The notes under the pieces: generated by a model
Databases searched by the model: none
Told to the model about the DNA's origin: nothing
Seen by the model: only the letters and a program-made list of their open reading frames with translations
Shown: piece by piece, positions 1 through 64,000 of the stretch
How the letters are laid out: every line of letters begins with the position of its first letter
Position numbering within the stretch: the first letter of the stretch is position 1
Program-made: the position numbers and the translations under genes
Assembly: GCA_024235715.1 (NCBI GenBank)
Contig: JACKLW010000013.1
Span: forward strand, 62,001-126,000
Direction: 5' to 3'
Source: Accumulibacter sp.
Lineage (GTDB): Bacteria; Pseudomonadota; Gammaproteobacteria; Burkholderiales; Rhodocyclaceae
DNA: 64,000 nt

Positions 1-1
1 T

Positions 2-1900
2 TTGCCGGTGCTGGCCCTGGGTACCGTGCCGGTGAGCGGCACCCTGTCCGCCAGCGGCGAGGTGGACCGCTACCGCTTCAGTCTCGCCGGCAGCACGCGT
101 GCCTATTTCGATTCGCTGACCAACAACGGCAACCTGCGCTGGAGCCTGACCGGGCCGCGCGGCGCGGTCGTTTCCGGACGCAGCTTCACCGCTTCGGATG
201 GCTATCAGGGCCTGTCGCTGATGGACCTGACCGCCGGCGATTACGTGCTCTCGGTCTTCGGCAGCACGGGCGCTTACAGCTTCAGGCTGATGGACATGGA
301 TCAGGGCGACGTGCTGACGCCGGATACCGATACCAGTGGCACGCTCAGCCCAGGCAACGAGACCGACATCTACCGCTTCGACGCCGTCGCCGGCGACCGC
401 TTCTACTTCGACCGCGTCAGCTTCAGCGGCGGCTACTACACCGACTGGCGCCTGATCGATCCCTTCGGCCGCCCGCTGTGGGGGCCGACGCACATGTATT
501 ACGACGACGTGGACCTCACGACACTGCCGTACTCGGGGACCTGGTACCTGCTGCTCGAGGGGCGCTATCACGAGACCACGGCGTCGAACTACACGATCAA
601 CGCGCGCAAGATCGACAGCGGCGCCAGCACGCCGATCGTCATTGGCGACCGCGTCGACGCCGATCTGGGCAAGCCGGGCGAGGTCGGCAGCTTCAGTTTC
701 GATATCGCTGGCAGCGAATCGAAACGCATCTACTTCGACGTACTGAGCAACACCAACCGCCTGAGCTGGACGCTGAGCGGGCCGCGCGGCAGTGTCGTTT
801 CCGGGCGCTCCTTCGGCAGCAGCGACGCCGCCAACGGGCGCTCGATCATGGACCTGGCGCCGGGCAGCTACACGCTGATCATCGACGGCAGCGGCGATTT
901 TAGCGGCGCCTACGCCTTCCGCCTGCTCGACCTGTCTGCGGGCACCCAGATCGTCCCGGGCACGCCCCTGGTCGACCAGAAGCTGACGCCGGGCAGGGCC
1001 ACCGAGGTGTACTGGTTCGACGCGGTCACCGGCGAGCGCTTCTACTTCGACCGGGTGGACTTCAGCGGCGGCTACTACACCGACTGGCAGTTGCTCGATC
1101 CCACGGGGCGCACGCTGTGGGGCCCGACGCACATGTACTACGACGATGTCGACGTCACGACCTTGCCGCTCGACGGGCGCTACACCCTGCTCGTCGAAGG
1201 CCGTTACCACGAGGATGCGCCGAGTTCGACCTACACGATCAACGTCCAGCCGGTGGTCGACCCGGTGTCGCCGATGAGCCTGAACACGCAGGTCTCGGGC
1301 ACGATCGACAGCGTCGGGCAGCGCGCTCTGCACACGTTCACGCTCGCCGATGCCAGGCAGGTCTATGTCGACGTCCTGACCAACAATAGCAACTTTTCCT
1401 GGAGCCTCAGCGGTCCGCGTGGCGTCGAGGTGTCGAACCGCTCGTTCGGCGCCACCGATGGCGTGCACGGCCTGTCGTTGCTGGATCTGGTGCCCGGTGA
1501 TTACACGCTGACCATCGATGGCAGCGGCGCGACCACCGGTGCCTACGCCCTGCGCCTGCTCGACCTCGCCGCGGCGCCGCTGATCACGCCGGGTACGCCG
1601 GTCAGCGGCCAGCTCAACCCGGCCAACGCGACCGACATCTACCGCTTCAATGCGGCTGCCGGAGACCGCTTCTACTTTGACCGCGTGAGCTTCAGCGGCG
1701 CCTACTACACCGAGTGGCGGCTGCTCGACCCCTGGGGCAAGACGGTCTGGGGACCGACACACTTCTACTACGACGACGTGGACGTCACGACGCTGGACTT
1801 CGACGGTGTCTACACGCTGCTCGTCGAGGGTCGCTACCACGAAAGCGGCACCTCGAACTACACGCTCAACGTCTCGCCGTCGCCGATCTCGCAAAAGATC
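2..1900 (+). repeat. Three tandem PPC-like double repeats inside the giant gene
   Basis: Three units of about 210-213 codons each contain two PPC-like beta-sandwich halves. The strongly conserved tract beginning FYFDRVSFSGGYYT starts at nt 401, 1040 and 1670, giving periods of 639 and 630 nt. Each unit also carries a WGPTHMYYDDVD-like stretch followed by an LLxEGRYHE stretch. PPC (pre-peptidase C-terminal) domains are known from secreted bacterial proteases and adhesins. The array may extend beyond the left edge. Confidence 0.8.
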
Positions 1901-4900
1901 ATCCTGTCCGGACTCGGCACGGCTCCCGGTCCCGACCTCAAGGTTGAGGACCTGGCGCTGACGCCGCCTGCGGGCGGTCTCGCCGCCGGCGGTCAGGTGC
2001 TGCTCAGCTGGGAAGTGAGCAATACCGGCAACCTGCCGGCCAATGCGCCGTGGAAGGATCGCATCCTGGTGCGCAACATGGACCGTGGCGGCGAGTTGAT
2101 CGTCAATCTGCTCGTCGATTACGCCGATCTGGGCGCCGCCGCCGGCGACCCGCTGGCGGCTGGCGGCCGTCGCGCCCGACAGGTGACGCTCAGCCTGCCG
2201 CCCGGCAACAGCGGCACCGGCAACCTGCGTTTCGAGGTCGCCGCCGACGTTACCAACGCCGTTGCCGAGCCTGGCGTTGCCGAGTTGAACAACAGCGCCA
2301 TCGTCAACGCGATCGCCGCGGCAACGCCGTATCCCGACCTGCAGGTCGACCACCTTGCGCTGACTCCGGGCAGCGGCTGGGCGGCGGGCAGCAGCGTCAC
2401 CGTGAGCTGGCGGGTGAACAACGGCGGCAGCATCGACGTGGACGATGCCTGGAGCGACCGCATCAGCGTGCGCAACCTGAGCACCGGCGCGACGCTGCTC
2501 AACGCCAGCCAACGCTACCTGCCGGCCGTCGACGGAGTGCTCAACGCCGGCAGCTCGGTCGACCGCAGCTTCAGCTTCAGCTGGCCGGCGGGTATCGCCG
2601 GCAGCGGCCAGTTCGAAGTCCTGGTGAGCACCGACGACGATGGCGAGATCTTCGAGAGCAATGCCAGCGACACCGCCGAGACCAACAACTCCGCCAGTCT
2701 GGTCGTCGCCTCGGCGCCCGACCTGCGGGTGCAGAACCTGCGCGTCGGCGCCGCCGCGGTCGCCGCCGGCGACAGTGTCACCGTCTTCTGGGACGACCGC
2801 AACGAGGGTCTGATCGCCACCCCGGCCAGCTGGAACGACCGCCTGATCGTGCGCAACCTGGACAGCAGCGAAACGCTGCTCGACGTCAGCCTGCCGTACA
2901 ACATCGCGCAGGTCGGCAATGGCGCGCTGGCTGCCAACAGCGGTGTCACGCGCTCCTACACTTTCCAGCTCCCCGAGGGTGTGCGCGGCAGCGGCCGGAT
3001 CGAGGTCGAGGTCCGTGCGGACCAGAATGCCGCCGGCCAGGGCAGCCTGGTCGAATACACCGCCGCCGGCGGCAGTGGCGAGGGCAACAACAGCGCCAGC
3101 ATGGCGTTCACCGCCGCGGCCAGGCCCTACGCGGACCTGATGGTCGGCAGTTTGAGCGCACCGGCCAGCGGGCGCGGAGGTGAGACGATCACGCTGGGAT
3201 GGACGGTGCTCAACCAGGGAGCGATCGCCACCGGCGGGCAGTGGAGCGACCGCGTCGTGCTCAGCAGCGACGCCGTGATCGGCAATGCCGACGACGTGAC
3301 GCTGGCGACTGTCGGGCATTACGGCGTGCTCACGCCGGGAGACTCGTACCAGCAAAGCCGGCAGTTGGTCCTGCCCGAGCGGCTCGACGGGGTCTTCCAC
3401 CTGGCTGTCGTTGCCGACATCGTCGGCGAGGTCAGCGAGCCCGACACGCGCGACAACAACACGGCGACGGCGAATATCCAGCTATCGACGCCGCACGCCG
3501 ACCTGCAGGTCGAGGTCGTCGCCGCGCCGGCCAGCGCGCGCAGCGGCGAAGCGACGCCGGTCAGCTGGCGGGTGCGCAATGCCGGCGACCGGCCGACCGA
3601 CGTGACGCAGTGGAAGGACAGCATCTACCTGTCGACCGACGCCACGCTCGATGCCGGCGACACGCTGCTGGCGCAGCTGCTGCACAGCGGCGGACTTGGC
3701 GTCGGCGAAAGCTACAGCAGCCAGAGCAACGTCTTCCTGCCCTTCGGCATGACCGGAGACTTCCGCATCCTGGTCGACACCGATGCCCAGAGCCAGGTCT
3801 TCGAAAGCGTGTTCGAGAACAACAACGTCACCGCCAGCCTTGCGCCGGTGCAGGTGCTGGCGCCAGTGCTCGCCGATCTTAGTGTCAGCCAGATCGTCGT
3901 GCCGGCGCAGGGCGCTCCCGGCCAGACGAGAAGCGTTGCGTGGACGGTCGCCAACAGCGGCAGCGGCGCTGCGCGCGGCAGCTGGAGCGACCGCGTCTAC
4001 CTCAGCGCCGACGGCAGTCTCAGCGGGGCGCAGTTGCTGGCGACCGTGCCGCACAGCGGCGAACTGGCGACCCTGGCCAGCTACACGGCGAGCGCCGAAA
4101 TCGTCCTGCCGGATGTCGTCGACGGCGATTACCTGATCGTCGTCAGCAGCGACGTCACCGACACCGTTTTCGAAGGCAGCCAGGAGGGCAACAACAGCAC
4201 CGTCTCGACGGCGACCCTGCGCGTGGTACATCCCGATCTGTTGCCGGTGTCGGTCGCCGCGCCGGCCGGCGCGCTTTCCAGCGAGGCCATCGTCGTCTCG
4301 TGGCAGATGCGCAATGCCGGCAGCAGCGACGCGCTCGACGCCTGGACCGATCGCGTCTACCTGTCGCGCGACGCGGCGCTCGGCAGCGACGACACGCTGC
4401 TCGGTGAACTTGCCCATGCCGGACCGCTCGCCGTCGGCGCCAGCTACGACGCGCAACTGCAGGTGAATCTGCCGCTGGCGGCCAGCGGCGACTACTTCGT
4501 GCTGGTGGTCGGCGACGCGCTCGGGCAGGTGCGCGAGGTCGGTGCCGAGAACAACAACGTCGGCTCGACGCCATTCACCGCTGCGCTGGCGCCCTATGCC
4601 AACCTGGTCGTCAGCGCCGTGAGCGCCGAAGCCAGCATCCCCTATGCGCCGGCGCCCGAGGTGGTCGTCGGCGATCCGGCACAGATCACCGTCAGCTGGA
4701 CGGTCGGCAACGACGGCAACGGCGTCGGCCAGACGGCGCAATGGACCGACACCCTGCTGGTATCGACCGATACCATCGTCGGCAACGGCGACGACCGCAT
4801 CATTGCCAGCTACGACCACGTCGGCGCGCTGGCGGCCGGCGACAGCTACTCGCGTACCGAGACCTTCCTGCTGCCCGCGTACTTCCAGGGGCGCTACCAC

Positions 4901-7900
4901 TTCTTCGTGCGCAGCGACGCCGGCGACCAGGTCTTCGAGAACGGCCTCGAGGCCGACAATGCCGCCGAGGCGGCGCGCATCTTCGACGTGATGCGCATGC
5001 CCAACGCCGATCTGGTGGTCAGCCAGGCGAGCGTGCCCGCCACCGCCCGTTCGGGGCGCGCCATCGACGTTTCGTGGCAGGTCAGCAACGTCGGCATCGG
5101 TCCGACCGACATCCCGGGCTGGAACGACGAGCTGGTTCTCACTTCCGATGCGGCCGGCACGCAGCTGGTCGCCGTGCTCGGCACTTTCACGCACCTCGGC
5201 GTGCTCGCAGCCGGCGACAGCTACAGCCGCACGCAGGAAGTGACCATCCCCAACGGACTCTCGGGCAACCATTACGTGCGCGTGCGCACTTCCGGCCCCT
5301 TCGAGTTCGTCTACACGGGCAACAACAGCCGTGTCGCCGGGCCGCTCGATGTCGTCCTGTCCGACTCTCCGGATCTGCAGGTGACCGACATCGTCACGCC
5401 GGCGACGGCGTCCGAGGGCGACACCATCGACGTGCGCTGGACGGTCACCAACAACGGCCTGGCCAAGGCCGAAGGCGCCTGGACCGACGTCGTCTCGATG
5501 CGCAAGGTCGGGCAGCCCGACGATCCGGGGATCTTCCTCGGTACTTTCACCTACGACGCAGGTGGCCTCGAGGCCGGCATCTCCTACACGCGTACCGAGC
5601 GCTTCCGTCTGCCGCCGCGCACCGAGGGCGTCTATCAGCTGGTCGTGCTGACCAACTCCGGCCGGCAGGTGTACGAGTACGGCAGCGCCGCCGCCAACAA
5701 CAGCGCCGCCGACGACCAGGCGCTGCAGGTCGCCCTGCTGCCGCGTTCCGATCTGCAGGTGGCCAACGTCGTCGCGCCGGCGCGCGCCTCGGCCGGTGCG
5801 ACGGTATCGCTGCGCTTCTCGATCATCAACCAGGGCAGCGTCCCGACGACCACGCCGCGCTGGCAGGACCGCGTCTACCTGTCGCTGGACAACAGGCTGA
5901 CCGGCGACGACCTGTTGATCGGCGCCTATGACAACGGCGCAGCGCTCAATCCCGGCGAGCAGTACGCCACCGACAGCGGCAGCATTCAGATCCCGATCCG
6001 CTTCCGCGGCGACGTTTTCCTGATCGTCCAGGCCGACGGCAGCGGCTCGGTCGACGAGTATCCGAACGATGCCAACAACATCGCCGCCGTGCCGCTCTTC
6101 GTCGAACCCTACCCGCTTGCCGACCTGGTCGCCGGCGGCGTTGTGGCACCGGCGCAGGCGGTCGAAGGCGCCAGCATCGAGGTCCGCTACACGGTCGCCA
6201 ACCGCGGCAGCGGCACCACCGCCGGAGCGAACTGGACCGACACCATCTGGCTGTCGCGCGACAAGACGCGGCCCAATGCCAGCGGCAACAGCGCGATCCT
6301 GCTCGGCACGCTGCAGCATCAGGGCACGCTGGCGGTCGGCAGCAGCTACGACGTTGTTACCCAGGTCGCGCTTCCGGCGCATGTCGCCTCGGGCACCTAT
6401 TACATCACCGTCTGGAGCGATTCCTACGACGTCATCCTAGAGGATACGCTGGCCAGCAACCTCAACCCGGACGACGTCAACGAACTCGACAACAACAACT
6501 ACAAGGCGCGCGCGATCGACGTCATCGGCGGCTTCGCGCCGCCGCCGCCCGACTTGCGGATCACCGCGCTCGCAGCTTCGCCGCTGGCCTCCACCGGCAG
6601 CCCGCTGAGTGTCACCTGGACGGTGGCCAACGCCGGCGCCGGCGAAGCCTCGGGCAGCTGGAACGACGTCTTCTGGCTGTCCGACAAGCCGACCCTAGAC
6701 GCTCCCAATGCCAAACGGTGGTACCTCGGCTCGGTGGCGCACGACGGCGGCGCTGCGCCCGGCGCCAGCTATACCCAGAGCACCAGTTTTGCACTGAACC
6801 CGGCGGCAGCCGGCCAGTACTTGATCGCCTATACCGACTACAACCCCGTCAAGCCAAAACCGTACGACGTCGCCGAAGGCGACGAGGACAACAACACCCG
6901 CGTGCAGGACACCCGCGTCGTGCCGGTGCCGGCCGACCTGCGGGTGGTGACCATCGCCGCGCCGAGCGTGAATTACTCGGGCGAGAAGACTACCATCAGC
7001 TGGACGGTCAAGAACTTCGGCGGCGCGGTCTGGGACGGCACCCGTTTCTGGGTGGACAGCGTCTATTTTTCACCGGATCCGGTCTTCCTGCCCGAGCGGG
7101 CGACCAGCCTGGGCACCTTCGTGCACAGCAACGCTGCCGGACTGGCAGCCGGCGCGAGCTATACCGAAAGTGCCGAGGTGACGCTGCCGCGCGGCATCGG
7201 TGGCAACTTCTACATCTACGTGATCACTGATGCCAATCGCTACGACCCGCGCTACCCGGCCGGCGAGACCGACAGCGGCGACAACCCGTACGATCGGGAC
7301 GTCTACTATCCCGGCTCGGTCTACGAGGGCGTCGGCGGGCAGGACAACAACCGCGGCGTCGGCAGCATTCCGGTCACCTATCGCGAACCTGACCTGAAAA
7401 TCACCTCGCTCGTGGTGCCGGCTGCCGGCGGGAAGTCCGGGAGCACGGTCACCGTCAACTACACGGTGACCAATATCGGCAACCGCGATACCCGCGAGAG
7501 CAGCTGGTGGGACCGCCTGTTCCTGTCCAGGGACGATTCGCTCGATACCTTCGACCTGCAGGTCGCCGAGGCGCGGCATTACGGTGTGCTGAGCGCCGGC
7601 GGCAGCTATGCCGGAACGGCGACCGTCAAGCTGCCCGACGGCATCGCCGGCGCCTTCAGCCTGCTGGCGTTCACCGATTCCGAGGCCGACAGCCGTCTGG
7701 CGTGGTGGAACAGCAACATCGTTCCCGAGTATCGCGGCGTCGGCATCAACGCCAACAGCGACGAGGTGCCGGAATTCCGCGGCGAGGGCAACAACATCAC
7801 CGTCGCCGCGCTGCCGGTGGCGGCGGCGCCACTCGCCGACCTGCAGGTCACGGTGGTGAGCGCAGCGAACCACATCACCGTCGGCAACGACTTCACCGTC

Positions 7901-10900
7901 ACCTGGACCGTCGGCAACCTCGGCGGTGCCGACACGCTGCCCGACCAGGCGCGCTGGGACGACCTGATCTACCTGTCGCGCGACCCGCTGCTCGACCTCG
8001 ACAGCGACCGCTACATGCTGGCCGTCGAACACCGCGGTGGCCTCGCGCAGGGCGCCAGCTACACGGTCAGCAAGACCTTGCGCGCGCCGCTCGACATCAG
8101 CGGCGCCTACTACGTATTCGTGGTCACCGACCCGGCGCGCGGCAGTGGCCGTGGCAAGGTCTTCGAGGGCGGCTTCGAGCGCAACAACGCGACGCCGAAC
8201 GCGCCGCCGTCGATCTTCGAACTGCCGCCGCCGGCCGACGTCCAGGTCGACGCCATCGCCTTTTCCGGCGTCGGCGCCTCCGGCGACACCATCCACGTCG
8301 AGTGGACGGTCGCCAATCACAGCAGCAACGCCACTTCGGGCGGCTGGACCGACGCCGTCTATCTGTCCGACGACAACGTCTGGGACATCAACGACCGCCT
8401 GCTCGGCAAGGTCGCGCACAGCGGCGTGCTCGACCAGAACGACAGCTACACGGCGAGCGTCGACGCACTGGTGCCGCCGGTCAAGGTCGGCCAGTACCGG
8501 CTGATCGTCCGGCCCGACATCTACAACGAGGTCTTCGAGGGTCCCTACCGCTCGGCCGGCGAAGCCAACAACTTCAGCACCTCGGCGAATGCGCTGAGCA
8601 TCGCCGTCGAAGAACTGCATCTCGGCGTTGCGTTGAGCACCACCCTGTCCACCGGCCAGAACCGTGTCTACAAGCTCACCGTCGGCCAGGGCGAGACGCT
8701 CAGGCTGAGCCTGACCGCAGCCGACCACGACGCCGCCAACGAGATCTTCATCCGTTACGGCGACGTTCCCGACGGCTTCAACTACGACGCGACCTACGAG
8801 AACCCGCTGCAGGCCAACCAGACGGCGGTCATTCCGTTCACCAAGCCGGGCGATTACTACGTCCTGATTCGCGGCCACAGCGAACCGAAGGCCAACGCGC
8901 AGGTCAAGCTGCTCGCCGAACTGGTGCCGTTCGCGATCACCAGCGTCCAGGTCGACCAGGGCGGCGACAGTCGCTGGGTGACCATCGACGTACGTGGTGC
9001 AAAGTTCGCCGACAACGCGATCCTCAAGCTGGTGCGGCCGGACATCGCCGAGTTCGAGCCGGTCAAGTGGGACGTCATCGATGCGACGTGGATTCGCGCG
9101 ACCTTCGATTTCCGCAACGCGCCGCTCGGCCTCTACGACCTCAAGGTCATCAATCCCGATGGCCAGCAGGCGGTCGTCGCCTACCGCTTCCTCATCGAGC
9201 GCGCGCTGGAAACCGACGTGACCATCGGCCTCGGCGGTCCGCGCGTGCTCGCCGCTGGCGAAACCGGCACCTACGGTGTCGCGCTGCAGAGCCTGACCAA
9301 CGTCGACACGCCCTACGTGCGCTTCACCTTCGGCGTTCCCGAGATGGGCGCCAACGAGTACGTTTACGATCTGCCGTTCCTCAGGTATTACAACAACCTG
9401 CGCGGCCAGCCCGACAGCGGCGGCGAGGACGTGGCGTGGGCCAGCCTCGATTCGGCGACCAATACCAGCGGCCAGATCCTGTCGTCAGGCTACGCTTACG
9501 ACGTCATCGCCGGCGGCTATGTCGGCGCCACTTTCAACGTCCAGACCTACCCCTTGCTGAAAGCGCTGTCGACGCTGAACTGGGAGGCGCTGCGCGTCGG
9601 CCTGTACGAGATGTACCCCGATCTCGAACCGATCCAGGCGCTCGCCGGTGGTCCGCAGTCGATGCGCACGGTGCTGCCGGAGTTCTGGGATCTGTGGCTG
9701 CTGGCGGGTTCGGAAGAAGGCCTGCCCGACAGGTGCGTGATCCCTTTCATTCCCTACCGCTTCAACATCGTCGGCGCGGCGACGGCAATGACCCGTGACG
9801 AGTTCATCGCCGACCAGACGGCCGAGGCGCTCAAGCTGCGCGCGGCGATTCTCGCCGACGCCGACCTCGACGCGCAGATCGCCGACACCCGTAGCGACGA
9901 GACGTCGCTGGCCGAGAAGCGCGCGGCGATCGCCCTGCGCGTCCTCGCTGCCGACGCGACGACCTGGAGCCAGGCATACCTGGCGGCGCTCGAACAGGTC
10001 GGCATCCTGCGGCCGGTCGACGAGGCGCCGCCGATCCGCCAGGACATCAAGGTGATGAGCCTGATGAGCACGCTGGCCACCGGCATCCTGATCGGCCCGG
10101 CCGGTGAGCAGATCCGCACGACCGGCGACCTCGCCGACTTCTTCGCCAAGATCCGGGAATGGTACGGCGACGAGCCCGGCACCGAGGCCGCCATCGACCA
10201 CTACGAGTATCGTGAGAGCGAGTGTCTGTCAGGGGAAATTCCGGTGCCGGCCTTGCCGGTATTCGGCGACTACGACCTCGCTCTGTCGCATCCAACGTAT
10301 TTCCAGACCTTCAACATCTTCGTGCCCTACGTCGGTTTCGACAAGGACGGCGCGTCGGCGGCGACGATCGCCTTGCCCGACTACGCTTCGGTGGCGGCAT
10401 CCAACGAACTGACGGCGCTCGATTTCTCGCGCCTCTACGAGCAGGCGATCGGCGACGGTCAGCTGGCATCGATCGCCGGTCCGCAGGGTTACGGTGTCGA
10501 CCAGTTCCTGCCGGCGGGTCAGGCGCTGCCATACACCATCAAGTTCGAGAATCCGTCGGCGGCGGCCACTTCGGTGACCGAAATCCGCGTTGTCAGCGAA
10601 CTCGATCTGGCGCTCGATCCGACCACCTTCCGGCTCGGCGATATCAAGCTCGCCGACCTGACCGTGCACATTCCGACCGGCCGGGCGCTGTTCCAGGGCG
10701 ACTTCGACCTGCGCAATTCGAAAGGCTTCATCCTGCGCGTCTCGGCCGGAATCGACCCCAGCACGAATACCGCTTCGTGGGTCTTCCAGGCGATCGATCC
10801 GGACACCGGTGAGGTGCTGCTCGATGCCACGCGCGGCCTGCTGCTGCCCAACGCAGCCGACGGTCGCGGCGTCGGGCAACTCGGCTATAGCGTGCAGGCC

Positions 10901-13900
10901 AGGGACGGACTCGCTTCCGGAACCCTGGTCAAGGCCAAGGCGGTGGTCCGCTTCAACGCCATCGCCCCGCAGGAAACCCGGCAGCTGGTGCAGACGCTCG
11001 ATAGCGGCGCGCCGGTATCGACGCTCAGCGCAACGCCGGTGCAGGCCGGCGGCAGCGACTACGAGGTGCGCTGGAGCGCCGTCGACGAGGACGGTGGCTC
11101 GGGCCTTGCCCACGTCACGGTCTATGTCGCGACGGACGGCGGCGATTTCCGGATCTGGAAGCGGCAGACCACCGACGTCTTCGACATCTACTCCGGCGAG
11201 GCCGGTCATCGCTACGAGTTCCTCGCGCTGGCGACCGACCTTGCCGGCAATCGCGAGCGGCCCCCGGGTGGCGTGCAGGCGCCGGACGACGGCTCCGGCG
11301 CCAACCTCGGCGGTCTGCCGAGCTTCGGCCAGACGTCGCAGGACCTGCCGCCACCGCCGGCGCCGGTGCTGCCGCCGACCAATCCACTGTTCGTCGCCGC
11401 GCAGCAGCAGATTCCGGCGGCGACACCGCTGGCCAGCCTGCCCGAGTTCACCGAGACCCTGCGCCCGTTCACCGCGCAGTCGTACGCCACCGACTTCGTC
11501 GAAAGCCACGCAGCGATCGGCCCGCTGGCGATCGTCGAGATGCCCGATGGTTCGACGATCATCAGCGGCGGTCCGAACCGTGGCTGGCTGTATCGCATCG
11601 CGCACGATGGCGGCCGCGCGCTGCAGCCTTTCGCCGAACTCGACGAGCCGGTCTTCGACCTGGCGCTCGACGCGCAGGGACAGTTGTGGGCGACCACTGG
11701 CGGTGGCGCCTTGCTGCGCCTCGACGCGACCAGCGGCGCGATCCAGGCGCGCTTCGGCACGAGCATCACGCAGGCTCTGGCGATCAAGCCGTCCACCGGC
11801 GAGATCTACGTTTCGTCAGGCGACGGGGTGGAGATTTTCGACCCGACCAGCAGCAGCTTCCGGCACTTCAGCGACCTGCGCGTGGACGACCTCGCGTTTG
11901 CCGCCGACGAGACGCTGTGGGGCACTTCGTGGCCGGCGCGCGGCGACGTCGTCAGCTTCGACAAGCGTGGGCGCGCGACGGTCAAGGTGCGTCTCGACGG
12001 CGAGGTGGACTCGCTGGCCTTCGGGCGCGCCGGCACTCGCCTGGCGGGCCTGCTGTTCGTTTCGAGCAACTCGACGCGCGGCGAGCTCGGCTCGGCGCTG
12101 ACGATGGTCGACCTGAGTACCCTGCGCAGCGTCGAGATCGCCCGCGGCGGTTCGCGCGGCGAGGCAGTGGTGGCGACCAGCGACGGTCGCGTGCTGCTCG
12201 GTCAGTCGCACCAGGTCGACGTGATCAGCCCGATCGTTGCGCCGCAGGTGATCGCCACCAATCCACCCGACATGGCGGTGGTGCTGCTGCCGCTTTCGGC
12301 GCTGACGATCAGCTTCGACCAGGACATGTTCGCCGGGCCGGCGTCGGATTCGGCCTCGGTGCTCAATCCGCTGAACTACCAGGTGGTCCGCCAGAACGGC
12401 GGCCTGGCGACGGTCAGCGGCGTCAGCTACGACGCGCCGGCGCGTACCGTCACCCTGGCGGTCAGCGACCTGGAAGCCGACCTCTACGACCTGCGCGTGC
12501 TCGGCAGCGTGCGCAGCAGTGCCGGCATGGCGCTCGGCTCGGCATTCATTTCGAGCTTCGTCGCTGCCCAGGATTTCTCGTCGGTGGTCCGCCTCGACTT
12601 CGATCGCGTGCGCAGCGACCGCGGCAGCGGCATCGTTTCCTACGACGTCACGGTCACCAACGAGGCCGACTACGACCTGCTGTTGCCGGCATCGCTGATC
12701 ATCGACCCGGCGCGCTACTTCCAGGGCCGGCCGCTCGGCGGCGTCGCGCCGCAGGGCGCCGGCAGCCTGTGGTATATCGACCTGTCCGGCAAGCTGCCGA
12801 ACGGCAAGCTGCAGGCCGGCGCGTCGCTGGCCACTTTCAGCGTCTCGATCACCAACGGCGCCGAGCAGCAGATCGGTATCGGCCACGGCATCTATGCCGT
12901 GCCGTATCCCAACCAGCGGCCGAGTTTCACCTCGACGCCGCCGGGCGTCGCCGACGCCGGCCAGGCCTACAGCTACCAGGCGGTGGCCCGGGACCCGGAT
13001 GGCAGCTCGCTGGCCTACCTGCTGCTCGACGGTCCGAGCGGTCTGCAACTCGACAGCAGCAGCGGCCTGCTCAGCTGGCTGCCGACGGCGCGCAGTCCGG
13101 CCAGTGCCTCGGTGCTGCTGCGCGCCTACGACTCGCGCGGCGGTTTCGATACCCAGGCCTTCGTAATCGAGGTCGCCGGCGCCAACCGTCCGCCGGTGGT
13201 CTCCGAACTGCCGAGCGAGATCGAGGGCAAGGAGGGCGAGTCGCTGCTGGTCGGCCTCTCGGCGCAGGATCCCGACGAGGACTTCCTGCAGTACTTCGCC
13301 AACAATCTGCCGCCGGGGGCGGTCTTCGATCCCGTGCTCAAGGCGCTGGTGTGGACGCCCGATTACCAGTCCGCCGGCACCTACAACAACGTCGAACTGG
13401 TGGTCAGCGACGGCAAGACCTCGGTCACCCGCTCGTTCACGCTGCTGGTCAAGCCGGACAACGCGCCGCCCGAGGTCAAGCCGCTGGCCGAACGGACGAT
13501 CCGCGAAGGCGATCCGCTGCGTGTGCAACTGCAGGCTTCCGACGTGGACGGGCAGAAGCTTCGCTTCTTCGCCAACATCCTGCCGGTCGGCGCCTACCTC
13601 GATCCGAATACCGGCGTCTTCGAATGGACGTCCGGGTTCACGCAGGCCGGCGATTACCTGCTCGAGCTCGGCGCCAGCGACGGCGCCAAGACCACGGAAA
13701 CCGATCTGCGCGTGCACGTGCTCAATGTCAATGCCGCACCGCGTTTCGACGAACTCGGCTCGTGGATCAGCTTCGAGGGGCAGACGCTGAGCTTCCGCGC
13801 CTTCGCCTTCGATCCCGACAATCCCGGCTTCATCCCGCAGGACCGCCAGAGCAGCGGCACGCTGACCGTACAGGAAGGTTCCGACGCCAGCGTCAGCTAC

Positions 13901-16900
13901 GTGGCCAGCGGTCTGCCCGCCGGCGCCAGCTTCGATCCGGTGACGGCGATGTTCAGCTGGACGCCCGATTTCGGGCAGGCCGGCGACTACAGCGTGCGCT
14001 TCACCGCCACCGACGACGGCGACGGCGGCCTGCCGCTGACTTCCGGGATCGTCGTGCCGATCAGCGTCCGCAACGCCAACCGTGCGCCGGAAATCGCCGA
14101 GATCCTGCCGCAGGGCGTGCAGCGCGACAGCGTTTTCGAGCTGGCGGTGAGCGCCAGCGACGCCGACGGCGATCCGCTGACGCTCACCGCCAGCGGCCTG
14201 CCGTCCTTTGCCAGCTTCGTCGACCACGGTGACGGCACCGGCAAGTTCGTATTCGCCCCGCACTCCGGGGACCGGGGCGACTACGAGATAGCGCTCACTG
14301 CGACCGACGACGGCGATGGCGGCGGCGCGCTGCTGGCGCAGTCCTTCACCCGGCGTTTCATCCTCAGCGCGCAGTCCGCATCCGAAGCGCCGCTGCTGGC
14401 GCCGCTCGGCGACAAGCTGGCACTGGTCGGCCAGCGCCTGAGTTTTGCCATCAAGGCCAGCGACCTCGACCAGGACTCGCTGAGCTTCGCGATGCGCAAC
14501 GCGCCGGCCGGGATGACCATCACGCCGCAGCCGACCTACGGCCGGGCGCTGGTCGAATGGACGCCCACCGCGACCAGTCTCGGCAAGAGCTTCGACGTGC
14601 GTTTCGAAGTCACCGACAACGGCAACAACGGCGCGACGGGGCCGAACCAGGCGTCGCAGGTGGTGCGCATCAAGGTCCGCGACAGCAACACTTCGCCGGT
14701 CCTGGCCCCGGTCGGCGACCTCACGCTGGTCGAGGGTCAGGCCTTCAGCATGCAACTGGCAGCGATCGACGCCGACGGCGACGCGCTCAGCTACGCGGTC
14801 GGAAATCTGCCGCCGGGCGCCAGTTTCGATACCGTCAATGGCGTTCTGAGCTGGACGCCGAACATCTTCAGTGCCGGCGACTACCCGGATGTGCGCTTCT
14901 CGGTCAGCGACGGTTCGGCCGAGAGTGCCGAGAGCGTGCGTCTCACGGTACAGAACAGTAACCAGGCGCCGATCGTCGTCCCGCTGCTGCCGCAGAGCGG
15001 CCGCGAGGGCGCCCAGCTGCAGTTCCAGCTGTCCGTCGGCGATGCCGACGGCGACCCGGTGGTGTTCAGCGCGCTGACGCCCTTGCCCGCGGGTTCGCGC
15101 TTCGACGCGCGCACGGGCGAGTTCCGCTGGACGCCGAGCTACGAGCAGGCCGGTGACTACAGTTTCAGCTTCTCGGCACGCGACCCGCAGGGGGCGAGCA
15201 GCCAGACGACGGTCAGCGTGGCGATTGCCAACGTCAACCGGGCCCCGCAGTTGAGCGTTTCCAATCACGCGGCGCTGCTCGGCCGGCCACTCTCGTTCCG
15301 GATCGTCGGTCAGGATGCCGACCAGAACGCCCAGCTCAGCTACAGCGCCAGCGGCCTGCCCGACGGCGCGACACTCGACTCGGCGACCGGGCTGCTGCAA
15401 TGGACGCCCGGCGCCGGCCAGGCGGGGGACTACCTGATCATGGCGCAGGTTTCCGACGGTCTCGCCAGCACGACGCTGCCGCTGGTGATCCGCGCCTCGC
15501 TGACGCCGCCGGCAGCGAGCGTGATCATCGAGAACACGCCGAGCTTCCCGGTCATACCTGGCCAGCAGGTGCTGGTGCACGTGATCGCCGAAAGCTTCGG
15601 CGCGATCGCCGCTCTGCGGCTCTACGCCGATGGCGTCGAGGTGGCGCTCGACCAGGATGGACGCGCGCTGCTGACCACCACCACGACCGGCAAGATCGCC
15701 CTGCGCGCCGAGGCCACCGACGTCGACGGTTTCGTCGGCAGCGGCACGGCGGCGATCCGCGTCCGCGATCCGCTCGACAGGAGCGCGCCCACGCCGTCCT
15801 TCGCCAGTCAGCTGGCGTTTGCCCGGATCGCCGCGACGACGGCGCTGGTCGGCAGCACCGGCGACGACAACGTCGACGCGTGGACGCTGGAAATCGCCCG
15901 TTACGGCGAGGAACACTATTCGCTGCTGGCCAGCGGCAACAGCGCGGTCGATGCCGCCGCTTTCCTGCAACTCGACCCGACCGCCCTGGCCAACGGCTTT
16001 TACACGCTGCGCCTGCGGGTCGTCGACCTGGCCGGACGGCGTGGCGAGGCGAGCATCGATGTCGAGATCGATTCGGCGACCAAGCAGCCGCAGCTGCTGC
16101 GCTCCGAGACCGACTTCGTGCTCACTGTCGCCGGCCACGATCTGCCCTTCGCGCGCAGCTACGATTCGCTCGCGCGCTCGATTCCGGGCAGCTTCGGCGA
16201 GGGCTGGCGGCTGGCTTTCCGCGACGTCGACCTGCAGAACGACGCCGCGCTCACCGGTCGGGAAACGGCCGGCGTGCTGGGCACCTTTGCCGATGGCCAG
16301 CGGGTCTTCGTGACACTGCCCGACGGCCAGCGCACGGCCTTCACCTTCACGCCGCAGAAGCGCTCGATTCCCGGCCAGACCTGGTACCTGCCGGCCTTCG
16401 TCGCCGCCGACGGCAGCGGCTGGTCGCTGGAGGCGCCGGCGACGGTGCTGCAGCGGGCCGGCTCGAGCTATTTCGACCTGCTCACCGGAAAGGGTTACAA
16501 CCCGGCGAACGCAGCCGGTACCGACTACCTGCTGGTCGCGCCCGACGGCACGCGCTACAGCATCGGCGACGGCGAGGTGCGCGAAATTGCTTTTGCCGAT
16601 GGCGTTCGCCTGCTGGTCAGCGACAGCGGCATCGTCGCCAGCAATGGCCAGCGCGTGCAGTTCTCGCTGAACGCCGACGGTTTCATCGACCGCGTGGTCG
16701 CCGACGACGGCCGCCAGTTTCTCTACGACTACGACGCGCTGGGCCGCCTCCTTGCCGTTCGCGATCTCGAAGGCGCGCGCTCGCTCCGCTACGGCTACGA
16801 GGAGGGCGCTCTCGGGCGCCTGGCGATTCGTGTCGACGCCGCCGGTGGCAAGCGCTTCGATTACGGCGCCAGTGCCGTCGTTCAGCAGGCGATCACCGCC

Positions 16901-19900
16901 GATCTGGGTTCTTCCCTCGGCTATCTGGCGACATCGTTCAGCGGCGATCTCGCCGCCGGCGAAGAAGACCGCTTGGCGTTCACGCTGCGCGACTCGGAAC
17001 TGGCGTCGACGGCCAGCGGTGCGGTCTATCTCGGACTGATCGTCGAGGGCAGTGGCGGGCTGCTGCCGCAGATTCCCGTCCTTCAGGGACTCTCGCCGGT
17101 GGCCTCGTCGGTACAGGGCAACCGCGCCTTCGCGCTCTACAGGCTCGATCGTGCCGGCCTGAAGCTGATCGAGGTCAGCGCTGCCAGCGCCGGCAGCTAC
17201 CAGCTTTCGCTGTTCGTCGCCGGCGACGCCAACCGGGACGGCAAGGCCGACGGCCGCGACGCCGTGCTGATCGCTGCCGCCGCCGGGCTGCGCAGCGGCG
17301 ACGCCGGCTACGCGCTGCCTCTCGACGCCGATGCCAACGGGGTGGTCGACAGCCTCGACCTGCAGTTGCTGATGCAGAACACCGGCTTCACGCCGAACCA
17401 GGCGCCGGTGGTCGTCGCCGGCACGGTCAGGACGCACGAGGATCTCGACGTCAGCGCGCCAGTGTCGAGTTTCGTGACCGATCCCGAAGGCGACCGGAGC
17501 TACTTCTCGATCGTCGGCGCGAATCACGGCACGGCGCGTCTCTCCGGCGACGGTCGTTCGGTGATCTTCGCACCGGAGACGGGCTTCGTCGGCAGCGCCG
17601 ACTTCACCATCCGCGCCGACGACGGCTTCGGCCAGACCATCCAGACCATCGCCGTGACGATCAGCAACGCCGCGCTGACGCGCATCGACTTCGTCGACCG
17701 CGCCTGGCGACTCGATCTCGGCGAAGGGCAGCAGATCCGCCTGGTCGGCGACTTCGCCGACCAGAGCGGCGTCGCTTTGCCGGCTTCGTACGTCAGCCTC
17801 ACCAGTACCAATGTCGCCAGCGGCACGGTCGTCAGCGGCGGACGCATCAGTGCCGTCGGCAAGGGCTCGGGCGTGCTCGTCGCCGAGCGCGGCGATCTGC
17901 GCGCGGCGACCTCGTTCACTGTCGGCACGCCGACCGAAACCGTCGCCGCCTACGTCTTCGGGATGGGCATCGATGTCTATCCCGGCGCCGTCGCGCTGGT
18001 CGAAAACGGTGGCCGGCGCCAGATCGTCGCCAGCCTCGCCGGCCAGATCGATCTGACGCCGGCGAGCAGCGGCACGCGCTACTTCGTCGGTGACGACCGC
18101 GTGCTGAGCGTTTCGGCCGACGGCCTGATTACCGGCAAGGCGGCGGGGAACTCGACGGTCACGGTGATCAACGGCGGCGGCGAATTCGTCCTTTCGGCCA
18201 GGGTCGAGGCACCGGTCAGCGGACCGGCCGTGCTTGGCAGTCCCGGCGGCATCGTCAAGGGAGCAGACGGCTCGGTGGTGGCGGTGGCGGCGGGTGCGCT
18301 TGCCGGCAGCACGCAGGTCTCCATCGCCGCCCTTACGCCGGCGGCGCTGCCGCTGGCAATGCCCGAAAGCATGCCCATGGCCGGCGCCTTCCGACTCGAC
18401 GTCGGCGACGGCAAGCTGGCGACACCCGTGCAGCTGGCGATTCCGACCAGCGGCCTGGCGGCCGGCACGAAGGTCGTGTTCATGCGCTACGCCGAAATAC
18501 CGACGCCCGAGGGCAAGCTGTTGCCGGTGTGGCTGCAGGAGGAGACCGGCATCGTCGGCGATGACGGCATGGCGCGTACGTCGTCGCCGCCTTATGCGGG
18601 CGTGGCGATATCGGGCGTCTATGTTGCCGGCGTCGCGTCGGACGTCAATTTCGGACAGGTGCGCGGGCGTACCTACGCGACTTTCCCGTCGGGGATCAAC
18701 GATGGTGGTTCGTCGTTTGCGACGCTCTCGTCGCTCGGTGGCGGCGCGGCCATCGGCGCGGCCTTCTCGCTGACCTCGGGTTTCATCATGACCGCGCTGT
18801 TCGGCTCGCGCGAACTGCAGATCATTTCGGTGCCGGCACAGGGCCTGCCGCAACGGACCACGCTGGGTGTCGAGATCGATCCGGGCAAGGTCAGCGACTA
18901 CTCGATCCAGGTCGTCAATCCGTACAGCCCGAGCACTTCGCCGGCCAGCGAGCCGTTCATCTCGGAAGCGCGGCTGGTCTTTCGTCCCGCCGGCAGCGGC
19001 GATGTCGCGCCCTTCGTCGAGATCAAGGGCGATCGCTTTACCTACGACAACCCGCCGGCGCCGGCTTCGGCCAAGGACGGCAGCGTCATCACCGACCTCT
19101 TCGTCATCTTCGTTACGCCCGACGGCCGTACCCACGAGGTACATCCCGACGCCTCGAGTACGCCCACCGAGGTCATCGTGCGGGTGCCGCAGTCGGTGGC
19201 CATCGGCACCGCCAAGGTCTATGTCAGGCGGCCGCAGGTCCTGAGCAACAACGGCGCCTGGAACCAGCTGGTCGGCAAGGAAAGCAACCGCGTGCAGCTC
19301 TCCTACGACGCGCGCTATGTCTTCGGCGGCCTCAGCGGCAGTCAGTTGCTGGTGATCGACAGCCAGACCAGGGAGCTGGCGGCGCGCATCCCGATCGGCG
19401 GCACTTTCCCCGCGCCGCGCTCGGTGGCGATCAGCGCCGACAACACGCGCGCCTACGCTGCCCTGCGTTACGGGAGTTCGGTCGCCGTCGTCGATACCGT
19501 GGCGCTGCAGCAGGTCGATGCCGACGCTGACCTGGCGAATGGCGTCAGCAATATCGAGCTGCTGCCTGGCGCGCGGCCGTTCTGGATTGCCGCCGGCAAG
19601 GGTGGCAAGAAGGCCTACGTCTCGGACGAGGTGGCCGGGCGGATCTACGTGCTCGACATCGATCCGTCGTCGGGCAGCTACAACAAGCTGGTGCGCACGC
19701 TTGACGTGGCGCCCGCACCTTCGGGACTGCGTGGCATGGCGATCAACGCCAACGGCACGCGGCTGTTCGTGGCTGCGCCGGAAAAAGCGCTGTTCGGCGG
19801 TTCCGGAAGCGGTGACGGCAGGGTCTTCGTGATCGACGTGGACGAGGGCAGCGCCACCTATGGTGAGGTCCTGGAAGTATTGGCGGCCGGCGGCGAACCG

Positions 19901-22900
19901 TACGGCGTGTCGGCGACCAACGACGCCAGCGTGATGCTGTACACCAATCGCCTCTCGGACTCCAAAGGGGTGGTCATCGTCAAGGGCGACGTCGGCAGCT
20001 ACACGCAGACCGCGGTGGCGATGAACCTGGGTTCGTTCACCGACTACTTCGACGTCAACAACGCGATCGCGGTGGTGCTCTCGAAGGACGGCGACTACGC
20101 CTTCGTTTCCGGCTTCAACGTCTACATCCAGGACAATCCGTCGCACGACCCGAACTACGACCCCTTCCACCCGGCCGGTGGCAACGTCGGCATCATCCGC
20201 GATCCGCTGGGGGCGGCGCCGATGCTGGTCGCCGCAACGCGGCCGGTGCCGATGTCGTGGCCCGACAATCTGGTCCTCTCGCCGGACGGCGACACCCTCT
20301 ACGCCGCCTACCGCGGGCAGCGGGTGGTGATGGGCTTCGACGTGCAGGCGATGATCGATGCGGTCAACAATCCGGCCTTCGCCGCCCAACTCGACCGCAA
20401 GCCGATCGACGATCTCGATCCGTCGATCAACGTCCGTTCCAACTTCAAGATCATCGAGCCCGGCAGCCGCTTCAAGGACCCCGTCTTCGGCGTGCCGCCG
20501 GGCGAGGAAGCCAGCGGCCCGATCGGCGTCGGCGGGCAGGCCAATGGCCTGGTCGCCCAGGGTGGCGCTTCGCTCGAGCTGCTGGCGCCCGGCGCGCTGA
20601 CCAGTGACCTGACGCCCACGTTCTCGTGGCTGGTGAAGGGCTTCGAGAACGCCAAGAGCCGCCTCTACGTCAGTACTTACCGGGGCAGCGACGGCCTGTT
20701 CCCGACAGACCTCGGGACGCCGGACCTGAACGCCGACCGGATTTTCTCGTCCGACCTGCTCGACGCCAGCAGTGTCGACGCGCAGGGCGCGGCGATCTTC
20801 ATCAAGGCGCTGGCCGCGACGCTCAAGCTCACCGCCGGTCAGCAGTACTTCTGGGGTGTCGAGGTGGTGTCGCCGGCGGGAACGGTGGTCGCCCGGGACT
20901 GGCGGGTCGTCAGGACCGAAGCCTTCCGCGATGCGTCCAAGCCGTTCAGCAGCGTGACCCTGCTGACCCATGGTTTCCAGCTCTCGCCGACGGCGCCGGC
21001 CAACGTCGCCGACAGCATCGCCGCCTTCCTCGAAATGGGCGAGAACATCGCCCGCGCCGGTGGCGAGGGGGTCGCCGCGCTGTACCAGAAGACAACGGGC
21101 CGCTGGCTGGTCTTCTACAACGGCGCCACCTCGGTGACCGGCGTCGACCTGGAAACGGTGCTCGCCTCGCCGGCAACGGCCGGCAGGCCGGTGGTGCTGA
21201 TCAGCGACTGGTACGACGAGTCCGATTTTCCGACCAATGGCTTCAGCGAAGCGGCAGCCGATACCTTCTACTCGGCGCTGGCCAGGCTGAACTTCAACCT
21301 CGGCAACGACAAGCTGTTCAAGTCGCCGATACACCTGATCGGCCACAGCCGCGGCACGGTGGTGAATAGCGAGATTGCCCAGCGTTTCGGTATCTATTCG
21401 CCGACGACACGGCTGTCGATGACCTCGCTGGACGTCCATGACTTCAACCAGCCGTCGCTCGACATACCGGTTGGCGAGTACATCCAGTTGTTTGGTGCCA
21501 CTGCGAGCGCCCTGGGTGCGCCCGCGATCGGCACGCTGGCGCAGTTGTGGGGGATGTTGCCGACGAATACCATCATCCCGACCGGCAACTTCCTCGATCC
21601 GGACGTGCAGCGCTGGAGCAACATCGATTTTGCCGAGCACTACTACCAGATCCTGGCGAGCAACACTGCGCTGCCAGTCGGCGGCGGCATCGTGTCGACG
21701 CCGAACGGGCGCTTCGTTCCGAATTTCGACGTCAGCATGAACCTCAACGGTCGCGCCGGCTTCACCGCCGACGACGGACTGGCGACGCTGACCGCACTCA
21801 ACGACGGCTCGCTCAGGCCGGGTGGTCCGCACAGCCGTGTCTGGCGCTGGTATGGGGCGACCACCGACCTGTCGGTGACCGAGTTCGCGAAAGGCGGCGA
21901 GCCGGTCTTCCGCCGCCTCGCGGACAAGGACGCAACCGAGTTCCAGGGGGTCAGCATCCCGTGGTACAACGCGCAGTCGTATGCCCTAGGTATGGGGCCC
22001 TGGGAGGGCATCGGCACCGGCTGGGCGTTCTCGCCGCAGGGCGGCGTGCCCTTTGCCGGCACGCCGAGCAATACGCGGATTCCGGTGAGCTTCGACAATA
22101 GCGAGACGATCAATCCGTCCGGCCTGCCGGTGCCGTCGGTGTTCAACGGCGATTTCGAGGAAGGCGCGTTGAATCGCAGCTGGCTGCTGCAGTTCTCGGC
22201 GGGTGGCCTGGCGACCAACCTTTCCGGGGACCTGCCGGGCTGGTCTTTCCACGGCGGCGGTTTCCAGACGACGCGCACCCTGTTCGACGGCGACCGGCTG
22301 ATAACGCTGGCCAACGGCACGCACGCGGCGATGCTCGACAACGACAACTCGTGGATCCAGCACAACCGGATGGTTGTTCCCGATTGGGCCGAGTACCTGA
22401 GTTTCGACGTCCAGGTGCTGGACGCGGCGGCTGGCGAAACGCTTCGCGTGCAGGGCTTCGTGCCGGATACCGCGAGTTGGATCGATCTCGGCTCGGTCGC
22501 GGTCGACAGCCAGGGGAACAGCTTCGTCAACCGCCAGCTGGAAGTGCCGGTCGAGTTCCGGGGCGCCGAGAGGATGCTCCGCTTCTCGCTCAGCGGCGGC
22601 GGCTCCGCCAACGCCGAAATACTGCTCGACCATGTCCAGTTCATGCGCGGGCTGATCGTCGATAGCACCACCGACCAGAACGACAAGGGCGTATTCTTCA
22701 CCGATACGGCGACCGGGCCGACCAGCGGCCTGAGCAGCCAGTGGGTCGAACTGACCAATCGCTTCCCCGACGCGGTCACGGTGACCGTGACGACCGACCC
22801 GAACGACTTCCTGGTCGTCGTCGACGGCCCCTTCGAGAAACTGCTCAACGACAACCAGGCGCACGCGCCGCTCTACCAGGATCTGGTCGTCAGTCCGGGC

Positions 22901-25900
22901 GCTACGCTGCACATCGACCTGAAAGCGAGGTTCGGCGACGATTTCGTGAAGACATACGCCGACGCCGACCTGCCGATCGAGAAGACGGCCCTGTATTTCA
23001 CGATCACGCTGAGCAACGGCAGCATTCGCGACGAATTGGTCGACCTCTTCTACCTGCCGGACTTCGCCGACGGCGATGCCTCCGACGGCGTGTGGACGAT
23101 GATGGACACGCTGGACGGCAAGACGCGCACGCTGACCTTCGACAATGCCGCGCAGGTCGACGTCAAGCCCCTGTCCAACCCGACCGGGCAATTCTCGGTG
23201 GACGAGAGCGGCGGCATCGCGCAGGGGATCAAGTACCAGTCGGTGTACACCAGCGCGATCGACGATTTCGCCGAATTCCAGATCGAGGAGGGTGGCCGCA
23301 ACCTGGGCAAGATCACCGTCAAGGCGCGCGCGGTCGAGAAACAGACGGTCGGCGTTTCGCTGGCCACGCTGCGCACGATGGTGCAGGCGATTCGTACCGA
23401 ATACGACCAGTGGGTGGCCGATCCGACGGCCCCGGTGCACGACCCGAACGGATTCGCCACCGGCAACTATGGCACCTTCGCCAGCCTCTTCTCGCCAGTG
23501 ATCACCGACGCCGAATGGGCTGACGTGCTGACCGGCTTCCACAACGTATTCGGCAAGGACCCCAACGCTCTGGGGCCGGTGTACCCGGCTTCGATCTATC
23601 TGCCGAGTATCCAGCAGAACGAGTTCGCGTACGCCGAAACCGGCCTCAATCCGATCGTCATGATCAACCGGCCGTGGCTCAACGTCACCGACAACGAGTC
23701 GCGCAGCTTCGCCGGGCTGGACTTCGCCTACACCAGCTTCGAGAACAATCTTACCGAGGCCGGTGCGGGCGCAGGCAGCTTCGGCGGCAAGGTCCTGCGC
23801 GACGACATTTCGATTCCGGCCAAGCGCTTCCTGCTGTCTCAGGTGGTCAATCCGCTGCGTACCGGCGCGATGGCCGGCGGCAGCGCGATGACCCTGGTCG
23901 TCGATGGCATCCTGCGCGCCTACCTGAATGTCGGCGACACGCGGCAGGACGTCGGTGAAGCCTTCGGCTGGGTCGTCGGTCATGAACTTGCGCACAACCT
24001 CGGGCTGTTCGACGAGTACATCTACAATCCCTTCCAGTCGGTGCCACGCAACGGCGGCGCCAACTTCATGTCCACCGCCAATACGGTGACGGTCGCCAAC
24101 CGGCAGCGGGAAGCGCTGCACCTGGCGATGGACAATCCCGATACCACGGTCTCGCTGGCGGGTACCAATGCCCTGGCGACCTGGTACCTGGACCTGAACG
24201 CGCTCGACGCGTCGAACCGTCCGGGCCGTACTGCGCAGGCACTGTCTCCCAGAGCCGGCGACGGCGACCCCGAGGCCGACCCGCTCACCGCGCTGCTGGC
24301 CTTCGTGGGCATGGTCGGCGACGCGACGGCCGGGGTGACTTCGGAACCGCTGCTGCGCAACGGCGAGATCCACGCCGGCATCGTCAATGGCGCCTTCGAC
24401 GTCGGCGACGCGACGGCCACCGACTACGGCTGGATCACTGTTGGCCATGCCGGCGTGGTCAGCGGTCAGGGCGTTCTCCGCGAGGATCCGCGCCTGGCTT
24501 CGCGCCTGATACAGACCTTCGCCGTTCCCGATCAGGCACAGATCCTGCGCTTCGAACTGCTCGGCGCCGATTTCGTTGCCAACGAGGGCGGGCCAGCGGA
24601 TGCCTTCGAGGTCGCACTGCTCGATGCCTCCGGCAATGCCGTCGCGGGCACCATCCCGGTCGGCGACAGCGACGCGCTGTTCAACCTGCAGGCCGGTGGC
24701 AGGGTATTCGCCGCGTCGTCGGTGAGCGCGACGGGGCTGGCCAACCGCAATGGCGGGACGCTGCCGGCCGGGCAGCCGGTGACGGTCAGCATCGATCTGA
24801 GCGGCATCGCCTCCGGCAGCGTGCTGACGCTGTACTTCGACCTGCTCGGATTTTCCGGCGCGGCGAGTCGGCTGCGCATCGACAACGTCAGCATCGTCAG
24901 CGCCGGCGACAGCAACAACCTGCCGCCAGTCGCCAGCAGCAGCGCGATCAGCGCCAGCGAAGAGGGCCCGGCGGTGGCGCTCGCTCTGAGCGCGCCGATC
25001 GACGTCGATAGCCCGCTGCTGTCGATCGTCGTCAGCGGTCTGCCGGCCATCGGCGAGATCCGGTACGCGAACGGCAATGCGGTTGGCGTCAACGACACGC
25101 TCAGCAGTTCGCAACTGCTCGCCCTGACGTACATGCCGCCGGCCGAATACAACGCTCGCGACCCGGTCGGGCGCTTCAGCTACAGCGTCAGTGACGGCAT
25201 CAGCACGGTTACCGGCGAGACGGTGATCGTGCTGGCAGCGGTCAACGACGCGCCGGTCGCCAGCAGCAGTGCGATCATCGCCAGCGAACAGGGTGCAGCG
25301 GTGGCGCTCGGCTTGAGCGCGCCCAGCGACGTAGACAGCGTGGTGCTGAGTATCGTCGTCACGGGTCTGCCGGCGCTTGGCGAGGTGCAGTATGCGGACG
25401 GCAGTGCGGTCAAGGACGCCGACACGCTGAGCAGCGCGCAACTGGTCGGCCTGAAATACCTGGCGCCGGCCGAGTACAACGGCCGCGATGCGGTCGGCCG
25501 CTTCAGCTACAGCGTCAGCGACGGCAGCAGGGCGGTCAGCGGCGCGACGGCGATCACCGTGCTACCGGTCAACGACCCACCGGTCGCGGCCAGTAGCGCG
25601 ATCATGGCCGATGAAGGTGGTGGCGCCGTGGCGCTTGGTTTGAGTGCGCCGACCGACGTCGACAGCCCGCTGCTGACGATCGTCGTCAGTGGGCTGCCGC
25701 TGCTGGGCGTCGTTCAGTATGCTGACGGCAGCAGGGTAGGCATCAACGACACATTGAGCGAGGCGCAGCTACTTGGGCTGAAGTACCTGCCACCGGCAGC
25801 ATATGACAGCAATGATGCAGTCGGCAGTTTTTCCTACCGCGTCAGCGATGGCAGCCGCTCGGTAGCCGGCGGGACGACGATCACCGTCATTCCGGGCAAC

Positions 25901-27886
25901 TACGCGCCGGTCGCCAGCAGCAGCGCGATCACCGCCAGCGAAGAAGGTCCGACAGTGGCGCTCGGTCTGAGCGCGCCGGTCGACGTCGATAGTCCGCTGC
26001 TGACGATCGCCGTCACCGCTCTGCCGACCATCGGCGAGGTGCAGTACGCCGACGGCAGCGCGCTCGCTGCCAACGATCTCTTGAGCAGCGCCCAGTTGGT
26101 CGGCCTGAAGTATCAGCCGCCGGCCGAGTACAACGGCACCGACAGCGTGGGTCGTTTCAGCTACAGCGTCAGCGATGGCCAGCACACGACGGGCGGCGAG
26201 ACGACGATTGCCGTGACGGCGGTGAATGATGCACCGGTGGCGGTTGCCGACAGCGCCAGCGTCGATGTCGCCGATTCGCTGCTGATCGACGTCCTGGCCA
26301 ACGACACCGACGCAGAGAATCAGGCCCTGACTCTGATCAGTTCCAGCGGCGCGACGCGTGGCAGCGTGGCGATCGAGAACGGCAAGCTGCGCTACACGCC
26401 GCTGGGTACCAGCGTCGGTGCCGACCGGTTCAGCTACCTGGTGGCCGACAGCGACGGCGCCACGGCCAGCGGGCAGGTCGAGGTGCTGGTTACCGCCAAC
26501 CGCGCACCGACGCTGGCCGCGATTGCGGACGTCAGTATCCGCGAAGGCGAAAAGCTGACGATTGCCGCAGTCGGCAGCGACGCCGATTCGGGCGACGTCC
26601 TGAGCTACTCGCTGCTGGTCGCGCCGGCAGGGGCGAGTATCGACGCGGGTAACGGGAACATCGTCTGGCAGGCACGCGACGGTGGCGGCAGCCACGCTTT
26701 CAGCGTTCGCGTGGTCGACCGTGCCGGCGAATTCGCCGATCGCAGGTTTACTGCGACCGTGCTCAACGTCGCACCGACGCTGAGCGTCTCTGGCCCGTCG
26801 TCGATCCACGTCGGCGAGCCCTACTCGCTCGCACTGGGCAGTAGCGACCCCGGTGACGACACCATCAGCAACTGGCGGATCGACTGGGGCGATGGACAGG
26901 TGATCGATTACGCCGGTAACCCGAGTCGACTCGAACACCGCTATGGCGTCAGCCTTGGGCCGGTCGCGATCCGGGCGACGGCCAGCGACGAGGACGGCAG
27001 TTACCTCGCAACCCCGTTGCCGCTGACGGTGCTGCAACGGCCGTCGCCGGTGAGCGCGCCGGGCGTCGGCGACGATGCACGGCAGGCGGTCGGCGAACTT
27101 GTCGGCACCAGGGGCGGTGGTACTTTCGACGCCGCCGACACGATGCCGATCGGGCAAGGTGCCTTGTGGTGGGTTGGCGGTTTCACGACGTCGGCGGTCG
27201 CCGCCTCGCACGTGCTCGCCAGTACTGACGGCAGTGGCCGGATCGCGGTCGGTGATACGGTGGGGAGCGAGCAGCAGTCAGGTGCCGGCCGACTGCCGGG
27301 CGCCCTGAACGACGTGGCCGGTTTTCAGCCGACGCTTGTTGGCGGGCAGGCACGGTCGGCGCCCGACGATGCCGGCGGCGCGCTGCCGCTGGTCGACTTT
27401 CGCCCGCGGCCCGCCGGTTTGCGCTTGCCGGTGGGCCATGGGCGTGGCGAACACGACAACTGGCGAAAGGCGTTCGTGACGAACATGGCGAAGAAGGCGG
27501 ACGACCCGAATAGTGCCCTGCGGGTGAGCACCGGAGCATCGCGAGCGGTCCCTCTCGCACCGGATGATTTTCTCGACGAGCTGCTGCCGGACGGCACACA
27601 GGACGCTTTGCCGGGTCGCACCCAGCCGGGCGCGCCGAATGCCCAGCCAGCGGGAGCGCCGAGCAGCGTGGACGAGAACGCCGAACAGGACATCAAGGAG
27701 GGCGCGCAGGAGGGCGGCGCCGGGGACAGGGACGACCCTGCCCTGGATCGTTTGATGCTCGTGCTGCCGCTTGCCCCGTTCGGGCCAATCTACTTCAAGA
27801 GCGTTGTCGGGCGAGGGGGGTGGCGAACAGATATCGCAAAGCGCCAACGCCGGCGGCCGGCGGCGGGGGAAAGCGCATGCGGGTGA
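2..27886 (+). CDS. Giant modular secreted/adhesin-like protein, 5' partial
   Basis: One frame stays open for 9294 codons from the left edge to a TGA at 27884-27886, so the true start lies outside the window. Visible modules by approximate residue are: PPC-like tandem repeats 1-625; 17 CARDB-type repeats 640-2870; PPC/IPT-like 2870-3070; propeller-like 3830-4075; Big_5-like 4080-4190; nine He_PIG-like repeats 4300-5165; RHS-like 5365-5610; dockerin-like 5741-5790; Big_2-like 5890-5980; YVTN-like propeller 6435-6780; GHSRG hydrolase-like segment around 7114; zinc-protease motif at 7994; four 109-residue repeats 8309-8744; then Ig and PKD-like domains. Such mosaics are typical of very large exported adhesins or surface enzymes. 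No LPXTG, PEP-CTERM or RTX nonapeptide tail is seen, and no secretion genes lie nearby. Export and function are inferred; the open frame is seen directly. Confidence 0.9.
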   Translation: MPVLALGTVPVSGTLSASGEVDRYRFSLAGSTRAYFDSLTNNGNLRWSLTGPRGAVVSGRSFTASDGYQGLSLMDLTAGDYVLSVFGSTGAYSFRLMDMDQGDVLTPDTDTSGTLSPGNETDIYRFDAVAGDRFYFDRVSFSGGYYTDWRLIDPFGRPLWGPTHMYYDDVDLTTLPYSGTWYLLLEGRYHETTASNYTINARKIDSGASTPIVIGDRVDADLGKPGEVGSFSFDIAGSESKRIYFDVLSNTNRLSWTLSGPRGSVVSGRSFGSSDAANGRSIMDLAPGSYTLIIDGSGDFSGAYAFRLLDLSAGTQIVPGTPLVDQKLTPGRATEVYWFDAVTGERFYFDRVDFSGGYYTDWQLLDPTGRTLWGPTHMYYDDVDVTTLPLDGRYTLLVEGRYHEDAPSSTYTINVQPVVDPVSPMSLNTQVSGTIDSVGQRALHTFTLADARQVYVDVLTNNSNFSWSLSGPRGVEVSNRSFGATDGVHGLSLLDLVPGDYTLTIDGSGATTGAYALRLLDLAAAPLITPGTPVSGQLNPANATDIYRFNAAAGDRFYFDRVSFSGAYYTEWRLLDPWGKTVWGPTHFYYDDVDVTTLDFDGVYTLLVEGRYHESGTSNYTLNVSPSPISQKIILSGLGTAPGPDLKVEDLALTPPAGGLAAGGQVLLSWEVSNTGNLPANAPWKDRILVRNMDRGGELIVNLLVDYADLGAAAGDPLAAGGRRARQVTLSLPPGNSGTGNLRFEVAADVTNAVAEPGVAELNNSAIVNAIAAATPYPDLQVDHLALTPGSGWAAGSSVTVSWRVNNGGSIDVDDAWSDRISVRNLSTGATLLNASQRYLPAVDGVLNAGSSVDRSFSFSWPAGIAGSGQFEVLVSTDDDGEIFESNASDTAETNNSASLVVASAPDLRVQNLRVGAAAVAAGDSVTVFWDDRNEGLIATPASWNDRLIVRNLDSSETLLDVSLPYNIAQVGNGALAANSGVTRSYTFQLPEGVRGSGRIEVEVRADQNAAGQGSLVEYTAAGGSGEGNNSASMAFTAAARPYADLMVGSLSAPASGRGGETITLGWTVLNQGAIATGGQWSDRVVLSSDAVIGNADDVTLATVGHYGVLTPGDSYQQSRQLVLPERLDGVFHLAVVADIVGEVSEPDTRDNNTATANIQLSTPHADLQVEVVAAPASARSGEATPVSWRVRNAGDRPTDVTQWKDSIYLSTDATLDAGDTLLAQLLHSGGLGVGESYSSQSNVFLPFGMTGDFRILVDTDAQSQVFESVFENNNVTASLAPVQVLAPVLADLSVSQIVVPAQGAPGQTRSVAWTVANSGSGAARGSWSDRVYLSADGSLSGAQLLATVPHSGELATLASYTASAEIVLPDVVDGDYLIVVSSDVTDTVFEGSQEGNNSTVSTATLRVVHPDLLPVSVAAPAGALSSEAIVVSWQMRNAGSSDALDAWTDRVYLSRDAALGSDDTLLGELAHAGPLAVGASYDAQLQVNLPLAASGDYFVLVVGDALGQVREVGAENNNVGSTPFTAALAPYANLVVSAVSAEASIPYAPAPEVVVGDPAQITVSWTVGNDGNGVGQTAQWTDTLLVSTDTIVGNGDDRIIASYDHVGALAAGDSYSRTETFLLPAYFQGRYHFFVRSDAGDQVFENGLEADNAAEAARIFDVMRMPNADLVVSQASVPATARSGRAIDVSWQVSNVGIGPTDIPGWNDELVLTSDAAGTQLVAVLGTFTHLGVLAAGDSYSRTQEVTIPNGLSGNHYVRVRTSGPFEFVYTGNNSRVAGPLDVVLSDSPDLQVTDIVTPATASEGDTIDVRWTVTNNGLAKAEGAWTDVVSMRKVGQPDDPGIFLGTFTYDAGGLEAGISYTRTERFRLPPRTEGVYQLVVLTNSGRQVYEYGSAAANNSAADDQALQVALLPRSDLQVANVVAPARASAGATVSLRFSIINQGSVPTTTPRWQDRVYLSLDNRLTGDDLLIGAYDNGAALNPGEQYATDSGSIQIPIRFRGDVFLIVQADGSGSVDEYPNDANNIAAVPLFVEPYPLADLVAGGVVAPAQAVEGASIEVRYTVANRGSGTTAGANWTDTIWLSRDKTRPNASGNSAILLGTLQHQGTLAVGSSYDVVTQVALPAHVASGTYYITVWSDSYDVILEDTLASNLNPDDVNELDNNNYKARAIDVIGGFAPPPPDLRITALAASPLASTGSPLSVTWTVANAGAGEASGSWNDVFWLSDKPTLDAPNAKRWYLGSVAHDGGAAPGASYTQSTSFALNPAAAGQYLIAYTDYNPVKPKPYDVAEGDEDNNTRVQDTRVVPVPADLRVVTIAAPSVNYSGEKTTISWTVKNFGGAVWDGTRFWVDSVYFSPDPVFLPERATSLGTFVHSNAAGLAAGASYTESAEVTLPRGIGGNFYIYVITDANRYDPRYPAGETDSGDNPYDRDVYYPGSVYEGVGGQDNNRGVGSIPVTYREPDLKITSLVVPAAGGKSGSTVTVNYTVTNIGNRDTRESSWWDRLFLSRDDSLDTFDLQVAEARHYGVLSAGGSYAGTATVKLPDGIAGAFSLLAFTDSEADSRLAWWNSNIVPEYRGVGINANSDEVPEFRGEGNNITVAALPVAAAPLADLQVTVVSAANHITVGNDFTVTWTVGNLGGADTLPDQARWDDLIYLSRDPLLDLDSDRYMLAVEHRGGLAQGASYTVSKTLRAPLDISGAYYVFVVTDPARGSGRGKVFEGGFERNNATPNAPPSIFELPPPADVQVDAIAFSGVGASGDTIHVEWTVANHSSNATSGGWTDAVYLSDDNVWDINDRLLGKVAHSGVLDQNDSYTASVDALVPPVKVGQYRLIVRPDIYNEVFEGPYRSAGEANNFSTSANALSIAVEELHLGVALSTTLSTGQNRVYKLTVGQGETLRLSLTAADHDAANEIFIRYGDVPDGFNYDATYENPLQANQTAVIPFTKPGDYYVLIRGHSEPKANAQVKLLAELVPFAITSVQVDQGGDSRWVTIDVRGAKFADNAILKLVRPDIAEFEPVKWDVIDATWIRATFDFRNAPLGLYDLKVINPDGQQAVVAYRFLIERALETDVTIGLGGPRVLAAGETGTYGVALQSLTNVDTPYVRFTFGVPEMGANEYVYDLPFLRYYNNLRGQPDSGGEDVAWASLDSATNTSGQILSSGYAYDVIAGGYVGATFNVQTYPLLKALSTLNWEALRVGLYEMYPDLEPIQALAGGPQSMRTVLPEFWDLWLLAGSEEGLPDRCVIPFIPYRFNIVGAATAMTRDEFIADQTAEALKLRAAILADADLDAQIADTRSDETSLAEKRAAIALRVLAADATTWSQAYLAALEQVGILRPVDEAPPIRQDIKVMSLMSTLATGILIGPAGEQIRTTGDLADFFAKIREWYGDEPGTEAAIDHYEYRESECLSGEIPVPALPVFGDYDLALSHPTYFQTFNIFVPYVGFDKDGASAATIALPDYASVAASNELTALDFSRLYEQAIGDGQLASIAGPQGYGVDQFLPAGQALPYTIKFENPSAAATSVTEIRVVSELDLALDPTTFRLGDIKLADLTVHIPTGRALFQGDFDLRNSKGFILRVSAGIDPSTNTASWVFQAIDPDTGEVLLDATRGLLLPNAADGRGVGQLGYSVQARDGLASGTLVKAKAVVRFNAIAPQETRQLVQTLDSGAPVSTLSATPVQAGGSDYEVRWSAVDEDGGSGLAHVTVYVATDGGDFRIWKRQTTDVFDIYSGEAGHRYEFLALATDLAGNRERPPGGVQAPDDGSGANLGGLPSFGQTSQDLPPPPAPVLPPTNPLFVAAQQQIPAATPLASLPEFTETLRPFTAQSYATDFVESHAAIGPLAIVEMPDGSTIISGGPNRGWLYRIAHDGGRALQPFAELDEPVFDLALDAQGQLWATTGGGALLRLDATSGAIQARFGTSITQALAIKPSTGEIYVSSGDGVEIFDPTSSSFRHFSDLRVDDLAFAADETLWGTSWPARGDVVSFDKRGRATVKVRLDGEVDSLAFGRAGTRLAGLLFVSSNSTRGELGSALTMVDLSTLRSVEIARGGSRGEAVVATSDGRVLLGQSHQVDVISPIVAPQVIATNPPDMAVVLLPLSALTISFDQDMFAGPASDSASVLNPLNYQVVRQNGGLATVSGVSYDAPARTVTLAVSDLEADLYDLRVLGSVRSSAGMALGSAFISSFVAAQDFSSVVRLDFDRVRSDRGSGIVSYDVTVTNEADYDLLLPASLIIDPARYFQGRPLGGVAPQGAGSLWYIDLSGKLPNGKLQAGASLATFSVSITNGAEQQIGIGHGIYAVPYPNQRPSFTSTPPGVADAGQAYSYQAVARDPDGSSLAYLLLDGPSGLQLDSSSGLLSWLPTARSPASASVLLRAYDSRGGFDTQAFVIEVAGANRPPVVSELPSEIEGKEGESLLVGLSAQDPDEDFLQYFANNLPPGAVFDPVLKALVWTPDYQSAGTYNNVELVVSDGKTSVTRSFTLLVKPDNAPPEVKPLAERTIREGDPLRVQLQASDVDGQKLRFFANILPVGAYLDPNTGVFEWTSGFTQAGDYLLELGASDGAKTTETDLRVHVLNVNAAPRFDELGSWISFEGQTLSFRAFAFDPDNPGFIPQDRQSSGTLTVQEGSDASVSYVASGLPAGASFDPVTAMFSWTPDFGQAGDYSVRFTATDDGDGGLPLTSGIVVPISVRNANRAPEIAEILPQGVQRDSVFELAVSASDADGDPLTLTASGLPSFASFVDHGDGTGKFVFAPHSGDRGDYEIALTATDDGDGGGALLAQSFTRRFILSAQSASEAPLLAPLGDKLALVGQRLSFAIKASDLDQDSLSFAMRNAPAGMTITPQPTYGRALVEWTPTATSLGKSFDVRFEVTDNGNNGATGPNQASQVVRIKVRDSNTSPVLAPVGDLTLVEGQAFSMQLAAIDADGDALSYAVGNLPPGASFDTVNGVLSWTPNIFSAGDYPDVRFSVSDGSAESAESVRLTVQNSNQAPIVVPLLPQSGREGAQLQFQLSVGDADGDPVVFSALTPLPAGSRFDARTGEFRWTPSYEQAGDYSFSFSARDPQGASSQTTVSVAIANVNRAPQLSVSNHAALLGRPLSFRIVGQDADQNAQLSYSASGLPDGATLDSATGLLQWTPGAGQAGDYLIMAQVSDGLASTTLPLVIRASLTPPAASVIIENTPSFPVIPGQQVLVHVIAESFGAIAALRLYADGVEVALDQDGRALLTTTTTGKIALRAEATDVDGFVGSGTAAIRVRDPLDRSAPTPSFASQLAFARIAATTALVGSTGDDNVDAWTLEIARYGEEHYSLLASGNSAVDAAAFLQLDPTALANGFYTLRLRVVDLAGRRGEASIDVEIDSATKQPQLLRSETDFVLTVAGHDLPFARSYDSLARSIPGSFGEGWRLAFRDVDLQNDAALTGRETAGVLGTFADGQRVFVTLPDGQRTAFTFTPQKRSIPGQTWYLPAFVAADGSGWSLEAPATVLQRAGSSYFDLLTGKGYNPANAAGTDYLLVAPDGTRYSIGDGEVREIAFADGVRLLVSDSGIVASNGQRVQFSLNADGFIDRVVADDGRQFLYDYDALGRLLAVRDLEGARSLRYGYEEGALGRLAIRVDAAGGKRFDYGASAVVQQAITADLGSSLGYLATSFSGDLAAGEEDRLAFTLRDSELASTASGAVYLGLIVEGSGGLLPQIPVLQGLSPVASSVQGNRAFALYRLDRAGLKLIEVSAASAGSYQLSLFVAGDANRDGKADGRDAVLIAAAAGLRSGDAGYALPLDADANGVVDSLDLQLLMQNTGFTPNQAPVVVAGTVRTHEDLDVSAPVSSFVTDPEGDRSYFSIVGANHGTARLSGDGRSVIFAPETGFVGSADFTIRADDGFGQTIQTIAVTISNAALTRIDFVDRAWRLDLGEGQQIRLVGDFADQSGVALPASYVSLTSTNVASGTVVSGGRISAVGKGSGVLVAERGDLRAATSFTVGTPTETVAAYVFGMGIDVYPGAVALVENGGRRQIVASLAGQIDLTPASSGTRYFVGDDRVLSVSADGLITGKAAGNSTVTVINGGGEFVLSARVEAPVSGPAVLGSPGGIVKGADGSVVAVAAGALAGSTQVSIAALTPAALPLAMPESMPMAGAFRLDVGDGKLATPVQLAIPTSGLAAGTKVVFMRYAEIPTPEGKLLPVWLQEETGIVGDDGMARTSSPPYAGVAISGVYVAGVASDVNFGQVRGRTYATFPSGINDGGSSFATLSSLGGGAAIGAAFSLTSGFIMTALFGSRELQIISVPAQGLPQRTTLGVEIDPGKVSDYSIQVVNPYSPSTSPASEPFISEARLVFRPAGSGDVAPFVEIKGDRFTYDNPPAPASAKDGSVITDLFVIFVTPDGRTHEVHPDASSTPTEVIVRVPQSVAIGTAKVYVRRPQVLSNNGAWNQLVGKESNRVQLSYDARYVFGGLSGSQLLVIDSQTRELAARIPIGGTFPAPRSVAISADNTRAYAALRYGSSVAVVDTVALQQVDADADLANGVSNIELLPGARPFWIAAGKGGKKAYVSDEVAGRIYVLDIDPSSGSYNKLVRTLDVAPAPSGLRGMAINANGTRLFVAAPEKALFGGSGSGDGRVFVIDVDEGSATYGEVLEVLAAGGEPYGVSATNDASVMLYTNRLSDSKGVVIVKGDVGSYTQTAVAMNLGSFTDYFDVNNAIAVVLSKDGDYAFVSGFNVYIQDNPSHDPNYDPFHPAGGNVGIIRDPLGAAPMLVAATRPVPMSWPDNLVLSPDGDTLYAAYRGQRVVMGFDVQAMIDAVNNPAFAAQLDRKPIDDLDPSINVRSNFKIIEPGSRFKDPVFGVPPGEEASGPIGVGGQANGLVAQGGASLELLAPGALTSDLTPTFSWLVKGFENAKSRLYVSTYRGSDGLFPTDLGTPDLNADRIFSSDLLDASSVDAQGAAIFIKALAATLKLTAGQQYFWGVEVVSPAGTVVARDWRVVRTEAFRDASKPFSSVTLLTHGFQLSPTAPANVADSIAAFLEMGENIARAGGEGVAALYQKTTGRWLVFYNGATSVTGVDLETVLASPATAGRPVVLISDWYDESDFPTNGFSEAAADTFYSALARLNFNLGNDKLFKSPIHLIGHSRGTVVNSEIAQRFGIYSPTTRLSMTSLDVHDFNQPSLDIPVGEYIQLFGATASALGAPAIGTLAQLWGMLPTNTIIPTGNFLDPDVQRWSNIDFAEHYYQILASNTALPVGGGIVSTPNGRFVPNFDVSMNLNGRAGFTADDGLATLTALNDGSLRPGGPHSRVWRWYGATTDLSVTEFAKGGEPVFRRLADKDATEFQGVSIPWYNAQSYALGMGPWEGIGTGWAFSPQGGVPFAGTPSNTRIPVSFDNSETINPSGLPVPSVFNGDFEEGALNRSWLLQFSAGGLATNLSGDLPGWSFHGGGFQTTRTLFDGDRLITLANGTHAAMLDNDNSWIQHNRMVVPDWAEYLSFDVQVLDAAAGETLRVQGFVPDTASWIDLGSVAVDSQGNSFVNRQLEVPVEFRGAERMLRFSLSGGGSANAEILLDHVQFMRGLIVDSTTDQNDKGVFFTDTATGPTSGLSSQWVELTNRFPDAVTVTVTTDPNDFLVVVDGPFEKLLNDNQAHAPLYQDLVVSPGATLHIDLKARFGDDFVKTYADADLPIEKTALYFTITLSNGSIRDELVDLFYLPDFADGDASDGVWTMMDTLDGKTRTLTFDNAAQVDVKPLSNPTGQFSVDESGGIAQGIKYQSVYTSAIDDFAEFQIEEGGRNLGKITVKARAVEKQTVGVSLATLRTMVQAIRTEYDQWVADPTAPVHDPNGFATGNYGTFASLFSPVITDAEWADVLTGFHNVFGKDPNALGPVYPASIYLPSIQQNEFAYAETGLNPIVMINRPWLNVTDNESRSFAGLDFAYTSFENNLTEAGAGAGSFGGKVLRDDISIPAKRFLLSQVVNPLRTGAMAGGSAMTLVVDGILRAYLNVGDTRQDVGEAFGWVVGHELAHNLGLFDEYIYNPFQSVPRNGGANFMSTANTVTVANRQREALHLAMDNPDTTVSLAGTNALATWYLDLNALDASNRPGRTAQALSPRAGDGDPEADPLTALLAFVGMVGDATAGVTSEPLLRNGEIHAGIVNGAFDVGDATATDYGWITVGHAGVVSGQGVLREDPRLASRLIQTFAVPDQAQILRFELLGADFVANEGGPADAFEVALLDASGNAVAGTIPVGDSDALFNLQAGGRVFAASSVSATGLANRNGGTLPAGQPVTVSIDLSGIASGSVLTLYFDLLGFSGAASRLRIDNVSIVSAGDSNNLPPVASSSAISASEEGPAVALALSAPIDVDSPLLSIVVSGLPAIGEIRYANGNAVGVNDTLSSSQLLALTYMPPAEYNARDPVGRFSYSVSDGISTVTGETVIVLAAVNDAPVASSSAIIASEQGAAVALGLSAPSDVDSVVLSIVVTGLPALGEVQYADGSAVKDADTLSSAQLVGLKYLAPAEYNGRDAVGRFSYSVSDGSRAVSGATAITVLPVNDPPVAASSAIMADEGGGAVALGLSAPTDVDSPLLTIVVSGLPLLGVVQYADGSRVGINDTLSEAQLLGLKYLPPAAYDSNDAVGSFSYRVSDGSRSVAGGTTITVIPGNYAPVASSSAITASEEGPTVALGLSAPVDVDSPLLTIAVTALPTIGEVQYADGSALAANDLLSSAQLVGLKYQPPAEYNGTDSVGRFSYSVSDGQHTTGGETTIAVTAVNDAPVAVADSASVDVADSLLIDVLANDTDAENQALTLISSSGATRGSVAIENGKLRYTPLGTSVGADRFSYLVADSDGATASGQVEVLVTANRAPTLAAIADVSIREGEKLTIAAVGSDADSGDVLSYSLLVAPAGASIDAGNGNIVWQARDGGGSHAFSVRVVDRAGEFADRRFTATVLNVAPTLSVSGPSSIHVGEPYSLALGSSDPGDDTISNWRIDWGDGQVIDYAGNPSRLEHRYGVSLGPVAIRATASDEDGSYLATPLPLTVLQRPSPVSAPGVGDDARQAVGELVGTRGGGTFDAADTMPIGQGALWWVGGFTTSAVAASHVLASTDGSGRIAVGDTVGSEQQSGAGRLPGALNDVAGFQPTLVGGQARSAPDDAGGALPLVDFRPRPAGLRLPVGHGRGEHDNWRKAFVTNMAKKADDPNSALRVSTGASRAVPLAPDDFLDELLPDGTQDALPGRTQPGAPNAQPAGAPSSVDENAEQDIKEGAQEGGAGDRDDPALDRLMLVLPLAPFGPIYFKSVVGRGGWRTDIAKRQRRRPAAGESACG
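1929..8620 (+). repeat. Array of 17 CARDB-type adhesion repeats inside the giant gene
   Basis: By eye there are seventeen units. Each opens with a PDLxV-like strand, followed by a 'sWtVxNxG' strand, a 'W.D.vylS.d' strand and a closing 'D....V.E....NN' stretch, about 120-150 residues per unit. This is the CARDB (cell-adhesion-related, bacterial) pattern, an Ig-like fold common in large surface proteins. Units have diverged, so they look like an old array rather than recent duplications. A stalk or adhesive role is inferred. Confidence 0.82.
12905..15500 (+). repeat. Nine putative-Ig (He_PIG-like) repeats inside the giant gene
   Basis: Nine consecutive units start with an N-x-x-P-x motif (NQRPSF, NRPPVV, NAPPEV, NAAPRF, NRAPEI, SEAPLL, NTSPVL, NQAPIV, NRAPQL). 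Each carries the 'DxDGDxLxY...LPxGAxFDxxxGxxxWTP...AGxY...V.a.D' core typical of He_PIG/cadherin-like domains. Each is roughly 85-110 residues long. The acidic DxDGD loops would bind calcium in related folds, suggesting Ca-dependent stiffening, which is inference. Confidence 0.8.
16095..16850 (+). other. RHS/YD-like segment inside the giant gene
   Basis: Residues about 5365-5420 contain 'ETDFVLTVAGHDLPFARSYD' followed by an 'GSFGEGWRL' stretch, resembling the conserved entry to RHS/DUF6531 shells. A YDYDALGRLLAVRD YD-repeat with a following GxxxLxYGYEEG lies around residue 5575. Only about one to three YD units are visible, so this is a vestigial or minimal RHS segment rather than a full cage with a toxin. 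The family assignment comes from motif recognition alone. Confidence 0.6.
17222..17400 (+). other. Dockerin-like paired calcium-binding loops inside the giant gene
   Basis: Residues 5741-5750 read GDANRDGKAD followed by GRDAVLIAAA. A second loop around 5775-5783 reads DADANGVVD followed by SLDLQLLMQN. This is the duplicated DxNxDGxxDxxD plus helix pattern of type I dockerins. Dockerins classically bind cohesins in cellulosomes. In a non-cellulolytic proteobacterium it more likely mediates an intramolecular or Ca-dependent fold, which is inference. Confidence 0.7.
19310..20345 (+). other. YVTN-like beta-propeller segment inside the giant gene
   Basis: Residues about 6435-6780 contain repeated blades. 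Examples are 'LLVIDSQTRELAARIPIGG' then 'SVAISADNTRAYAA', 'AYVSDEVAGRIYVLDID', 'GMAINANGTRLFVAA' and 'LVLSPDGDTLYAAYRG'. The pattern 'P..v.i..dg..lyva....g.v.viD' is that of YVTN/NHL-type surface-layer propellers, which usually mediate protein-protein contact. At least five blades can be counted by eye. Confidence 0.7.
20950..21650 (+). other. Alpha/beta-hydrolase-like segment with GHSRG elbow inside the giant gene
   Basis: The stretch 'IHLIGHSRGTVVNSEIAQRF' places a G-x-S-x-G nucleophile elbow at residues 7114-7118, with Ser7116 as the predicted nucleophile. It is preceded by 'SVTLLTHGFQLSP' around residue 6985, which resembles an HG oxyanion strand. A following 'LDVHDFN' and a later 'FAEHYYQI' could provide the acid and histidine, but the catalytic triad cannot be proved by eye. 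Lipase or esterase activity is inferred. Confidence 0.6.
23900..24190 (+). other. Zinc metallopeptidase-like segment (HExxHxxGxxD) inside the giant gene
   Basis: The motif HELAHNLGLFDE starts at nt 23981. It places His7994, Glu7995 and His7998 as metal and catalytic residues, with Gly8001 and Asp8004 in the positions of a metzincin HExxHxxGxxH/D signature. A Met (NFMSTAN) follows about 24 residues later, reminiscent of a Met-turn. Aspartate in place of the third histidine is known in some small metzincins such as snapalysin. The module is embedded in a non-enzymatic repeat protein, and activity is inferred. Confidence 0.65.
24926..26233 (+). repeat. Four tandem 327-bp repeats (109 residues each) in the giant gene
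   Basis: Four units begin at nt 24926, 25253, 25580 and 25907 with PVASSSAI-like text (PVAASSAI in unit 3), at an exact period of 327 nt. Each contains 'S.EG..VALgLSAP.DVDSPLL.IvVsgLP..GeVQYADGS', then 'LSsaQLvgLKYlPPAEYN..D.VGrFSYsVSDG'. The pattern resembles cadherin-like/BIG domains of the type that end in 'FSYxVSDG'. Equal lengths without indels point to recent duplication or recombinational homogenisation. Confidence 0.85.
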
Positions 27887-28048
27887 AGACGATGCCGGTG
27901 ACGGGAACGAGAACCGCGCGCTGAATGGGGTCGTCGTCCAGTATGAGGTTGCGAAGCCATGCACGCCGCCGCTAGCGATGCTCCGGGCGTCGATCCGGTT
28001 GCCTGCCTCGTGCCAGGCATGGCTATGGCCGGTGGCCGACTTCAGGTC

Positions 28049-28054
28049 TATAGT
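28049..28054 (+). promoter_or_regulatory. Possible -10 box upstream of the XRE regulator
   Basis: TATAGT occurs about 120 nt before the regulator start, in a non-coding stretch of 286 nt. No convincing -35 partner is seen at normal spacing, so this is a weak candidate. Confidence 0.25.
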
Positions 28055-28172
28055 GTGCCGAAGAACATCCGGCCGCGCGTCGCCGTGTACTGATCACCAG
28101 ACGCCAACCGGCGGCGACTGGCGGGCGGCGCGGTGTCGTTTGCCGATCAGGCCGCTCTACAGAGGATTGTCG

Positions 28173-28937
28173 ATGAACAGCCCACCCAAGTCAGTGCCAG
28201 GCGCGAAGGCCGGGGCGCCTGCGCGGCAAGGCAGGAAGAAGCCGTCGGCGGCCGCAAAGCCCAAGGCCGCGGCTGCAAACGAGTCCGGCCTGCTTGAGCA
28301 GGTGCGCGCCGTCGCTGGCAGATTGCTCGACGTCAGCTCTGCGGCCGGGGTCGCCGGGCGAACGCTGGATACGGCGAGCAGGGTTTCCCGCGCGCTGTTG
28401 GATGGGCAGGCCATGGAAGCGGCGTCGGAGGTCCTGAAGGCCGTGTTGCCCAGTGCCGCAGAGTCCGCGGCCTGGGCGAGGACCGGCGCAGCGATACGCA
28501 AGATGCGCGAGAACGCCGGCTTGACGATCACGGAACTCGGAGCCGCGATCGATCTCGAGGATCCGTCGCTGGTCGAGGCCCTGGAGAACGGCCGCATCGC
28601 GCTGTCGTTCGAGCTGATCCTCCGGCTGGCGGCGGTATTTGGCCGCAAGGACCCGATCGGCTTTGTCATGGGCCTGACGCGCACCGCCAATCCGGCGTTG
28701 TGGAAGAGCCTTGAAGACCTCGGCGTCGGCAAGCTCGTCCTGCAGTCGGTACGCGAGCACCAGTTCGTCAATGTCTATCGCAGCAACGATCAGGCGCGAG
28801 CCCTCAGTGATGAGGAGTTCGCCGAGATTCTCGGTTTCACGCAGGCCGCCTTCGAGATGGCGATGGCTCAGCGCGAACGCTCCAGGCTTCGTCAGCAAGG
28901 CCGCCAGACGGGCGGCAGGCCGGCGGCGGACGCATGA
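28173..28937 (+). CDS. XRE-family helix-turn-helix regulator with Ala/Lys-rich N-terminal tail
   Basis: This 254-residue protein has a basic, low-complexity tail (residues 1-36, rich in Ala, Lys and Pro), an amphipathic middle section and an XRE-type HTH around residues 108-165. The HTH reads 'IRKMRENAGLTITELGAAIDL' then 'VEALENGRIALSFELILRLAAVFG'. A helical C-terminal part follows. The start is the ATG preceded by AGAGGA at 28161-28166. The frame stays open upstream to 27771, but that part has no domain and no ribosome site. The gene stands alone, between the giant gene and dksA. Whether it controls the giant gene is unknown. Confidence 0.8.
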   Translation: MNSPPKSVPGAKAGAPARQGRKKPSAAAKPKAAAANESGLLEQVRAVAGRLLDVSSAAGVAGRTLDTASRVSRALLDGQAMEAASEVLKAVLPSAAESAAWARTGAAIRKMRENAGLTITELGAAIDLEDPSLVEALENGRIALSFELILRLAAVFGRKDPIGFVMGLTRTANPALWKSLEDLGVGKLVLQSVREHQFVNVYRSNDQARALSDEEFAEILGFTQAAFEMAMAQRERSRLRQQGRQTGGRPAADA

Positions 28938-29020
28938 GTTGTGCCGCCCATGGCTGTGGCGCCGCGGCAGCGCGCAGGTCGCGCGCGCTTGCCTGGCGCG
29001 GGGGCGCCCGGAGTGACTGC

Positions 29021-29049
29021 TTGCCAGACGGCGTCATTTCTGATATTTA
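29021..29049 (+). promoter_or_regulatory. Candidate sigma-70 promoter for dksA
   Basis: TTGCCA (29021-29026) and TATTTA (29044-29049) are separated by 17 nt and lie about 33 nt before the dksA start. The -35 matches well and the -10 only partly. Confidence 0.4.
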
Positions 29050-29081
29050 CTCGTCTCTTTTGCAAATCAGGGTCTTCGAAC

Positions 29082-29507
29082 ATGGCTGAAGAGTTGATGT
29101 ACAAGCATTTCACCCCTTACGTACCGCAAGCTGGCGAGGACTACATGAACGACGCACAGCTGGCGCATTTTCGCGGCATCCTCGAAGCTCTCAAACAGCA
29201 GCTGATCGAAGACATCGAGCGTACGGTTCACACCATGAAGGATGAGGCGACCGTCTTCGCCGACCCCAATGATCGCGCGAGTCAGGAAACCGACATCGCC
29301 ATCGAGTTGCGCAACCGGGACCGGGAGCGCAAGTTGATCAAGAAGATCGAGGAGACCGTCGAACTGATCAACGCTGGTGACTACGGTTACTGTGCCGCTT
29401 GCGGCGTCGAGATCGGCATCAAACGTCTCGAAGCACGCCCGACGGCGACGCTGTGCATCGACTGCAAGACACTCGAAGAAGTGCGCGAGAAACAGATGGC
29501 CAAGTAG
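29082..29507 (+). CDS. dksA: RNA polymerase-binding transcription factor DksA
   Basis: This 141-residue protein works with ppGpp to adjust RNA polymerase at rRNA and amino-acid promoters. It shows the coiled-coil acidic tip DPNDRASQ, the strongly conserved 'ELRNRDRERKLIKKIEETVELI' arm, and a CxxC...CxxC zinc finger (YCAACG ... LCIDCK). The chosen start is ATG at 29082; an upstream in-frame extension lacks family similarity. The length is close to that of other DksA proteins (about 150). A bidirectional terminator lies 47 nt downstream, facing pnp. Confidence 0.96.
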   Translation: MAEELMYKHFTPYVPQAGEDYMNDAQLAHFRGILEALKQQLIEDIERTVHTMKDEATVFADPNDRASQETDIAIELRNRDRERKLIKKIEETVELINAGDYGYCAACGVEIGIKRLEARPTATLCIDCKTLEEVREKQMAK

Positions 29508-29554
29508 GCCGCTGGCGGGCAGGTGAGCCGGCGGTTCGATGTTCGGGGGCAGGG

Positions 29555-29581
29555 AAAAAGGACGCCGTGGCGTCCTTTTTT
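29555..29581. terminator. Bidirectional intrinsic terminator between dksA and pnp
   Basis: AAAAA, then GGACGC (29560-29565), a four-base loop and GCGTCC (29570-29575), then TTTTTT. The A-tract on one side and T-tract on the other allow termination of both dksA (+) and the rpsO-pnp transcript (-). Confidence 0.88.
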
Positions 29582-29625
29582 GCGATGCGTGAGAGCGGCG
29601 ATCGAGGCGCCGCATGGCGGCTCGA

Positions 29626-31737
29626 TTACGCCGCCGGTGCTGCTCCGCCTTCTTCGGCGGTCAATGCCTTCATGGACAGGCGGACACGGCCCTTCTCGTC
29701 GGCTTCGAGAACCTTTACGCGAACCTTCTGGCCGTCCTTGAGGTAGTCGGCAACGGCGTTGACCCGTTCGTTGGCAATCTGCGAAATATGCAACAGGCCG
29801 TCACGGCCGGGCAGGATGCTGACGATGGCCCCGAAGTCGAGCAGCTTGAGGACCGTGCCGTCATAGACCTTGCCGACTTCGACGTCGGCGGTGATCGATT
29901 CGATGCGGGCCTTGGCCGCATCGGCGGCCTCGCCACTCACCGAGGCGATGGTAATCGTACCGTCGTCCTTGATGTCGATGGTCGTGCCCGTTTCCTCGGT
30001 GATGGCGCGAATGACCGCGCCGCCCTTGCCGATCACGTCGCGAATCTTCTCGGGGTTGATCTTCATCGTGTACAGGCGCGGGGCGTAGGTCGACACTTCT
30101 TCGCGATGGCCGGACATCGAGTCCTGCATCTGCTTGAGAATGTGCAGGCGCGCTTCGCTGGCCTGGGACAGCGCGATCTGCATGATTTCCTGGGTGATCC
30201 CCTGGATCTTGATGTCCATCTGCAGGGCTGTTACGCCGTTCTCGGTACCAGCGACCTTGAAGTCCATATCGCCAAGATGATCTTCGTCGCCGAGGATATC
30301 TGTCAGCACGGCGACGCGATTGCCTTCCTTGATCAGTCCCATGGCAATACCGGCGACGTGTGCCTTGAGCGGTACGCCGGCGTCCATCAGGGCCAGCGAT
30401 GCGCCACAGACGGAAGCCATTGAACTCGATCCGTTCGATTCGGTGATCTCCGAGACGACGCGGATGGTGTACGAGAAGTCCTCCGCCGACGGCAGCACGC
30501 CAAGCAGTGCCCGTTTGGCGAGGCGGCCATGACCGATCTCGCGACGCTTTGGTGTGCCCACGCGGCCGCATTCACCGGTCGCATAGGGTGGAAAGTTGTA
30601 GTGCAGCATGAAGCGCTCGCGGTACTCGCCGCCCAGTGCGTCGATGATCTGTTCGTCGCGACCGGTGCCGAGGGTGGCGACGACGATGGCCTGTGTTTCG
30701 CCGCGGGTGAACAAGGACGAGCCGTGCGCGCGTGGCAGCACGCCGGAACGGATGGCGATCGGTCTGACGGTACGCGTGTCGCGACCATCGATGCGCGGCT
30801 CACCGGCAAGGATGCGACCACGGACGATGCGCGCTTCGGCGTCGGAGACCATGCGCCGGATAGCGCTGGCGTCCGGGGCGTTGTCGTCGGCGGTCAGCGT
30901 TTCGACGGCGTAGGCGGTGATTTCCTTGAGGCGCTGGCTGCGCAGGGACTTGCTGGTAATTCCGTAGGCTTCCTTCAGTTCGGCTTCGACCAGTTGGTCG
31001 AGCTTGCCGTGGACGGCTTCGTTGCGCGCCGCTGCCGACCATTCCCAATCCGGCTTGCCTGCTTCCTCGACCAGTTCGTTGATCGCGTTGATCGCCACCT
31101 GCATCTGCTGGTGCCCGAACATGACGGCACCGAGCATCACTTCCTCGGAAAGCTGTTGCGCTTCCGATTCGACCATCAGCACTGCTCCCTGCGTTCCTGC
31201 AACGACCAGATTGAGCTGGCTGCTGGCGAGCTGTGTGGCGCTCGGGTTGACCACGTATTGCCCGTCAAGATAGCCAACGCGGGCAGCACCGATCGGACCG
31301 TCGAAGGGGATGCCGGAAATCGCCAGCGCCGCGGAGGCACCGATCATCGCCGGGATATCGGGATCGATTTCAGGGTTGAGCGACATCACCATCGCAACGA
31401 TCTGGACTTCGTGATAGAAGCCCTCGGGGAACAGCGGGCGCAGCGGACGGTCGATCAGGCGAGAGGTCAGGGTTTCCTTTTCGGAGGGGCGGCCTTCCCG
31501 CTTGAAGAAGCCGCCCGGGATCTTGCCGGCCGCGTATGTCTTCTCTATGTAATCAACGGTCAGCGGGAAGAAGTCCTGACCGGGTTTGGCCGTCTTGTTG
31601 CCGACTGCACTGACCAGGACGACGGTGTCGTCCATCGAGACGACGACGGCGCCGCCGGCCTGGCGGGCGATTTCGCCGGTTTCCAGAGTCACCTGATGGG
31701 CGCCGTAGGCGAAGGTTTTCTTGACGATATTAAACAT
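29626..31737 (-). CDS. pnp: Polyribonucleotide nucleotidyltransferase (PNPase)
   Basis: This 703-residue 3'-5' phosphorolytic exoribonuclease is a degradosome-type enzyme of mRNA decay. Two RNase PH domains flank a helical linker. A KH domain with the GKGG loop (in '[15 protein letters not shown]') and a C-terminal S1 domain ([18 protein letters not shown]) follow. The start MFNIVKK was chosen because GAAAGG sits just upstream on the minus strand; five extra upstream codons are unlikely to be used. It lies downstream of rpsO on the same strand, the classical autoregulated pair. The length matches the family. Confidence 0.97.
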
Positions 31738-31911
31738 TGTTGCCTTTCTCAATAGTCTGGCACGTGCCTGCCCACGACGCCGGCAGGCTATTCATCCGAT
31801 GTGCCGATGTGCCAGCCGCAGCAGAAACGGCGGCACAGCCCGCGAGGGGCTGGCCGCTGGCGGCTCTTGAAATGCCTGCATCCCGACCGCCGGGCGGATC
31901 GGCGAGCGGGC

Positions 31912-32181
31912 TTATTTGCGCAGGCCGAGACGCTGAATCAGGCTGCGGTACGAATCGACGTTGGTGCGCTTCAGATAGTCCAGCAACTTGCGGCGCCGGC
32001 TGACCATGCGCAACAGGCCGCGGCGCGAGTGATTGTCCTTCTTGTGTTCTCTGAAATGACCGGTAAGGTCGTTGATGCGGGCGGTAAGCAGGGCTACCTG
32101 CACTTCCGAAGAACCGGAGTCGCCAGCCGCGCGCTGGTACTCGGCCATGATGCCTGCTTTTTGCTCGACGTTGATCGCCAT
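31912..32181 (-). CDS. rpsO: 30S ribosomal protein S15
   Basis: This 89-residue protein binds 16S rRNA early in small-subunit assembly and represses its own mRNA in E. coli. Typical S15 segments are visible: '[21 protein letters not shown]', '[12 protein letters not shown]' and '[11 protein letters not shown]'. The start ATG is preceded by AAAGAGAG on the minus strand. The 174 nt between rpsO and pnp hold a short GC hairpin (AGCCC/GGGCT) but no T-run, consistent with read-through into pnp. Confidence 0.97.
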
Positions 32182-32359
32182 GTCAAACTCTCTTTCATGA
32201 AAAACGGCGCAGCCCCGGTTTGATAGAGCCAAACGCCTGATGGATAAATGGTTATTCGCTTGGCGAAGCGAGCCGGAGAGTTTAACCGCTGCCCGGCCGA
32301 GCGGCAAGAAGCAGCAGCGATATTTCTCATTGCTGGCAGGGTATTCCCTGTTCCGCTGC

Positions 32360-32950
32360 CTATCGCTGATCGTGCCTGATCGCGGCCAGTTCGTCGCTGG
32401 TGTTGATGTTCCGGAAGGCGGCCGCCTCGTCGTCGAAAGCCACTACGACGCTGTTCACCGTGCGCTGCCAGAGATCGAGCTTGCGCTCACCGCGCTCAAG
32501 GAAAGCGCCAAGTTGTGGCAACAGCTCGCGGCGACACAGGCAGAATACCGGCTGCAGCTGGTCGAAAGTGCGTGCCGTGGCCAGATCGGCGCCATGCTGC
32601 GCCATCGCTGACCGCAGGCGCGCAACGAGGTCGCGCGGCAGAAATGGCGAATCACACGGCGCCGTAGCGACCAGTGGATGTGCCGCGCAGGACAGGGCCG
32701 CGTGCAGCCCGGCCAGCGGACCGGCAAAGCCGCTGACATGATCGGTGATCACCGGATAGCCCAGGGCCCGGTATTGCACGATGCCCTGATTGGCGTTGAG
32801 CAGCAGTTGCTCTACCTGCGGCGCGAAGCGGTCGGCCACCCACTGCACCAGTGGCCTGCCGCCGAGCAGTTGCAGTCCCTTGTCGACCCCGCCCATGCGG
32901 CGGCCCTGGCCACCCGCCAGGATGACCCCCGTGATCGCGTCGCCATGCAT
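32360..32950 (-). CDS. mobA: Molybdenum cofactor guanylyltransferase MobA
   Basis: This enzyme transfers GMP from GTP to molybdopterin to make the guanine dinucleotide cofactor. The 196-residue protein has the N-terminal nucleotidyltransferase signature [17 protein letters not shown], then '[10 protein letters not shown]' with the metal-binding aspartate, and the C-terminal 'NINTSDEL' typical of MobA. The start is set at the MHGDAITG methionine; a 19-codon upstream extension lacks family features. The gene lies 31 nt downstream of an unrecognised gene on the same strand. No other molybdopterin genes are in the window. Confidence 0.93.
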
Positions 32951-32981
32951 GGCGACGCTGCTGCTGCGCTGGCCAAACGCT

Positions 32982-33542
32982 TCACGCAAAGCCAGGCAGC
33001 CAGCCACTCTGCTGGGGCGTCGTTACGGCTTCCAGCGTACCCTGAAAAAGCGCTTCGATGACCGGTGCTTCGCGCCAGCGTTCGTTCATGAAGGTCAGCC
33101 CGACTTCTTCGACCAGCGCGCCTTTCCAGTAGTGGTTGGCGATTTCATCGAGGGTCGACAGACTGAGGCTGTGCGGCAGGCGAAGATAGTCGAGCCAGCT
33201 CGAATCGTGGAACGAGCAGACATAGGCTCCCGTACTGCGGGCGCGGGTGAGCGCCCTGCCAAAGACGCGCGCCGGATGCTTGGCACGGAAGGTCTCGGCA
33301 TCGACGCGGGTGGCGAAAAGCACAACGGCGTGCAGGCGGCTGGGGAAGTGCTGATACAGTCGCTGGCGGAAATATTCGAGGTGATACTCGGCAAAGTAGT
33401 TCTGGACCGTTGCGATGCGGTCTTCCGGGAGGGAGTCGGCGAAGGGGTTGTCCACCAGGATGTCCCAGCCGGGGAGCTCCGCATCAGCGTCCAGCCAGGC
33501 GTACAACTCGAGCGTGGCGCTATCCTTGAGCAGATGATCCAT
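32982..33542 (-). CDS. Conserved-looking hypothetical protein upstream of mobA
   Basis: I do not recognise this 186-residue protein. It is soluble, with no signal peptide or membrane segment, and acidic at the N-terminus (MDHLLKDSATLELYAWLDAD). It has several aromatic stretches ('VQNYFAEYHLEYFRQRLYQHF', 'VCSFHDSSWLDYLRLP') that look like a compact alpha/beta enzyme or binding fold. The start is the internal methionine before DHLLKD; the longer 34-codon extension is Arg/Gly-rich and poorly supported. It may be co-transcribed with mobA (31-nt gap), but no function follows from that alone. Confidence 0.7.
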   Translation of the reverse strand: MDHLLKDSATLELYAWLDADAELPGWDILVDNPFADSLPEDRIATVQNYFAEYHLEYFRQRLYQHFPSRLHAVVLFATRVDAETFRAKHPARVFGRALTRARSTGAYVCSFHDSSWLDYLRLPHSLSLSTLDEIANHYWKGALVEEVGLTFMNERWREAPVIEALFQGTLEAVTTPQQSGWLPGFA

Positions 33543-33678
33543 GCGTTGTCGTCGGCCGGTCGTCAGCGCTGGGCGCTTGCCGGGCTGCCCGCCGTTGTGC
33601 ATTCCCGCGTCACCTTCGGCCCGCAGCGTTTCGCCTGTGACCATCGTCTCCCGCAGGGTGGCGCCGTAGACCGCATGT

Positions 33679-34122
33679 TCACGTGCTGCGGCCGAACTTT
33701 TCCACCAGTTGCCCCAGCTTGGCCGCGTGTTGACGGGCCGCGGCCTCGGCCTCGCGCTGTGCCTTGCGTTGTTCCGCCTGTCTTTTCAGACGTTCCTGTA
33801 CCAGTTCCGATGCATGCGAGCGGTGCGTCGCCGTGATTTCGCCTGCGGGCTGGCCGTCGAGGTCCACGCGGGCGGTCGCCTGGGCGCTTGCTTTCAGGTA
33901 GCGCAGCGAGTGTGTGTGGATTCCCAGCGCAATACGCAGGGGTTTGCGCTCCAGCTCGGGCAGTCGCGCCAATAGCTGCTTGTCGATGCCGATGGCCAGC
34001 GGCAGGCAGTCGCGGAAGACCGGGAACTTCTCCTGCAATTCCTTCAATAGCTGGCGAGCTTTCTGGGCTGGCGGCGGACTTGCTTCCCGGCTGGAGGCCG
34101 GGCCTGGGGTGGGCGTATTCAT
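33679..34122 (-). CDS. ProQ/FinO-domain RNA-binding protein
   Basis: This 147-residue protein carries a ProQ/FinO domain (about residues 20-110), including 'LQEKFPVFRDCLPLAIGI', 'LRIALGIHTHSLRYLKA' and a RVDLDGQPAGEIT strand. A charged, Ala/Gln/Arg-rich helical tail follows. The family binds structured RNAs such as sRNAs and mRNA 3' ends. The start MNTPTPG was chosen; a 25-codon upstream extension lacks the domain. It sits alone behind the fatty acyl reductase on the same strand, separated by a hairpin. Confidence 0.88.
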   Translation of the reverse strand: MNTPTPGPASSREASPPPAQKARQLLKELQEKFPVFRDCLPLAIGIDKQLLARLPELERKPLRIALGIHTHSLRYLKASAQATARVDLDGQPAGEITATHRSHASELVQERLKRQAEQRKAQREAEAAARQHAAKLGQLVEKFGRST

Positions 34123-34172
34123 GGATGGAATGATCGGCTGCGAAAAAAAGAGGAGTGGTCGGCACACCCGGC

Positions 34173-34196
34173 TGCCCGGCAGCGACTCGCCGGGCA
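34173..34196 (-). terminator. GC hairpin downstream of the acyl reductase gene
   Basis: Perfect 8-bp arms TGCCCGGC (34173-34180) and GCCGGGCA (34189-34196) flank an 8-nt loop. On the minus strand a T7 run follows, but about 23 nt later, so it is an imperfect intrinsic terminator. Confidence 0.4.
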
Positions 34197-34245
34197 CGCT
34201 TTCTGGTCGCGAGCGCGGCGGGCGTCTGCCAGCGGACGCAGTGGG

Positions 34246-36231
34246 TCAGAAGTGAATCCCGCGCATCATCTGCGAAAAGGCGATCTGGTCGGCCGTTTGC
34301 GGTACGGCCTCGCTCTTCTGGTGCGTGGCGGCACTGGAATCGGTAAACATGCGGAAGCTGGTATTCATCACGATTTGCGCAAGCTTCGGCGTCAGCGAAT
34401 GCAGCAGGGCACCGAAGATCCCGAGCCGGGTGGCAATGCGCACGGGTTTATGGATGATCGCCTCGACGACCAGATCAGCAGCTTCTTCGGGAGAAAGTGT
34501 CGGCACCTGATCGTAGATCTTGGTTGGCGCGATCATCGGCGTGCGCACCAGCGGCATGTTGATGGTGGTGAACTCGATGCCGCGATCGGCAAACTCGGAC
34601 GCGGCGCAGCGGGCCCAGGCATCCATCGCGGCTTTCGAGGCGACGTAGGCCGAGAAACGTGGGGCATTGGTCAGGACACCGATCGAAGAGATGTTGATCA
34701 CCTGGCCCTTGTGTTTGGCAATCATGCCCGGCAGGAGGCCCATGGTCAGCCGCAGGGCACCGAAGTAGTTCACTTCCATGGTTCGTTCGAAGTCGTGGAA
34801 ACGATCGAAAGAGTTCTCGATACCGCGACGAATCGAGCGCCCGGCGTTGTTTACCAGGATGTGTACGCCACCGAGTTCCCCATTCAGCGTCTTCACGAGC
34901 GCGTCACACTGCTCGTGGCTGGCAATATCGACCGTGTGCGTTATCAATGACAGGCCGGCGGCCTCGAACTCCCTGCGGGTTTCATCGAGTGTTTGCTGGT
35001 CGCGGGCAATGGTGACCGTGATCGCGCCGGCCTCGGCCATCTTGCGGGCGGTGGCCTTGCCGATCCCGGAGGAGCCGCCGGTGACCAGTACCACCTTGCC
35101 CTCGACCTTGCCACGCAGGGTGCGATCGATGAACAGGTCAGGGTCGAGGTGACGTTCCCAGTAGTCCCACAGACGCCAGGCGTAGCTGTCGAGCGCCGGT
35201 ACGGAAATGCCGGTGCCCTTGAGTGCACGCTGCGTTTCGCGGCAATCGAAACGCGTCGGGTAGTTGATGAAGTCAAGAATGTCATCGGGCAGGCCGAGGT
35301 CCTTCATGACCGCGCTGCGGATACGTCGCACCGGCGTCAGGGCGAACATCGCCTTGCGTACCGAGCGCGGGATGAAGCCGAGCAGTGCGGCGTTGATGCG
35401 CATCGCCATTTCCGGTGCGTGGGCCGCGCGCGCAAAGGTGTTGAGCAGGTCGCCAACGCGCATCGGCGTTGGGTCGGTAAGGTGGAAGCAGCGACCATCT
35501 TCATTCTTGAGGTGCGCGATGTGGTCCATCGCGGCGACCACGAAGTCGACCGGTACGACATTGATGCGCCCGCCTTCGATGCCGATCGTCGGCATCCACG
35601 CCGGGAAGGTCTTGCGGATTTTCTGAATCAGCTTGAAGAAGTAATAGGGGCCATCGATCTTGTCCATTTCGCCGGTTCGCGAGTCGCCGACGACAATCGC
35701 CGGACGAAACACGCGCCACGGGATCCTGCACTCCTGGCGAACGATGGCTTCGGAATCGTGTTTGGTGCGGAAGTAGGGATTTTCGAGGTTCTCCGCTTCG
35801 TCGAACATGTCTTCGCGAAACAGCCCCTCGAAGAGCCCGGCGGCGGCGATCGAACTGACCAGGTGAAAGTGTTTGGCGGCGATTTCTTCCGCCAGCTGCA
35901 CGGTGTTGCGCGTGCCGTCGACATTTGCACGCTGCTGCGCCTCGGCGCTGGCCTTGAGATCATAGACGGCCGCCAGGTGGAAAAAATGCGCGACCTTGCC
36001 TTCGAGCTTGCGTACATCGCTTTTCGCGACGCCCAGATGCTCCTGCGTCAGGTCGCCGACAATCGGGACGACACGCTTTTCGTCGCAACCCCAATACTCG
36101 TACAACTCCCGGAGTCTGTCCGAGTCGAGGCTGCGCGTCAGGATATAGACGACAGCGCCGCGGCGGGCCAGCAGTCTTGCGACCAGCCGTTTGCCGATGA
36201 ATCCAGTCGCGCCCGTTACAAAGTAATTCAT
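34246..36231 (-). CDS. Two-domain fatty acyl-CoA/aldehyde reductase (Marinobacter-type)
   Basis: This 661-residue fusion joins two NAD(P)H-binding reductase domains. Domain 1 (1-365) is an extended SDR with TGATGFIG at 6-13 and catalytic Y153xxxK157. Domain 2 (375-600) is a classical SDR with TGGSSGIG at 384-391 and Y529xxxK533. Long stretches, such as 'GRSIRRGIENSFDRFHDFERTM' and 'TINMPLVRTPMIAPTKIYDQVPTL', match from memory the Marinobacter fatty acyl reductase that makes fatty alcohols for wax esters; the length is also the same. It is divergent from the phasin gene. A wax ester synthase encoded 3.6 kb away supports the role. Substrate range is inferred. Confidence 0.85.
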   Translation of the reverse strand: MNYFVTGATGFIGKRLVARLLARRGAVVYILTRSLDSDRLRELYEYWGCDEKRVVPIVGDLTQEHLGVAKSDVRKLEGKVAHFFHLAAVYDLKASAEAQQRANVDGTRNTVQLAEEIAAKHFHLVSSIAAAGLFEGLFREDMFDEAENLENPYFRTKHDSEAIVRQECRIPWRVFRPAIVVGDSRTGEMDKIDGPYYFFKLIQKIRKTFPAWMPTIGIEGGRINVVPVDFVVAAMDHIAHLKNEDGRCFHLTDPTPMRVGDLLNTFARAAHAPEMAMRINAALLGFIPRSVRKAMFALTPVRRIRSAVMKDLGLPDDILDFINYPTRFDCRETQRALKGTGISVPALDSYAWRLWDYWERHLDPDLFIDRTLRGKVEGKVVLVTGGSSGIGKATARKMAEAGAITVTIARDQQTLDETRREFEAAGLSLITHTVDIASHEQCDALVKTLNGELGGVHILVNNAGRSIRRGIENSFDRFHDFERTMEVNYFGALRLTMGLLPGMIAKHKGQVINISSIGVLTNAPRFSAYVASKAAMDAWARCAASEFADRGIEFTTINMPLVRTPMIAPTKIYDQVPTLSPEEAADLVVEAIIHKPVRIATRLGIFGALLHSLTPKLAQIVMNTSFRMFTDSSAATHQKSEAVPQTADQIAFSQMMRGIHF

Positions 36232-36292
36232 TGCCGTCTCCCGAGAATCCCAAGTCTTCTTGTAAGGTCACCGTCTGTCGAAGCAGCCGACG

Positions 36293-36346
36293 CTAGAGGC
36301 TATACTCTAGGCCTTTAGTGTGCGTCCTCTAGATATTGTCACTAGA
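36293..36346. promoter_or_regulatory. Dyad and CTAG cluster between acyl reductase and phasin genes
   Basis: CTAGAG (36293-36298) and CTCTAG (36305-36310) form a 6-bp dyad around GCTATA. The dyad overlaps a good -10 hexamer TATACT (36301-36306) reading towards the phasin gene. TCTAGA (36328-36333) and ACTAGA (36341-36346) follow. Four CTAG tetramers within 53 bp is striking in GC-rich DNA and suggests an operator for a repressor controlling one or both genes. The regulator is unknown; the TetR gene downstream is one candidate. Confidence 0.5.
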
Positions 36347-36411
36347 CTCGCTTTCCAGGGCAAGCAAAAAAGCTTGTCGATCTTTTGATTGGTGTGTTCA
36401 AGGAGAGAAAA

Positions 36412-36987
36412 GTGGGCAAGAAACTTAAAGAACTGGCAGGTGGCACGACGGAAAACCAACTGGCATCGACGGTCAAGGAATCCGCCCAGCAAATCTGGCT
36501 GGCCGGGCTCGGCGCTTTCGCCAAGGCGCAGGAAGAGGGCGGCAAGGTGTTCGACGCACTGGTCAAGGAGGGCGAGAGCATTCAGTCGAAAACCCGCAAG
36601 GTGACCGACCAGAAGCTCGCCGAGGTTGCCGGCAAGGCAACCGGGACCTGGGACCGCCTTGAGCAGGTCTTCGAGGACCGTGTGGCGCGCGCTCTGGGCA
36701 GTCTCGGCGTGCCGAGCAAGCAGGATATCGACAGCTTGTCGAAGCGGGTTGTCGAGCTGAGCGCGGCTGTACAGGCACTAACCGACGGAAAACCGGCTAC
36801 CCGGTCGGCAGCACCCAAGACGGCGCTCAAGACGGCCACCAAGACGGTCGAGAACGCCGCGGGAGCGGTTGCCGCCGCCAGACCGGCTACCCGCAAACCA
36901 ACAGTGCGCAAGGCGGTGGCGGCAAAGTCGGCGGCGCCGGTAACCCCTGCCGACGTGCTGAACACACTTCCCAAGAGCGGCGAGTAA
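36412..36987 (+). CDS. Phasin (PHA granule-associated protein) with histone-like tail
   Basis: This 191-residue PhaI/PhaF-type protein coats intracellular polyester granules. The N-terminal half is the phasin domain ('VKESAQQIWLAGLGAFAKAQ', 'FDALVKEGE', 'DRLEQVFEDRVARALGSLGV'), followed by a short coiled coil ('SLSKRVVELSAAVQAL'). The C-terminal 55 residues are rich in Ala, Lys, Thr and Pro, like the DNA-binding tail of PhaF. The start is GTG at 36412 with AGGAGAG five nt upstream. It is divergent from the acyl reductase. Whether it coats PHA, wax or both is unknown. Confidence 0.92.
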   Translation: MGKKLKELAGGTTENQLASTVKESAQQIWLAGLGAFAKAQEEGGKVFDALVKEGESIQSKTRKVTDQKLAEVAGKATGTWDRLEQVFEDRVARALGSLGVPSKQDIDSLSKRVVELSAAVQALTDGKPATRSAAPKTALKTATKTVENAAGAVAAARPATRKPTVRKAVAAKSAAPVTPADVLNTLPKSGE

Positions 36988-37022
36988 TCCTGGCGCCAGC
37001 CTTGCGATGCGGGTCGCGGACA

Positions 37023-37051
37023 CGCCTCCCGCCGCAAGCTGCCGGGAGGCG
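37023..37051 (+). terminator. Strong hairpin after the phasin gene
   Basis: Perfect 9-bp arms CGCCTCCCG (37023-37031) and CGGGAGGCG (37043-37051) flank an 11-nt loop, starting 36 nt after the phasin stop. No T-run follows, so it may act as an mRNA 3' stabiliser or a partial terminator. Confidence 0.5.
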
Positions 37052-37112
37052 GTCGAAGCGGTGTCTCCTTTGCCACCGCAGACAGCGCCTTCTTTGACAC
37101 GAGGGCTGCTAC

Positions 37113-38330
37113 ATGACTGCTAGAGGCGGGCGTGCAAGGATCGGGCTGGCGCTTGCCGGCGGTGGTCCGGTCGGAGGGATCTACGAGGTCGGCGCCATGG
37201 CGGCGCTGGCCGAGGCGCTCGACGGCGTCGATTTCACCGCCTTCGACATCTACGTGGGCGTCAGCTCGGGCGCGTTGATTTCAGCTGCCGTCGCCAACGG
37301 GCTGGCGCCGGCGACGCTGGCCAGAATGCTCGTGGAGAACCATCGCAACGATGTCTTCGACACGGGCATGCTGTTGCGGCCGGCTTTTGGTGAGTACATG
37401 CGGCGCGCCATGTCGGTGCCGGTCCTTTTCTGGTCGTCGCTGCGGCAGTACCTCTCCGACCCCTGGCATTTGCGTCTGGTAGAGGCTTTCCAGGGCCTCA
37501 GCCATGCGATTCCAACGGGTGTCTTCAACAGCGCAGGAATTGATCAACTGCTCGGCAAGCTGTTTTCGACGGGCGGGCGAAGCAACGACTTTCGCCAGTT
37601 GAAGCACCAGCTTTTCCTGGTGGCGACCGATCTTGACACCGGGGAGTCGGTCGCGTTCGGCTCCCGGGGCCACGACGACGTGCCGATTTCCGTCGCCGTG
37701 CAGGCCAGCGCAGCTCTGCCGGGGCTGTTTCCGCCGGTGAAGATCGGTGAGCGCTATTTCGTGGACGGTGCCCTGATCAAGACCCTGCATGCTTCCGTTG
37801 CGCTGCACGAAGGCGCCGAGCTGGTGGTCTGTATCAACCCGCTGGTACCCTTCGATTCCCGCCTCGCGGCCAGGCGCCTGGCGCACGAGCAGCCGACCCG
37901 CGCACCAGCGCATCTGGTCGACGGAGGACTGCCGGTCGTTCTGTCGCAGACTTTTCGCGCCATTATCCATTCGCGGATGCGCACCGGTATGGATCGTTAT
38001 CGGCTCGAGTTCGAGGGTGCCGATGTGGTGCTGTTCGAACCGACACGCGACGATGCCGACATGTTCTTTACGAATGTCTTCAGCTATCGTGGCCGCAGCC
38101 GTCTCTGCGAGCATGCCTATCAACGTACACGCAAGGACCTCTATCAGCGCCGCCACGAACTGCAGCCCATTCTGGCGCGTCATGGCATCCATTTGAATCT
38201 TGGCGTGCTCAAGGACCACACACGCTCGTTGTTGTCGCGCAAGCGCCGTCCCGATCTGGCGAGCAGCGCCAGCGCTCTCGATGCGTCCCTGCGCGACCTG
38301 GAAGTCTGGCTGCAGGCGCAGAAAGCGTGA
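37113..38330 (+). CDS. Patatin-like phospholipase/lipase
   Basis: This 405-residue protein has the patatin signature: a glycine-rich oxyanion loop GGGPVGG (16-22), the nucleophile elbow GVSSG (49-53, Ser51) and the DGA catalytic aspartate motif (Asp218-Ala220). These form the Ser-Asp dyad of patatin lipases. There is no signal peptide, so it is probably cytoplasmic and might act on acyl esters or granule lipids. It is followed, 103 nt on, by a TetR gene on the same strand. The role in lipid turnover is inferred from neighbours (phasin, acyl reductase, wax synthase). Confidence 0.9.
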   Translation: MTARGGRARIGLALAGGGPVGGIYEVGAMAALAEALDGVDFTAFDIYVGVSSGALISAAVANGLAPATLARMLVENHRNDVFDTGMLLRPAFGEYMRRAMSVPVLFWSSLRQYLSDPWHLRLVEAFQGLSHAIPTGVFNSAGIDQLLGKLFSTGGRSNDFRQLKHQLFLVATDLDTGESVAFGSRGHDDVPISVAVQASAALPGLFPPVKIGERYFVDGALIKTLHASVALHEGAELVVCINPLVPFDSRLAARRLAHEQPTRAPAHLVDGGLPVVLSQTFRAIIHSRMRTGMDRYRLEFEGADVVLFEPTRDDADMFFTNVFSYRGRSRLCEHAYQRTRKDLYQRRHELQPILARHGIHLNLGVLKDHTRSLLSRKRRPDLASSASALDASLRDLEVWLQAQKA

Positions 38331-38433
38331 GTCAGTCGATCGGCAACGCGCGCATAGGCGAGTGGCATTCCCCGCACTCGCCAGCGGTGCTATGCTGACC
38401 ATCTTCGACAATCAGGATCGCGATGGGGGGCTG

Positions 38434-39081
38434 ATGGAAAAGAAGCCGAAGCGGCGAACCCGGGAGAGGATCGTCGAGACCAGCCTGCGGCTGTTCAATG
38501 ACTTTGGTGAGCCGAACGTGACGACGACGGTCATTGCCGACGAAATGAACATCAGTCCCGGCAACCTCTATTATCACTTTCACAACAAGGACGAGATCAT
38601 CGAGGAGATCTTCGTCGTTTTCGAGCGCGAGATCGAGGAAACGCTTGCCGCGCCGACGCGACGCCTGGCCGACGTCGAGGATATCTGGCTGTTTCTGCAT
38701 CTGCTCTTCGAGAAGATCTGGAAGTACCGTTTCTTTTACCGAGATTTGAACGATCTGCTGACCCGAAATCGCCTGCTCGAGATTCATTTCAAGCAGATCA
38801 TGGCGCACAAGGTGCACACGGCCACCGTTCTATGCGAGGGTCTGGTGTCGACCGGCGCCATGCGTGCCACTACCCTGGAGCTGCAAGCCCTGGCGACGAA
38901 CATGGCGGTGATCGCCAGCTACTGGCTGTCGTTCGAGTACGCCTGTGATCCACGTGGCAAGGTCGAGAGCGGCCGCATCGGACGCGGTGTGTATCAGGTG
39001 ATGGCGATGCTTTCACCATTTCTGCTTGATCAATCGAAACAGCTTCTGGAAAGACTGTCACGCGAGTACGTCAGGGCCTAG
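38434..39081 (+). CDS. TetR/AcrR-family transcriptional regulator
   Basis: This 215-residue protein has an N-terminal HTH (residues about 8-55) with 'RERIVETSLRLFNDFGEPNVT' and 'ADEMNISPGNLYYHFHNKDEI', the classic TetR pattern. A divergent helical ligand-binding domain follows. The start is ATG 38434 after GGGGGG; a 14-codon upstream extension from 38392 is possible. TetR members often sense acyl-CoA or other lipophilic ligands and control nearby lipid genes, so it could regulate this block. That is inference from position only. Confidence 0.88.
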   Translation: MEKKPKRRTRERIVETSLRLFNDFGEPNVTTTVIADEMNISPGNLYYHFHNKDEIIEEIFVVFEREIEETLAAPTRRLADVEDIWLFLHLLFEKIWKYRFFYRDLNDLLTRNRLLEIHFKQIMAHKVHTATVLCEGLVSTGAMRATTLELQALATNMAVIASYWLSFEYACDPRGKVESGRIGRGVYQVMAMLSPFLLDQSKQLLERLSREYVRA

Positions 39082-39122
39082 CAGCAGGCTGCCGGCAGGG
39101 GCTCACGAACTGGAGGAAGATC

Positions 39123-39896
39123 ATGGCCTGGAAATCGTTTCCCTTCCCCGAAAAGGCCTATGCCTATTCGGGTGCCGCGCTGCAAAAGCACTGGGCGCGC
39201 CTGCATCGCGGTGACTGCGAGCCGTTTCCCGCGGAACCGGAGGTCCAGGATGCCTGGCGCCGGTATCACGCCGGCGACTTCGAGGAAGCGGTCGAATCCG
39301 GGCTGGCCTGTGGCCTCGCGGGCTACAACGCGGCCAACAAGGCTGCCGCCATCTATGCCAATTACCTCGAGACCGACGATGAGCGCAAGTGCCTTCTGCT
39401 GATGGAGGTGGCCCGGCGCTGCGAGGAACAGCAGGAGAAGACGCCTGGCGACGCCAATTGCTGGTACCTGCACGCCTACGCCCTCGGCCGCTACAGCCAG
39501 AGCATATCGGTGGTCAAGGCACTGGCACAGGGCCTCGGCAGCAAGATCAAACAAAGCCTGACACAGGCTCTCGAGCTGGAACCCAGGCACGCCGACGCCC
39601 ATGTCGCGCTGGGGGCCTATCACGCCGAGGTGATCGACAAGGTGGGGGCGCTGGTCGGGGGAGTGACCTACGGCGCCAAGAAGAGCACCGGCAATGATCT
39701 CCTGGAAGCGGCTCTGAAACTCAATCCCGATTCTGCGATTGCCCGCATCGAGTATGCGAATGCCCTGGTGATGATGTTTGGCAAAGCGAGAATGAAGGAT
39801 GCCGAGCGCCTTTACGAGGAGGCTGCGAAGATTACGCCGATGGATGCGATGGAGCGCCTTGACGTCGAAGCGGCGCGCGCCGAACTGGCTGATTGA
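39123..39896 (+). CDS. Tetratricopeptide-repeat-like protein
   Basis: This 257-residue soluble helical protein has TPR-like motifs, including 'AGDFEEAVESGLACGLAGYNAANKA' (about 50-75), 'IKQSLTQALELEPRHADAHVALGAYH' (about 140-165) and 'LLEAALKLNPDSAIARIEYANALV' (about 190-215). GGAGGAAG precedes the ATG. It lies 41 nt after the TetR gene on the same strand and may be co-transcribed. Its last 65 nt overlap the end of the convergent wax ester synthase gene. A scaffolding role is typical of TPRs; the partner is unknown. Confidence 0.8.
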   Translation: MAWKSFPFPEKAYAYSGAALQKHWARLHRGDCEPFPAEPEVQDAWRRYHAGDFEEAVESGLACGLAGYNAANKAAAIYANYLETDDERKCLLLMEVARRCEEQQEKTPGDANCWYLHAYALGRYSQSISVVKALAQGLGSKIKQSLTQALELEPRHADAHVALGAYHAEVIDKVGALVGGVTYGAKKSTGNDLLEAALKLNPDSAIARIEYANALVMMFGKARMKDAERLYEEAAKITPMDAMERLDVEAARAELAD

Positions 39897-41364
39897 GACT
39901 TACTTCGACGGCTTCCGGGTCATCGAGCCTGTCGCCGGGTTCGAGGAGGACCAGCCAGAGGAGTTTTTCGAATTCGTCGGAGAATCGGTCGACGATGTTC
40001 TGCGGGTCGTCGACCATGCCCTTGTCGGTGATCACCCCGAGTTGTACGCGGTTGTTGTAGGAAAGGATGCTGACGCCCATGCCGATATCGCCGGTCTGCG
40101 GAACCCAGACCATCTGCTGGTCGATCCGCTGGCCGGCAAGATAGCGCGGCTGCTGCGGTCCCGGGACGTTGGTCATTACCGCCGTCGTCTTTCCGGCCAG
40201 CAGACGGAGCAGTTGTTCCTCGACGAAGCCTGGCGCCATGCCTGCGGCGCCGAGCAGGGCGTAGGTCAGCAGCGCCTGATGGGAACCCTTCAACGCGGCC
40301 ATCCGCGCGCGTGTCGCGTAGAGCCTGGCAAGTGGGTTCTCGATGCCGACCGGTAGCTCCAGTGCGACCAGACCGAAACGGTTGCCGAGATCGCCACTGT
40401 CGTTCGCTGCGCGCAGATTGACCGGGACCATGGCGCGTATCTCGGCGCCGTTCACCGCATCGCCTTTGGCCAGCAGGTAGCCGCGCAACGCGCCGGCTAC
40501 CGACGCCAGCAGGGTGTCGTTGACCGAGCAGCCGAGCGCCTTGCCGGCGGCCTTGATTTCTCTCAGCGAGAGCGGCTCGGACCAGGCGACGCGCTTGACC
40601 GTGCCCGGCTTGCCCTTGAAGCGTGTCGGGCTGTCGGCAGCCATCAGTACCAGTCTGCCGATCTCCCCGGCGATAGCGCCGGCAACGCGGGCATAATCCC
40701 TGATAGCCGTCGGCTTCTTGCGCAGCGCGAGGCATTGTCCGCTGAGATTGCCCGTGACCTTCAGCACGCTCTCGGTGACTTCGCTGAGCGGTTCAAGGAT
40801 CAAACGCCAGAAGAGGTCGTCCTGCTCGCTCATGTCGCGCGCTTCGCCGTGCCGATCGGCGATGGCGTCGGACGAGGTGTCACGGCCAGTATCTTGCCCG
40901 CTGTCGATCCTCTCATCGGTGAGCGTGTGGAGGACTCCGATGAGGGCGATGCCGTCGGCAATGGCGTGATGGATGCGGGCGACCAGGGCGGAGTTCCCGT
41001 CGGCAATCTCGACGAGATTGAACGCCCAGCGCGGCCGTGCCGGATTGAGAGGGGTGCTGGCCAATTCGGCGACGAACTTCTGCAGCTCGGACTTTCCGCC
41101 GGGAGATGGAAGCAGCGAGTGGCAAAGGTGGCGGTCGATATCGAAGTCGGCGTCGTCAATCCACCATGCACCCTCGGCGTCCTGCGTCGCGATCTGCCGG
41201 AAGCGCCGGTAACAAAGCAGACGATGGGCGATGGTACGCTTCAGGCGCTCGGCGTCGACGCGGCCGACGAAAGTCATGACGCCGACGATCTGCATCAGGT
41301 TCTCTGGCCGGTCCATGCGCAGCCACGCGGTATCGACGTGGGAAACCCTTTCGCGCGAAATCAT
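39832..41364 (-). CDS. Wax ester synthase/diacylglycerol acyltransferase (WS/DGAT)
   Basis: This 510-residue enzyme would join acyl-CoA to a fatty alcohol (wax ester) or diacylglycerol (triacylglycerol). Family motifs are clear: PLNPARPRWAF (105-115), the catalytic HHAIADG at 132-138 (HHxxxDG), and 'CSVNDTLLASVAGALRGYL', the C-terminal domain signature. The start MISRERVSHVD is preceded by GGGAG. It is divergent from the acyl-CoA-binding protein gene and converges on the TPR gene with a 65-nt overlap. Together with the acyl reductase it would complete an acyl-CoA to wax ester route. Confidence 0.92.
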   Translation of the reverse strand: MISRERVSHVDTAWLRMDRPENLMQIVGVMTFVGRVDAERLKRTIAHRLLCYRRFRQIATQDAEGAWWIDDADFDIDRHLCHSLLPSPGGKSELQKFVAELASTPLNPARPRWAFNLVEIADGNSALVARIHHAIADGIALIGVLHTLTDERIDSGQDTGRDTSSDAIADRHGEARDMSEQDDLFWRLILEPLSEVTESVLKVTGNLSGQCLALRKKPTAIRDYARVAGAIAGEIGRLVLMAADSPTRFKGKPGTVKRVAWSEPLSLREIKAAGKALGCSVNDTLLASVAGALRGYLLAKGDAVNGAEIRAMVPVNLRAANDSGDLGNRFGLVALELPVGIENPLARLYATRARMAALKGSHQALLTYALLGAAGMAPGFVEEQLLRLLAGKTTAVMTNVPGPQQPRYLAGQRIDQQMVWVPQTGDIGMGVSILSYNNRVQLGVITDKGMVDDPQNIVDRFSDEFEKLLWLVLLEPGDRLDDPEAVEVSLNQPVRRAPLRRQGAPSHPSA

Positions 41365-41442
41365 CGCCGCTGCTCCCGGATAGAATGGCGAAGCCATATA
41401 ATAACAAGCCATTTCATCGATTTATCGAGCGGAGAGCCTAGC

Positions 41443-41703
41443 GTGAGTGATTTGCAGACCCGGTTCGAGGCCGCTGTGGCCAGTTCCAAGACTTTGAGCG
41501 AGAGGCCGGACAACGCCTCCCTGCTGAAGCTCTATGCCCTCTACAAGCAGGCCACCGATGGCGACGTCACGGGCCGGCGGCCGGGCTTTACGGACATGGT
41601 CGGCCGCGCCAAGTACGATGCCTGGGCAGCGCTGAAAGGCACCGGGCCTGACGATGCCATGAGCAAGTACATCGCTCTGGTCGACCGCCTGCACGCGAGC
41701 TGA
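41443..41703 (+). CDS. Acyl-CoA-binding protein (ACBP)
   Basis: This 86-residue four-helix protein binds long-chain acyl-CoA in the cytoplasm. Family residues are visible: 'LLKLYALYKQATDGDV', 'RPGFTDMVGRAKYDAWAALKG' and the final 'AMSKYIALVDRL'. The GTG start at 41443 is preceded by GGAGAG. It is divergent from the WS/DGAT gene with a 78-nt gap, so the two probably share a control region. A role in delivering acyl-CoA to the synthase or reductase is inferred. Confidence 0.93.
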   Translation: MSDLQTRFEAAVASSKTLSERPDNASLLKLYALYKQATDGDVTGRRPGFTDMVGRAKYDAWAALKGTGPDDAMSKYIALVDRLHAS

Positions 41704-41724
41704 ACGCGGGTTTGGCCAGCAGTC

Positions 41725-42003
41725 TCAGGCTGGAAAGTTCTCGTCGAAGAAACGGTGCACTTCGCGCTCGATGCTTGGCTTGAGCGCGAAGAGGAGCAGG
41801 CCGAGGCTGATTTCCAGCGAGACCTCCCTGTTGTCGAGCGACAACTCGCCAGCAACGCCAGGCCGCTTGAAGCTCATGACGTCGCCGTCCCAGGCGTAAT
41901 CCAGGTCAAACTCCTCCTTCAGCTCGGCAGCCATGTGTTCCGCTGATTTTCGGGCCTGGGCCCGCGTTTTTCCGTGTTCGCGGCGAATGCTGATGTCGCT
42001 CAT
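41725..42003 (-). CDS. Polyhydroxyalkanoic acid system family protein
   Basis: This 92-residue protein resembles the small 'PHA granule region' family (TIGR02610 type). It begins MSDISIRREHGKTRAQARKSAE and continues with 'FDLDYAWDGDVMSFKRPGVAGEL' and a C-terminal 'SIEREVHRFFDENFP'. Members occur near PHA genes and are thought to be granule related, but no activity is known. The start was chosen to match the family's MxxIxIxRxH opening. It is the last gene of a minus-strand run after rsgA (19-nt gap). Confidence 0.85.
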   Translation of the reverse strand: MSDISIRREHGKTRAQARKSAEHMAAELKEEFDLDYAWDGDVMSFKRPGVAGELSLDNREVSLEISLGLLLFALKPSIEREVHRFFDENFPA

Positions 42004-42022
42004 CGTAATGTGTCCTGTGGGG

Positions 42023-42886
42023 TTAGCCGGTTTCGGCGCAAAGTGAGCGAAATGCCGCATAGCGGCGCGGGTCGATATCGCCGTGCCCGAGTGCGGCCTG
42101 TATGCAGCAGTCCGGTTCCCGGTCGTGCCGACAGTTGCGGAAGCGGCAGTGGCCGAGCAGCGGACGCAGTTCGAGAAAGGCGAGCGCCACCGCTTGCGGT
42201 GAAAGATGGTGCAGACCGAACTCGGTCAGACCGGGCGAATCGATGAGCGCCGCTTCCGCCCCGAGATGATAGAGCCGGGAATGGGTCGTCGTGTGCTTGC
42301 CGGTATTGAGTGCTGCCGAAATCTCGCGCGTTGCTGCTCCCGCCTCTGGAACGAGGGCGTTGATCAAAGTTGATTTGCCCATCCCGGACTGTCCGATCAG
42401 GAGGCTGAGATGATCGGCAAGGTGGGGCAGGAGCAGGGCACTGTCGTGCGTCGCGGAGAGTTCCAGAACGCGGTAGCCGAGCTTTTCATACTGTGCCAGT
42501 GGCGCGCGGGCGTTTGCCACGCGATCGCTCAGGTCGCACTTGTTGAGAACGATCAACACCTTTATGTCCTGACTCTCGGCAGCGACGATGCAGCGGGTGA
42601 TCAACTCGTCGGAATACGCGGGCTCGGTGGCAACGACGACAACCACCTGTGTGACGTTGGCGGCAATCAGCTTCTGTTTGAAGTGATCGGAGCGATAGAG
42701 CAGGGTTCGGCGCGCCTCGATCGAACTGATCACGCCCTGGGTGGCGCTGGTTTGCTCGACGATGACCTGGTCGCCGCAGGCCGCGTCACTCTTCTTGCCA
42801 CGCGGGAAGCATAGCAGCTTCGTGCCATCGGTTCTCTCAACCCGGTATTGCCGGCCGTAGGCTGCCACGACGGTGCCGTTGAACAT
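42023..42886 (-). CDS. rsgA: Small ribosomal subunit biogenesis GTPase RsgA
   Basis: This 287-residue, circularly permuted GTPase checks late 30S assembly. An OB-fold N-terminus is followed by G4 NKCD (115-118), then G1 GQSGMGKST (165-173) and G3 DSPG (216-219), the diagnostic permuted order. The C-terminus carries a Cys/His zinc site (GHCRFRNCRHDREPDC). The start ATG overlaps the stop of the pterin dehydratase gene by one base, indicating translational coupling. The length matches the family. Confidence 0.96.
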   Translation of the reverse strand: MFNGTVVAAYGRQYRVERTDGTKLLCFPRGKKSDAACGDQVIVEQTSATQGVISSIEARRTLLYRSDHFKQKLIAANVTQVVVVVATEPAYSDELITRCIVAAESQDIKVLIVLNKCDLSDRVANARAPLAQYEKLGYRVLELSATHDSALLLPHLADHLSLLIGQSGMGKSTLINALVPEAGAATREISAALNTGKHTTTHSRLYHLGAEAALIDSPGLTEFGLHHLSPQAVALAFLELRPLLGHCRFRNCRHDREPDCCIQAALGHGDIDPRRYAAFRSLCAETG

Positions 42887-43227
42887 CAGAATCCTGTCAG
42901 GGCCTCGATCTTGGCCGCGCAGGTGAAGTCGTTGCGCGAAAGGCCGCCAACATCATGTGTGCTGTAGCTGACCTTGACCCGGCCGTAGCCAACTGCCAGA
43001 TCAGGGTGGTGGTTCTCTCGCTCGGCGAGGCCGGCCACGGTGTTGACGAAGAGCAGTGTCGCGGGGTAACTGGAAAAGCAGAACTCCTTTTCCAGGATGC
43101 CCGTTGCACTGATCTGCCAGCCTGGCAGGCAGCTCAGCAGGCTGGCGGCCTGTATGGGGTCGATCAGGTGTTCGCTGCCGCGCAGGGGGCGGCAGTGTTC
43201 GCGGGCAAGTTCGTGTGCGGTGGTCAT
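42886..43227 (-). CDS. Pterin-4-alpha-carbinolamine dehydratase (PCD)
   Basis: This 113-residue enzyme recycles 4a-hydroxytetrahydrobiopterin after aromatic amino-acid hydroxylation. The signature 'LPGWQ' and the catalytic 'ENHHPDLAVGYGRVKVSYSTHD' block are present. It sits 26 nt after the M48 peptidase gene and overlaps rsgA by one base, so the three look like one operon. No phenylalanine hydroxylase gene is in the window, and the protein may instead serve a general pterin role. Confidence 0.93.
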   Translation of the reverse strand: MTTAHELAREHCRPLRGSEHLIDPIQAASLLSCLPGWQISATGILEKEFCFSSYPATLLFVNTVAGLAERENHHPDLAVGYGRVKVSYSTHDVGGLSRNDFTCAAKIEALTGF

Positions 43228-43253
43228 GGCTTTGGGGACCTCGGGCTGGCGGC

Positions 43254-44492
43254 CTACGCTTGCTGCAGGCGGGCAATGCGCAGCATTGCTGGTGGATGGG
43301 AATCGTAGAACAGCGAGTACAGCGGGTCGGGAGTGAGGGTGGCGGCGTTGTCTTCGTAGAGTTTCACCAGCGCGCTGACAAGATCGCCTGCCGAGGCGTT
43401 CTCGGCCGCGTAGCGGTCGGCCTCGAATTCGTCGCGGCGCGACACGAGGCTCAACAGCGGGGTCAGCAGGAACGTGAAGACTGGTCCGGCGAGGAAGAAC
43501 AGGAGCAATCCCAGTGCCGTATTCTGCGTCTCGACCCCCAGGCCGCTGAAGAACCAGCTGGCGTCGATCAACTGGCCGAGTACCGCAAGAAAGCAGAGGG
43601 ACATCGCGAAGAGCATGGCGATCCGTTTGAGCACGTGCCGATGTTTGAAATGGCCGAGTTCGTGCGCCAGTACGGCTTCCACTTCAAGGGGTTGCAAGCG
43701 GCCGAGCAGGGTGTCGAAGAAGACGATGCGTTTGCTCTTGCCAAAGCCGGTGAAGTAGGCGTTGCCGTGGTTCGAGCGCTTCGAGCCGTCCATCACGAAC
43801 AGGCCGGAGCTGGTAAACCCGCAGCGTGCCAGCAAGGCTTCAACACGTGCTCGCAACGGCGCGTCGTCGAGGGCAACGAACTTGTTGAACAGCGGCGCGA
43901 TCCAGGTCGGGTAGAGGAACAGGAGCAGCAGATTGAAGCCGCACCAGAAGAGCCACACGTAAAGCCACCACAGGCTGCCCATTCTCTGCATCAGCCAGAG
44001 TACGGCGAGCAGCACCGGCGTGCCTATGGCGACGCCAAGCGCCGCCTGCTTGAGCAGGTCGGCGACAAAGAGGGCCGCGGTCATGCGGTTGAAACCGAAC
44101 CGTTCCTCGATGACGAACTGTCGGTAGACCGCGAGCGGAAGATCGATGATGGCCGAAATCGCCAGGACACTGAAGATCAGGGCGACGCCGTAAGGCAGGC
44201 CGTCGAGGCGCGCCGCCCAGAACTCGTGCAGCACCTGCAAGCCGCCTCCGAGTGTCAGGGCAAGCAGAACCGCGATTTCGACGGCAAGTCCAATTCTGCT
44301 GAAGCGGGTGCGCGTCACCGTATAGTCGGCAGCCTTCTGATGCGCGGCAAGTTCCACGCGATCAGCGAAGCTCTCGGGTACGCGCGCACGGTGATCGATG
44401 ACATGCGAAATCTGGCGTCCCGCCAGCCAGAGACGCAAGGCGACCATCGCCGTCAAGGCGGCAAGAAAGGTGAGGGAGAAAGTATTCAGCAT
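43254..44492 (-). CDS. M48-family membrane zinc peptidase (Ste24-like)
   Basis: This 412-residue inner-membrane protease is of the CAAX prenyl protease 1/Ste24 type. There are several hydrophobic segments before and after the catalytic HELGH (277-281), with the third zinc ligand probably the Glu in '[14 protein letters not shown]' near 357. '[15 protein letters not shown]' is a conserved approach to the active site. The start [10 protein letters not shown] was chosen over an upstream methionine because it opens directly into the first membrane segment. In bacteria such enzymes take part in membrane-protein quality control. Confidence 0.92.
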
Positions 44493-44536
44493 ACGAGTGT
44501 GACACAATGGCCCCTTTACCGGTTCAGGCGGATTAT

Positions 44537-45082
44537 ATGGCACAGGACGCTAATCACCTCGTTTGGCTGGACATGGAAATGAGCGGTCTGGAGCCTGAAC
44601 GCGACCGCATCATCGAACTGGCGATGATCGTCACTGATGCTCAGTTGACGACGGTTGCCGAATCGCCGGTGTGGGTGGTGCACCAGGATGACGCATGTCT
44701 GGACGGCATGGACGAGTGGAATCGTAAGACACACGCTCGCTCGGGGCTGATCGATCGCGTCCGGGCGTCGCCGCTCGACGAGCCGGCCGTTGAAGCTGCG
44801 GCGCTGGCGTTCGTGCAGCAACACGTTCCGCAGGCTGCCAGCCCGCTATGCGGCAATTCCGTAGGCCAGGACCGCCGCTTCATGGTCAGATACATGCCGC
44901 AGTTCGAGGCCTGGTTCCACTACAGGAACCTCGACGTCAGCACGCTGAAGGAACTGTGTCGCCGCTGGAAACCGGAGGTGGCAAAAGGCTTTGTCAAGAA
45001 GGCGGATCACACGGCACTGGCTGATGTGCGTGAGTCGATCGAGGAACTGAGATACTACCGCGAGCATTTCATCCGGCTCTGA
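44537..45082 (+). CDS. orn: Oligoribonuclease
   Basis: This 181-residue DEDDh exonuclease degrades 2-5 nt RNAs and pGpG to mononucleotides. Exo I '[20 protein letters not shown]' (Asp12, Glu14), Exo II '[13 protein letters not shown]' and Exo III '[22 protein letters not shown]' are all present. The start MAQDANH is 44 nt from the divergent M48 gene start. The length and sequence match Orn closely. It is convergent with the glycosyltransferase gene. Confidence 0.96.
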
Positions 45083-45102
45083 GCATGCCGCTGCGTCGTG
45101 CT

Positions 45103-46782
45103 CTACGGTCGATGGTCAAGCTGCTCCGGGCCTGGCCGCCCCTTGCGCTCCTCTCGCCGGTATAGCTGCAGCTTGTCGCTGTCGCGCTCGCGCGGCCGTC
45201 CGCCCTCCCATAGCAGCTGCCAGGCACCATTGCTGGGGGGGCCATGGTTCAGCAGCAACTCGCATTGCTTTCCGGCGGCGCTTGCCAGTTCAACGGTGCG
45301 TATTCCGTCGAAATAATCGAGCGAGGCGAGAATCGAGTCGGCCAGGTTGGCACTGGCGATGCAGCCGTACTGCTCGGGTAGCGCCCTGGCCAGCGATGCC
45401 GATACCGGACGGTAGGTCTTCCCGTAGTCGATCCATGGCATCCAGAGCATCGCGATCAGCAGCCAGAAGAGGGTCAGGCCGGCCATCCAGTGCATGATTC
45501 CGCGCATCGGCGAACGTGGACTGGTCGCTATCAGCCAGCACCAGATCAGCGTGGCGACGAGCGAGATGCTGAAACCGAACAGGCTGAACTGGCCACGGAA
45601 GCCGGGCTCCAGTCGGTGAACCTGCCGGGCCAGTTGCTCCGGCCAGCCAAAGACCATCGCCGACCAGCCGATCCAGGCCAGTGCGGCGAAGAAACTGAAG
45701 GTGATCATGTTGAACCAGTCGAAGGCGTTGGCCGCACCCCGCCGCAGCGAGCCCACGCCGGGGACGGCGAGCAGAACCAGCGAGGGCAGCAACAGCAAGG
45801 CCGGCGCGCTGCGTGCTCCGAGGCAAACGCTGATCACCAGCAGGGTCAGCAGAAACGCGAAGACGGGCACGGCCAGCGAACGCGAGCGCAGTTGTCGACG
45901 CTTTACCCACAGCGTCCAGCCGGCGAGTGGGAGTGCTGGCCAGGCGTACCACGGGAGCAGGCTCAAGAAGCGCAGCAGGCCGAGCAGCGGCTGCCTGTTG
46001 CCAGTGAGTTGGCTCAATTCGTCCTGCCAGAAGGTCACCAGGAAGTCTGGGGCTACGATCAGCAAGGCTGCCAGCCACGCGCCTGCAAGCACGCTGGCGA
46101 GGAGCAGCGAGCCAAGCAGCAGCAGCACTGCTTGCCGGCGGTTCTCGGCGCGCCAGGCAACGAAAGCCGCGACAGGCAGCAGGGGCAGCATCGGTGCCAG
46201 GCCATTGGCCAGAAAGCCGAGTCCCAGTGCCGTCCCGAAACAACAAGCGCCGCGCAGTGGTCGGCGGTACGATTGGGCGAGGCCCCAGTAGGCGGCGGTG
46301 TGTGCCGTCAGCGTCGCCAGCATCGGTTGCGCCTCGTGGGCATGGAACAGGAAGCCAATGCTGCCGGCCAGCAGCAGAGGTGCTGCCGGCGCCTGGTCGC
46401 GTCCGTGCAGTTCGCGTGCGGCAAGGTAAATGAAAGTCAGCGAGAGCAGCGTAAACACGCCGCTGGCCAGTCGCGCCGCCGCATGTACCGGTATGACCCA
46501 GCCGAACAGGTGGCCACCGGCCGCCGCCACCCAGTAGTGGAGGGGGGCATCGGGATAGGGCCTGCCGGCCAGACTGAGGGTCAGCCAGTTGCCGTTGGCG
46601 ACCAGATCGTGGACGATGCCGATGGTCACCGCATCGTCGTTCTTCCACGGGTCGTGGCCGGTCAGCCCGGTGAAAATATAGAGGGCGAGCAGAGCCGCCA
46701 GCGTCCAGCCGCTGGGTGGCAGCGTGATCCCCTTGAAGCGTTCGCGCTTCGGCTGAGCTGACATCGCTGGATTAGTGCTCAT
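45103..46782 (-). CDS. ArnT/PMT-like membrane glycosyltransferase
   Basis: This 559-residue integral membrane protein has about ten to twelve hydrophobic segments. The first periplasmic loop carries 'GHDPWKNDDAVTIGIVHDLV', with the acidic pair expected of GT39/GT83 enzymes that use polyprenyl-phosphate sugars. 'RPYPDAPLHYWVAAAGGHLF' is also typical of the ArnT/PMT fold. The start MSTNPAMSAQ was chosen after the A/G-rich ACGGGG. Donor and acceptor are not shown by the sequence; modification of lipid A, glycolipids or surface proteins is possible. Confidence 0.85.
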   Translation of the reverse strand: MSTNPAMSAQPKRERFKGITLPPSGWTLAALLALYIFTGLTGHDPWKNDDAVTIGIVHDLVANGNWLTLSLAGRPYPDAPLHYWVAAAGGHLFGWVIPVHAAARLASGVFTLLSLTFIYLAARELHGRDQAPAAPLLLAGSIGFLFHAHEAQPMLATLTAHTAAYWGLAQSYRRPLRGACCFGTALGLGFLANGLAPMLPLLPVAAFVAWRAENRRQAVLLLLGSLLLASVLAGAWLAALLIVAPDFLVTFWQDELSQLTGNRQPLLGLLRFLSLLPWYAWPALPLAGWTLWVKRRQLRSRSLAVPVFAFLLTLLVISVCLGARSAPALLLLPSLVLLAVPGVGSLRRGAANAFDWFNMITFSFFAALAWIGWSAMVFGWPEQLARQVHRLEPGFRGQFSLFGFSISLVATLIWCWLIATSPRSPMRGIMHWMAGLTLFWLLIAMLWMPWIDYGKTYRPVSASLARALPEQYGCIASANLADSILASLDYFDGIRTVELASAAGKQCELLLNHGPPSNGAWQLLWEGGRPRERDSDKLQLYRREERKGRPGPEQLDHRP

Positions 46783-46805
46783 CCCCGTTTTCTGCTGACG
46801 CACAT

Positions 46806-46833
46806 GAAAAAGGCAGCCCTGTGGCTGCCCTTT
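46806..46833 (-). terminator. Intrinsic terminator of rpmE
   Basis: On the minus strand GGCAGCC (46829-46823), a four-base loop and GGCTGCC (46818-46812) are followed by a run of T (46811-46807). It lies about 32 nt beyond the rpmE stop. Confidence 0.88.
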
Positions 46834-46864
46834 CTGCCGACTCGTGTCGACCGGTTCCGTCGGC

Positions 46865-47080
46865 CTAAGCCGATTTGCGCATCGCGCCGTATTTCTGGTT
46901 GAATTTCTCGACCCGGCCAGCCGTATCGATGATCTTCTGTTTGCCCGTATAGAAGGGATGACAGGCCGAGCACACCTCGACATGCAAGTCTTTCTTCATC
47001 GTGGACTTGGTGGTGAAGGTGTTACCGCAGGAGCAGGTCACCGCGAGTTCGTTATATGCAGGATGGATGTTGTCTTTCAT
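46865..47080 (-). CDS. rpmE: 50S ribosomal protein L31
   Basis: This 71-residue protein begins [20 protein letters not shown]. The zinc-ribbon cysteines (C16, C18, C37, C40) are present, so it is the zinc-binding L31 type, not the zinc-free paralogue. A C-terminal '[12 protein letters not shown]' tail matches L31. It follows rho on the same strand and has its own terminator. Confidence 0.96.
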
Positions 47081-47214
47081 CTGGTGCTTGTCCTGTGTTA
47101 GATCGGTCCGCCCGTCGCCTGGAGCGGCGACCGGCACGTGAGGCTTTTTGGAAAGACTGTGATTATCGGTGATTTTTCGATCATCTGCAATCGGCTGATG
47201 ATCTGCGGTGTCGA

Positions 47215-48471
47215 TCAGCGACGCATCGAGTCGAAGAACTCGGCGTTGTTCTTGGTCGCCTTGATCTTGTCGAGCAGGAACTCCATCGCTTCGAGATCGT
47301 CCATGTTGTACAGCAGTTTGCGCAGGATCCACATCTTCTGCAGGACGTCCGGTTTGAGGAGGAGTTCTTCGCGGCGCGTGCCCGAGCGATTCACGTTGAT
47401 TGCCGGATAGACGCGTTTTTCGGCCATACGGCGATCAAGGTGGATTTCCATGTTGCCGGTTCCCTTGAACTCCTCGTAGATCACATCGTCCATGCGGCTG
47501 CCGGTGTCGATCAGCGCGGTGGCGATGATGGTCAGCGAGCCGCCCTCCTCGATGTTCCGTGCCGCACCGAAGAAGCGCTTCGGCTTCTGCAGCGCGTTGG
47601 CATCGACGCCACCGGTCAGTACCTTGCCGGATGCCGGCTGCACGGTATTGTAGGCGCGCGCCAGACGAGTTATCGAGTCGAGCAGGATGACCACGTCGCG
47701 CTTGTGCTCGATCAGGCGCTTGGCCTTCTCGATGACCATCTCCGCGACCTGAACATGTCGCGTGGCCGGCTCGTCGAAGGTCGAGGCGACGACTTCGCCG
47801 CGCACCGAGCGTGTCATCTCGGTCACTTCTTCGGGGCGTTCGTCGATCAGCAGCACGATTACCGTGACGTCCGGGTGGTTGGTGGTTATCGCGTGCGCGA
47901 TGTGCTGCATCATTACCGTCTTGCCGCTCTTCGGGCTGGCGACCAGCAGACCGCGTTGACCCTTGCCGATTGGCGCGATGATGTCGATGATGCGACTGGT
48001 AATGTTCTCTTCGCCACGGATCTCGCGCTCCAGCTTCAGGTGCTCGGCGGGGTGCAGTGGCGTCAGGTTCTCGAAGAGGATCTTGTTCTTCGATGCTTCC
48101 GGGGCTTCACCATTGATCTTGTCGACCTTGACCAGCGCGAAATAGCGTTCGCCGTCCTTCGGCGTGCGGATTTCGCCTTCGATGGTGTCTCCGGTGTGCA
48201 GGTTGAAGCGCCTGATCTGGCTCGGGCTGACGTAAATGTCGTCGGTGCTCGCCAGGTACGAGGTGTCCGGCGAGCGCAGAAAGCCGAAACCGTCGGAGAG
48301 GGTTTCCAGGGTCCCGTCGCCAAAGATGCTCTCGCCCTTCCGGGCCTGATTCTTGAGAAGGGCGAAAATCAGTTCGTGCTTGCGCAGGCGGTTCGCACCT
48401 TCGACGTTGTTGGTGATCGCCATGTCGAGAAGCTGGCTTACATGGAGTGCTTTCAGTTCGGATAGGTGCAT
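47215..48471 (-). CDS. rho: Transcription termination factor Rho
   Basis: This 418-residue hexameric RNA helicase begins [14 protein letters not shown]. The N-terminal RNA-binding domain has the cold-shock-like '[22 protein letters not shown]'. The ATPase domain shows Walker A '[11 protein letters not shown]', the '[13 protein letters not shown]' stretch and '[16 protein letters not shown]'. It has the size of E. coli Rho (419). The order trxA-rho-rpmE on one strand is a common betaproteobacterial arrangement. A 224-nt leader separates it from trxA and could host autoregulation. Confidence 0.97.
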
Positions 48472-48695
48472 GTGCTGGAGACGGAGATGGGAGGAAGCAG
48501 GAAGGGATGAACCAGGAGCGCCGCGCGCCGTCGCGAACGAAACGCGTGCCGGGAGAGGTGCCTTGGGGCCGGGAGGGAACCGCGATTGGGAGAGGAAGCC
48601 TGAAGGTTCTGCGCAGGATTGACCCGGCGCGGACTCTTGCTTTGCTATGGGCCAGATGCTACGCCCATCGAACCTTCGGGCCTAGGCTAGCGACT
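48472..48695 (-). other. Leader region between trxA and rho
   Basis: No gene is seen. A 6-bp inverted repeat (ATGGGC at 48647-48652 and GCCCAT at 48663-48668) lies near the trxA end. The region is C-rich on the minus strand in places, as expected for Rho-dependent control of rho, but no clear promoter can be named. Confidence 0.35.
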
Positions 48696-49022
48696 TCAGA
48701 GGTTGTTGTCAATGAAGGTGGTCAGTTGCAGCTTGGATAGCGCGCCGACCTTGGTTGCTGCCGGTTGACCGTTCTTGAATATCATCAGCGTCGGAATGCC
48801 GCGGATCCCATAGCTCGCGGGCGTCTGCTGGTTGTCATCGATGTTCAGCTTGACGACCTTCAAACGGCCAGCGTAGTCATTGGCGATTTCGTCTAGGAGT
48901 GGGGCAATCATCTTGCAGGGACCGCACCACTCGGCCCAGTAGTCAATCAGAACGGGTTGCTCCGACTGCAGGACATCGGCGCCGAAGCTGGCGTCGGTAA
49001 CGTGGTGAATGTGTTCGCTCAT
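48696..49022 (-). CDS. trxA: Thioredoxin 1
   Basis: This 108-residue dithiol oxidoreductase has the WCGPC active site (Trp32-Cys36), the buried '[22 protein letters not shown]' core, the cis-proline loop '[14 protein letters not shown]' and the 'VGALSK' end. GAGG lies nine nt before the ATG on the minus strand. It is upstream of rho in the conserved trxA-rho-rpmE order and divergent from fdxA. Confidence 0.97.
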
Positions 49023-49191
49023 TGAGAAGCCTCTTGCGGGGGGAGGGGGAGGGGGCGGGAAGGGAATGCGTAACGAAAGCGGGAAGCATGTCAGAACGAG
49101 ACAGGCGCCGATAGTCAGCTAGCGTTGCAATGCTAGCGAAAAAATCCCCGGAAGGGAAGCGGCCGCCCTGTCTCCGGGTCTGCAAATGAGC

Positions 49192-49197
49192 TATAGT
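49192..49197 (+). promoter_or_regulatory. Possible -10 box for fdxA
   Basis: TATAGT lies 31 nt before the fdxA start. The -35 region at 17-nt spacing (TGTCTC) matches poorly. Confidence 0.35.
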
Positions 49198-49228
49198 ATT
49201 TCGCTTTTCAAGCTTCCGTATAGAGACA

Positions 49229-49552
49229 ATGACCTACGTCGTTACCGAGAACTGTATCAAGTGCAAATTCACGGACTGTGTCGATGTCTGCCCGGTCGAC
49301 TGTTTCCACGAAGGACCGAATTTTCTGGTAATCGATCCGGAGGAGTGCATCGATTGCACGCTCTGCGTTCCCGAATGTCCAGCCGAGGCAATCTACGCCG
49401 AGGACGACGTTCCCGACTCGCAGGTCGCCTTCACGGCGCTCAATGCCGAATTGTCCAAGGTCTGGCCCGTCATCAGCGAACGCAAGGAGCCGCCGGTCGA
49501 TGCAGACGAGTGGAACAACAGGCCGGACAAGCTCAAGCTGCTTGATCGCTGA
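49229..49552 (+). CDS. fdxA: 7Fe ferredoxin FdxA
   Basis: This 107-residue soluble electron carrier binds one [3Fe-4S] and one [4Fe-4S] cluster. The cysteines lie in '[19 protein letters not shown]' (C9, C12, C17, C21, C25) and '[12 protein letters not shown]' (C40, C43, C46, C50), and the C-terminal tail of the FdxA type follows. It opens MTYVVTENC. The gene is monocistronic by layout and divergent from trxA. Length and sequence are typical. Confidence 0.96.
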
Positions 49553-49884
49553 TCAGGTTGCCTTGACGGTTGTTGGCCACGCGGCTGGCGCGCCCGTCGC
49601 CCGAGCACCCATTCGCACAGGGTGCAGCCGGGCGCAGTGGCCGTGGTCGAGCGTCGTTCTGCGTGCGTCAGTGACCTGCCCGGCACGCTGCTCGCCGAGC
49701 CGGCGATCCGCCTGCCCTGCAGGCATCACTTGAAGTGCCGACCAAATCCTGAAAATCCCTTAGAATTAAACCCGTAGCGCGAGAAGTTCGGAAATCGGTT
49801 TGCAGGAACGCTGCCGGGAGAGATTGCGAGTTGCATCCGCGCTGCCGGCCCACCCATTACCAGCGTGACTCAGGAGGACAGCAG
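49553..49884 (+). other. Non-coding gap between fdxA and the acyl-CoA ligase gene
   Basis: This 332-nt stretch has no supported gene. A short hairpin (GCACCC at 49605-49610, GGGTGC at 49620-49625) follows fdxA without a T-run. TTAGAAT at 49760-49766 could be a -10 region for the ligase gene, but no good -35 is seen. Confidence 0.4.
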
Positions 49885-51561
49885 GTGGAAAAGATCTGGC
49901 TCAAGAGCTACCAGCAGGGCGTGCCCGCCGAAATCGACTTGAACGAGTTTCAATCGCTAGGCGAGCTTTTCGAAAAGAGCGTCGCTCAGTTTCGCGATCG
50001 CGTCGCCTATATCAACATGGGCGTCAAAATCACCTACGGCGAGCTTGACAAACTCTCGCGGGATTTTGCCGCCTATCTGCAGTCGGTCCTGAAGTTGCCG
50101 CAGGGCGCACGCGTGGCGTTGATGATGCCGAACGTGCTGCAGTATCCGATTTGCATTTTTGGCGCCTTGCGCGCCGGCTATGTGGTGGTGAACGTCAACC
50201 CGCTGTACACGCCGCGCGAACTCGAACACCAGCTCAAGGATTCGGGTGCCGAGGCAATCGTCATACTCGAGAATTTTGCGGTGACGCTGGAGCAGGTGGT
50301 GGCGCGAACGCCGGTCAAGCACATCGTGCTGGCGCGTCTTGGCGACATGCTCGGTTTCCCGAAAGGCGCGATAGTCAATTTTGTCGTCAAGTATGTGAAG
50401 AAGATGGTCCCGGCCTGGAAGCTGCCAGGTGCTGTCGACTTCCGTGCGGCGCTTGCCAAGGGCGCCGCGGCCGAGTTGAAAGCGGTCACCGTTGGCCAGG
50501 ACGACCTCGCTTTTCTTCAGTATACCGGTGGCACGACGGGTGTTTCGAAGGGGGCGATGCTGGTCCATCGCAACATTCTTGCCAATCTGGCGCAAGCCCA
50601 TGCCTGGATCAAGCCGGCGCTCCGCAATGAGCAGCACCTGGTGGTCACGGCGCTGCCGCTTTACCATATTTTTGCCTTGACTGCGAACTGCTTCACTTTT
50701 TTCAAGGTCGGCGCCAGCAACCTGCTGATCACCAATCCGCGCGATATTCCGGCCTTTGTCGCTGAATTGGGCAAGTATCCGTTCACCGTGATTACCGGCG
50801 TCAACACCCTGTTCAACGCGTTGCTCAACAGTGATGCATTTTGCGCGCTCGACTTCAGCAGGTTGAAGGTCACGCTCGGTGGCGGCATGGCGGTGCAGAA
50901 AGCGGTCGCCGAGCGCTGGAAGCGGGTGACCGGCAAGCCTTTGATCGAGGCCTACGGTCTCACCGAAACCTCTCCGGCGGCGACCATCAATCCACTCGAT
51001 ATTCCCGCGTACAACGGCTCGATCGGCCTGCCCATATCGTCCACCGAAGTCGTGATTCGCAACGACGCAGGCGGCGATGTCGCTCCGGGAGAGCGCGGTG
51101 AGCTATGCGTACGCGGCCCGCAGGTGATGAAGGGCTACTACAATCGCCCTGAAGAGACGGCCAAGGTCATCATGCGTGATGGTTTTCTGCTCACTGGCGA
51201 CATCGCGGTAATGGACGAAAAAGGTTTCGTGCGCATCGTCGACCGCAAGAAGGACATGATTCTCGTCTCCGGATTCAACGTGTATCCGAATGAAGTCGAG
51301 GACGTCGTTGCTCAGCATCCCGGCGTCCTGGAGGTGGCTGCCGTGGGTGTGCCACACGACAAGTCGGGAGAGGCCGTCAAGATCTTCGTGGTCAGGAAGG
51401 ACCCGGCGCTCACCGCCGAGGCGCTCATCGCGCATTGCCGAGCGCATCTCACGGGCTACAAGGTGCCGGGCCAGGTCGAGTTTCGCAGCGATCTGCCGAA
51501 GACCAACGTGGGCAAGATTCTGCGCCGCGAGTTGCGTGACGAGGCGGTCAGCAAGGCCTGA
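49885..51561 (+). CDS. fadD: Long-chain fatty acid-CoA ligase
   Basis: This 558-residue ANL-superfamily enzyme activates fatty acids with ATP and CoA. The AMP-binding signature '[14 protein letters not shown]' is around residues 213-226. '[16 protein letters not shown]' and the hinge '[27 protein letters not shown]' follow, with the catalytic Lys near '[12 protein letters not shown]'. GTG at 49885 is preceded six nt upstream by AGGAGGA, which decides the start. It matches E. coli FadD in size (561). It stands alone and could feed acyl-CoA to the reductase and wax synthase of this window. Confidence 0.93.
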
Positions 51562-51595
51562 ACGCCGCGTCCCGGCTCGCGTGCGCCGGCACGGT

Positions 51596-52210
51596 TCAAT
51601 TCTTCCGGCTGGTGAACTGCTTCAGTACGCCGGTAGTGATCGGATGGCCGTTCCGTGATGCGTAGAAGAGCGGCGTCTTGCCGTCCTTGTCCGTGGCCTG
51701 CGGGTCGGCGCCCTGTGCGATAAGGTACTTCGAGAGCTTTGGCTGGCCCGTTGCGGCGGAAAGATGCAGGGGCGTTTGCCCGGCATCGGTCTTCGCGGTC
51801 ACGTCCGCATTTCTCTCGATCAGGGTTTCCACCTCACGCCTTCCGCCCGAGATCACTGCGGCGTGCAGGGGCGTCATCCCGATGCGGTCCCTGGCTTCGA
51901 TGTTTGCCCCGCGGGCGATGAGCAGGGCCGAAGTTTTCGGGTTGCCGTAGAAGGCAGCCATGTGCAGCGGCGTTCTGCCCAACGCGTCGGTGACGTCGAT
52001 CTCCGCGCCGGCGTCGAGCAGCGCCCTGATCTCGGTCAGGTCGCCGCGGCCGGCGGCCTGCACCAGAGCCGGGGCTGTCGCCGCAATCGGGGTCTCCGCG
52101 ACGCTCTCGGCTGCCTTGGTGTCGTCCGCGGGCTTTTCGCTGCAGCCGGAAAGGGCGAGCAGAAACCCGACAACGGCAAGCAGCAAGGCGCGAGTTGCGG
52201 CAATCTTCAT
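51596..52210 (-). CDS. Ankyrin-repeat lipoprotein
   Basis: This 204-residue protein has a signal peptide ending in the lipobox LSGC (Cys23 lipidated). A short Ala/Thr/Glu-rich linker is followed by about four ankyrin repeats from residue 48 ('GRTPLHMAAFYGN', 'GMTPLHAAVISGG', 'GQTPLHLSAATGQ', 'GKTPLFYASRNGH'). It is probably anchored in the outer or inner membrane facing the periplasm and acts as a binding scaffold. It converges on fadD and is divergent from the NMT1-like gene. Confidence 0.9.
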   Translation of the reverse strand: MKIAATRALLLAVVGFLLALSGCSEKPADDTKAAESVAETPIAATAPALVQAAGRGDLTEIRALLDAGAEIDVTDALGRTPLHMAAFYGNPKTSALLIARGANIEARDRIGMTPLHAAVISGGRREVETLIERNADVTAKTDAGQTPLHLSAATGQPKLSKYLIAQGADPQATDKDGKTPLFYASRNGHPITTGVLKQFTSRKN

Positions 52211-52489
52211 CTGAGAAAGTCTCCTGCCAGGATGACGCTGCGATTTACTTGCTTCCTGGACCTCCAGTTTGACGGCGCAGGTGCCAGCCTGTCGACCCCA
52301 TGCTCGCTTTCGGCCTGCGCCTGGTCACCACCAGTTCAGGCGCCGAGAGCCTTCGCGTCCTGCATTCGGTGGGCTCGAGCGGGTTGACCATTTCATTTCA
52401 GAGCTTGGCGACCAGCGTTGCGCATATTACCATCGCTGCTGATGACCACGTTCTCTTGCCTGCAAGACTGCCGCCAGAGCTCTCGCCGC

Positions 52490-53584
52490 ATGTTCTTGCC
52501 ATTTGTCTTCGGTCGGCTGGCCGTCTTGCTTGGCGCCTGCATCCTGCTTGCCGGCCTGGCACCGCTCGCGGCGCAGGCGCAGAGCGGGCTTTCCAGGCCT
52601 CGCCAGGCGGTCGTCGTGCAGCTTGCCTGGAAGTATCAGTTCGAGTTTGCGGCCTTCATCGCTGCGCTTGAGAAAGGCTATTACCGCGAGGCCGGGCTCG
52701 ACGTCGTGCTCAGGGAGTGGTCCCCCGGCGTGGACGTGGCCCAGGAGGTCAGCGAGGGGCGGGCCGACTTCGGCACACTCGATTCAGGCCTGATCGTCGC
52801 ACGTGCCAACGGCCGGCCGCTGGTCGCCCTGGCCGCACTGCTGCAGCATTCGGCGGTGGGCCTGCTGGTGCGCAGCAAGAGCGGGGTAAGCGGGGTAAGC
52901 GATCTGGCCGGCAAGCGTATCGGCAGCAGCCATGACACGCGCGATGAGGTGCTGGCCTATCTCGCGGCCAGTGGGCTGCCGCCAACGGCGTTCCGGCATG
53001 TGCCGGAAATCGGTGATGCTCGCCGGGCGCTGCTGGCAGATCAGGTGGACGCCGTCGGTGTCTTCATCGGTGATGATCTGGTCCGGGAACTGGCCGGCAG
53101 TGGCGACTACCTGTTGCTCCTGCCGCGCAGCGCGGCGATAGATCTGTACGGAAGCCTGCTATTGACCTCGGAAAACGTGCTGGCATCGCAGGCGAGCATG
53201 GTGCGCGCGTTTCGCTCGGCAACGCTGAAGGGGCTCGATTACGCGCTGGATCATCCCGAGGAACTGGTCGACCTGCTCCTGGCCCGGTACAACACGCAGA
53301 ACAAGACCCGCGGGCAGTTGCTCTTCGAAGCGCGCCAGATTCGCGATCTGGCGAGGCCGGCAGGCGTCGAGTCAGGCGCGATGACCATCGCCCGCTGGCG
53401 GCATATCGTCGACGTTTACGCCGGACAGGGCAAGCTCGATCCGGGTACAGACCTGCTGGGCTTTGTCTACGATCCCGATGCCGGCAGCCTCGGGCCTTTC
53501 GTCCCCTGGCTGCTCGGCGGTGGGCTGCTCGGACTGCTGATCGTCGGCTGGGGGGCAGGCAAGTTCCTGGCACGCAGAACCTGA
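52490..53584 (+). CDS. Membrane-anchored NMT1/THI5-like substrate-binding protein
   Basis: This protein of about 364 residues has a signal peptide (hydrophobic stretch ending APLAAQAQ) and an NMT1/THI5-type periplasmic binding domain ('VVVQLAWKYQFEFAAFIAALEKGYYREAGLDV'). It ends in a membrane segment (PFVPWLLGGGLLGLLIVGWG) and a short basic tail. That order resembles the sensor half of histidine kinases or diguanylate cyclases that use NMT1 domains, but no signalling domain follows. No ABC permease or ATPase gene is adjacent. Upstream ATGs at 52418 and 52442 are alternatives; none has a clear ribosome site. Confidence 0.82.
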   Translation: MFLPFVFGRLAVLLGACILLAGLAPLAAQAQSGLSRPRQAVVVQLAWKYQFEFAAFIAALEKGYYREAGLDVVLREWSPGVDVAQEVSEGRADFGTLDSGLIVARANGRPLVALAALLQHSAVGLLVRSKSGVSGVSDLAGKRIGSSHDTRDEVLAYLAASGLPPTAFRHVPEIGDARRALLADQVDAVGVFIGDDLVRELAGSGDYLLLLPRSAAIDLYGSLLLTSENVLASQASMVRAFRSATLKGLDYALDHPEELVDLLLARYNTQNKTRGQLLFEARQIRDLARPAGVESGAMTIARWRHIVDVYAGQGKLDPGTDLLGFVYDPDAGSLGPFVPWLLGGGLLGLLIVGWGAGKFLARRT

Positions 53585-53603
53585 TAGTCTGGAGGGCAAG
53601 AAG

Positions 53604-54146
53604 ATGTTGATTCGTACCGACCGTTCCTCTCTGTTGCTGGTCGATTTGCAGGAGCGCCTCTACCCGGCAATCGACGATGCTGCGCGGGTGCTGGAAGCCA
53701 GCCTGTGGTTGACCAGGCTTGCCCAGCGGCTGGGCGTTCCGGTGATCTGCAGCGAGCAGTATCCGCAGGGCCTGGGGCCGACGATGCCTGCCCTGCGCGG
53801 CTTGCTGTCCGATGAATGCGTCTTCGGGAAGATGCATTTCTCGGCGGTTGCCGAGGGTGGCCTGTTTCGGGTGGCGGGAGGTGACCGGGCGCAGTTCGTT
53901 GTCGCCGGTACCGAAGCGCACGTCTGCGTTCAGCAAACGGTCCTCGACCTGATTGCGGCCGGACGCAGGGTCTTCGTCGTCGAGGACGCGGTCGGGTCGC
54001 GGCGATCTACGGACAAGGCGCTGGCGCTGGAGCGCATGCGCGCGCACGGGGCCGATGTCGTGTCGCGTGAAATGGTCGCCTTCGAGTGGCTGAAACAGGC
54101 GGGGACCGAGCTCTTTCGCGAGATCAGCCGCGAATTTCTGCGCTGA
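53604..54146 (+). CDS. Isochorismatase-family cysteine hydrolase
   Basis: This 180-residue hydrolase has the predicted catalytic triad Asp14 (LLLVDLQERL), Lys76 (VFGKMHFSA) and Cys108 (AGTEAHVCVQQT), with the usual cis-peptide stretch 'VAGTEAHVC'. It resembles YcaC-like members of unknown substrate rather than true isochorismatases. It begins 19 nt after the NMT1-like gene and could be co-transcribed with it. A ribosome site GGAGGG lies upstream. Confidence 0.9.
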   Translation: MLIRTDRSSLLLVDLQERLYPAIDDAARVLEASLWLTRLAQRLGVPVICSEQYPQGLGPTMPALRGLLSDECVFGKMHFSAVAEGGLFRVAGGDRAQFVVAGTEAHVCVQQTVLDLIAAGRRVFVVEDAVGSRRSTDKALALERMRAHGADVVSREMVAFEWLKQAGTELFREISREFLR

Positions 54147-54196
54147 ATTGCGCCGCCGGCACCGAGTTCCGCGTTCTGCAGTCATGCTGCCGCGGT

Positions 54197-58330
<4,134 letters not shown>

Positions 58331-58361
58331 CCTGTCCGGCAACAGACGTCCCCCTCGCACC

Positions 58362-58721
58362 GTGCGTTGGCTTGCCGTCGCGCTGCTGGTGGTCCTGGCC
58401 CTGCTGCAGCATCCCTTGTGGATCGGCAAGGGCGGCTGGTTGCGGGTGTGGGATGTCGACCGGCAACTGCAGCAACAGAAGGAGATCAACCGTGCCCTCG
58501 AGATGCGCAACGCCGGGCTCGACGCCGAAGCGCGTGATCTGAAGCAGGGATACGACGCAATCGAAGAGCGTGCGCGCTTCGAACTCGGAATGGTCAAGCA
58601 TGACGAAGTCTTCGTGCAGATTCCCGATCGGCCGCGGGCCGGGTCAGCTCCAGCGCCTGTGCTCAAGGATGCTCCTGCCGGTACTGCGGCAGCGCCGGCA
58701 AGAGCGGCCCGGAAGCCGTAG
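58362..58721 (+). CDS. ftsB: Cell division protein FtsB
   Basis: This small bitopic divisome protein forms the FtsQLB complex. It shows one membrane segment ([18 protein letters not shown]) at the N-terminus, then a coiled coil ('[19 protein letters not shown]') and '[23 protein letters not shown]', the conserved FtsB end. A Pro/Ala-rich tail follows. The start is uncertain. GTG 58362 gives 119 residues, close to the family. An upstream GTG at 58281 would overlap eno by about 50 nt and add a basic leader. Confidence 0.87.
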
Positions 58722-58768
58722 TAGCGTACTGCTGATCGAGCCGTGCGTGTTGCTGCCGGCAACTGCGC

Positions 58769-59464
58769 CTAGTCGAGCAGCTCGATCTGGCCTGATACCG
58801 TTGCCCTGATCTGGCTATCGCCAGCCTCGATCGGCATCGGTGCTGCCTCGGCGGATGCCATTGCTGCCGAACGCATCATCCGCGGTGCCGGTGGCTGGCC
58901 ATCGCTGGTGATCGACAGGTGCTTGATCCGGTAGTCCCTGCCCATCGCGTCGGCGACGACTTTGGCGCGTGCCTTGAAGGCGGCAAGGGCGTCGACGATT
59001 GCCTCGCTTTCGGTCTTCTTCCTCGTCTCCGGGGCAGGCAGCATGCTCAGGTTGGCGACGCCCAGCGATGCCTGCAGCTTGCCGAGAAGTTCCGAGAGCG
59101 CAGCGGTGTCGGTGGACTCGAGGGTCAACTCCGAGCGCATCCGCCATCCTTCGATCTTGCTGCCTTTGGCGTAGACCGGATAGGTGCTGGTGGCGCCGCT
59201 CTGCGTCTTGATGCTGCCGTAGGCCCTGGTCGCCTTCAGTGCGTCGCCGATCAGGCGCTTGATTTGATCCGCCAGTTCGCCAGCCGTCGCGCCGGTGGCT
59301 TCGGCAAAAACCGTCGCGCGCGCCAGGTCGTTGCTTGCCGGTCGCGTGGCCTCGGCTGAAAGATCGATGGTGGTTGCGTTGCCGCCGGTCGCTGCCAGCG
59401 CAGGCGTGGCGACCAGGGCGAGCAGCAGGGCGGTGGCGTGCAGCAGTGGTCGAAAGCTGGTCAT
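58769..59464 (-). CDS. SIMPL-domain (DUF541) periplasmic protein
   Basis: This 231-residue exported protein has a clear signal peptide (LLHATALLLALVATPALA, cleaved after ALA). It is followed by 'TTIDLSAEATRPASNDLARATVFAE' and the SIMPL fold with 'GWRMRSELTLESTD' and 'DALAAFKARAKVVADAMGRDYRIK'. E. coli YggE is a member linked to oxidative stress; function here is not established. The start was chosen at the methionine before TSFRPLL. It converges on ftsB and is divergent from the peroxiredoxin gene. Confidence 0.88.
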   Translation of the reverse strand: MTSFRPLLHATALLLALVATPALAATGGNATTIDLSAEATRPASNDLARATVFAEATGATAGELADQIKRLIGDALKATRAYGSIKTQSGATSTYPVYAKGSKIEGWRMRSELTLESTDTAALSELLGKLQASLGVANLSMLPAPETRKKTESEAIVDALAAFKARAKVVADAMGRDYRIKHLSITSDGQPPAPRMMRSAAMASAEAAPMPIEAGDSQIRATVSGQIELLD

Positions 59465-59689
59465 GGTTTCCGTCTCCGGGTTTGCCGTCGGTGAGGAGGG
59501 CGGGTATCCTGCAACTCCGCCGTCAGTGGGGTCTGGAAAGATGCCGGGTGCTGCCGGGCATCGTCTGCGAGCATTCATTCTAGCGTGATCCTGCCAGCGC
59601 GTTCTTGTGGCCAGTTGCCGGAAGCTTGGTTAGAATCTGCGTCACCCGTTTGCTTGCGTGCGAGAGGGAAGGGTCTTCGAGGGGTCACA

Positions 59690-60160
59690 ATGCTGAAAGC
59701 AGGACAGACTGCGCCAATGTTCGTCCTCCCGGATGCGGACATGCAGCTCATCGATATTGCCCAGTTTCAGGGCAAGAATAACGTCATTCTTTTTTTCTAT
59801 CCGAGAGACGACGCACCGTGCTGTACCTTGCAGGCTACCGACTTTTCCGACCACGAGGATGAATTCGCGCGTCAGGACTGCACGATCATCGGCGTCAGCC
59901 GTGACGATTGCATCAGACACGCCGAATTCAGGGACAAGCACGGGATTTCGGTATCTCTTCTTTCCGATGCCGAAGGATCTGCATGCAAGCAATACGGTGT
60001 CTGGCAGGCGAAAGAAGTGGATGGTGTCAGGAAACACGGCATCGTACGCTCGACTTTTGTCATCGACAAACAGGGCATCCTCCGCCTCGCGCAGTACGGA
60101 GTGAACGCCAAGGGCCATGCGCGGGAAATGCTGCGCGTGGTTAAGGAACTCAATTCATGA
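59690..60160 (+). CDS. Bcp-type peroxiredoxin with altered active site
   Basis: This 156-residue thioredoxin-fold peroxidase resembles Bcp/PrxQ: 'GQTAPMFVLPDAD', then 'VILFFYPRDDAPCCTLQATDF' with predicted peroxidatic Cys45. The usual PxxxTPGC motif is PRDDAPCC: the Thr is Ala42 and the Gly is Cys44. The resolving Cys five residues on is Thr50. Adjacent Cys44-Cys45 could change chemistry. GAGGGG precedes ATG 59690. The stop overlaps the slyD start (TCATGA context). Confidence 0.9.
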   Translation: MLKAGQTAPMFVLPDADMQLIDIAQFQGKNNVILFFYPRDDAPCCTLQATDFSDHEDEFARQDCTIIGVSRDDCIRHAEFRDKHGISVSLLSDAEGSACKQYGVWQAKEVDGVRKHGIVRSTFVIDKQGILRLAQYGVNAKGHAREMLRVVKELNS

Positions 60161-60666
60161 ACATGCAAGTTGCCAAGAACACCGTTGTTACCCTCGACTA
60201 CAGCGTCGCCGATTTTGAAGGTGGGCTGGTCGATGCCGGGCAGGAGCCGCTGGTCTATCTGCACGGGGGTTACGACGACATCTTTCCGTTGATCGAAGAA
60301 GCCGTGCAGGGCAAGAAGATCGGTGAGTCGGTGGTCGTCAAGATGCAGCCGGACGATGCCTTTGGCGAGTACGATGCAGCGCTCGTCCAGGTCGAGCCAC
60401 GCGCCCAGTTTCCCGAGGAACTGCAGGTTGGCATGCAGTTCGAAGGGGTGCCGGAGGGCAGCGATGACGATGATGACGACGAGGAGGACGTGCTGATCTA
60501 TCGAGTGACCGAGATGGCCGACGACAAGGTGGTGCTCGACGGCAATCACCCGCTGGCCGGAATGGCGCTGGTGTTTACCTGTACGGTGACCAACGTTCGC
60601 CCGGCCACCGCAGATGAAATCAGTCATGGTCACACCCACCACGGCGATTGCGACGAGGAAGAGTGA
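60157..60666 (+). CDS. slyD: FKBP-type peptidyl-prolyl isomerase SlyD
   Basis: This 169-residue isomerase/chaperone has the FKBP core ('VVTLDYSVADFEGGLVDAG', 'DIFPLIEEAVQGKKIGESV') with an inserted flap. It has a short metal-binding tail 'HGHTHHGDCDEEE'. A run of nine acidic residues (103-111) sits in the flap. The usual long His-rich tail of E. coli SlyD is reduced here. It overlaps the peroxiredoxin gene by four bases, so translation is coupled. Nickel handling is inferred only from the tail. Confidence 0.92.
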   Translation: MNMQVAKNTVVTLDYSVADFEGGLVDAGQEPLVYLHGGYDDIFPLIEEAVQGKKIGESVVVKMQPDDAFGEYDAALVQVEPRAQFPEELQVGMQFEGVPEGSDDDDDDEEDVLIYRVTEMADDKVVLDGNHPLAGMALVFTCTVTNVRPATADEISHGHTHHGDCDEEE

Positions 60667-60844
60667 TGCGCACCGGCGGCGGGTGGGCAGGCGCTTCTGC
60701 TGCGGTCATCCGCCGCCACGGCAGCTGACTGCTCGTCAACTGCGATTGCCCGCAATAGCTGTACTCGACGACCGTCTTTCCTGCTTCCCGGATAGCTAGC
60801 ATCGGCGAGCGGGGTCAACTGCGCAGGACCGGAGCAGGATTGAA

Positions 60845-62893
60845 GTGGCAGCAGCAATCTCGACCATCACGGTGCCGCGGCAACTCCTGCGCGCCGAGCG
60901 GCGGCCGCGGGTCGCCCTCGTCGGTCACGCGCGCACCGGCAAGAGCAGCCTCTTCCTGGCCGCCTCCAGTGCCGCACCGCATCAGGACAAGTTGTTGCAC
61001 GACGGCGAGGTCTATGACGAATGTCTGGTCGACGTCGGCCTGGAGCAGATCTCGCTGGTCGACCTGCCATCGCTCGGCTCGCTGCACTCCCTCAACCCGC
61101 GCGACCGGGTACTCGTCAAGTATCTGCTCTGGGGTGACCGCTGGCCGCCTGTTGCCGCCCACGAAGCCGAGCAACCGGTGGCCGCCTTCCGCGCGCCAGA
61201 TGTTCTGGTGCAGGTGGTCGACGCAACCACCCTGCAGCGTGATCTGGAACTCAGCCTCGAACTGAGTCTGCTCGGCAAACCGCTGGTGATTGCGCTCAAC
61301 CGCGTCGATGAAGCGCGCCGCAAGGGGCTGTATATCAACACCCGGGCCTTGTCGGAGCGACTCGGGGTGGCGGTGGTGGCGACCGTGGCGCATATGGGGC
61401 TGGGGGTTGCGGCACTTTTCGCGGCGGCACTGGCGGCGGCGCGTGACAAGCTTGTGCCGCGACATACGGCGCCGAACCAGCACCTCGGCGCGACCCTCTA
61501 CCCGTTGCGATCACTGCTCGCCAGGTCGGACGTCGAGAAAGCCTTTCATGTTCCCTGGCGCTTCCTGCTCATGCAACTGGCGGAGAACGACGACTATTTC
61601 CTGCAGGAACTCGGTTGCCATTTCCCGACCCTGCTCCCCGAAGTGCTCGCGGCGCGCAGCGCCGCCGAGGCAAGTTTGCCACGTCGACTGTCGGACGAAT
61701 TGCATGCCGACCGGCATCATCGCGCGGCGACCATCTTCGAGAACGTGACGCGCTTCGGGGGTGCCGCCGACGCCGGTCGCTGGCAACGCTTTCTCGACGG
61801 CCTGTTTCTGCATCCGCAATGGGGCCTGATTGGCTGCATGAGCGTTTTCGCGCTGGTTCTGGTGGTGGTGTTCAAGCTCAGCACGACGCTCGACGCGTGG
61901 ACCGCCGCGCCACTCATCGAATGGGCGCAGCAGTGGCAGCCGTCGACCACCGTCGGCGTTGTCGGGCGCGCCGTTGCCGACGGCCTGATCGGTCTGGTCG
62001 GTATCGCCGTGCCCTATATGTTGCCGCTGGTGCTGCTGCTGGTCGCGCTCGAAGAGTCGGGAATCATGCACCGGGTCGCATTTGTCGTCGACCGCGGCTT
62101 TCACCGCGTTGGTTTGCACGGCGCCGTGGCGGCACCTTTTCTGGTCGGCCTGGGCTGCAACGTGCCGGCGATCTCGATGGTTGCGGCGACGACGGCCGGC
62201 AAGGATCGCCTCGTCGCCACCTTGCTGATGGCTTTCGTCCCCTGTTCGGCGCGCTCGGCGATCATCCTGGCGATGGGCGGAAAATACCTGGGCGGGCTCG
62301 GGGTCTTGGCGATTTTCATGCTTACCGCCCTGGTTCTGGCGCTGCTTGGCCTGTTTCTCGCTCGCCGCTACAAGGAAGCCGCGGTGGGCATGATCCAGGA
62401 GATCCCTCCGTATGCGCTGCCGAGATGGCGTTCGGTGCTGTCCGCGACCTGGCAGCGGACCCGCGACATCGTGACCATCGTCACGCCGCTGCTGGTGGCA
62501 GGCAGCGTGCTGCTGGCGCTGCTGAGCCATTTCGGCGCCGACCGGGTGATCAATGTCCTGCTTCTGCCGATCACCAGCTGGTGGCTTGGCTTGCCGGCGC
62601 TTCTCGGCGTGCCGATCCTGTTCGGCGTCCTGCGCAAGGAGCTGTCGCTGCTGATGGTCTACCAGGCGCTGGGGACGATGGAGATCATGCCGCTCCTCGA
62701 TCGGGTTCAGATCGCCACCTTCCTGGTCTTCCTCACCTTCTACGTTCCCTGCGTATCGACTTTCGCCGTGATGCTCGGGACCATCGGCTGGCGCCAGGCG
62801 TGGTTCTCGATCGGCCTCTCGGTGGCCGTTGCGCTGCTCACCAGCGGCGTCGTGCGGGTGTTGCTGGAAGGATCGCGCAGCATGCTCGGGTAA
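60845..62893 (+). CDS. FeoB-like ferrous iron transporter GTPase
   Basis: This 682-residue protein has an N-terminal G domain (G1 GHARTGKSS, G3-like DLPSLGS, G4 NRVD) and a membrane domain. The membrane domain has FeoB gate motifs: 'GLGCNVPAISMVAATT', 'FVPCSARSAIILAMGG', 'FGVLRKELSLLMVYQ' and 'FYVPCVSTFAVML'. It is shorter than E. coli FeoB (773). No FeoA or FeoC gene lies beside it. GTG 60845 after GGAGCAGGAT is the chosen start. The G1 differs from the usual GNPNSGKT, so divergent substrate or gating is possible. Iron transport is inferred from the family. Confidence 0.85.
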   Translation: MAAAISTITVPRQLLRAERRPRVALVGHARTGKSSLFLAASSAAPHQDKLLHDGEVYDECLVDVGLEQISLVDLPSLGSLHSLNPRDRVLVKYLLWGDRWPPVAAHEAEQPVAAFRAPDVLVQVVDATTLQRDLELSLELSLLGKPLVIALNRVDEARRKGLYINTRALSERLGVAVVATVAHMGLGVAALFAAALAAARDKLVPRHTAPNQHLGATLYPLRSLLARSDVEKAFHVPWRFLLMQLAENDDYFLQELGCHFPTLLPEVLAARSAAEASLPRRLSDELHADRHHRAATIFENVTRFGGAADAGRWQRFLDGLFLHPQWGLIGCMSVFALVLVVVFKLSTTLDAWTAAPLIEWAQQWQPSTTVGVVGRAVADGLIGLVGIAVPYMLPLVLLLVALEESGIMHRVAFVVDRGFHRVGLHGAVAAPFLVGLGCNVPAISMVAATTAGKDRLVATLLMAFVPCSARSAIILAMGGKYLGGLGVLAIFMLTALVLALLGLFLARRYKEAAVGMIQEIPPYALPRWRSVLSATWQRTRDIVTIVTPLLVAGSVLLALLSHFGADRVINVLLLPITSWWLGLPALLGVPILFGVLRKELSLLMVYQALGTMEIMPLLDRVQIATFLVFLTFYVPCVSTFAVMLGTIGWRQAWFSIGLSVAVALLTSGVVRVLLEGSRSMLG

Positions 62894-62925
62894 GCCGCAT
62901 CCGGCGGTCCGTCCACCAGGGGACT

Positions 62926-62960
62926 GCCCGGAAACCGGGCGCCAGGCGCAAGAGGCGCCT
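62926..62960. terminator. Two adjacent GC hairpins between convergent genes
   Basis: GCCCGG-AAA-CCGGGC (62926-62940) and AGGCGC-AAGAG-GCGCCT (62944-62960) stand in tandem. They lie between the FeoB-like gene and the stop of the binding-protein gene, and overlap the latter stop by two bases. There are no T-runs, so they are candidate terminators or 3' stabilisers for both genes. Confidence 0.4.
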
Positions 62961-64000
62961 AGCGCAGCAGCTTGCCAGCCTGATTGAGGATGGTGATGTC
63001 GACGAAACGCGAACCGGTGTGGCGGGTGGCCGAGAAACTGATGAACACCTCGCCCGCATCGTAGTTCTTCATGGTCTCGAGGGCTTCGCGCACCTTCTGG
63101 CGCGTCGGGTTCGGGCCGGCACGGCGCAACGCTTCGCCGAGCACCTTGGCGCCCAGATAGCCTTCGACGAAGGTGTGGTTGGCAGTGACGTCCTTCGGCT
63201 TGAACTTCGCGAAGTTATTCTGGATCTCCCTGATCAGGGGAACCGTGGGGCTGTCCGGATCGGGGACGACCTGGGTCAGCACCAGCCCGGCCGCCTTGTC
63301 GATGCCGATTCGTTGGACAACCTGTGCGGCGTCGGTTACCGACAAAGCGACATACTGGGCCGAGTTGCCGATTTCCCGCGACTGCTTGAGGAACTCGGCG
63401 CTGGCGGCGGTGTTGGCGATCATGATCACGGCCTGCGGTTTGGCGTCAGCAATGCTCTTCACCGCAGCGCCGACGTCGGTCGTGTTCTTCTTGTACGAAC
63501 CGGTGGCGACCAGCGTGCCGCCGGCCGCCTTGATCGCCTGCTCGGCGCTGCCCAGGACGTCGCGTCCGAAGGCGTCGTCCTGATAGAGGACGGCAAAGCG
63601 GTTGTAGCCGGTGGTTGCGTACTGATCAATGATCTTCTGCACTTCTGCGGCGTAGCTGGCGCGGGTCATGAACAGCAGCGGATCCTTGCGTTCAACGACC
63701 GACGCAGCGCCGGTCCGCACGGCGACCAGTGGGATGCCGGCTTCAGCGAGAACCTTCTCTTCGAGGATTGCCGTGACGTTGCCGGTGCCGACGAAACCGA
63801 TGAAGGCCAGCGGCTGCGATTCCTTCAGCATTTCCCGCGCCAGACGAACCGTTTCCGCGCTCTTGTAGCCGTCGTCCTTGGAGATCAGTCGAATCTTCGC
63901 TCCGTGAATTCCGCCCTCGGCATTGACCGCGTCGAAATAGAGTTGCGCGCCGGCGCGCATATGGCTGCCGGTCGGCGCCAGGGGGCCGCTGAAGGCGGCA
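62959..64000 (-). CDS. Branched-chain amino acid-type ABC substrate-binding protein, 5' partial
   Basis: At least 347 residues of a LivJ-type periplasmic binding protein (Peripla_BP_6) are visible. The segment 'GSHMRAGAQLYFDAVNAEGGIHG' and 'IRLISKDDGYKSAETVRLAREML' are family signatures, and 'YAAEVQKIIDQYATTGYNRFAVLYQDDAFG' follows. The reading frame is open through the right edge (preceded by FSGPLAPTG), so the signal peptide and start are outside. The ligand is not determined. Whether liv permease genes lie beyond the edge is unknown. Confidence 0.9.
   Translation of the reverse strand, partial: AAFSGPLAPTGSHMRAGAQLYFDAVNAEGGIHGAKIRLISKDDGYKSAETVRLAREMLKESQPLAFIGFVGTGNVTAILEEKVLAEAGIPLVAVRTGAASVVERKDPLLFMTRASYAAEVQKIIDQYATTGYNRFAVLYQDDAFGRDVLGSAEQAIKAAGGTLVATGSYKKNTTDVGAAVKSIADAKPQAVIMIANTAASAEFLKQSREIGNSAQYVALSVTDAAQVVQRIGIDKAAGLVLTQVVPDPDSPTVPLIREIQNNFAKFKPKDVTANHTFVEGYLGAKVLGEALRRAGPNPTRQKVREALETMKNYDAGEVFISFSATRHTGSRFVDITILNQAGKLLR

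What the first reader, a model, noticed from the sequence alone, without database searches (positions are those of the whole stretch)
2..27886. A single gene of at least 27.9 kb encodes a protein over 9294 residues
The frame runs from the window edge to base 27886 with no interruption. It combines adhesive repeats with hydrolase-like, protease-like, RHS-like and dockerin-like pieces, a mosaic far larger than ordinary bacterial proteins and not matching any one named family. A role as a surface giant in floc or biofilm is plausible.
Basis: partly seen in the sequence, partly recalled or inferred. Interest (0 to 1): 0.75.

Follow-up and report, generated by a model that had tools for sequence, protein, structure and literature searches.

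The report
Giant surface protein with export operon
A sludge bacterium carries an unbroken gene for a protein of about 12,000 amino acids, and next to it lies a set of genes, also found in other bacteria, that looks like an undescribed machine for exporting such giants.

Summary
The frame is real and longer than reported. It begins 8.0 kb left of the window and encodes 11,962 aa (C13:53998-89886). A collinear ortholog in another genome (84% identity over 11,798 codons, third positions most diverged) argues against misassembly. The genus is Candidatus Accumulibacter (inferred). The genome holds four giants of 10.6-12.8 k aa, all with an N-terminal LEPR-XLL motif over the NCBIfam cut-off: a named, poorly understood family.

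The new point lies left of the window. Between two giants is an operon: DUF3467, GAF-HlyD, PqqD-M50-HlyD, a truncated SecA and another HlyD adaptor; some relatives add TolC. In other genomes SecA follows PqqD-M50-HlyD in 68 of 69 testable loci. LEPR occurs in 25 of 25 relatives with a strong PqqD-M50-HlyD hit against 3 of 76 others, with no link to type I ABC exporters. I propose a dedicated SecA-powered exporter whose PqqD domain reads the LEPR leader and whose M50 protease cuts it. Linkage is shown; export, reading and cutting are inferred.

The parts
2..27886 (+). C-terminal 9,294 codons of giant g2 (whole gene C13:53998-89886; it starts 8,003 bases left of the window's first base). The LEPR-XLL leader is at C13:54172, the export operon at C13:45452-53685, giant g1 at C13:13818-45515; all these lie left of the window.
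2333..7684 (+). Array of CARDB (Ig-like) domains
   Evidence: Pfam PF07705, up to E 1.8e-52 per 1000-aa piece
8660..8875 (+). PPC-like (bacterial pre-peptidase C-terminal) domain, just below curated cut-off
   Evidence: PF04151 22.9 of 25.9 bits
14696..14950 (+). Best of 8 He_PIG stretches in the He_PIG / Big_9 / cadherin-like Ig array of window 12398-15397
   Evidence: PF05345 E 1.8e-78, PF17963 E 3.7e-40 for the piece
16097..16777 (+). RHS-like stretch (DUF6531 and one RHS/YD repeat); weak
   Evidence: PF05593 23.6 bits (cut-off 22), PF20148 22.8 (cut-off 24.1); TIGR01643 22.2 bits
17219..17377 (+). Dockerin-like piece, below cut-off here, over it in giant g1
   Evidence: PF00404 20.9 of 22.9 bits; 43.1 bits in g1
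19493..20014 (+). Seven-bladed beta-propeller-like stretch
   Evidence: PF10282 27 bits; sequence match to surface-layer protein 1l0q, E 4.8e-11
21341..21355 (+). GHSRG motif (GxSxG) of a possible alpha/beta hydrolase piece; motif only
   Evidence: no Pfam or PDB-sequence support
23981..24016 (+). HELAHNLGLFDE (HExxHxxG) motif of a possible zinc metallopeptidase; motif only
   Evidence: no Pfam or PDB-sequence support
25244..26998 (+). Second Ig array: Big_9/cadherin domains and a PKD-like domain (PKD below its cut-off)
   Evidence: PF17963 E 1.3e-46; PF18911 23.9 of 27 bits
27392..27532 (+). C-terminal tail motif (W...F..........PN..L.V), shared with giants g1 and g4 and with giants beside the operon in other genera
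   Evidence: blastp of g1 and g2 with g4, alignment A2; position, where this row is part of the model

Best explanation
The gene encodes a roughly 12,000-residue, cysteine-poor, Ig-rich surface or extracellular protein of the LEPR-XLL kind. A dedicated apparatus encoded just upstream exports it. Proposed steps: (1) the basic N-terminal leader, ending in F-E-x-LEPR-x-LL-S/D-A, is bound by the PqqD-like domain of the PqqD-M50-HlyD protein; (2) a truncated SecA paralogue feeds the unfolded chain through the inner membrane, by SecYEG or by a channel that the PqqD-M50-HlyD protein helps to form; (3) the M50 active site removes the leader; (4) the HlyD-type parts and a TolC-type channel carry the chain outside. 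The C-terminal tail shared by a part of the giants may act in late sorting or retention. Shown: gene, leader, operon, its conservation, and its linkage to LEPR giants. Inferred: every transport, binding and cutting step.
For: Leader in all four own giants; leaders are basic and mostly lack a hydrophobic core (2 of 60 reach a 12-residue Kyte-Doolittle mean of 2.0, 7 of 60 reach 1.6). Operon between g1 and g2 on their strand. LEPR in 25 of 25 relatives with a strong PqqD-M50-HlyD hit against 3 of 76 others, and in 35 of 39 against 19 of 359 in a phylum-wide draw. 14 of 16 named genomes with the PqqD-M50-HlyD protein have LEPR hits. In 80 loci of named genomes GAF-HlyD precedes in 74 of 74 testable and SecA follows in 68 of 69; in 25 loci of the relatives SecA follows in 23 of 24 testable. 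A long same-strand frame ends just upstream in 29 of 51 loci, against 4 of 50 that start just downstream. SecA paralogues and canonical SecA split at 100/100. The M50 protein is closest in NCBIfam to RiPP-maturation proteases, has invariant HExxH and NP....D residues in 12 sequences, and the HlyD part of its model matches TolC-partner adaptors. A closed Methylosinus plasmid carries giant, DUF3467, adaptor, PqqD-M50-HlyD, SecA, adaptor and TolC in a row. g4 has an unrelated interior but the same kind of leader and tail. T1SS ABC exporters show no association.
Against: No functional data. Some LEPR genomes lack a strong PqqD-M50-HlyD hit (G012, G019, G091 of 101). In the relative G018 no SecA follows the listed PqqD-M50-HlyD gene; a LEPR frame begins about 1 kb after it. 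L151 also lacks SecA. Two genomes with a strong hit (G283, G427) have only one SecA, and four LEPR genomes of a weaker PqqD-M50-HlyD class (LEPR in 17 of 51) also have one, so the SecA paralogue is not universal. Four of 39 strong-hit genomes in the phylum draw show no LEPR, and two of 16 named ones. TolC was found beside the operon in only 4 of 51 testable loci and DUF3467 in 29 of 69, with few query sequences. The truncated SecA aligns only up to residue 605 of solved SecA chains, so it may not push through SecYEG as ordinary SecA does. The tail is not found in g3 and is found in only 12 of 101 genomes. g3 and g4 lie on other contigs than the operon. Related genomes are not independent, so Fisher p-values overstate.
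Confidence: 0.66

Rival explanations
1. The giants cross the inner membrane by ordinary SecA-SecYEG, with LEPR as an odd Sec signal; the operon acts later, for example to hold, process or release the protein at the surface.
For: The genome has one SecY and a full-length SecA. Four weaker-class LEPR genomes and two strong-class ones have a single SecA, and G018 lacks SecA after the listed gene. PMC8567305 (section 19 read) reports the planctomycete form of the motif as thought to be an export signal peptide, in proteins up to 10,566 aa.
Against: Leaders mostly lack a hydrophobic core. A second SecA sits next to the PqqD-M50-HlyD gene in 68 of 69 testable loci, which a purely late role does not explain.
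Confidence: 0.2
2. The giants are ordinary type I secretion substrates (ABC exporter, HlyD, TolC), and the operon is unrelated.
For: Giant g4 carries RTX repeats; HlyD and TolC are type I parts. 9 of 28 LEPR genomes do have an LssB-type exporter.
Against: No LssB-type T1SS ABC protein over cut-off in this genome, and no association with LEPR: 9 of 28 LEPR genomes against 21 of 73 others, p 0.81. No ABC gene was called in the operon. Other ABC exporter families were not tested.
Confidence: 0.06
3. The operon processes another substrate (a RiPP-like peptide or a signalling protein) and travels with giant genes only because both sit in the same variable islands.
For: The nearest named M50-PqqD families mature small peptides (family names); the operon is also found on plasmids.
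Against: 21 of the 52 LEPR genomes with a PqqD-M50-HlyD hit have the two only on different contigs, though many are fragmented drafts. Neighbour clustering (frames of 100 codons or more, groups in 8 or more loci) showed no peptide-like gene; shorter frames were not examined.
Confidence: 0.06
4. The long frame is an assembly artefact of collapsed or joined repeats.
For: The genome is a draft of 25 contigs, and the gene has many diverged internal repeats: 245 off-diagonal protein matches.
Against: Collinear ortholog in another genome under purifying selection; no exact DNA repeat of 30 bases and no pair of 50 bases or more over 84% identity; a giant of 12,737 codons on a closed plasmid record.
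Confidence: 0.02

Closest known systems
LEPR-XLL domain-containing giant proteins (NCBIfam NF012209, LEPR-8K); planctomycete extracellular signal (PF07595)
   Same: N-terminal LEPR motif over cut-off; giant, repeat-rich, probably surface protein. T. immobilis has 52 genes with a related motif, among them 8 of its 10 longest proteins (PMC8567305 section 19). A ~8,000-aa LEPR-XLL protein is noted in Vibrio (PMC10868602 passage).
   Different: Neither text as far as read names an export machine; here an operon is tied to the motif. PF07595 itself reached only 18.7 of 25.5 bits in g3 and was not listed for g1 or g2.
Type I secretion system (HlyB/HlyD/TolC; LapBCE)
   Same: HlyD-type adaptors and, in some loci, TolC; cysteine-poor giant substrate, in g4 with RTX repeats.
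   Different: No ABC transporter gene called in the operon; SecA and a PqqD-M50-HlyD protein stand in its place; N-terminal leader motif.
Accessory Sec (SecA2/SecY2) of Gram-positive bacteria
   Same: A second SecA next to the gene of a very large surface protein.
   Different: No second SecY found in the own genome; SecA shorter, below every SecA2 family cut-off; HlyD/TolC parts.
RiPP-maturation M50 proteases (daptide HExxH, YydH/LiaK)
   Same: PqqD-like domain plus M50 core over residues 18-405, E 6.8e-46.
   Different: 157 bits against a cut-off of 300; fused here to a HlyD adaptor, beside SecA and giants.

Membership tests
LEPR-XLL (NF012209) | N-terminal LEPR-XLL domain over curated cut-off of 17 bits | tested here: met
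   g2 17.5 bits and 22.2 bits, the weakest of the four; g1 26/32.4, g3 29.9/33.9, g4 33.1
LEPR-XLL (NF012209) | Motif close to the N-terminus of a giant protein | tested here: met
   LEPR at residue 59 of 11,962
Type I secretion system | Dedicated ABC exporter | tested here: not met
   None among the operon genes called; no LssB hit over cut-off in own genome, best 359 of 693 bits
Type I secretion system | Membrane-fusion (HlyD) protein and TolC | tested here: inconclusive
   HlyD proteins yes; TolC beside the operon in 4 of 51 loci and on the Methylosinus plasmid, none called in the own operon
Accessory Sec (SecA2/SecY2) | SecA2 over a curated SecA2 cut-off | tested here: not met
   552 of 1085, 460 of 930, 435 of 725, 378 of 1100 bits
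Accessory Sec (SecA2/SecY2) | Second SecY | tested here: not met
   One SecY in the own genome, which is 90.5% complete
Canonical SecA | Full-length SecA over curated cut-off | tested here: not met
   577.5 of 862, 577 of 814 and 567 of 800 bits; alignment to solved SecA chains (7xha, 3dl8) ends at residue 605; 12 of 12 paralogue loci stop within 3 residues of the end of the alignment to the own paralogue, 18 of 18 canonical ones run on 199-254 residues
Daptide intramembrane metalloprotease (NF041824) | Score over cut-off 300 | tested here: not met
   157.1 bits
RHS / polymorphic toxin | RHS core followed by a C-terminal toxin domain | tested here: not met
   Only weak RHS hits at window 16.1-16.8 kb, followed by 11 kb of other domains and an Ig end; no toxin family among the hits

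The most novel reading that the evidence does not exclude
This is a separate type of Gram-negative secretion system: a truncated SecA motor, an RiPP-style leader-reading protease fused to a membrane-fusion protein, further adaptors and TolC, which carries LEPR-leader giants of up to 10,000 residues and more out of the cell in several phyla, sometimes as a plasmid-borne cassette. It would also point to the unknown exporter of the planctomycete surface proteins that bear a related motif.
Probability: 0.5. Interest if true: 0.92.

Novelty: new variant of a known kind. Interest (0 to 1): 0.77.

Why it matters
LEPR-type giants are among the largest bacterial proteins. The planctomycete form of the motif has been thought to be an export signal since 2004 (Studholme et al., as cited in PMC8567305), yet the passages I read name no machine for it. 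An operon that tracks the motif across genera turns that into a direct knock-out test. If right, it adds a way to move proteins of about 1 MDa or more across two membranes, and suggests what may help to hold flocs and granules together in phosphorus-removing sludge.

Tried and rejected
Tried without result. Pfam and PDB-sequence searches of window 19-25 kb found no family beyond the beta-propeller. No NCBIfam model was reached by the operon's M50 and SecA proteins over its cut-off; membrane protein D (C13:52855-53685), a DUF3467 protein and a SapC protein had no NCBIfam hit. Ten literature searches showed no paper on this operon among the rows listed. The lists were partial, one search was swamped by leptin-receptor papers, and most subscription journals and preprints are outside that library.

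Corrected. A first self-comparison of g2 returned no repeats. That was an artefact of the method; comparison in pieces finds many diverged repeats.

Rejected. T1SS as exporter; RHS toxin; misassembly; SecA2/SecY2 membership. Left out of counts: only 60 of the 82 leader loci listed passed my pattern. In one search three genomes at E 0.0043-0.0056 (G005, G007, G060) were set aside as chance; the own tails and that of L092 were rows of the model and match by construction. In one search, L107 was not held.

Full report
1. The observation. The frame window 2-27886 is open. The window is C13:62001-126000 of a 4.14 Mb, 25-contig draft genome, 90.5% complete. On the contig the frame runs C13:53950-89886, 11,978 codons. 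The ATG at 53998, which the ortholog also has, gives 11,962 aa with four cysteines. GC at third positions stays 0.81-0.89 along the gene. The ortholog in G011 (C3:25355-62146, 12,263 codons) lies downstream of a PqqD-M50-HlyD gene (C3:19152-21296) as here, and aligns over 11,798 codons at 84% identity; codon-position identities are 0.898, 0.919 and 0.747. The gene holds many diverged internal repeats (245 off-diagonal protein matches), but no exact DNA repeat of 30 bases. So the gene is real and selected as protein.

2. The organism. The window itself is unnamed. The nearest named relatives of the neighbouring PqqD-M50-HlyD protein are Candidatus Accumulibacter (C. A. meliphilus 91%, appositus 90%, regalis 89%). 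Their match coordinates equal those of G022, G009 and G001, which genome search lists as same genus. I infer Accumulibacter, a sludge bacterium.

3. Anatomy of the protein. From the N-terminus: basic leader with LEPRILLDAT at residue 59; PPC and LamG domains (left of the window); a CARDB array; a PPC-like and a Big_5-like piece, both just below cut-off; a He_PIG/Big_9/cadherin array; weak RHS and dockerin-like pieces; a beta-propeller; hydrolase-like and metallopeptidase-like motifs without profile support; a second Ig array; a conserved tail. In g1 a subtilase domain (PF00082, 53 bits) lies in the C-terminal part.

4. Not one giant but four. g1 is 10,565 aa (C13:13818-45515), g2 11,962, g3 12,768 (C14:80696-119002, minus) and g4 10,686 (C7). 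Together they take about 138 kb, 3.3% of the genome (arithmetic from these lengths). g1, g2 and g3 share a core of about 6,000 residues at 34-41% identity. g4 has a different interior (RTX repeats, legume-lectin and LamG domains); by blastp at E 1e-5 it matches only g1 near the N-terminus and g1 and g2 at the C-terminus. All four bear the LEPR motif; g1, g2 and g4 bear the tail. That ends are kept while the middle changes suggests that they are sorting signals.

5. The operon. Between g1 and g2, on their strand: DUF3467 (C13:45452-45754; 68 bits), GAF-HlyD (45893-47758), PqqD-M50-HlyD (47774-49921), SecA paralogue (from about 49914, overlapping the previous gene, to 51923), a HlyD-type adaptor with a signal-peptide-like start (51928-52845; 126 bits for TIGR01730, cut-off 94.9) and a small protein D with hydrophobic stretches (52855-53685). 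The genome has two SecA and one SecY.

6. Conservation. Where the contig reaches far enough, GAF-HlyD precedes in 74 of 74, SecA follows in 68 of 69 (not in L151), a further HlyD adaptor in 49 of 65, DUF3467 in 29 of 69, SapC in 8 of 63, TolC in 4 of 51 (few query sequences for the last four, so likely undercounts). In the 25 loci of strong-hit relatives (L031-L055) SecA follows in 23 of 24 testable; L037 ends at the contig edge, and in L038 (G018) no SecA follows but a LEPR frame begins about 1 kb on. A same-strand frame of 1,000 or more codons ends within 3 kb upstream of GAF-HlyD in 29 of 51; downstream of SecA one starts in 4 of 50. On the opposite strand the counts are 16 of 51 and 5 of 50; I read the 16 mainly as shadows of giant frames in GC-rich DNA. 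Of 13 plasmids with the protein at E 1e-60, 12 also show the SecA paralogue within about 1.3 kb; Thalassospira marina was not in the 40 of 124 rows listed. On the closed plasmid of Methylosinus sp. C49 the order is giant (8,847 aa, leader KIIFDTLEPRVLLNAD), DUF3467, GAF-HlyD, PqqD-M50-HlyD, SecA (annotated as prepilin peptidase), HlyD, TolC. Pseudosulfitobacter DSM 107133 has giant (12,737 aa, variant motif FEPRVLLSAD), DUF3467, adaptor, PqqD protein and SecA.

7. Co-occurrence. In 101 relatives, 25 have a strong PqqD-M50-HlyD hit (E <= 1e-140) and 28 a LEPR hit; all 25 are among the 28. Seven more have only a weak hit, and one of these has LEPR (G091). Outside the own genus it is 7 of 7 against 1 of 66. 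In 398 genomes drawn from the phylum, LEPR is found in 35 of 39 with a strong hit (354 bits or more), 17 of 51 with only a weaker hit, and 2 of 308 with none; 31 of the 54 LEPR genomes have both on one contig, 30 of them within 50 kb. Of 16 named genomes with the protein that were searched, 14 have LEPR hits, in frames of up to 15,167 codons; a Nitrospira and a Rokubacteria genome have none. The LssB T1SS exporter is over cut-off in 9 of 28 LEPR and 21 of 73 other genomes (p 0.81). The C-terminal tail is found (E <= 6.1e-4) in 12 of 101 genomes, all 12 among the 25; the own genome and one relative are in the model by construction. Related genomes are not independent, so p-values are guides only.

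8. The SecA paralogue. It aligns to residues 19-605 of solved SecA chains such as 3dl8 (B. subtilis by recall) and stops there. In a tree of 22 paralogues and 18 canonical SecA the two sets split at 100/100. Of 13 strong-hit genomes checked, 11 have the extra SecA beside the PqqD-M50-HlyD gene; G283 and G427 do not, nor do the 5 weaker-class genomes checked. So the SecA paralogue marks one common subtype, and the PqqD-M50-HlyD protein is the more general partner of LEPR.

9. The PqqD-M50-HlyD protein. Invariant H210-E211-H214, N306-P307 and D312 in 12 sequences fit an active M50 protease. Its best NCBIfam matches are RiPP-maturation proteases (E 6.8e-46 and 1.1e-7), below cut-off. The AlphaFold model (mean pLDDT 77.6, pTM 0.51) has a small alpha/beta N-terminal part, a long helical part, then beta strands with a helical hairpin; Foldseek matches MexA and MacA adaptors, E 5e-11, with TM-scores of about 0.2 by query and 0.5 by target length, as expected for one part of the chain. 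That PqqD-type domains bind leader peptides is recalled knowledge, not tested here; so is the remark that type I substrates tend to lack cysteine.

10. The leader. In the 60 of 82 loci that passed my pattern, the consensus is [RK]-L-x-F-E-x-L-E-P-R-x-L-L-S-A-D, with E at -2 in 53 of 60, P at +2 in 46, S at +7 in 47, D at +9 in 49 (the pattern itself fixes L, E and R, and many loci come from one genus). Median net charge of the preceding 50 residues is +6.5 (range -5 to 18). A 12-residue hydrophobicity of 2.0 is reached by 2 of 60 and 1.6 by 7 of 60; four adaptors of the operon with signal-peptide-like starts score 1.59 (own) to 2.72. PMC8567305 (section 19 read) gives RRLxxExLExRxLLA for R. 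baltica and says it is thought to be a novel export signal.

11. What is shown and what is not. Shown: the gene, its family, the four giants, the operon, its conservation and the associations. Inferred: export, direction of the chain, leader reading and cleavage, and the role of the tail. A surface or matrix role in sludge is plausible and untested.

12. Papers. PMC8567305: section 19 and passages. PMC10868602, PMC12863079, PMC3482391, PMC8277102, PMC10952558: passages only. All others were seen only as search listings.

Noticed in passing
L019:9876-10688 (C14:79873-80688, minus): A frame for an L,D-transpeptidase (YkuD, PF03734) begins 7 bases downstream of giant g3; it could act in cell-wall anchoring.
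   Followed up: no
L026-L028 (g4, C7:155736-187796): Giant g4 has RTX repeats, legume-lectin and LamG domains, and a DUF4347 near its N-terminus as g1 does.
   Followed up: partly
   Followed up: no
L114:7244-8080, L102:6962-7780, L107:7217-8017: A SapC-family gene (PF07277 tested in L114 only) lies upstream of the operon in 8 of 63 loci.
   Followed up: partly
G154, G182, G290, G319, G429, G479: A weaker PqqD-M50-HlyD class lies 0.3 to 17.5 kb from LEPR hits; G154, G182 and G319 were checked and have no second SecA, so a subtype without its own SecA may exist.
   Followed up: partly
plasmid records (Escherichia, Citrobacter): Distant relatives (about 30% identity over 42% of the query) of the M50 part occur on enterobacterial plasmids, mostly annotated as HlyD family adaptors.
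   Followed up: no
window 27771-29507: Directly after the giant: a frame with a helix-turn-helix domain (27771-28937, true start probably later) and a DksA homologue (28941-29507).
   Followed up: no
L283:22222-24138: The SecA paralogue is annotated as prepilin peptidase in Methylosinus C49 and as DEAD/DEAH helicase or hypothetical protein in some other plasmids.
   Followed up: yes
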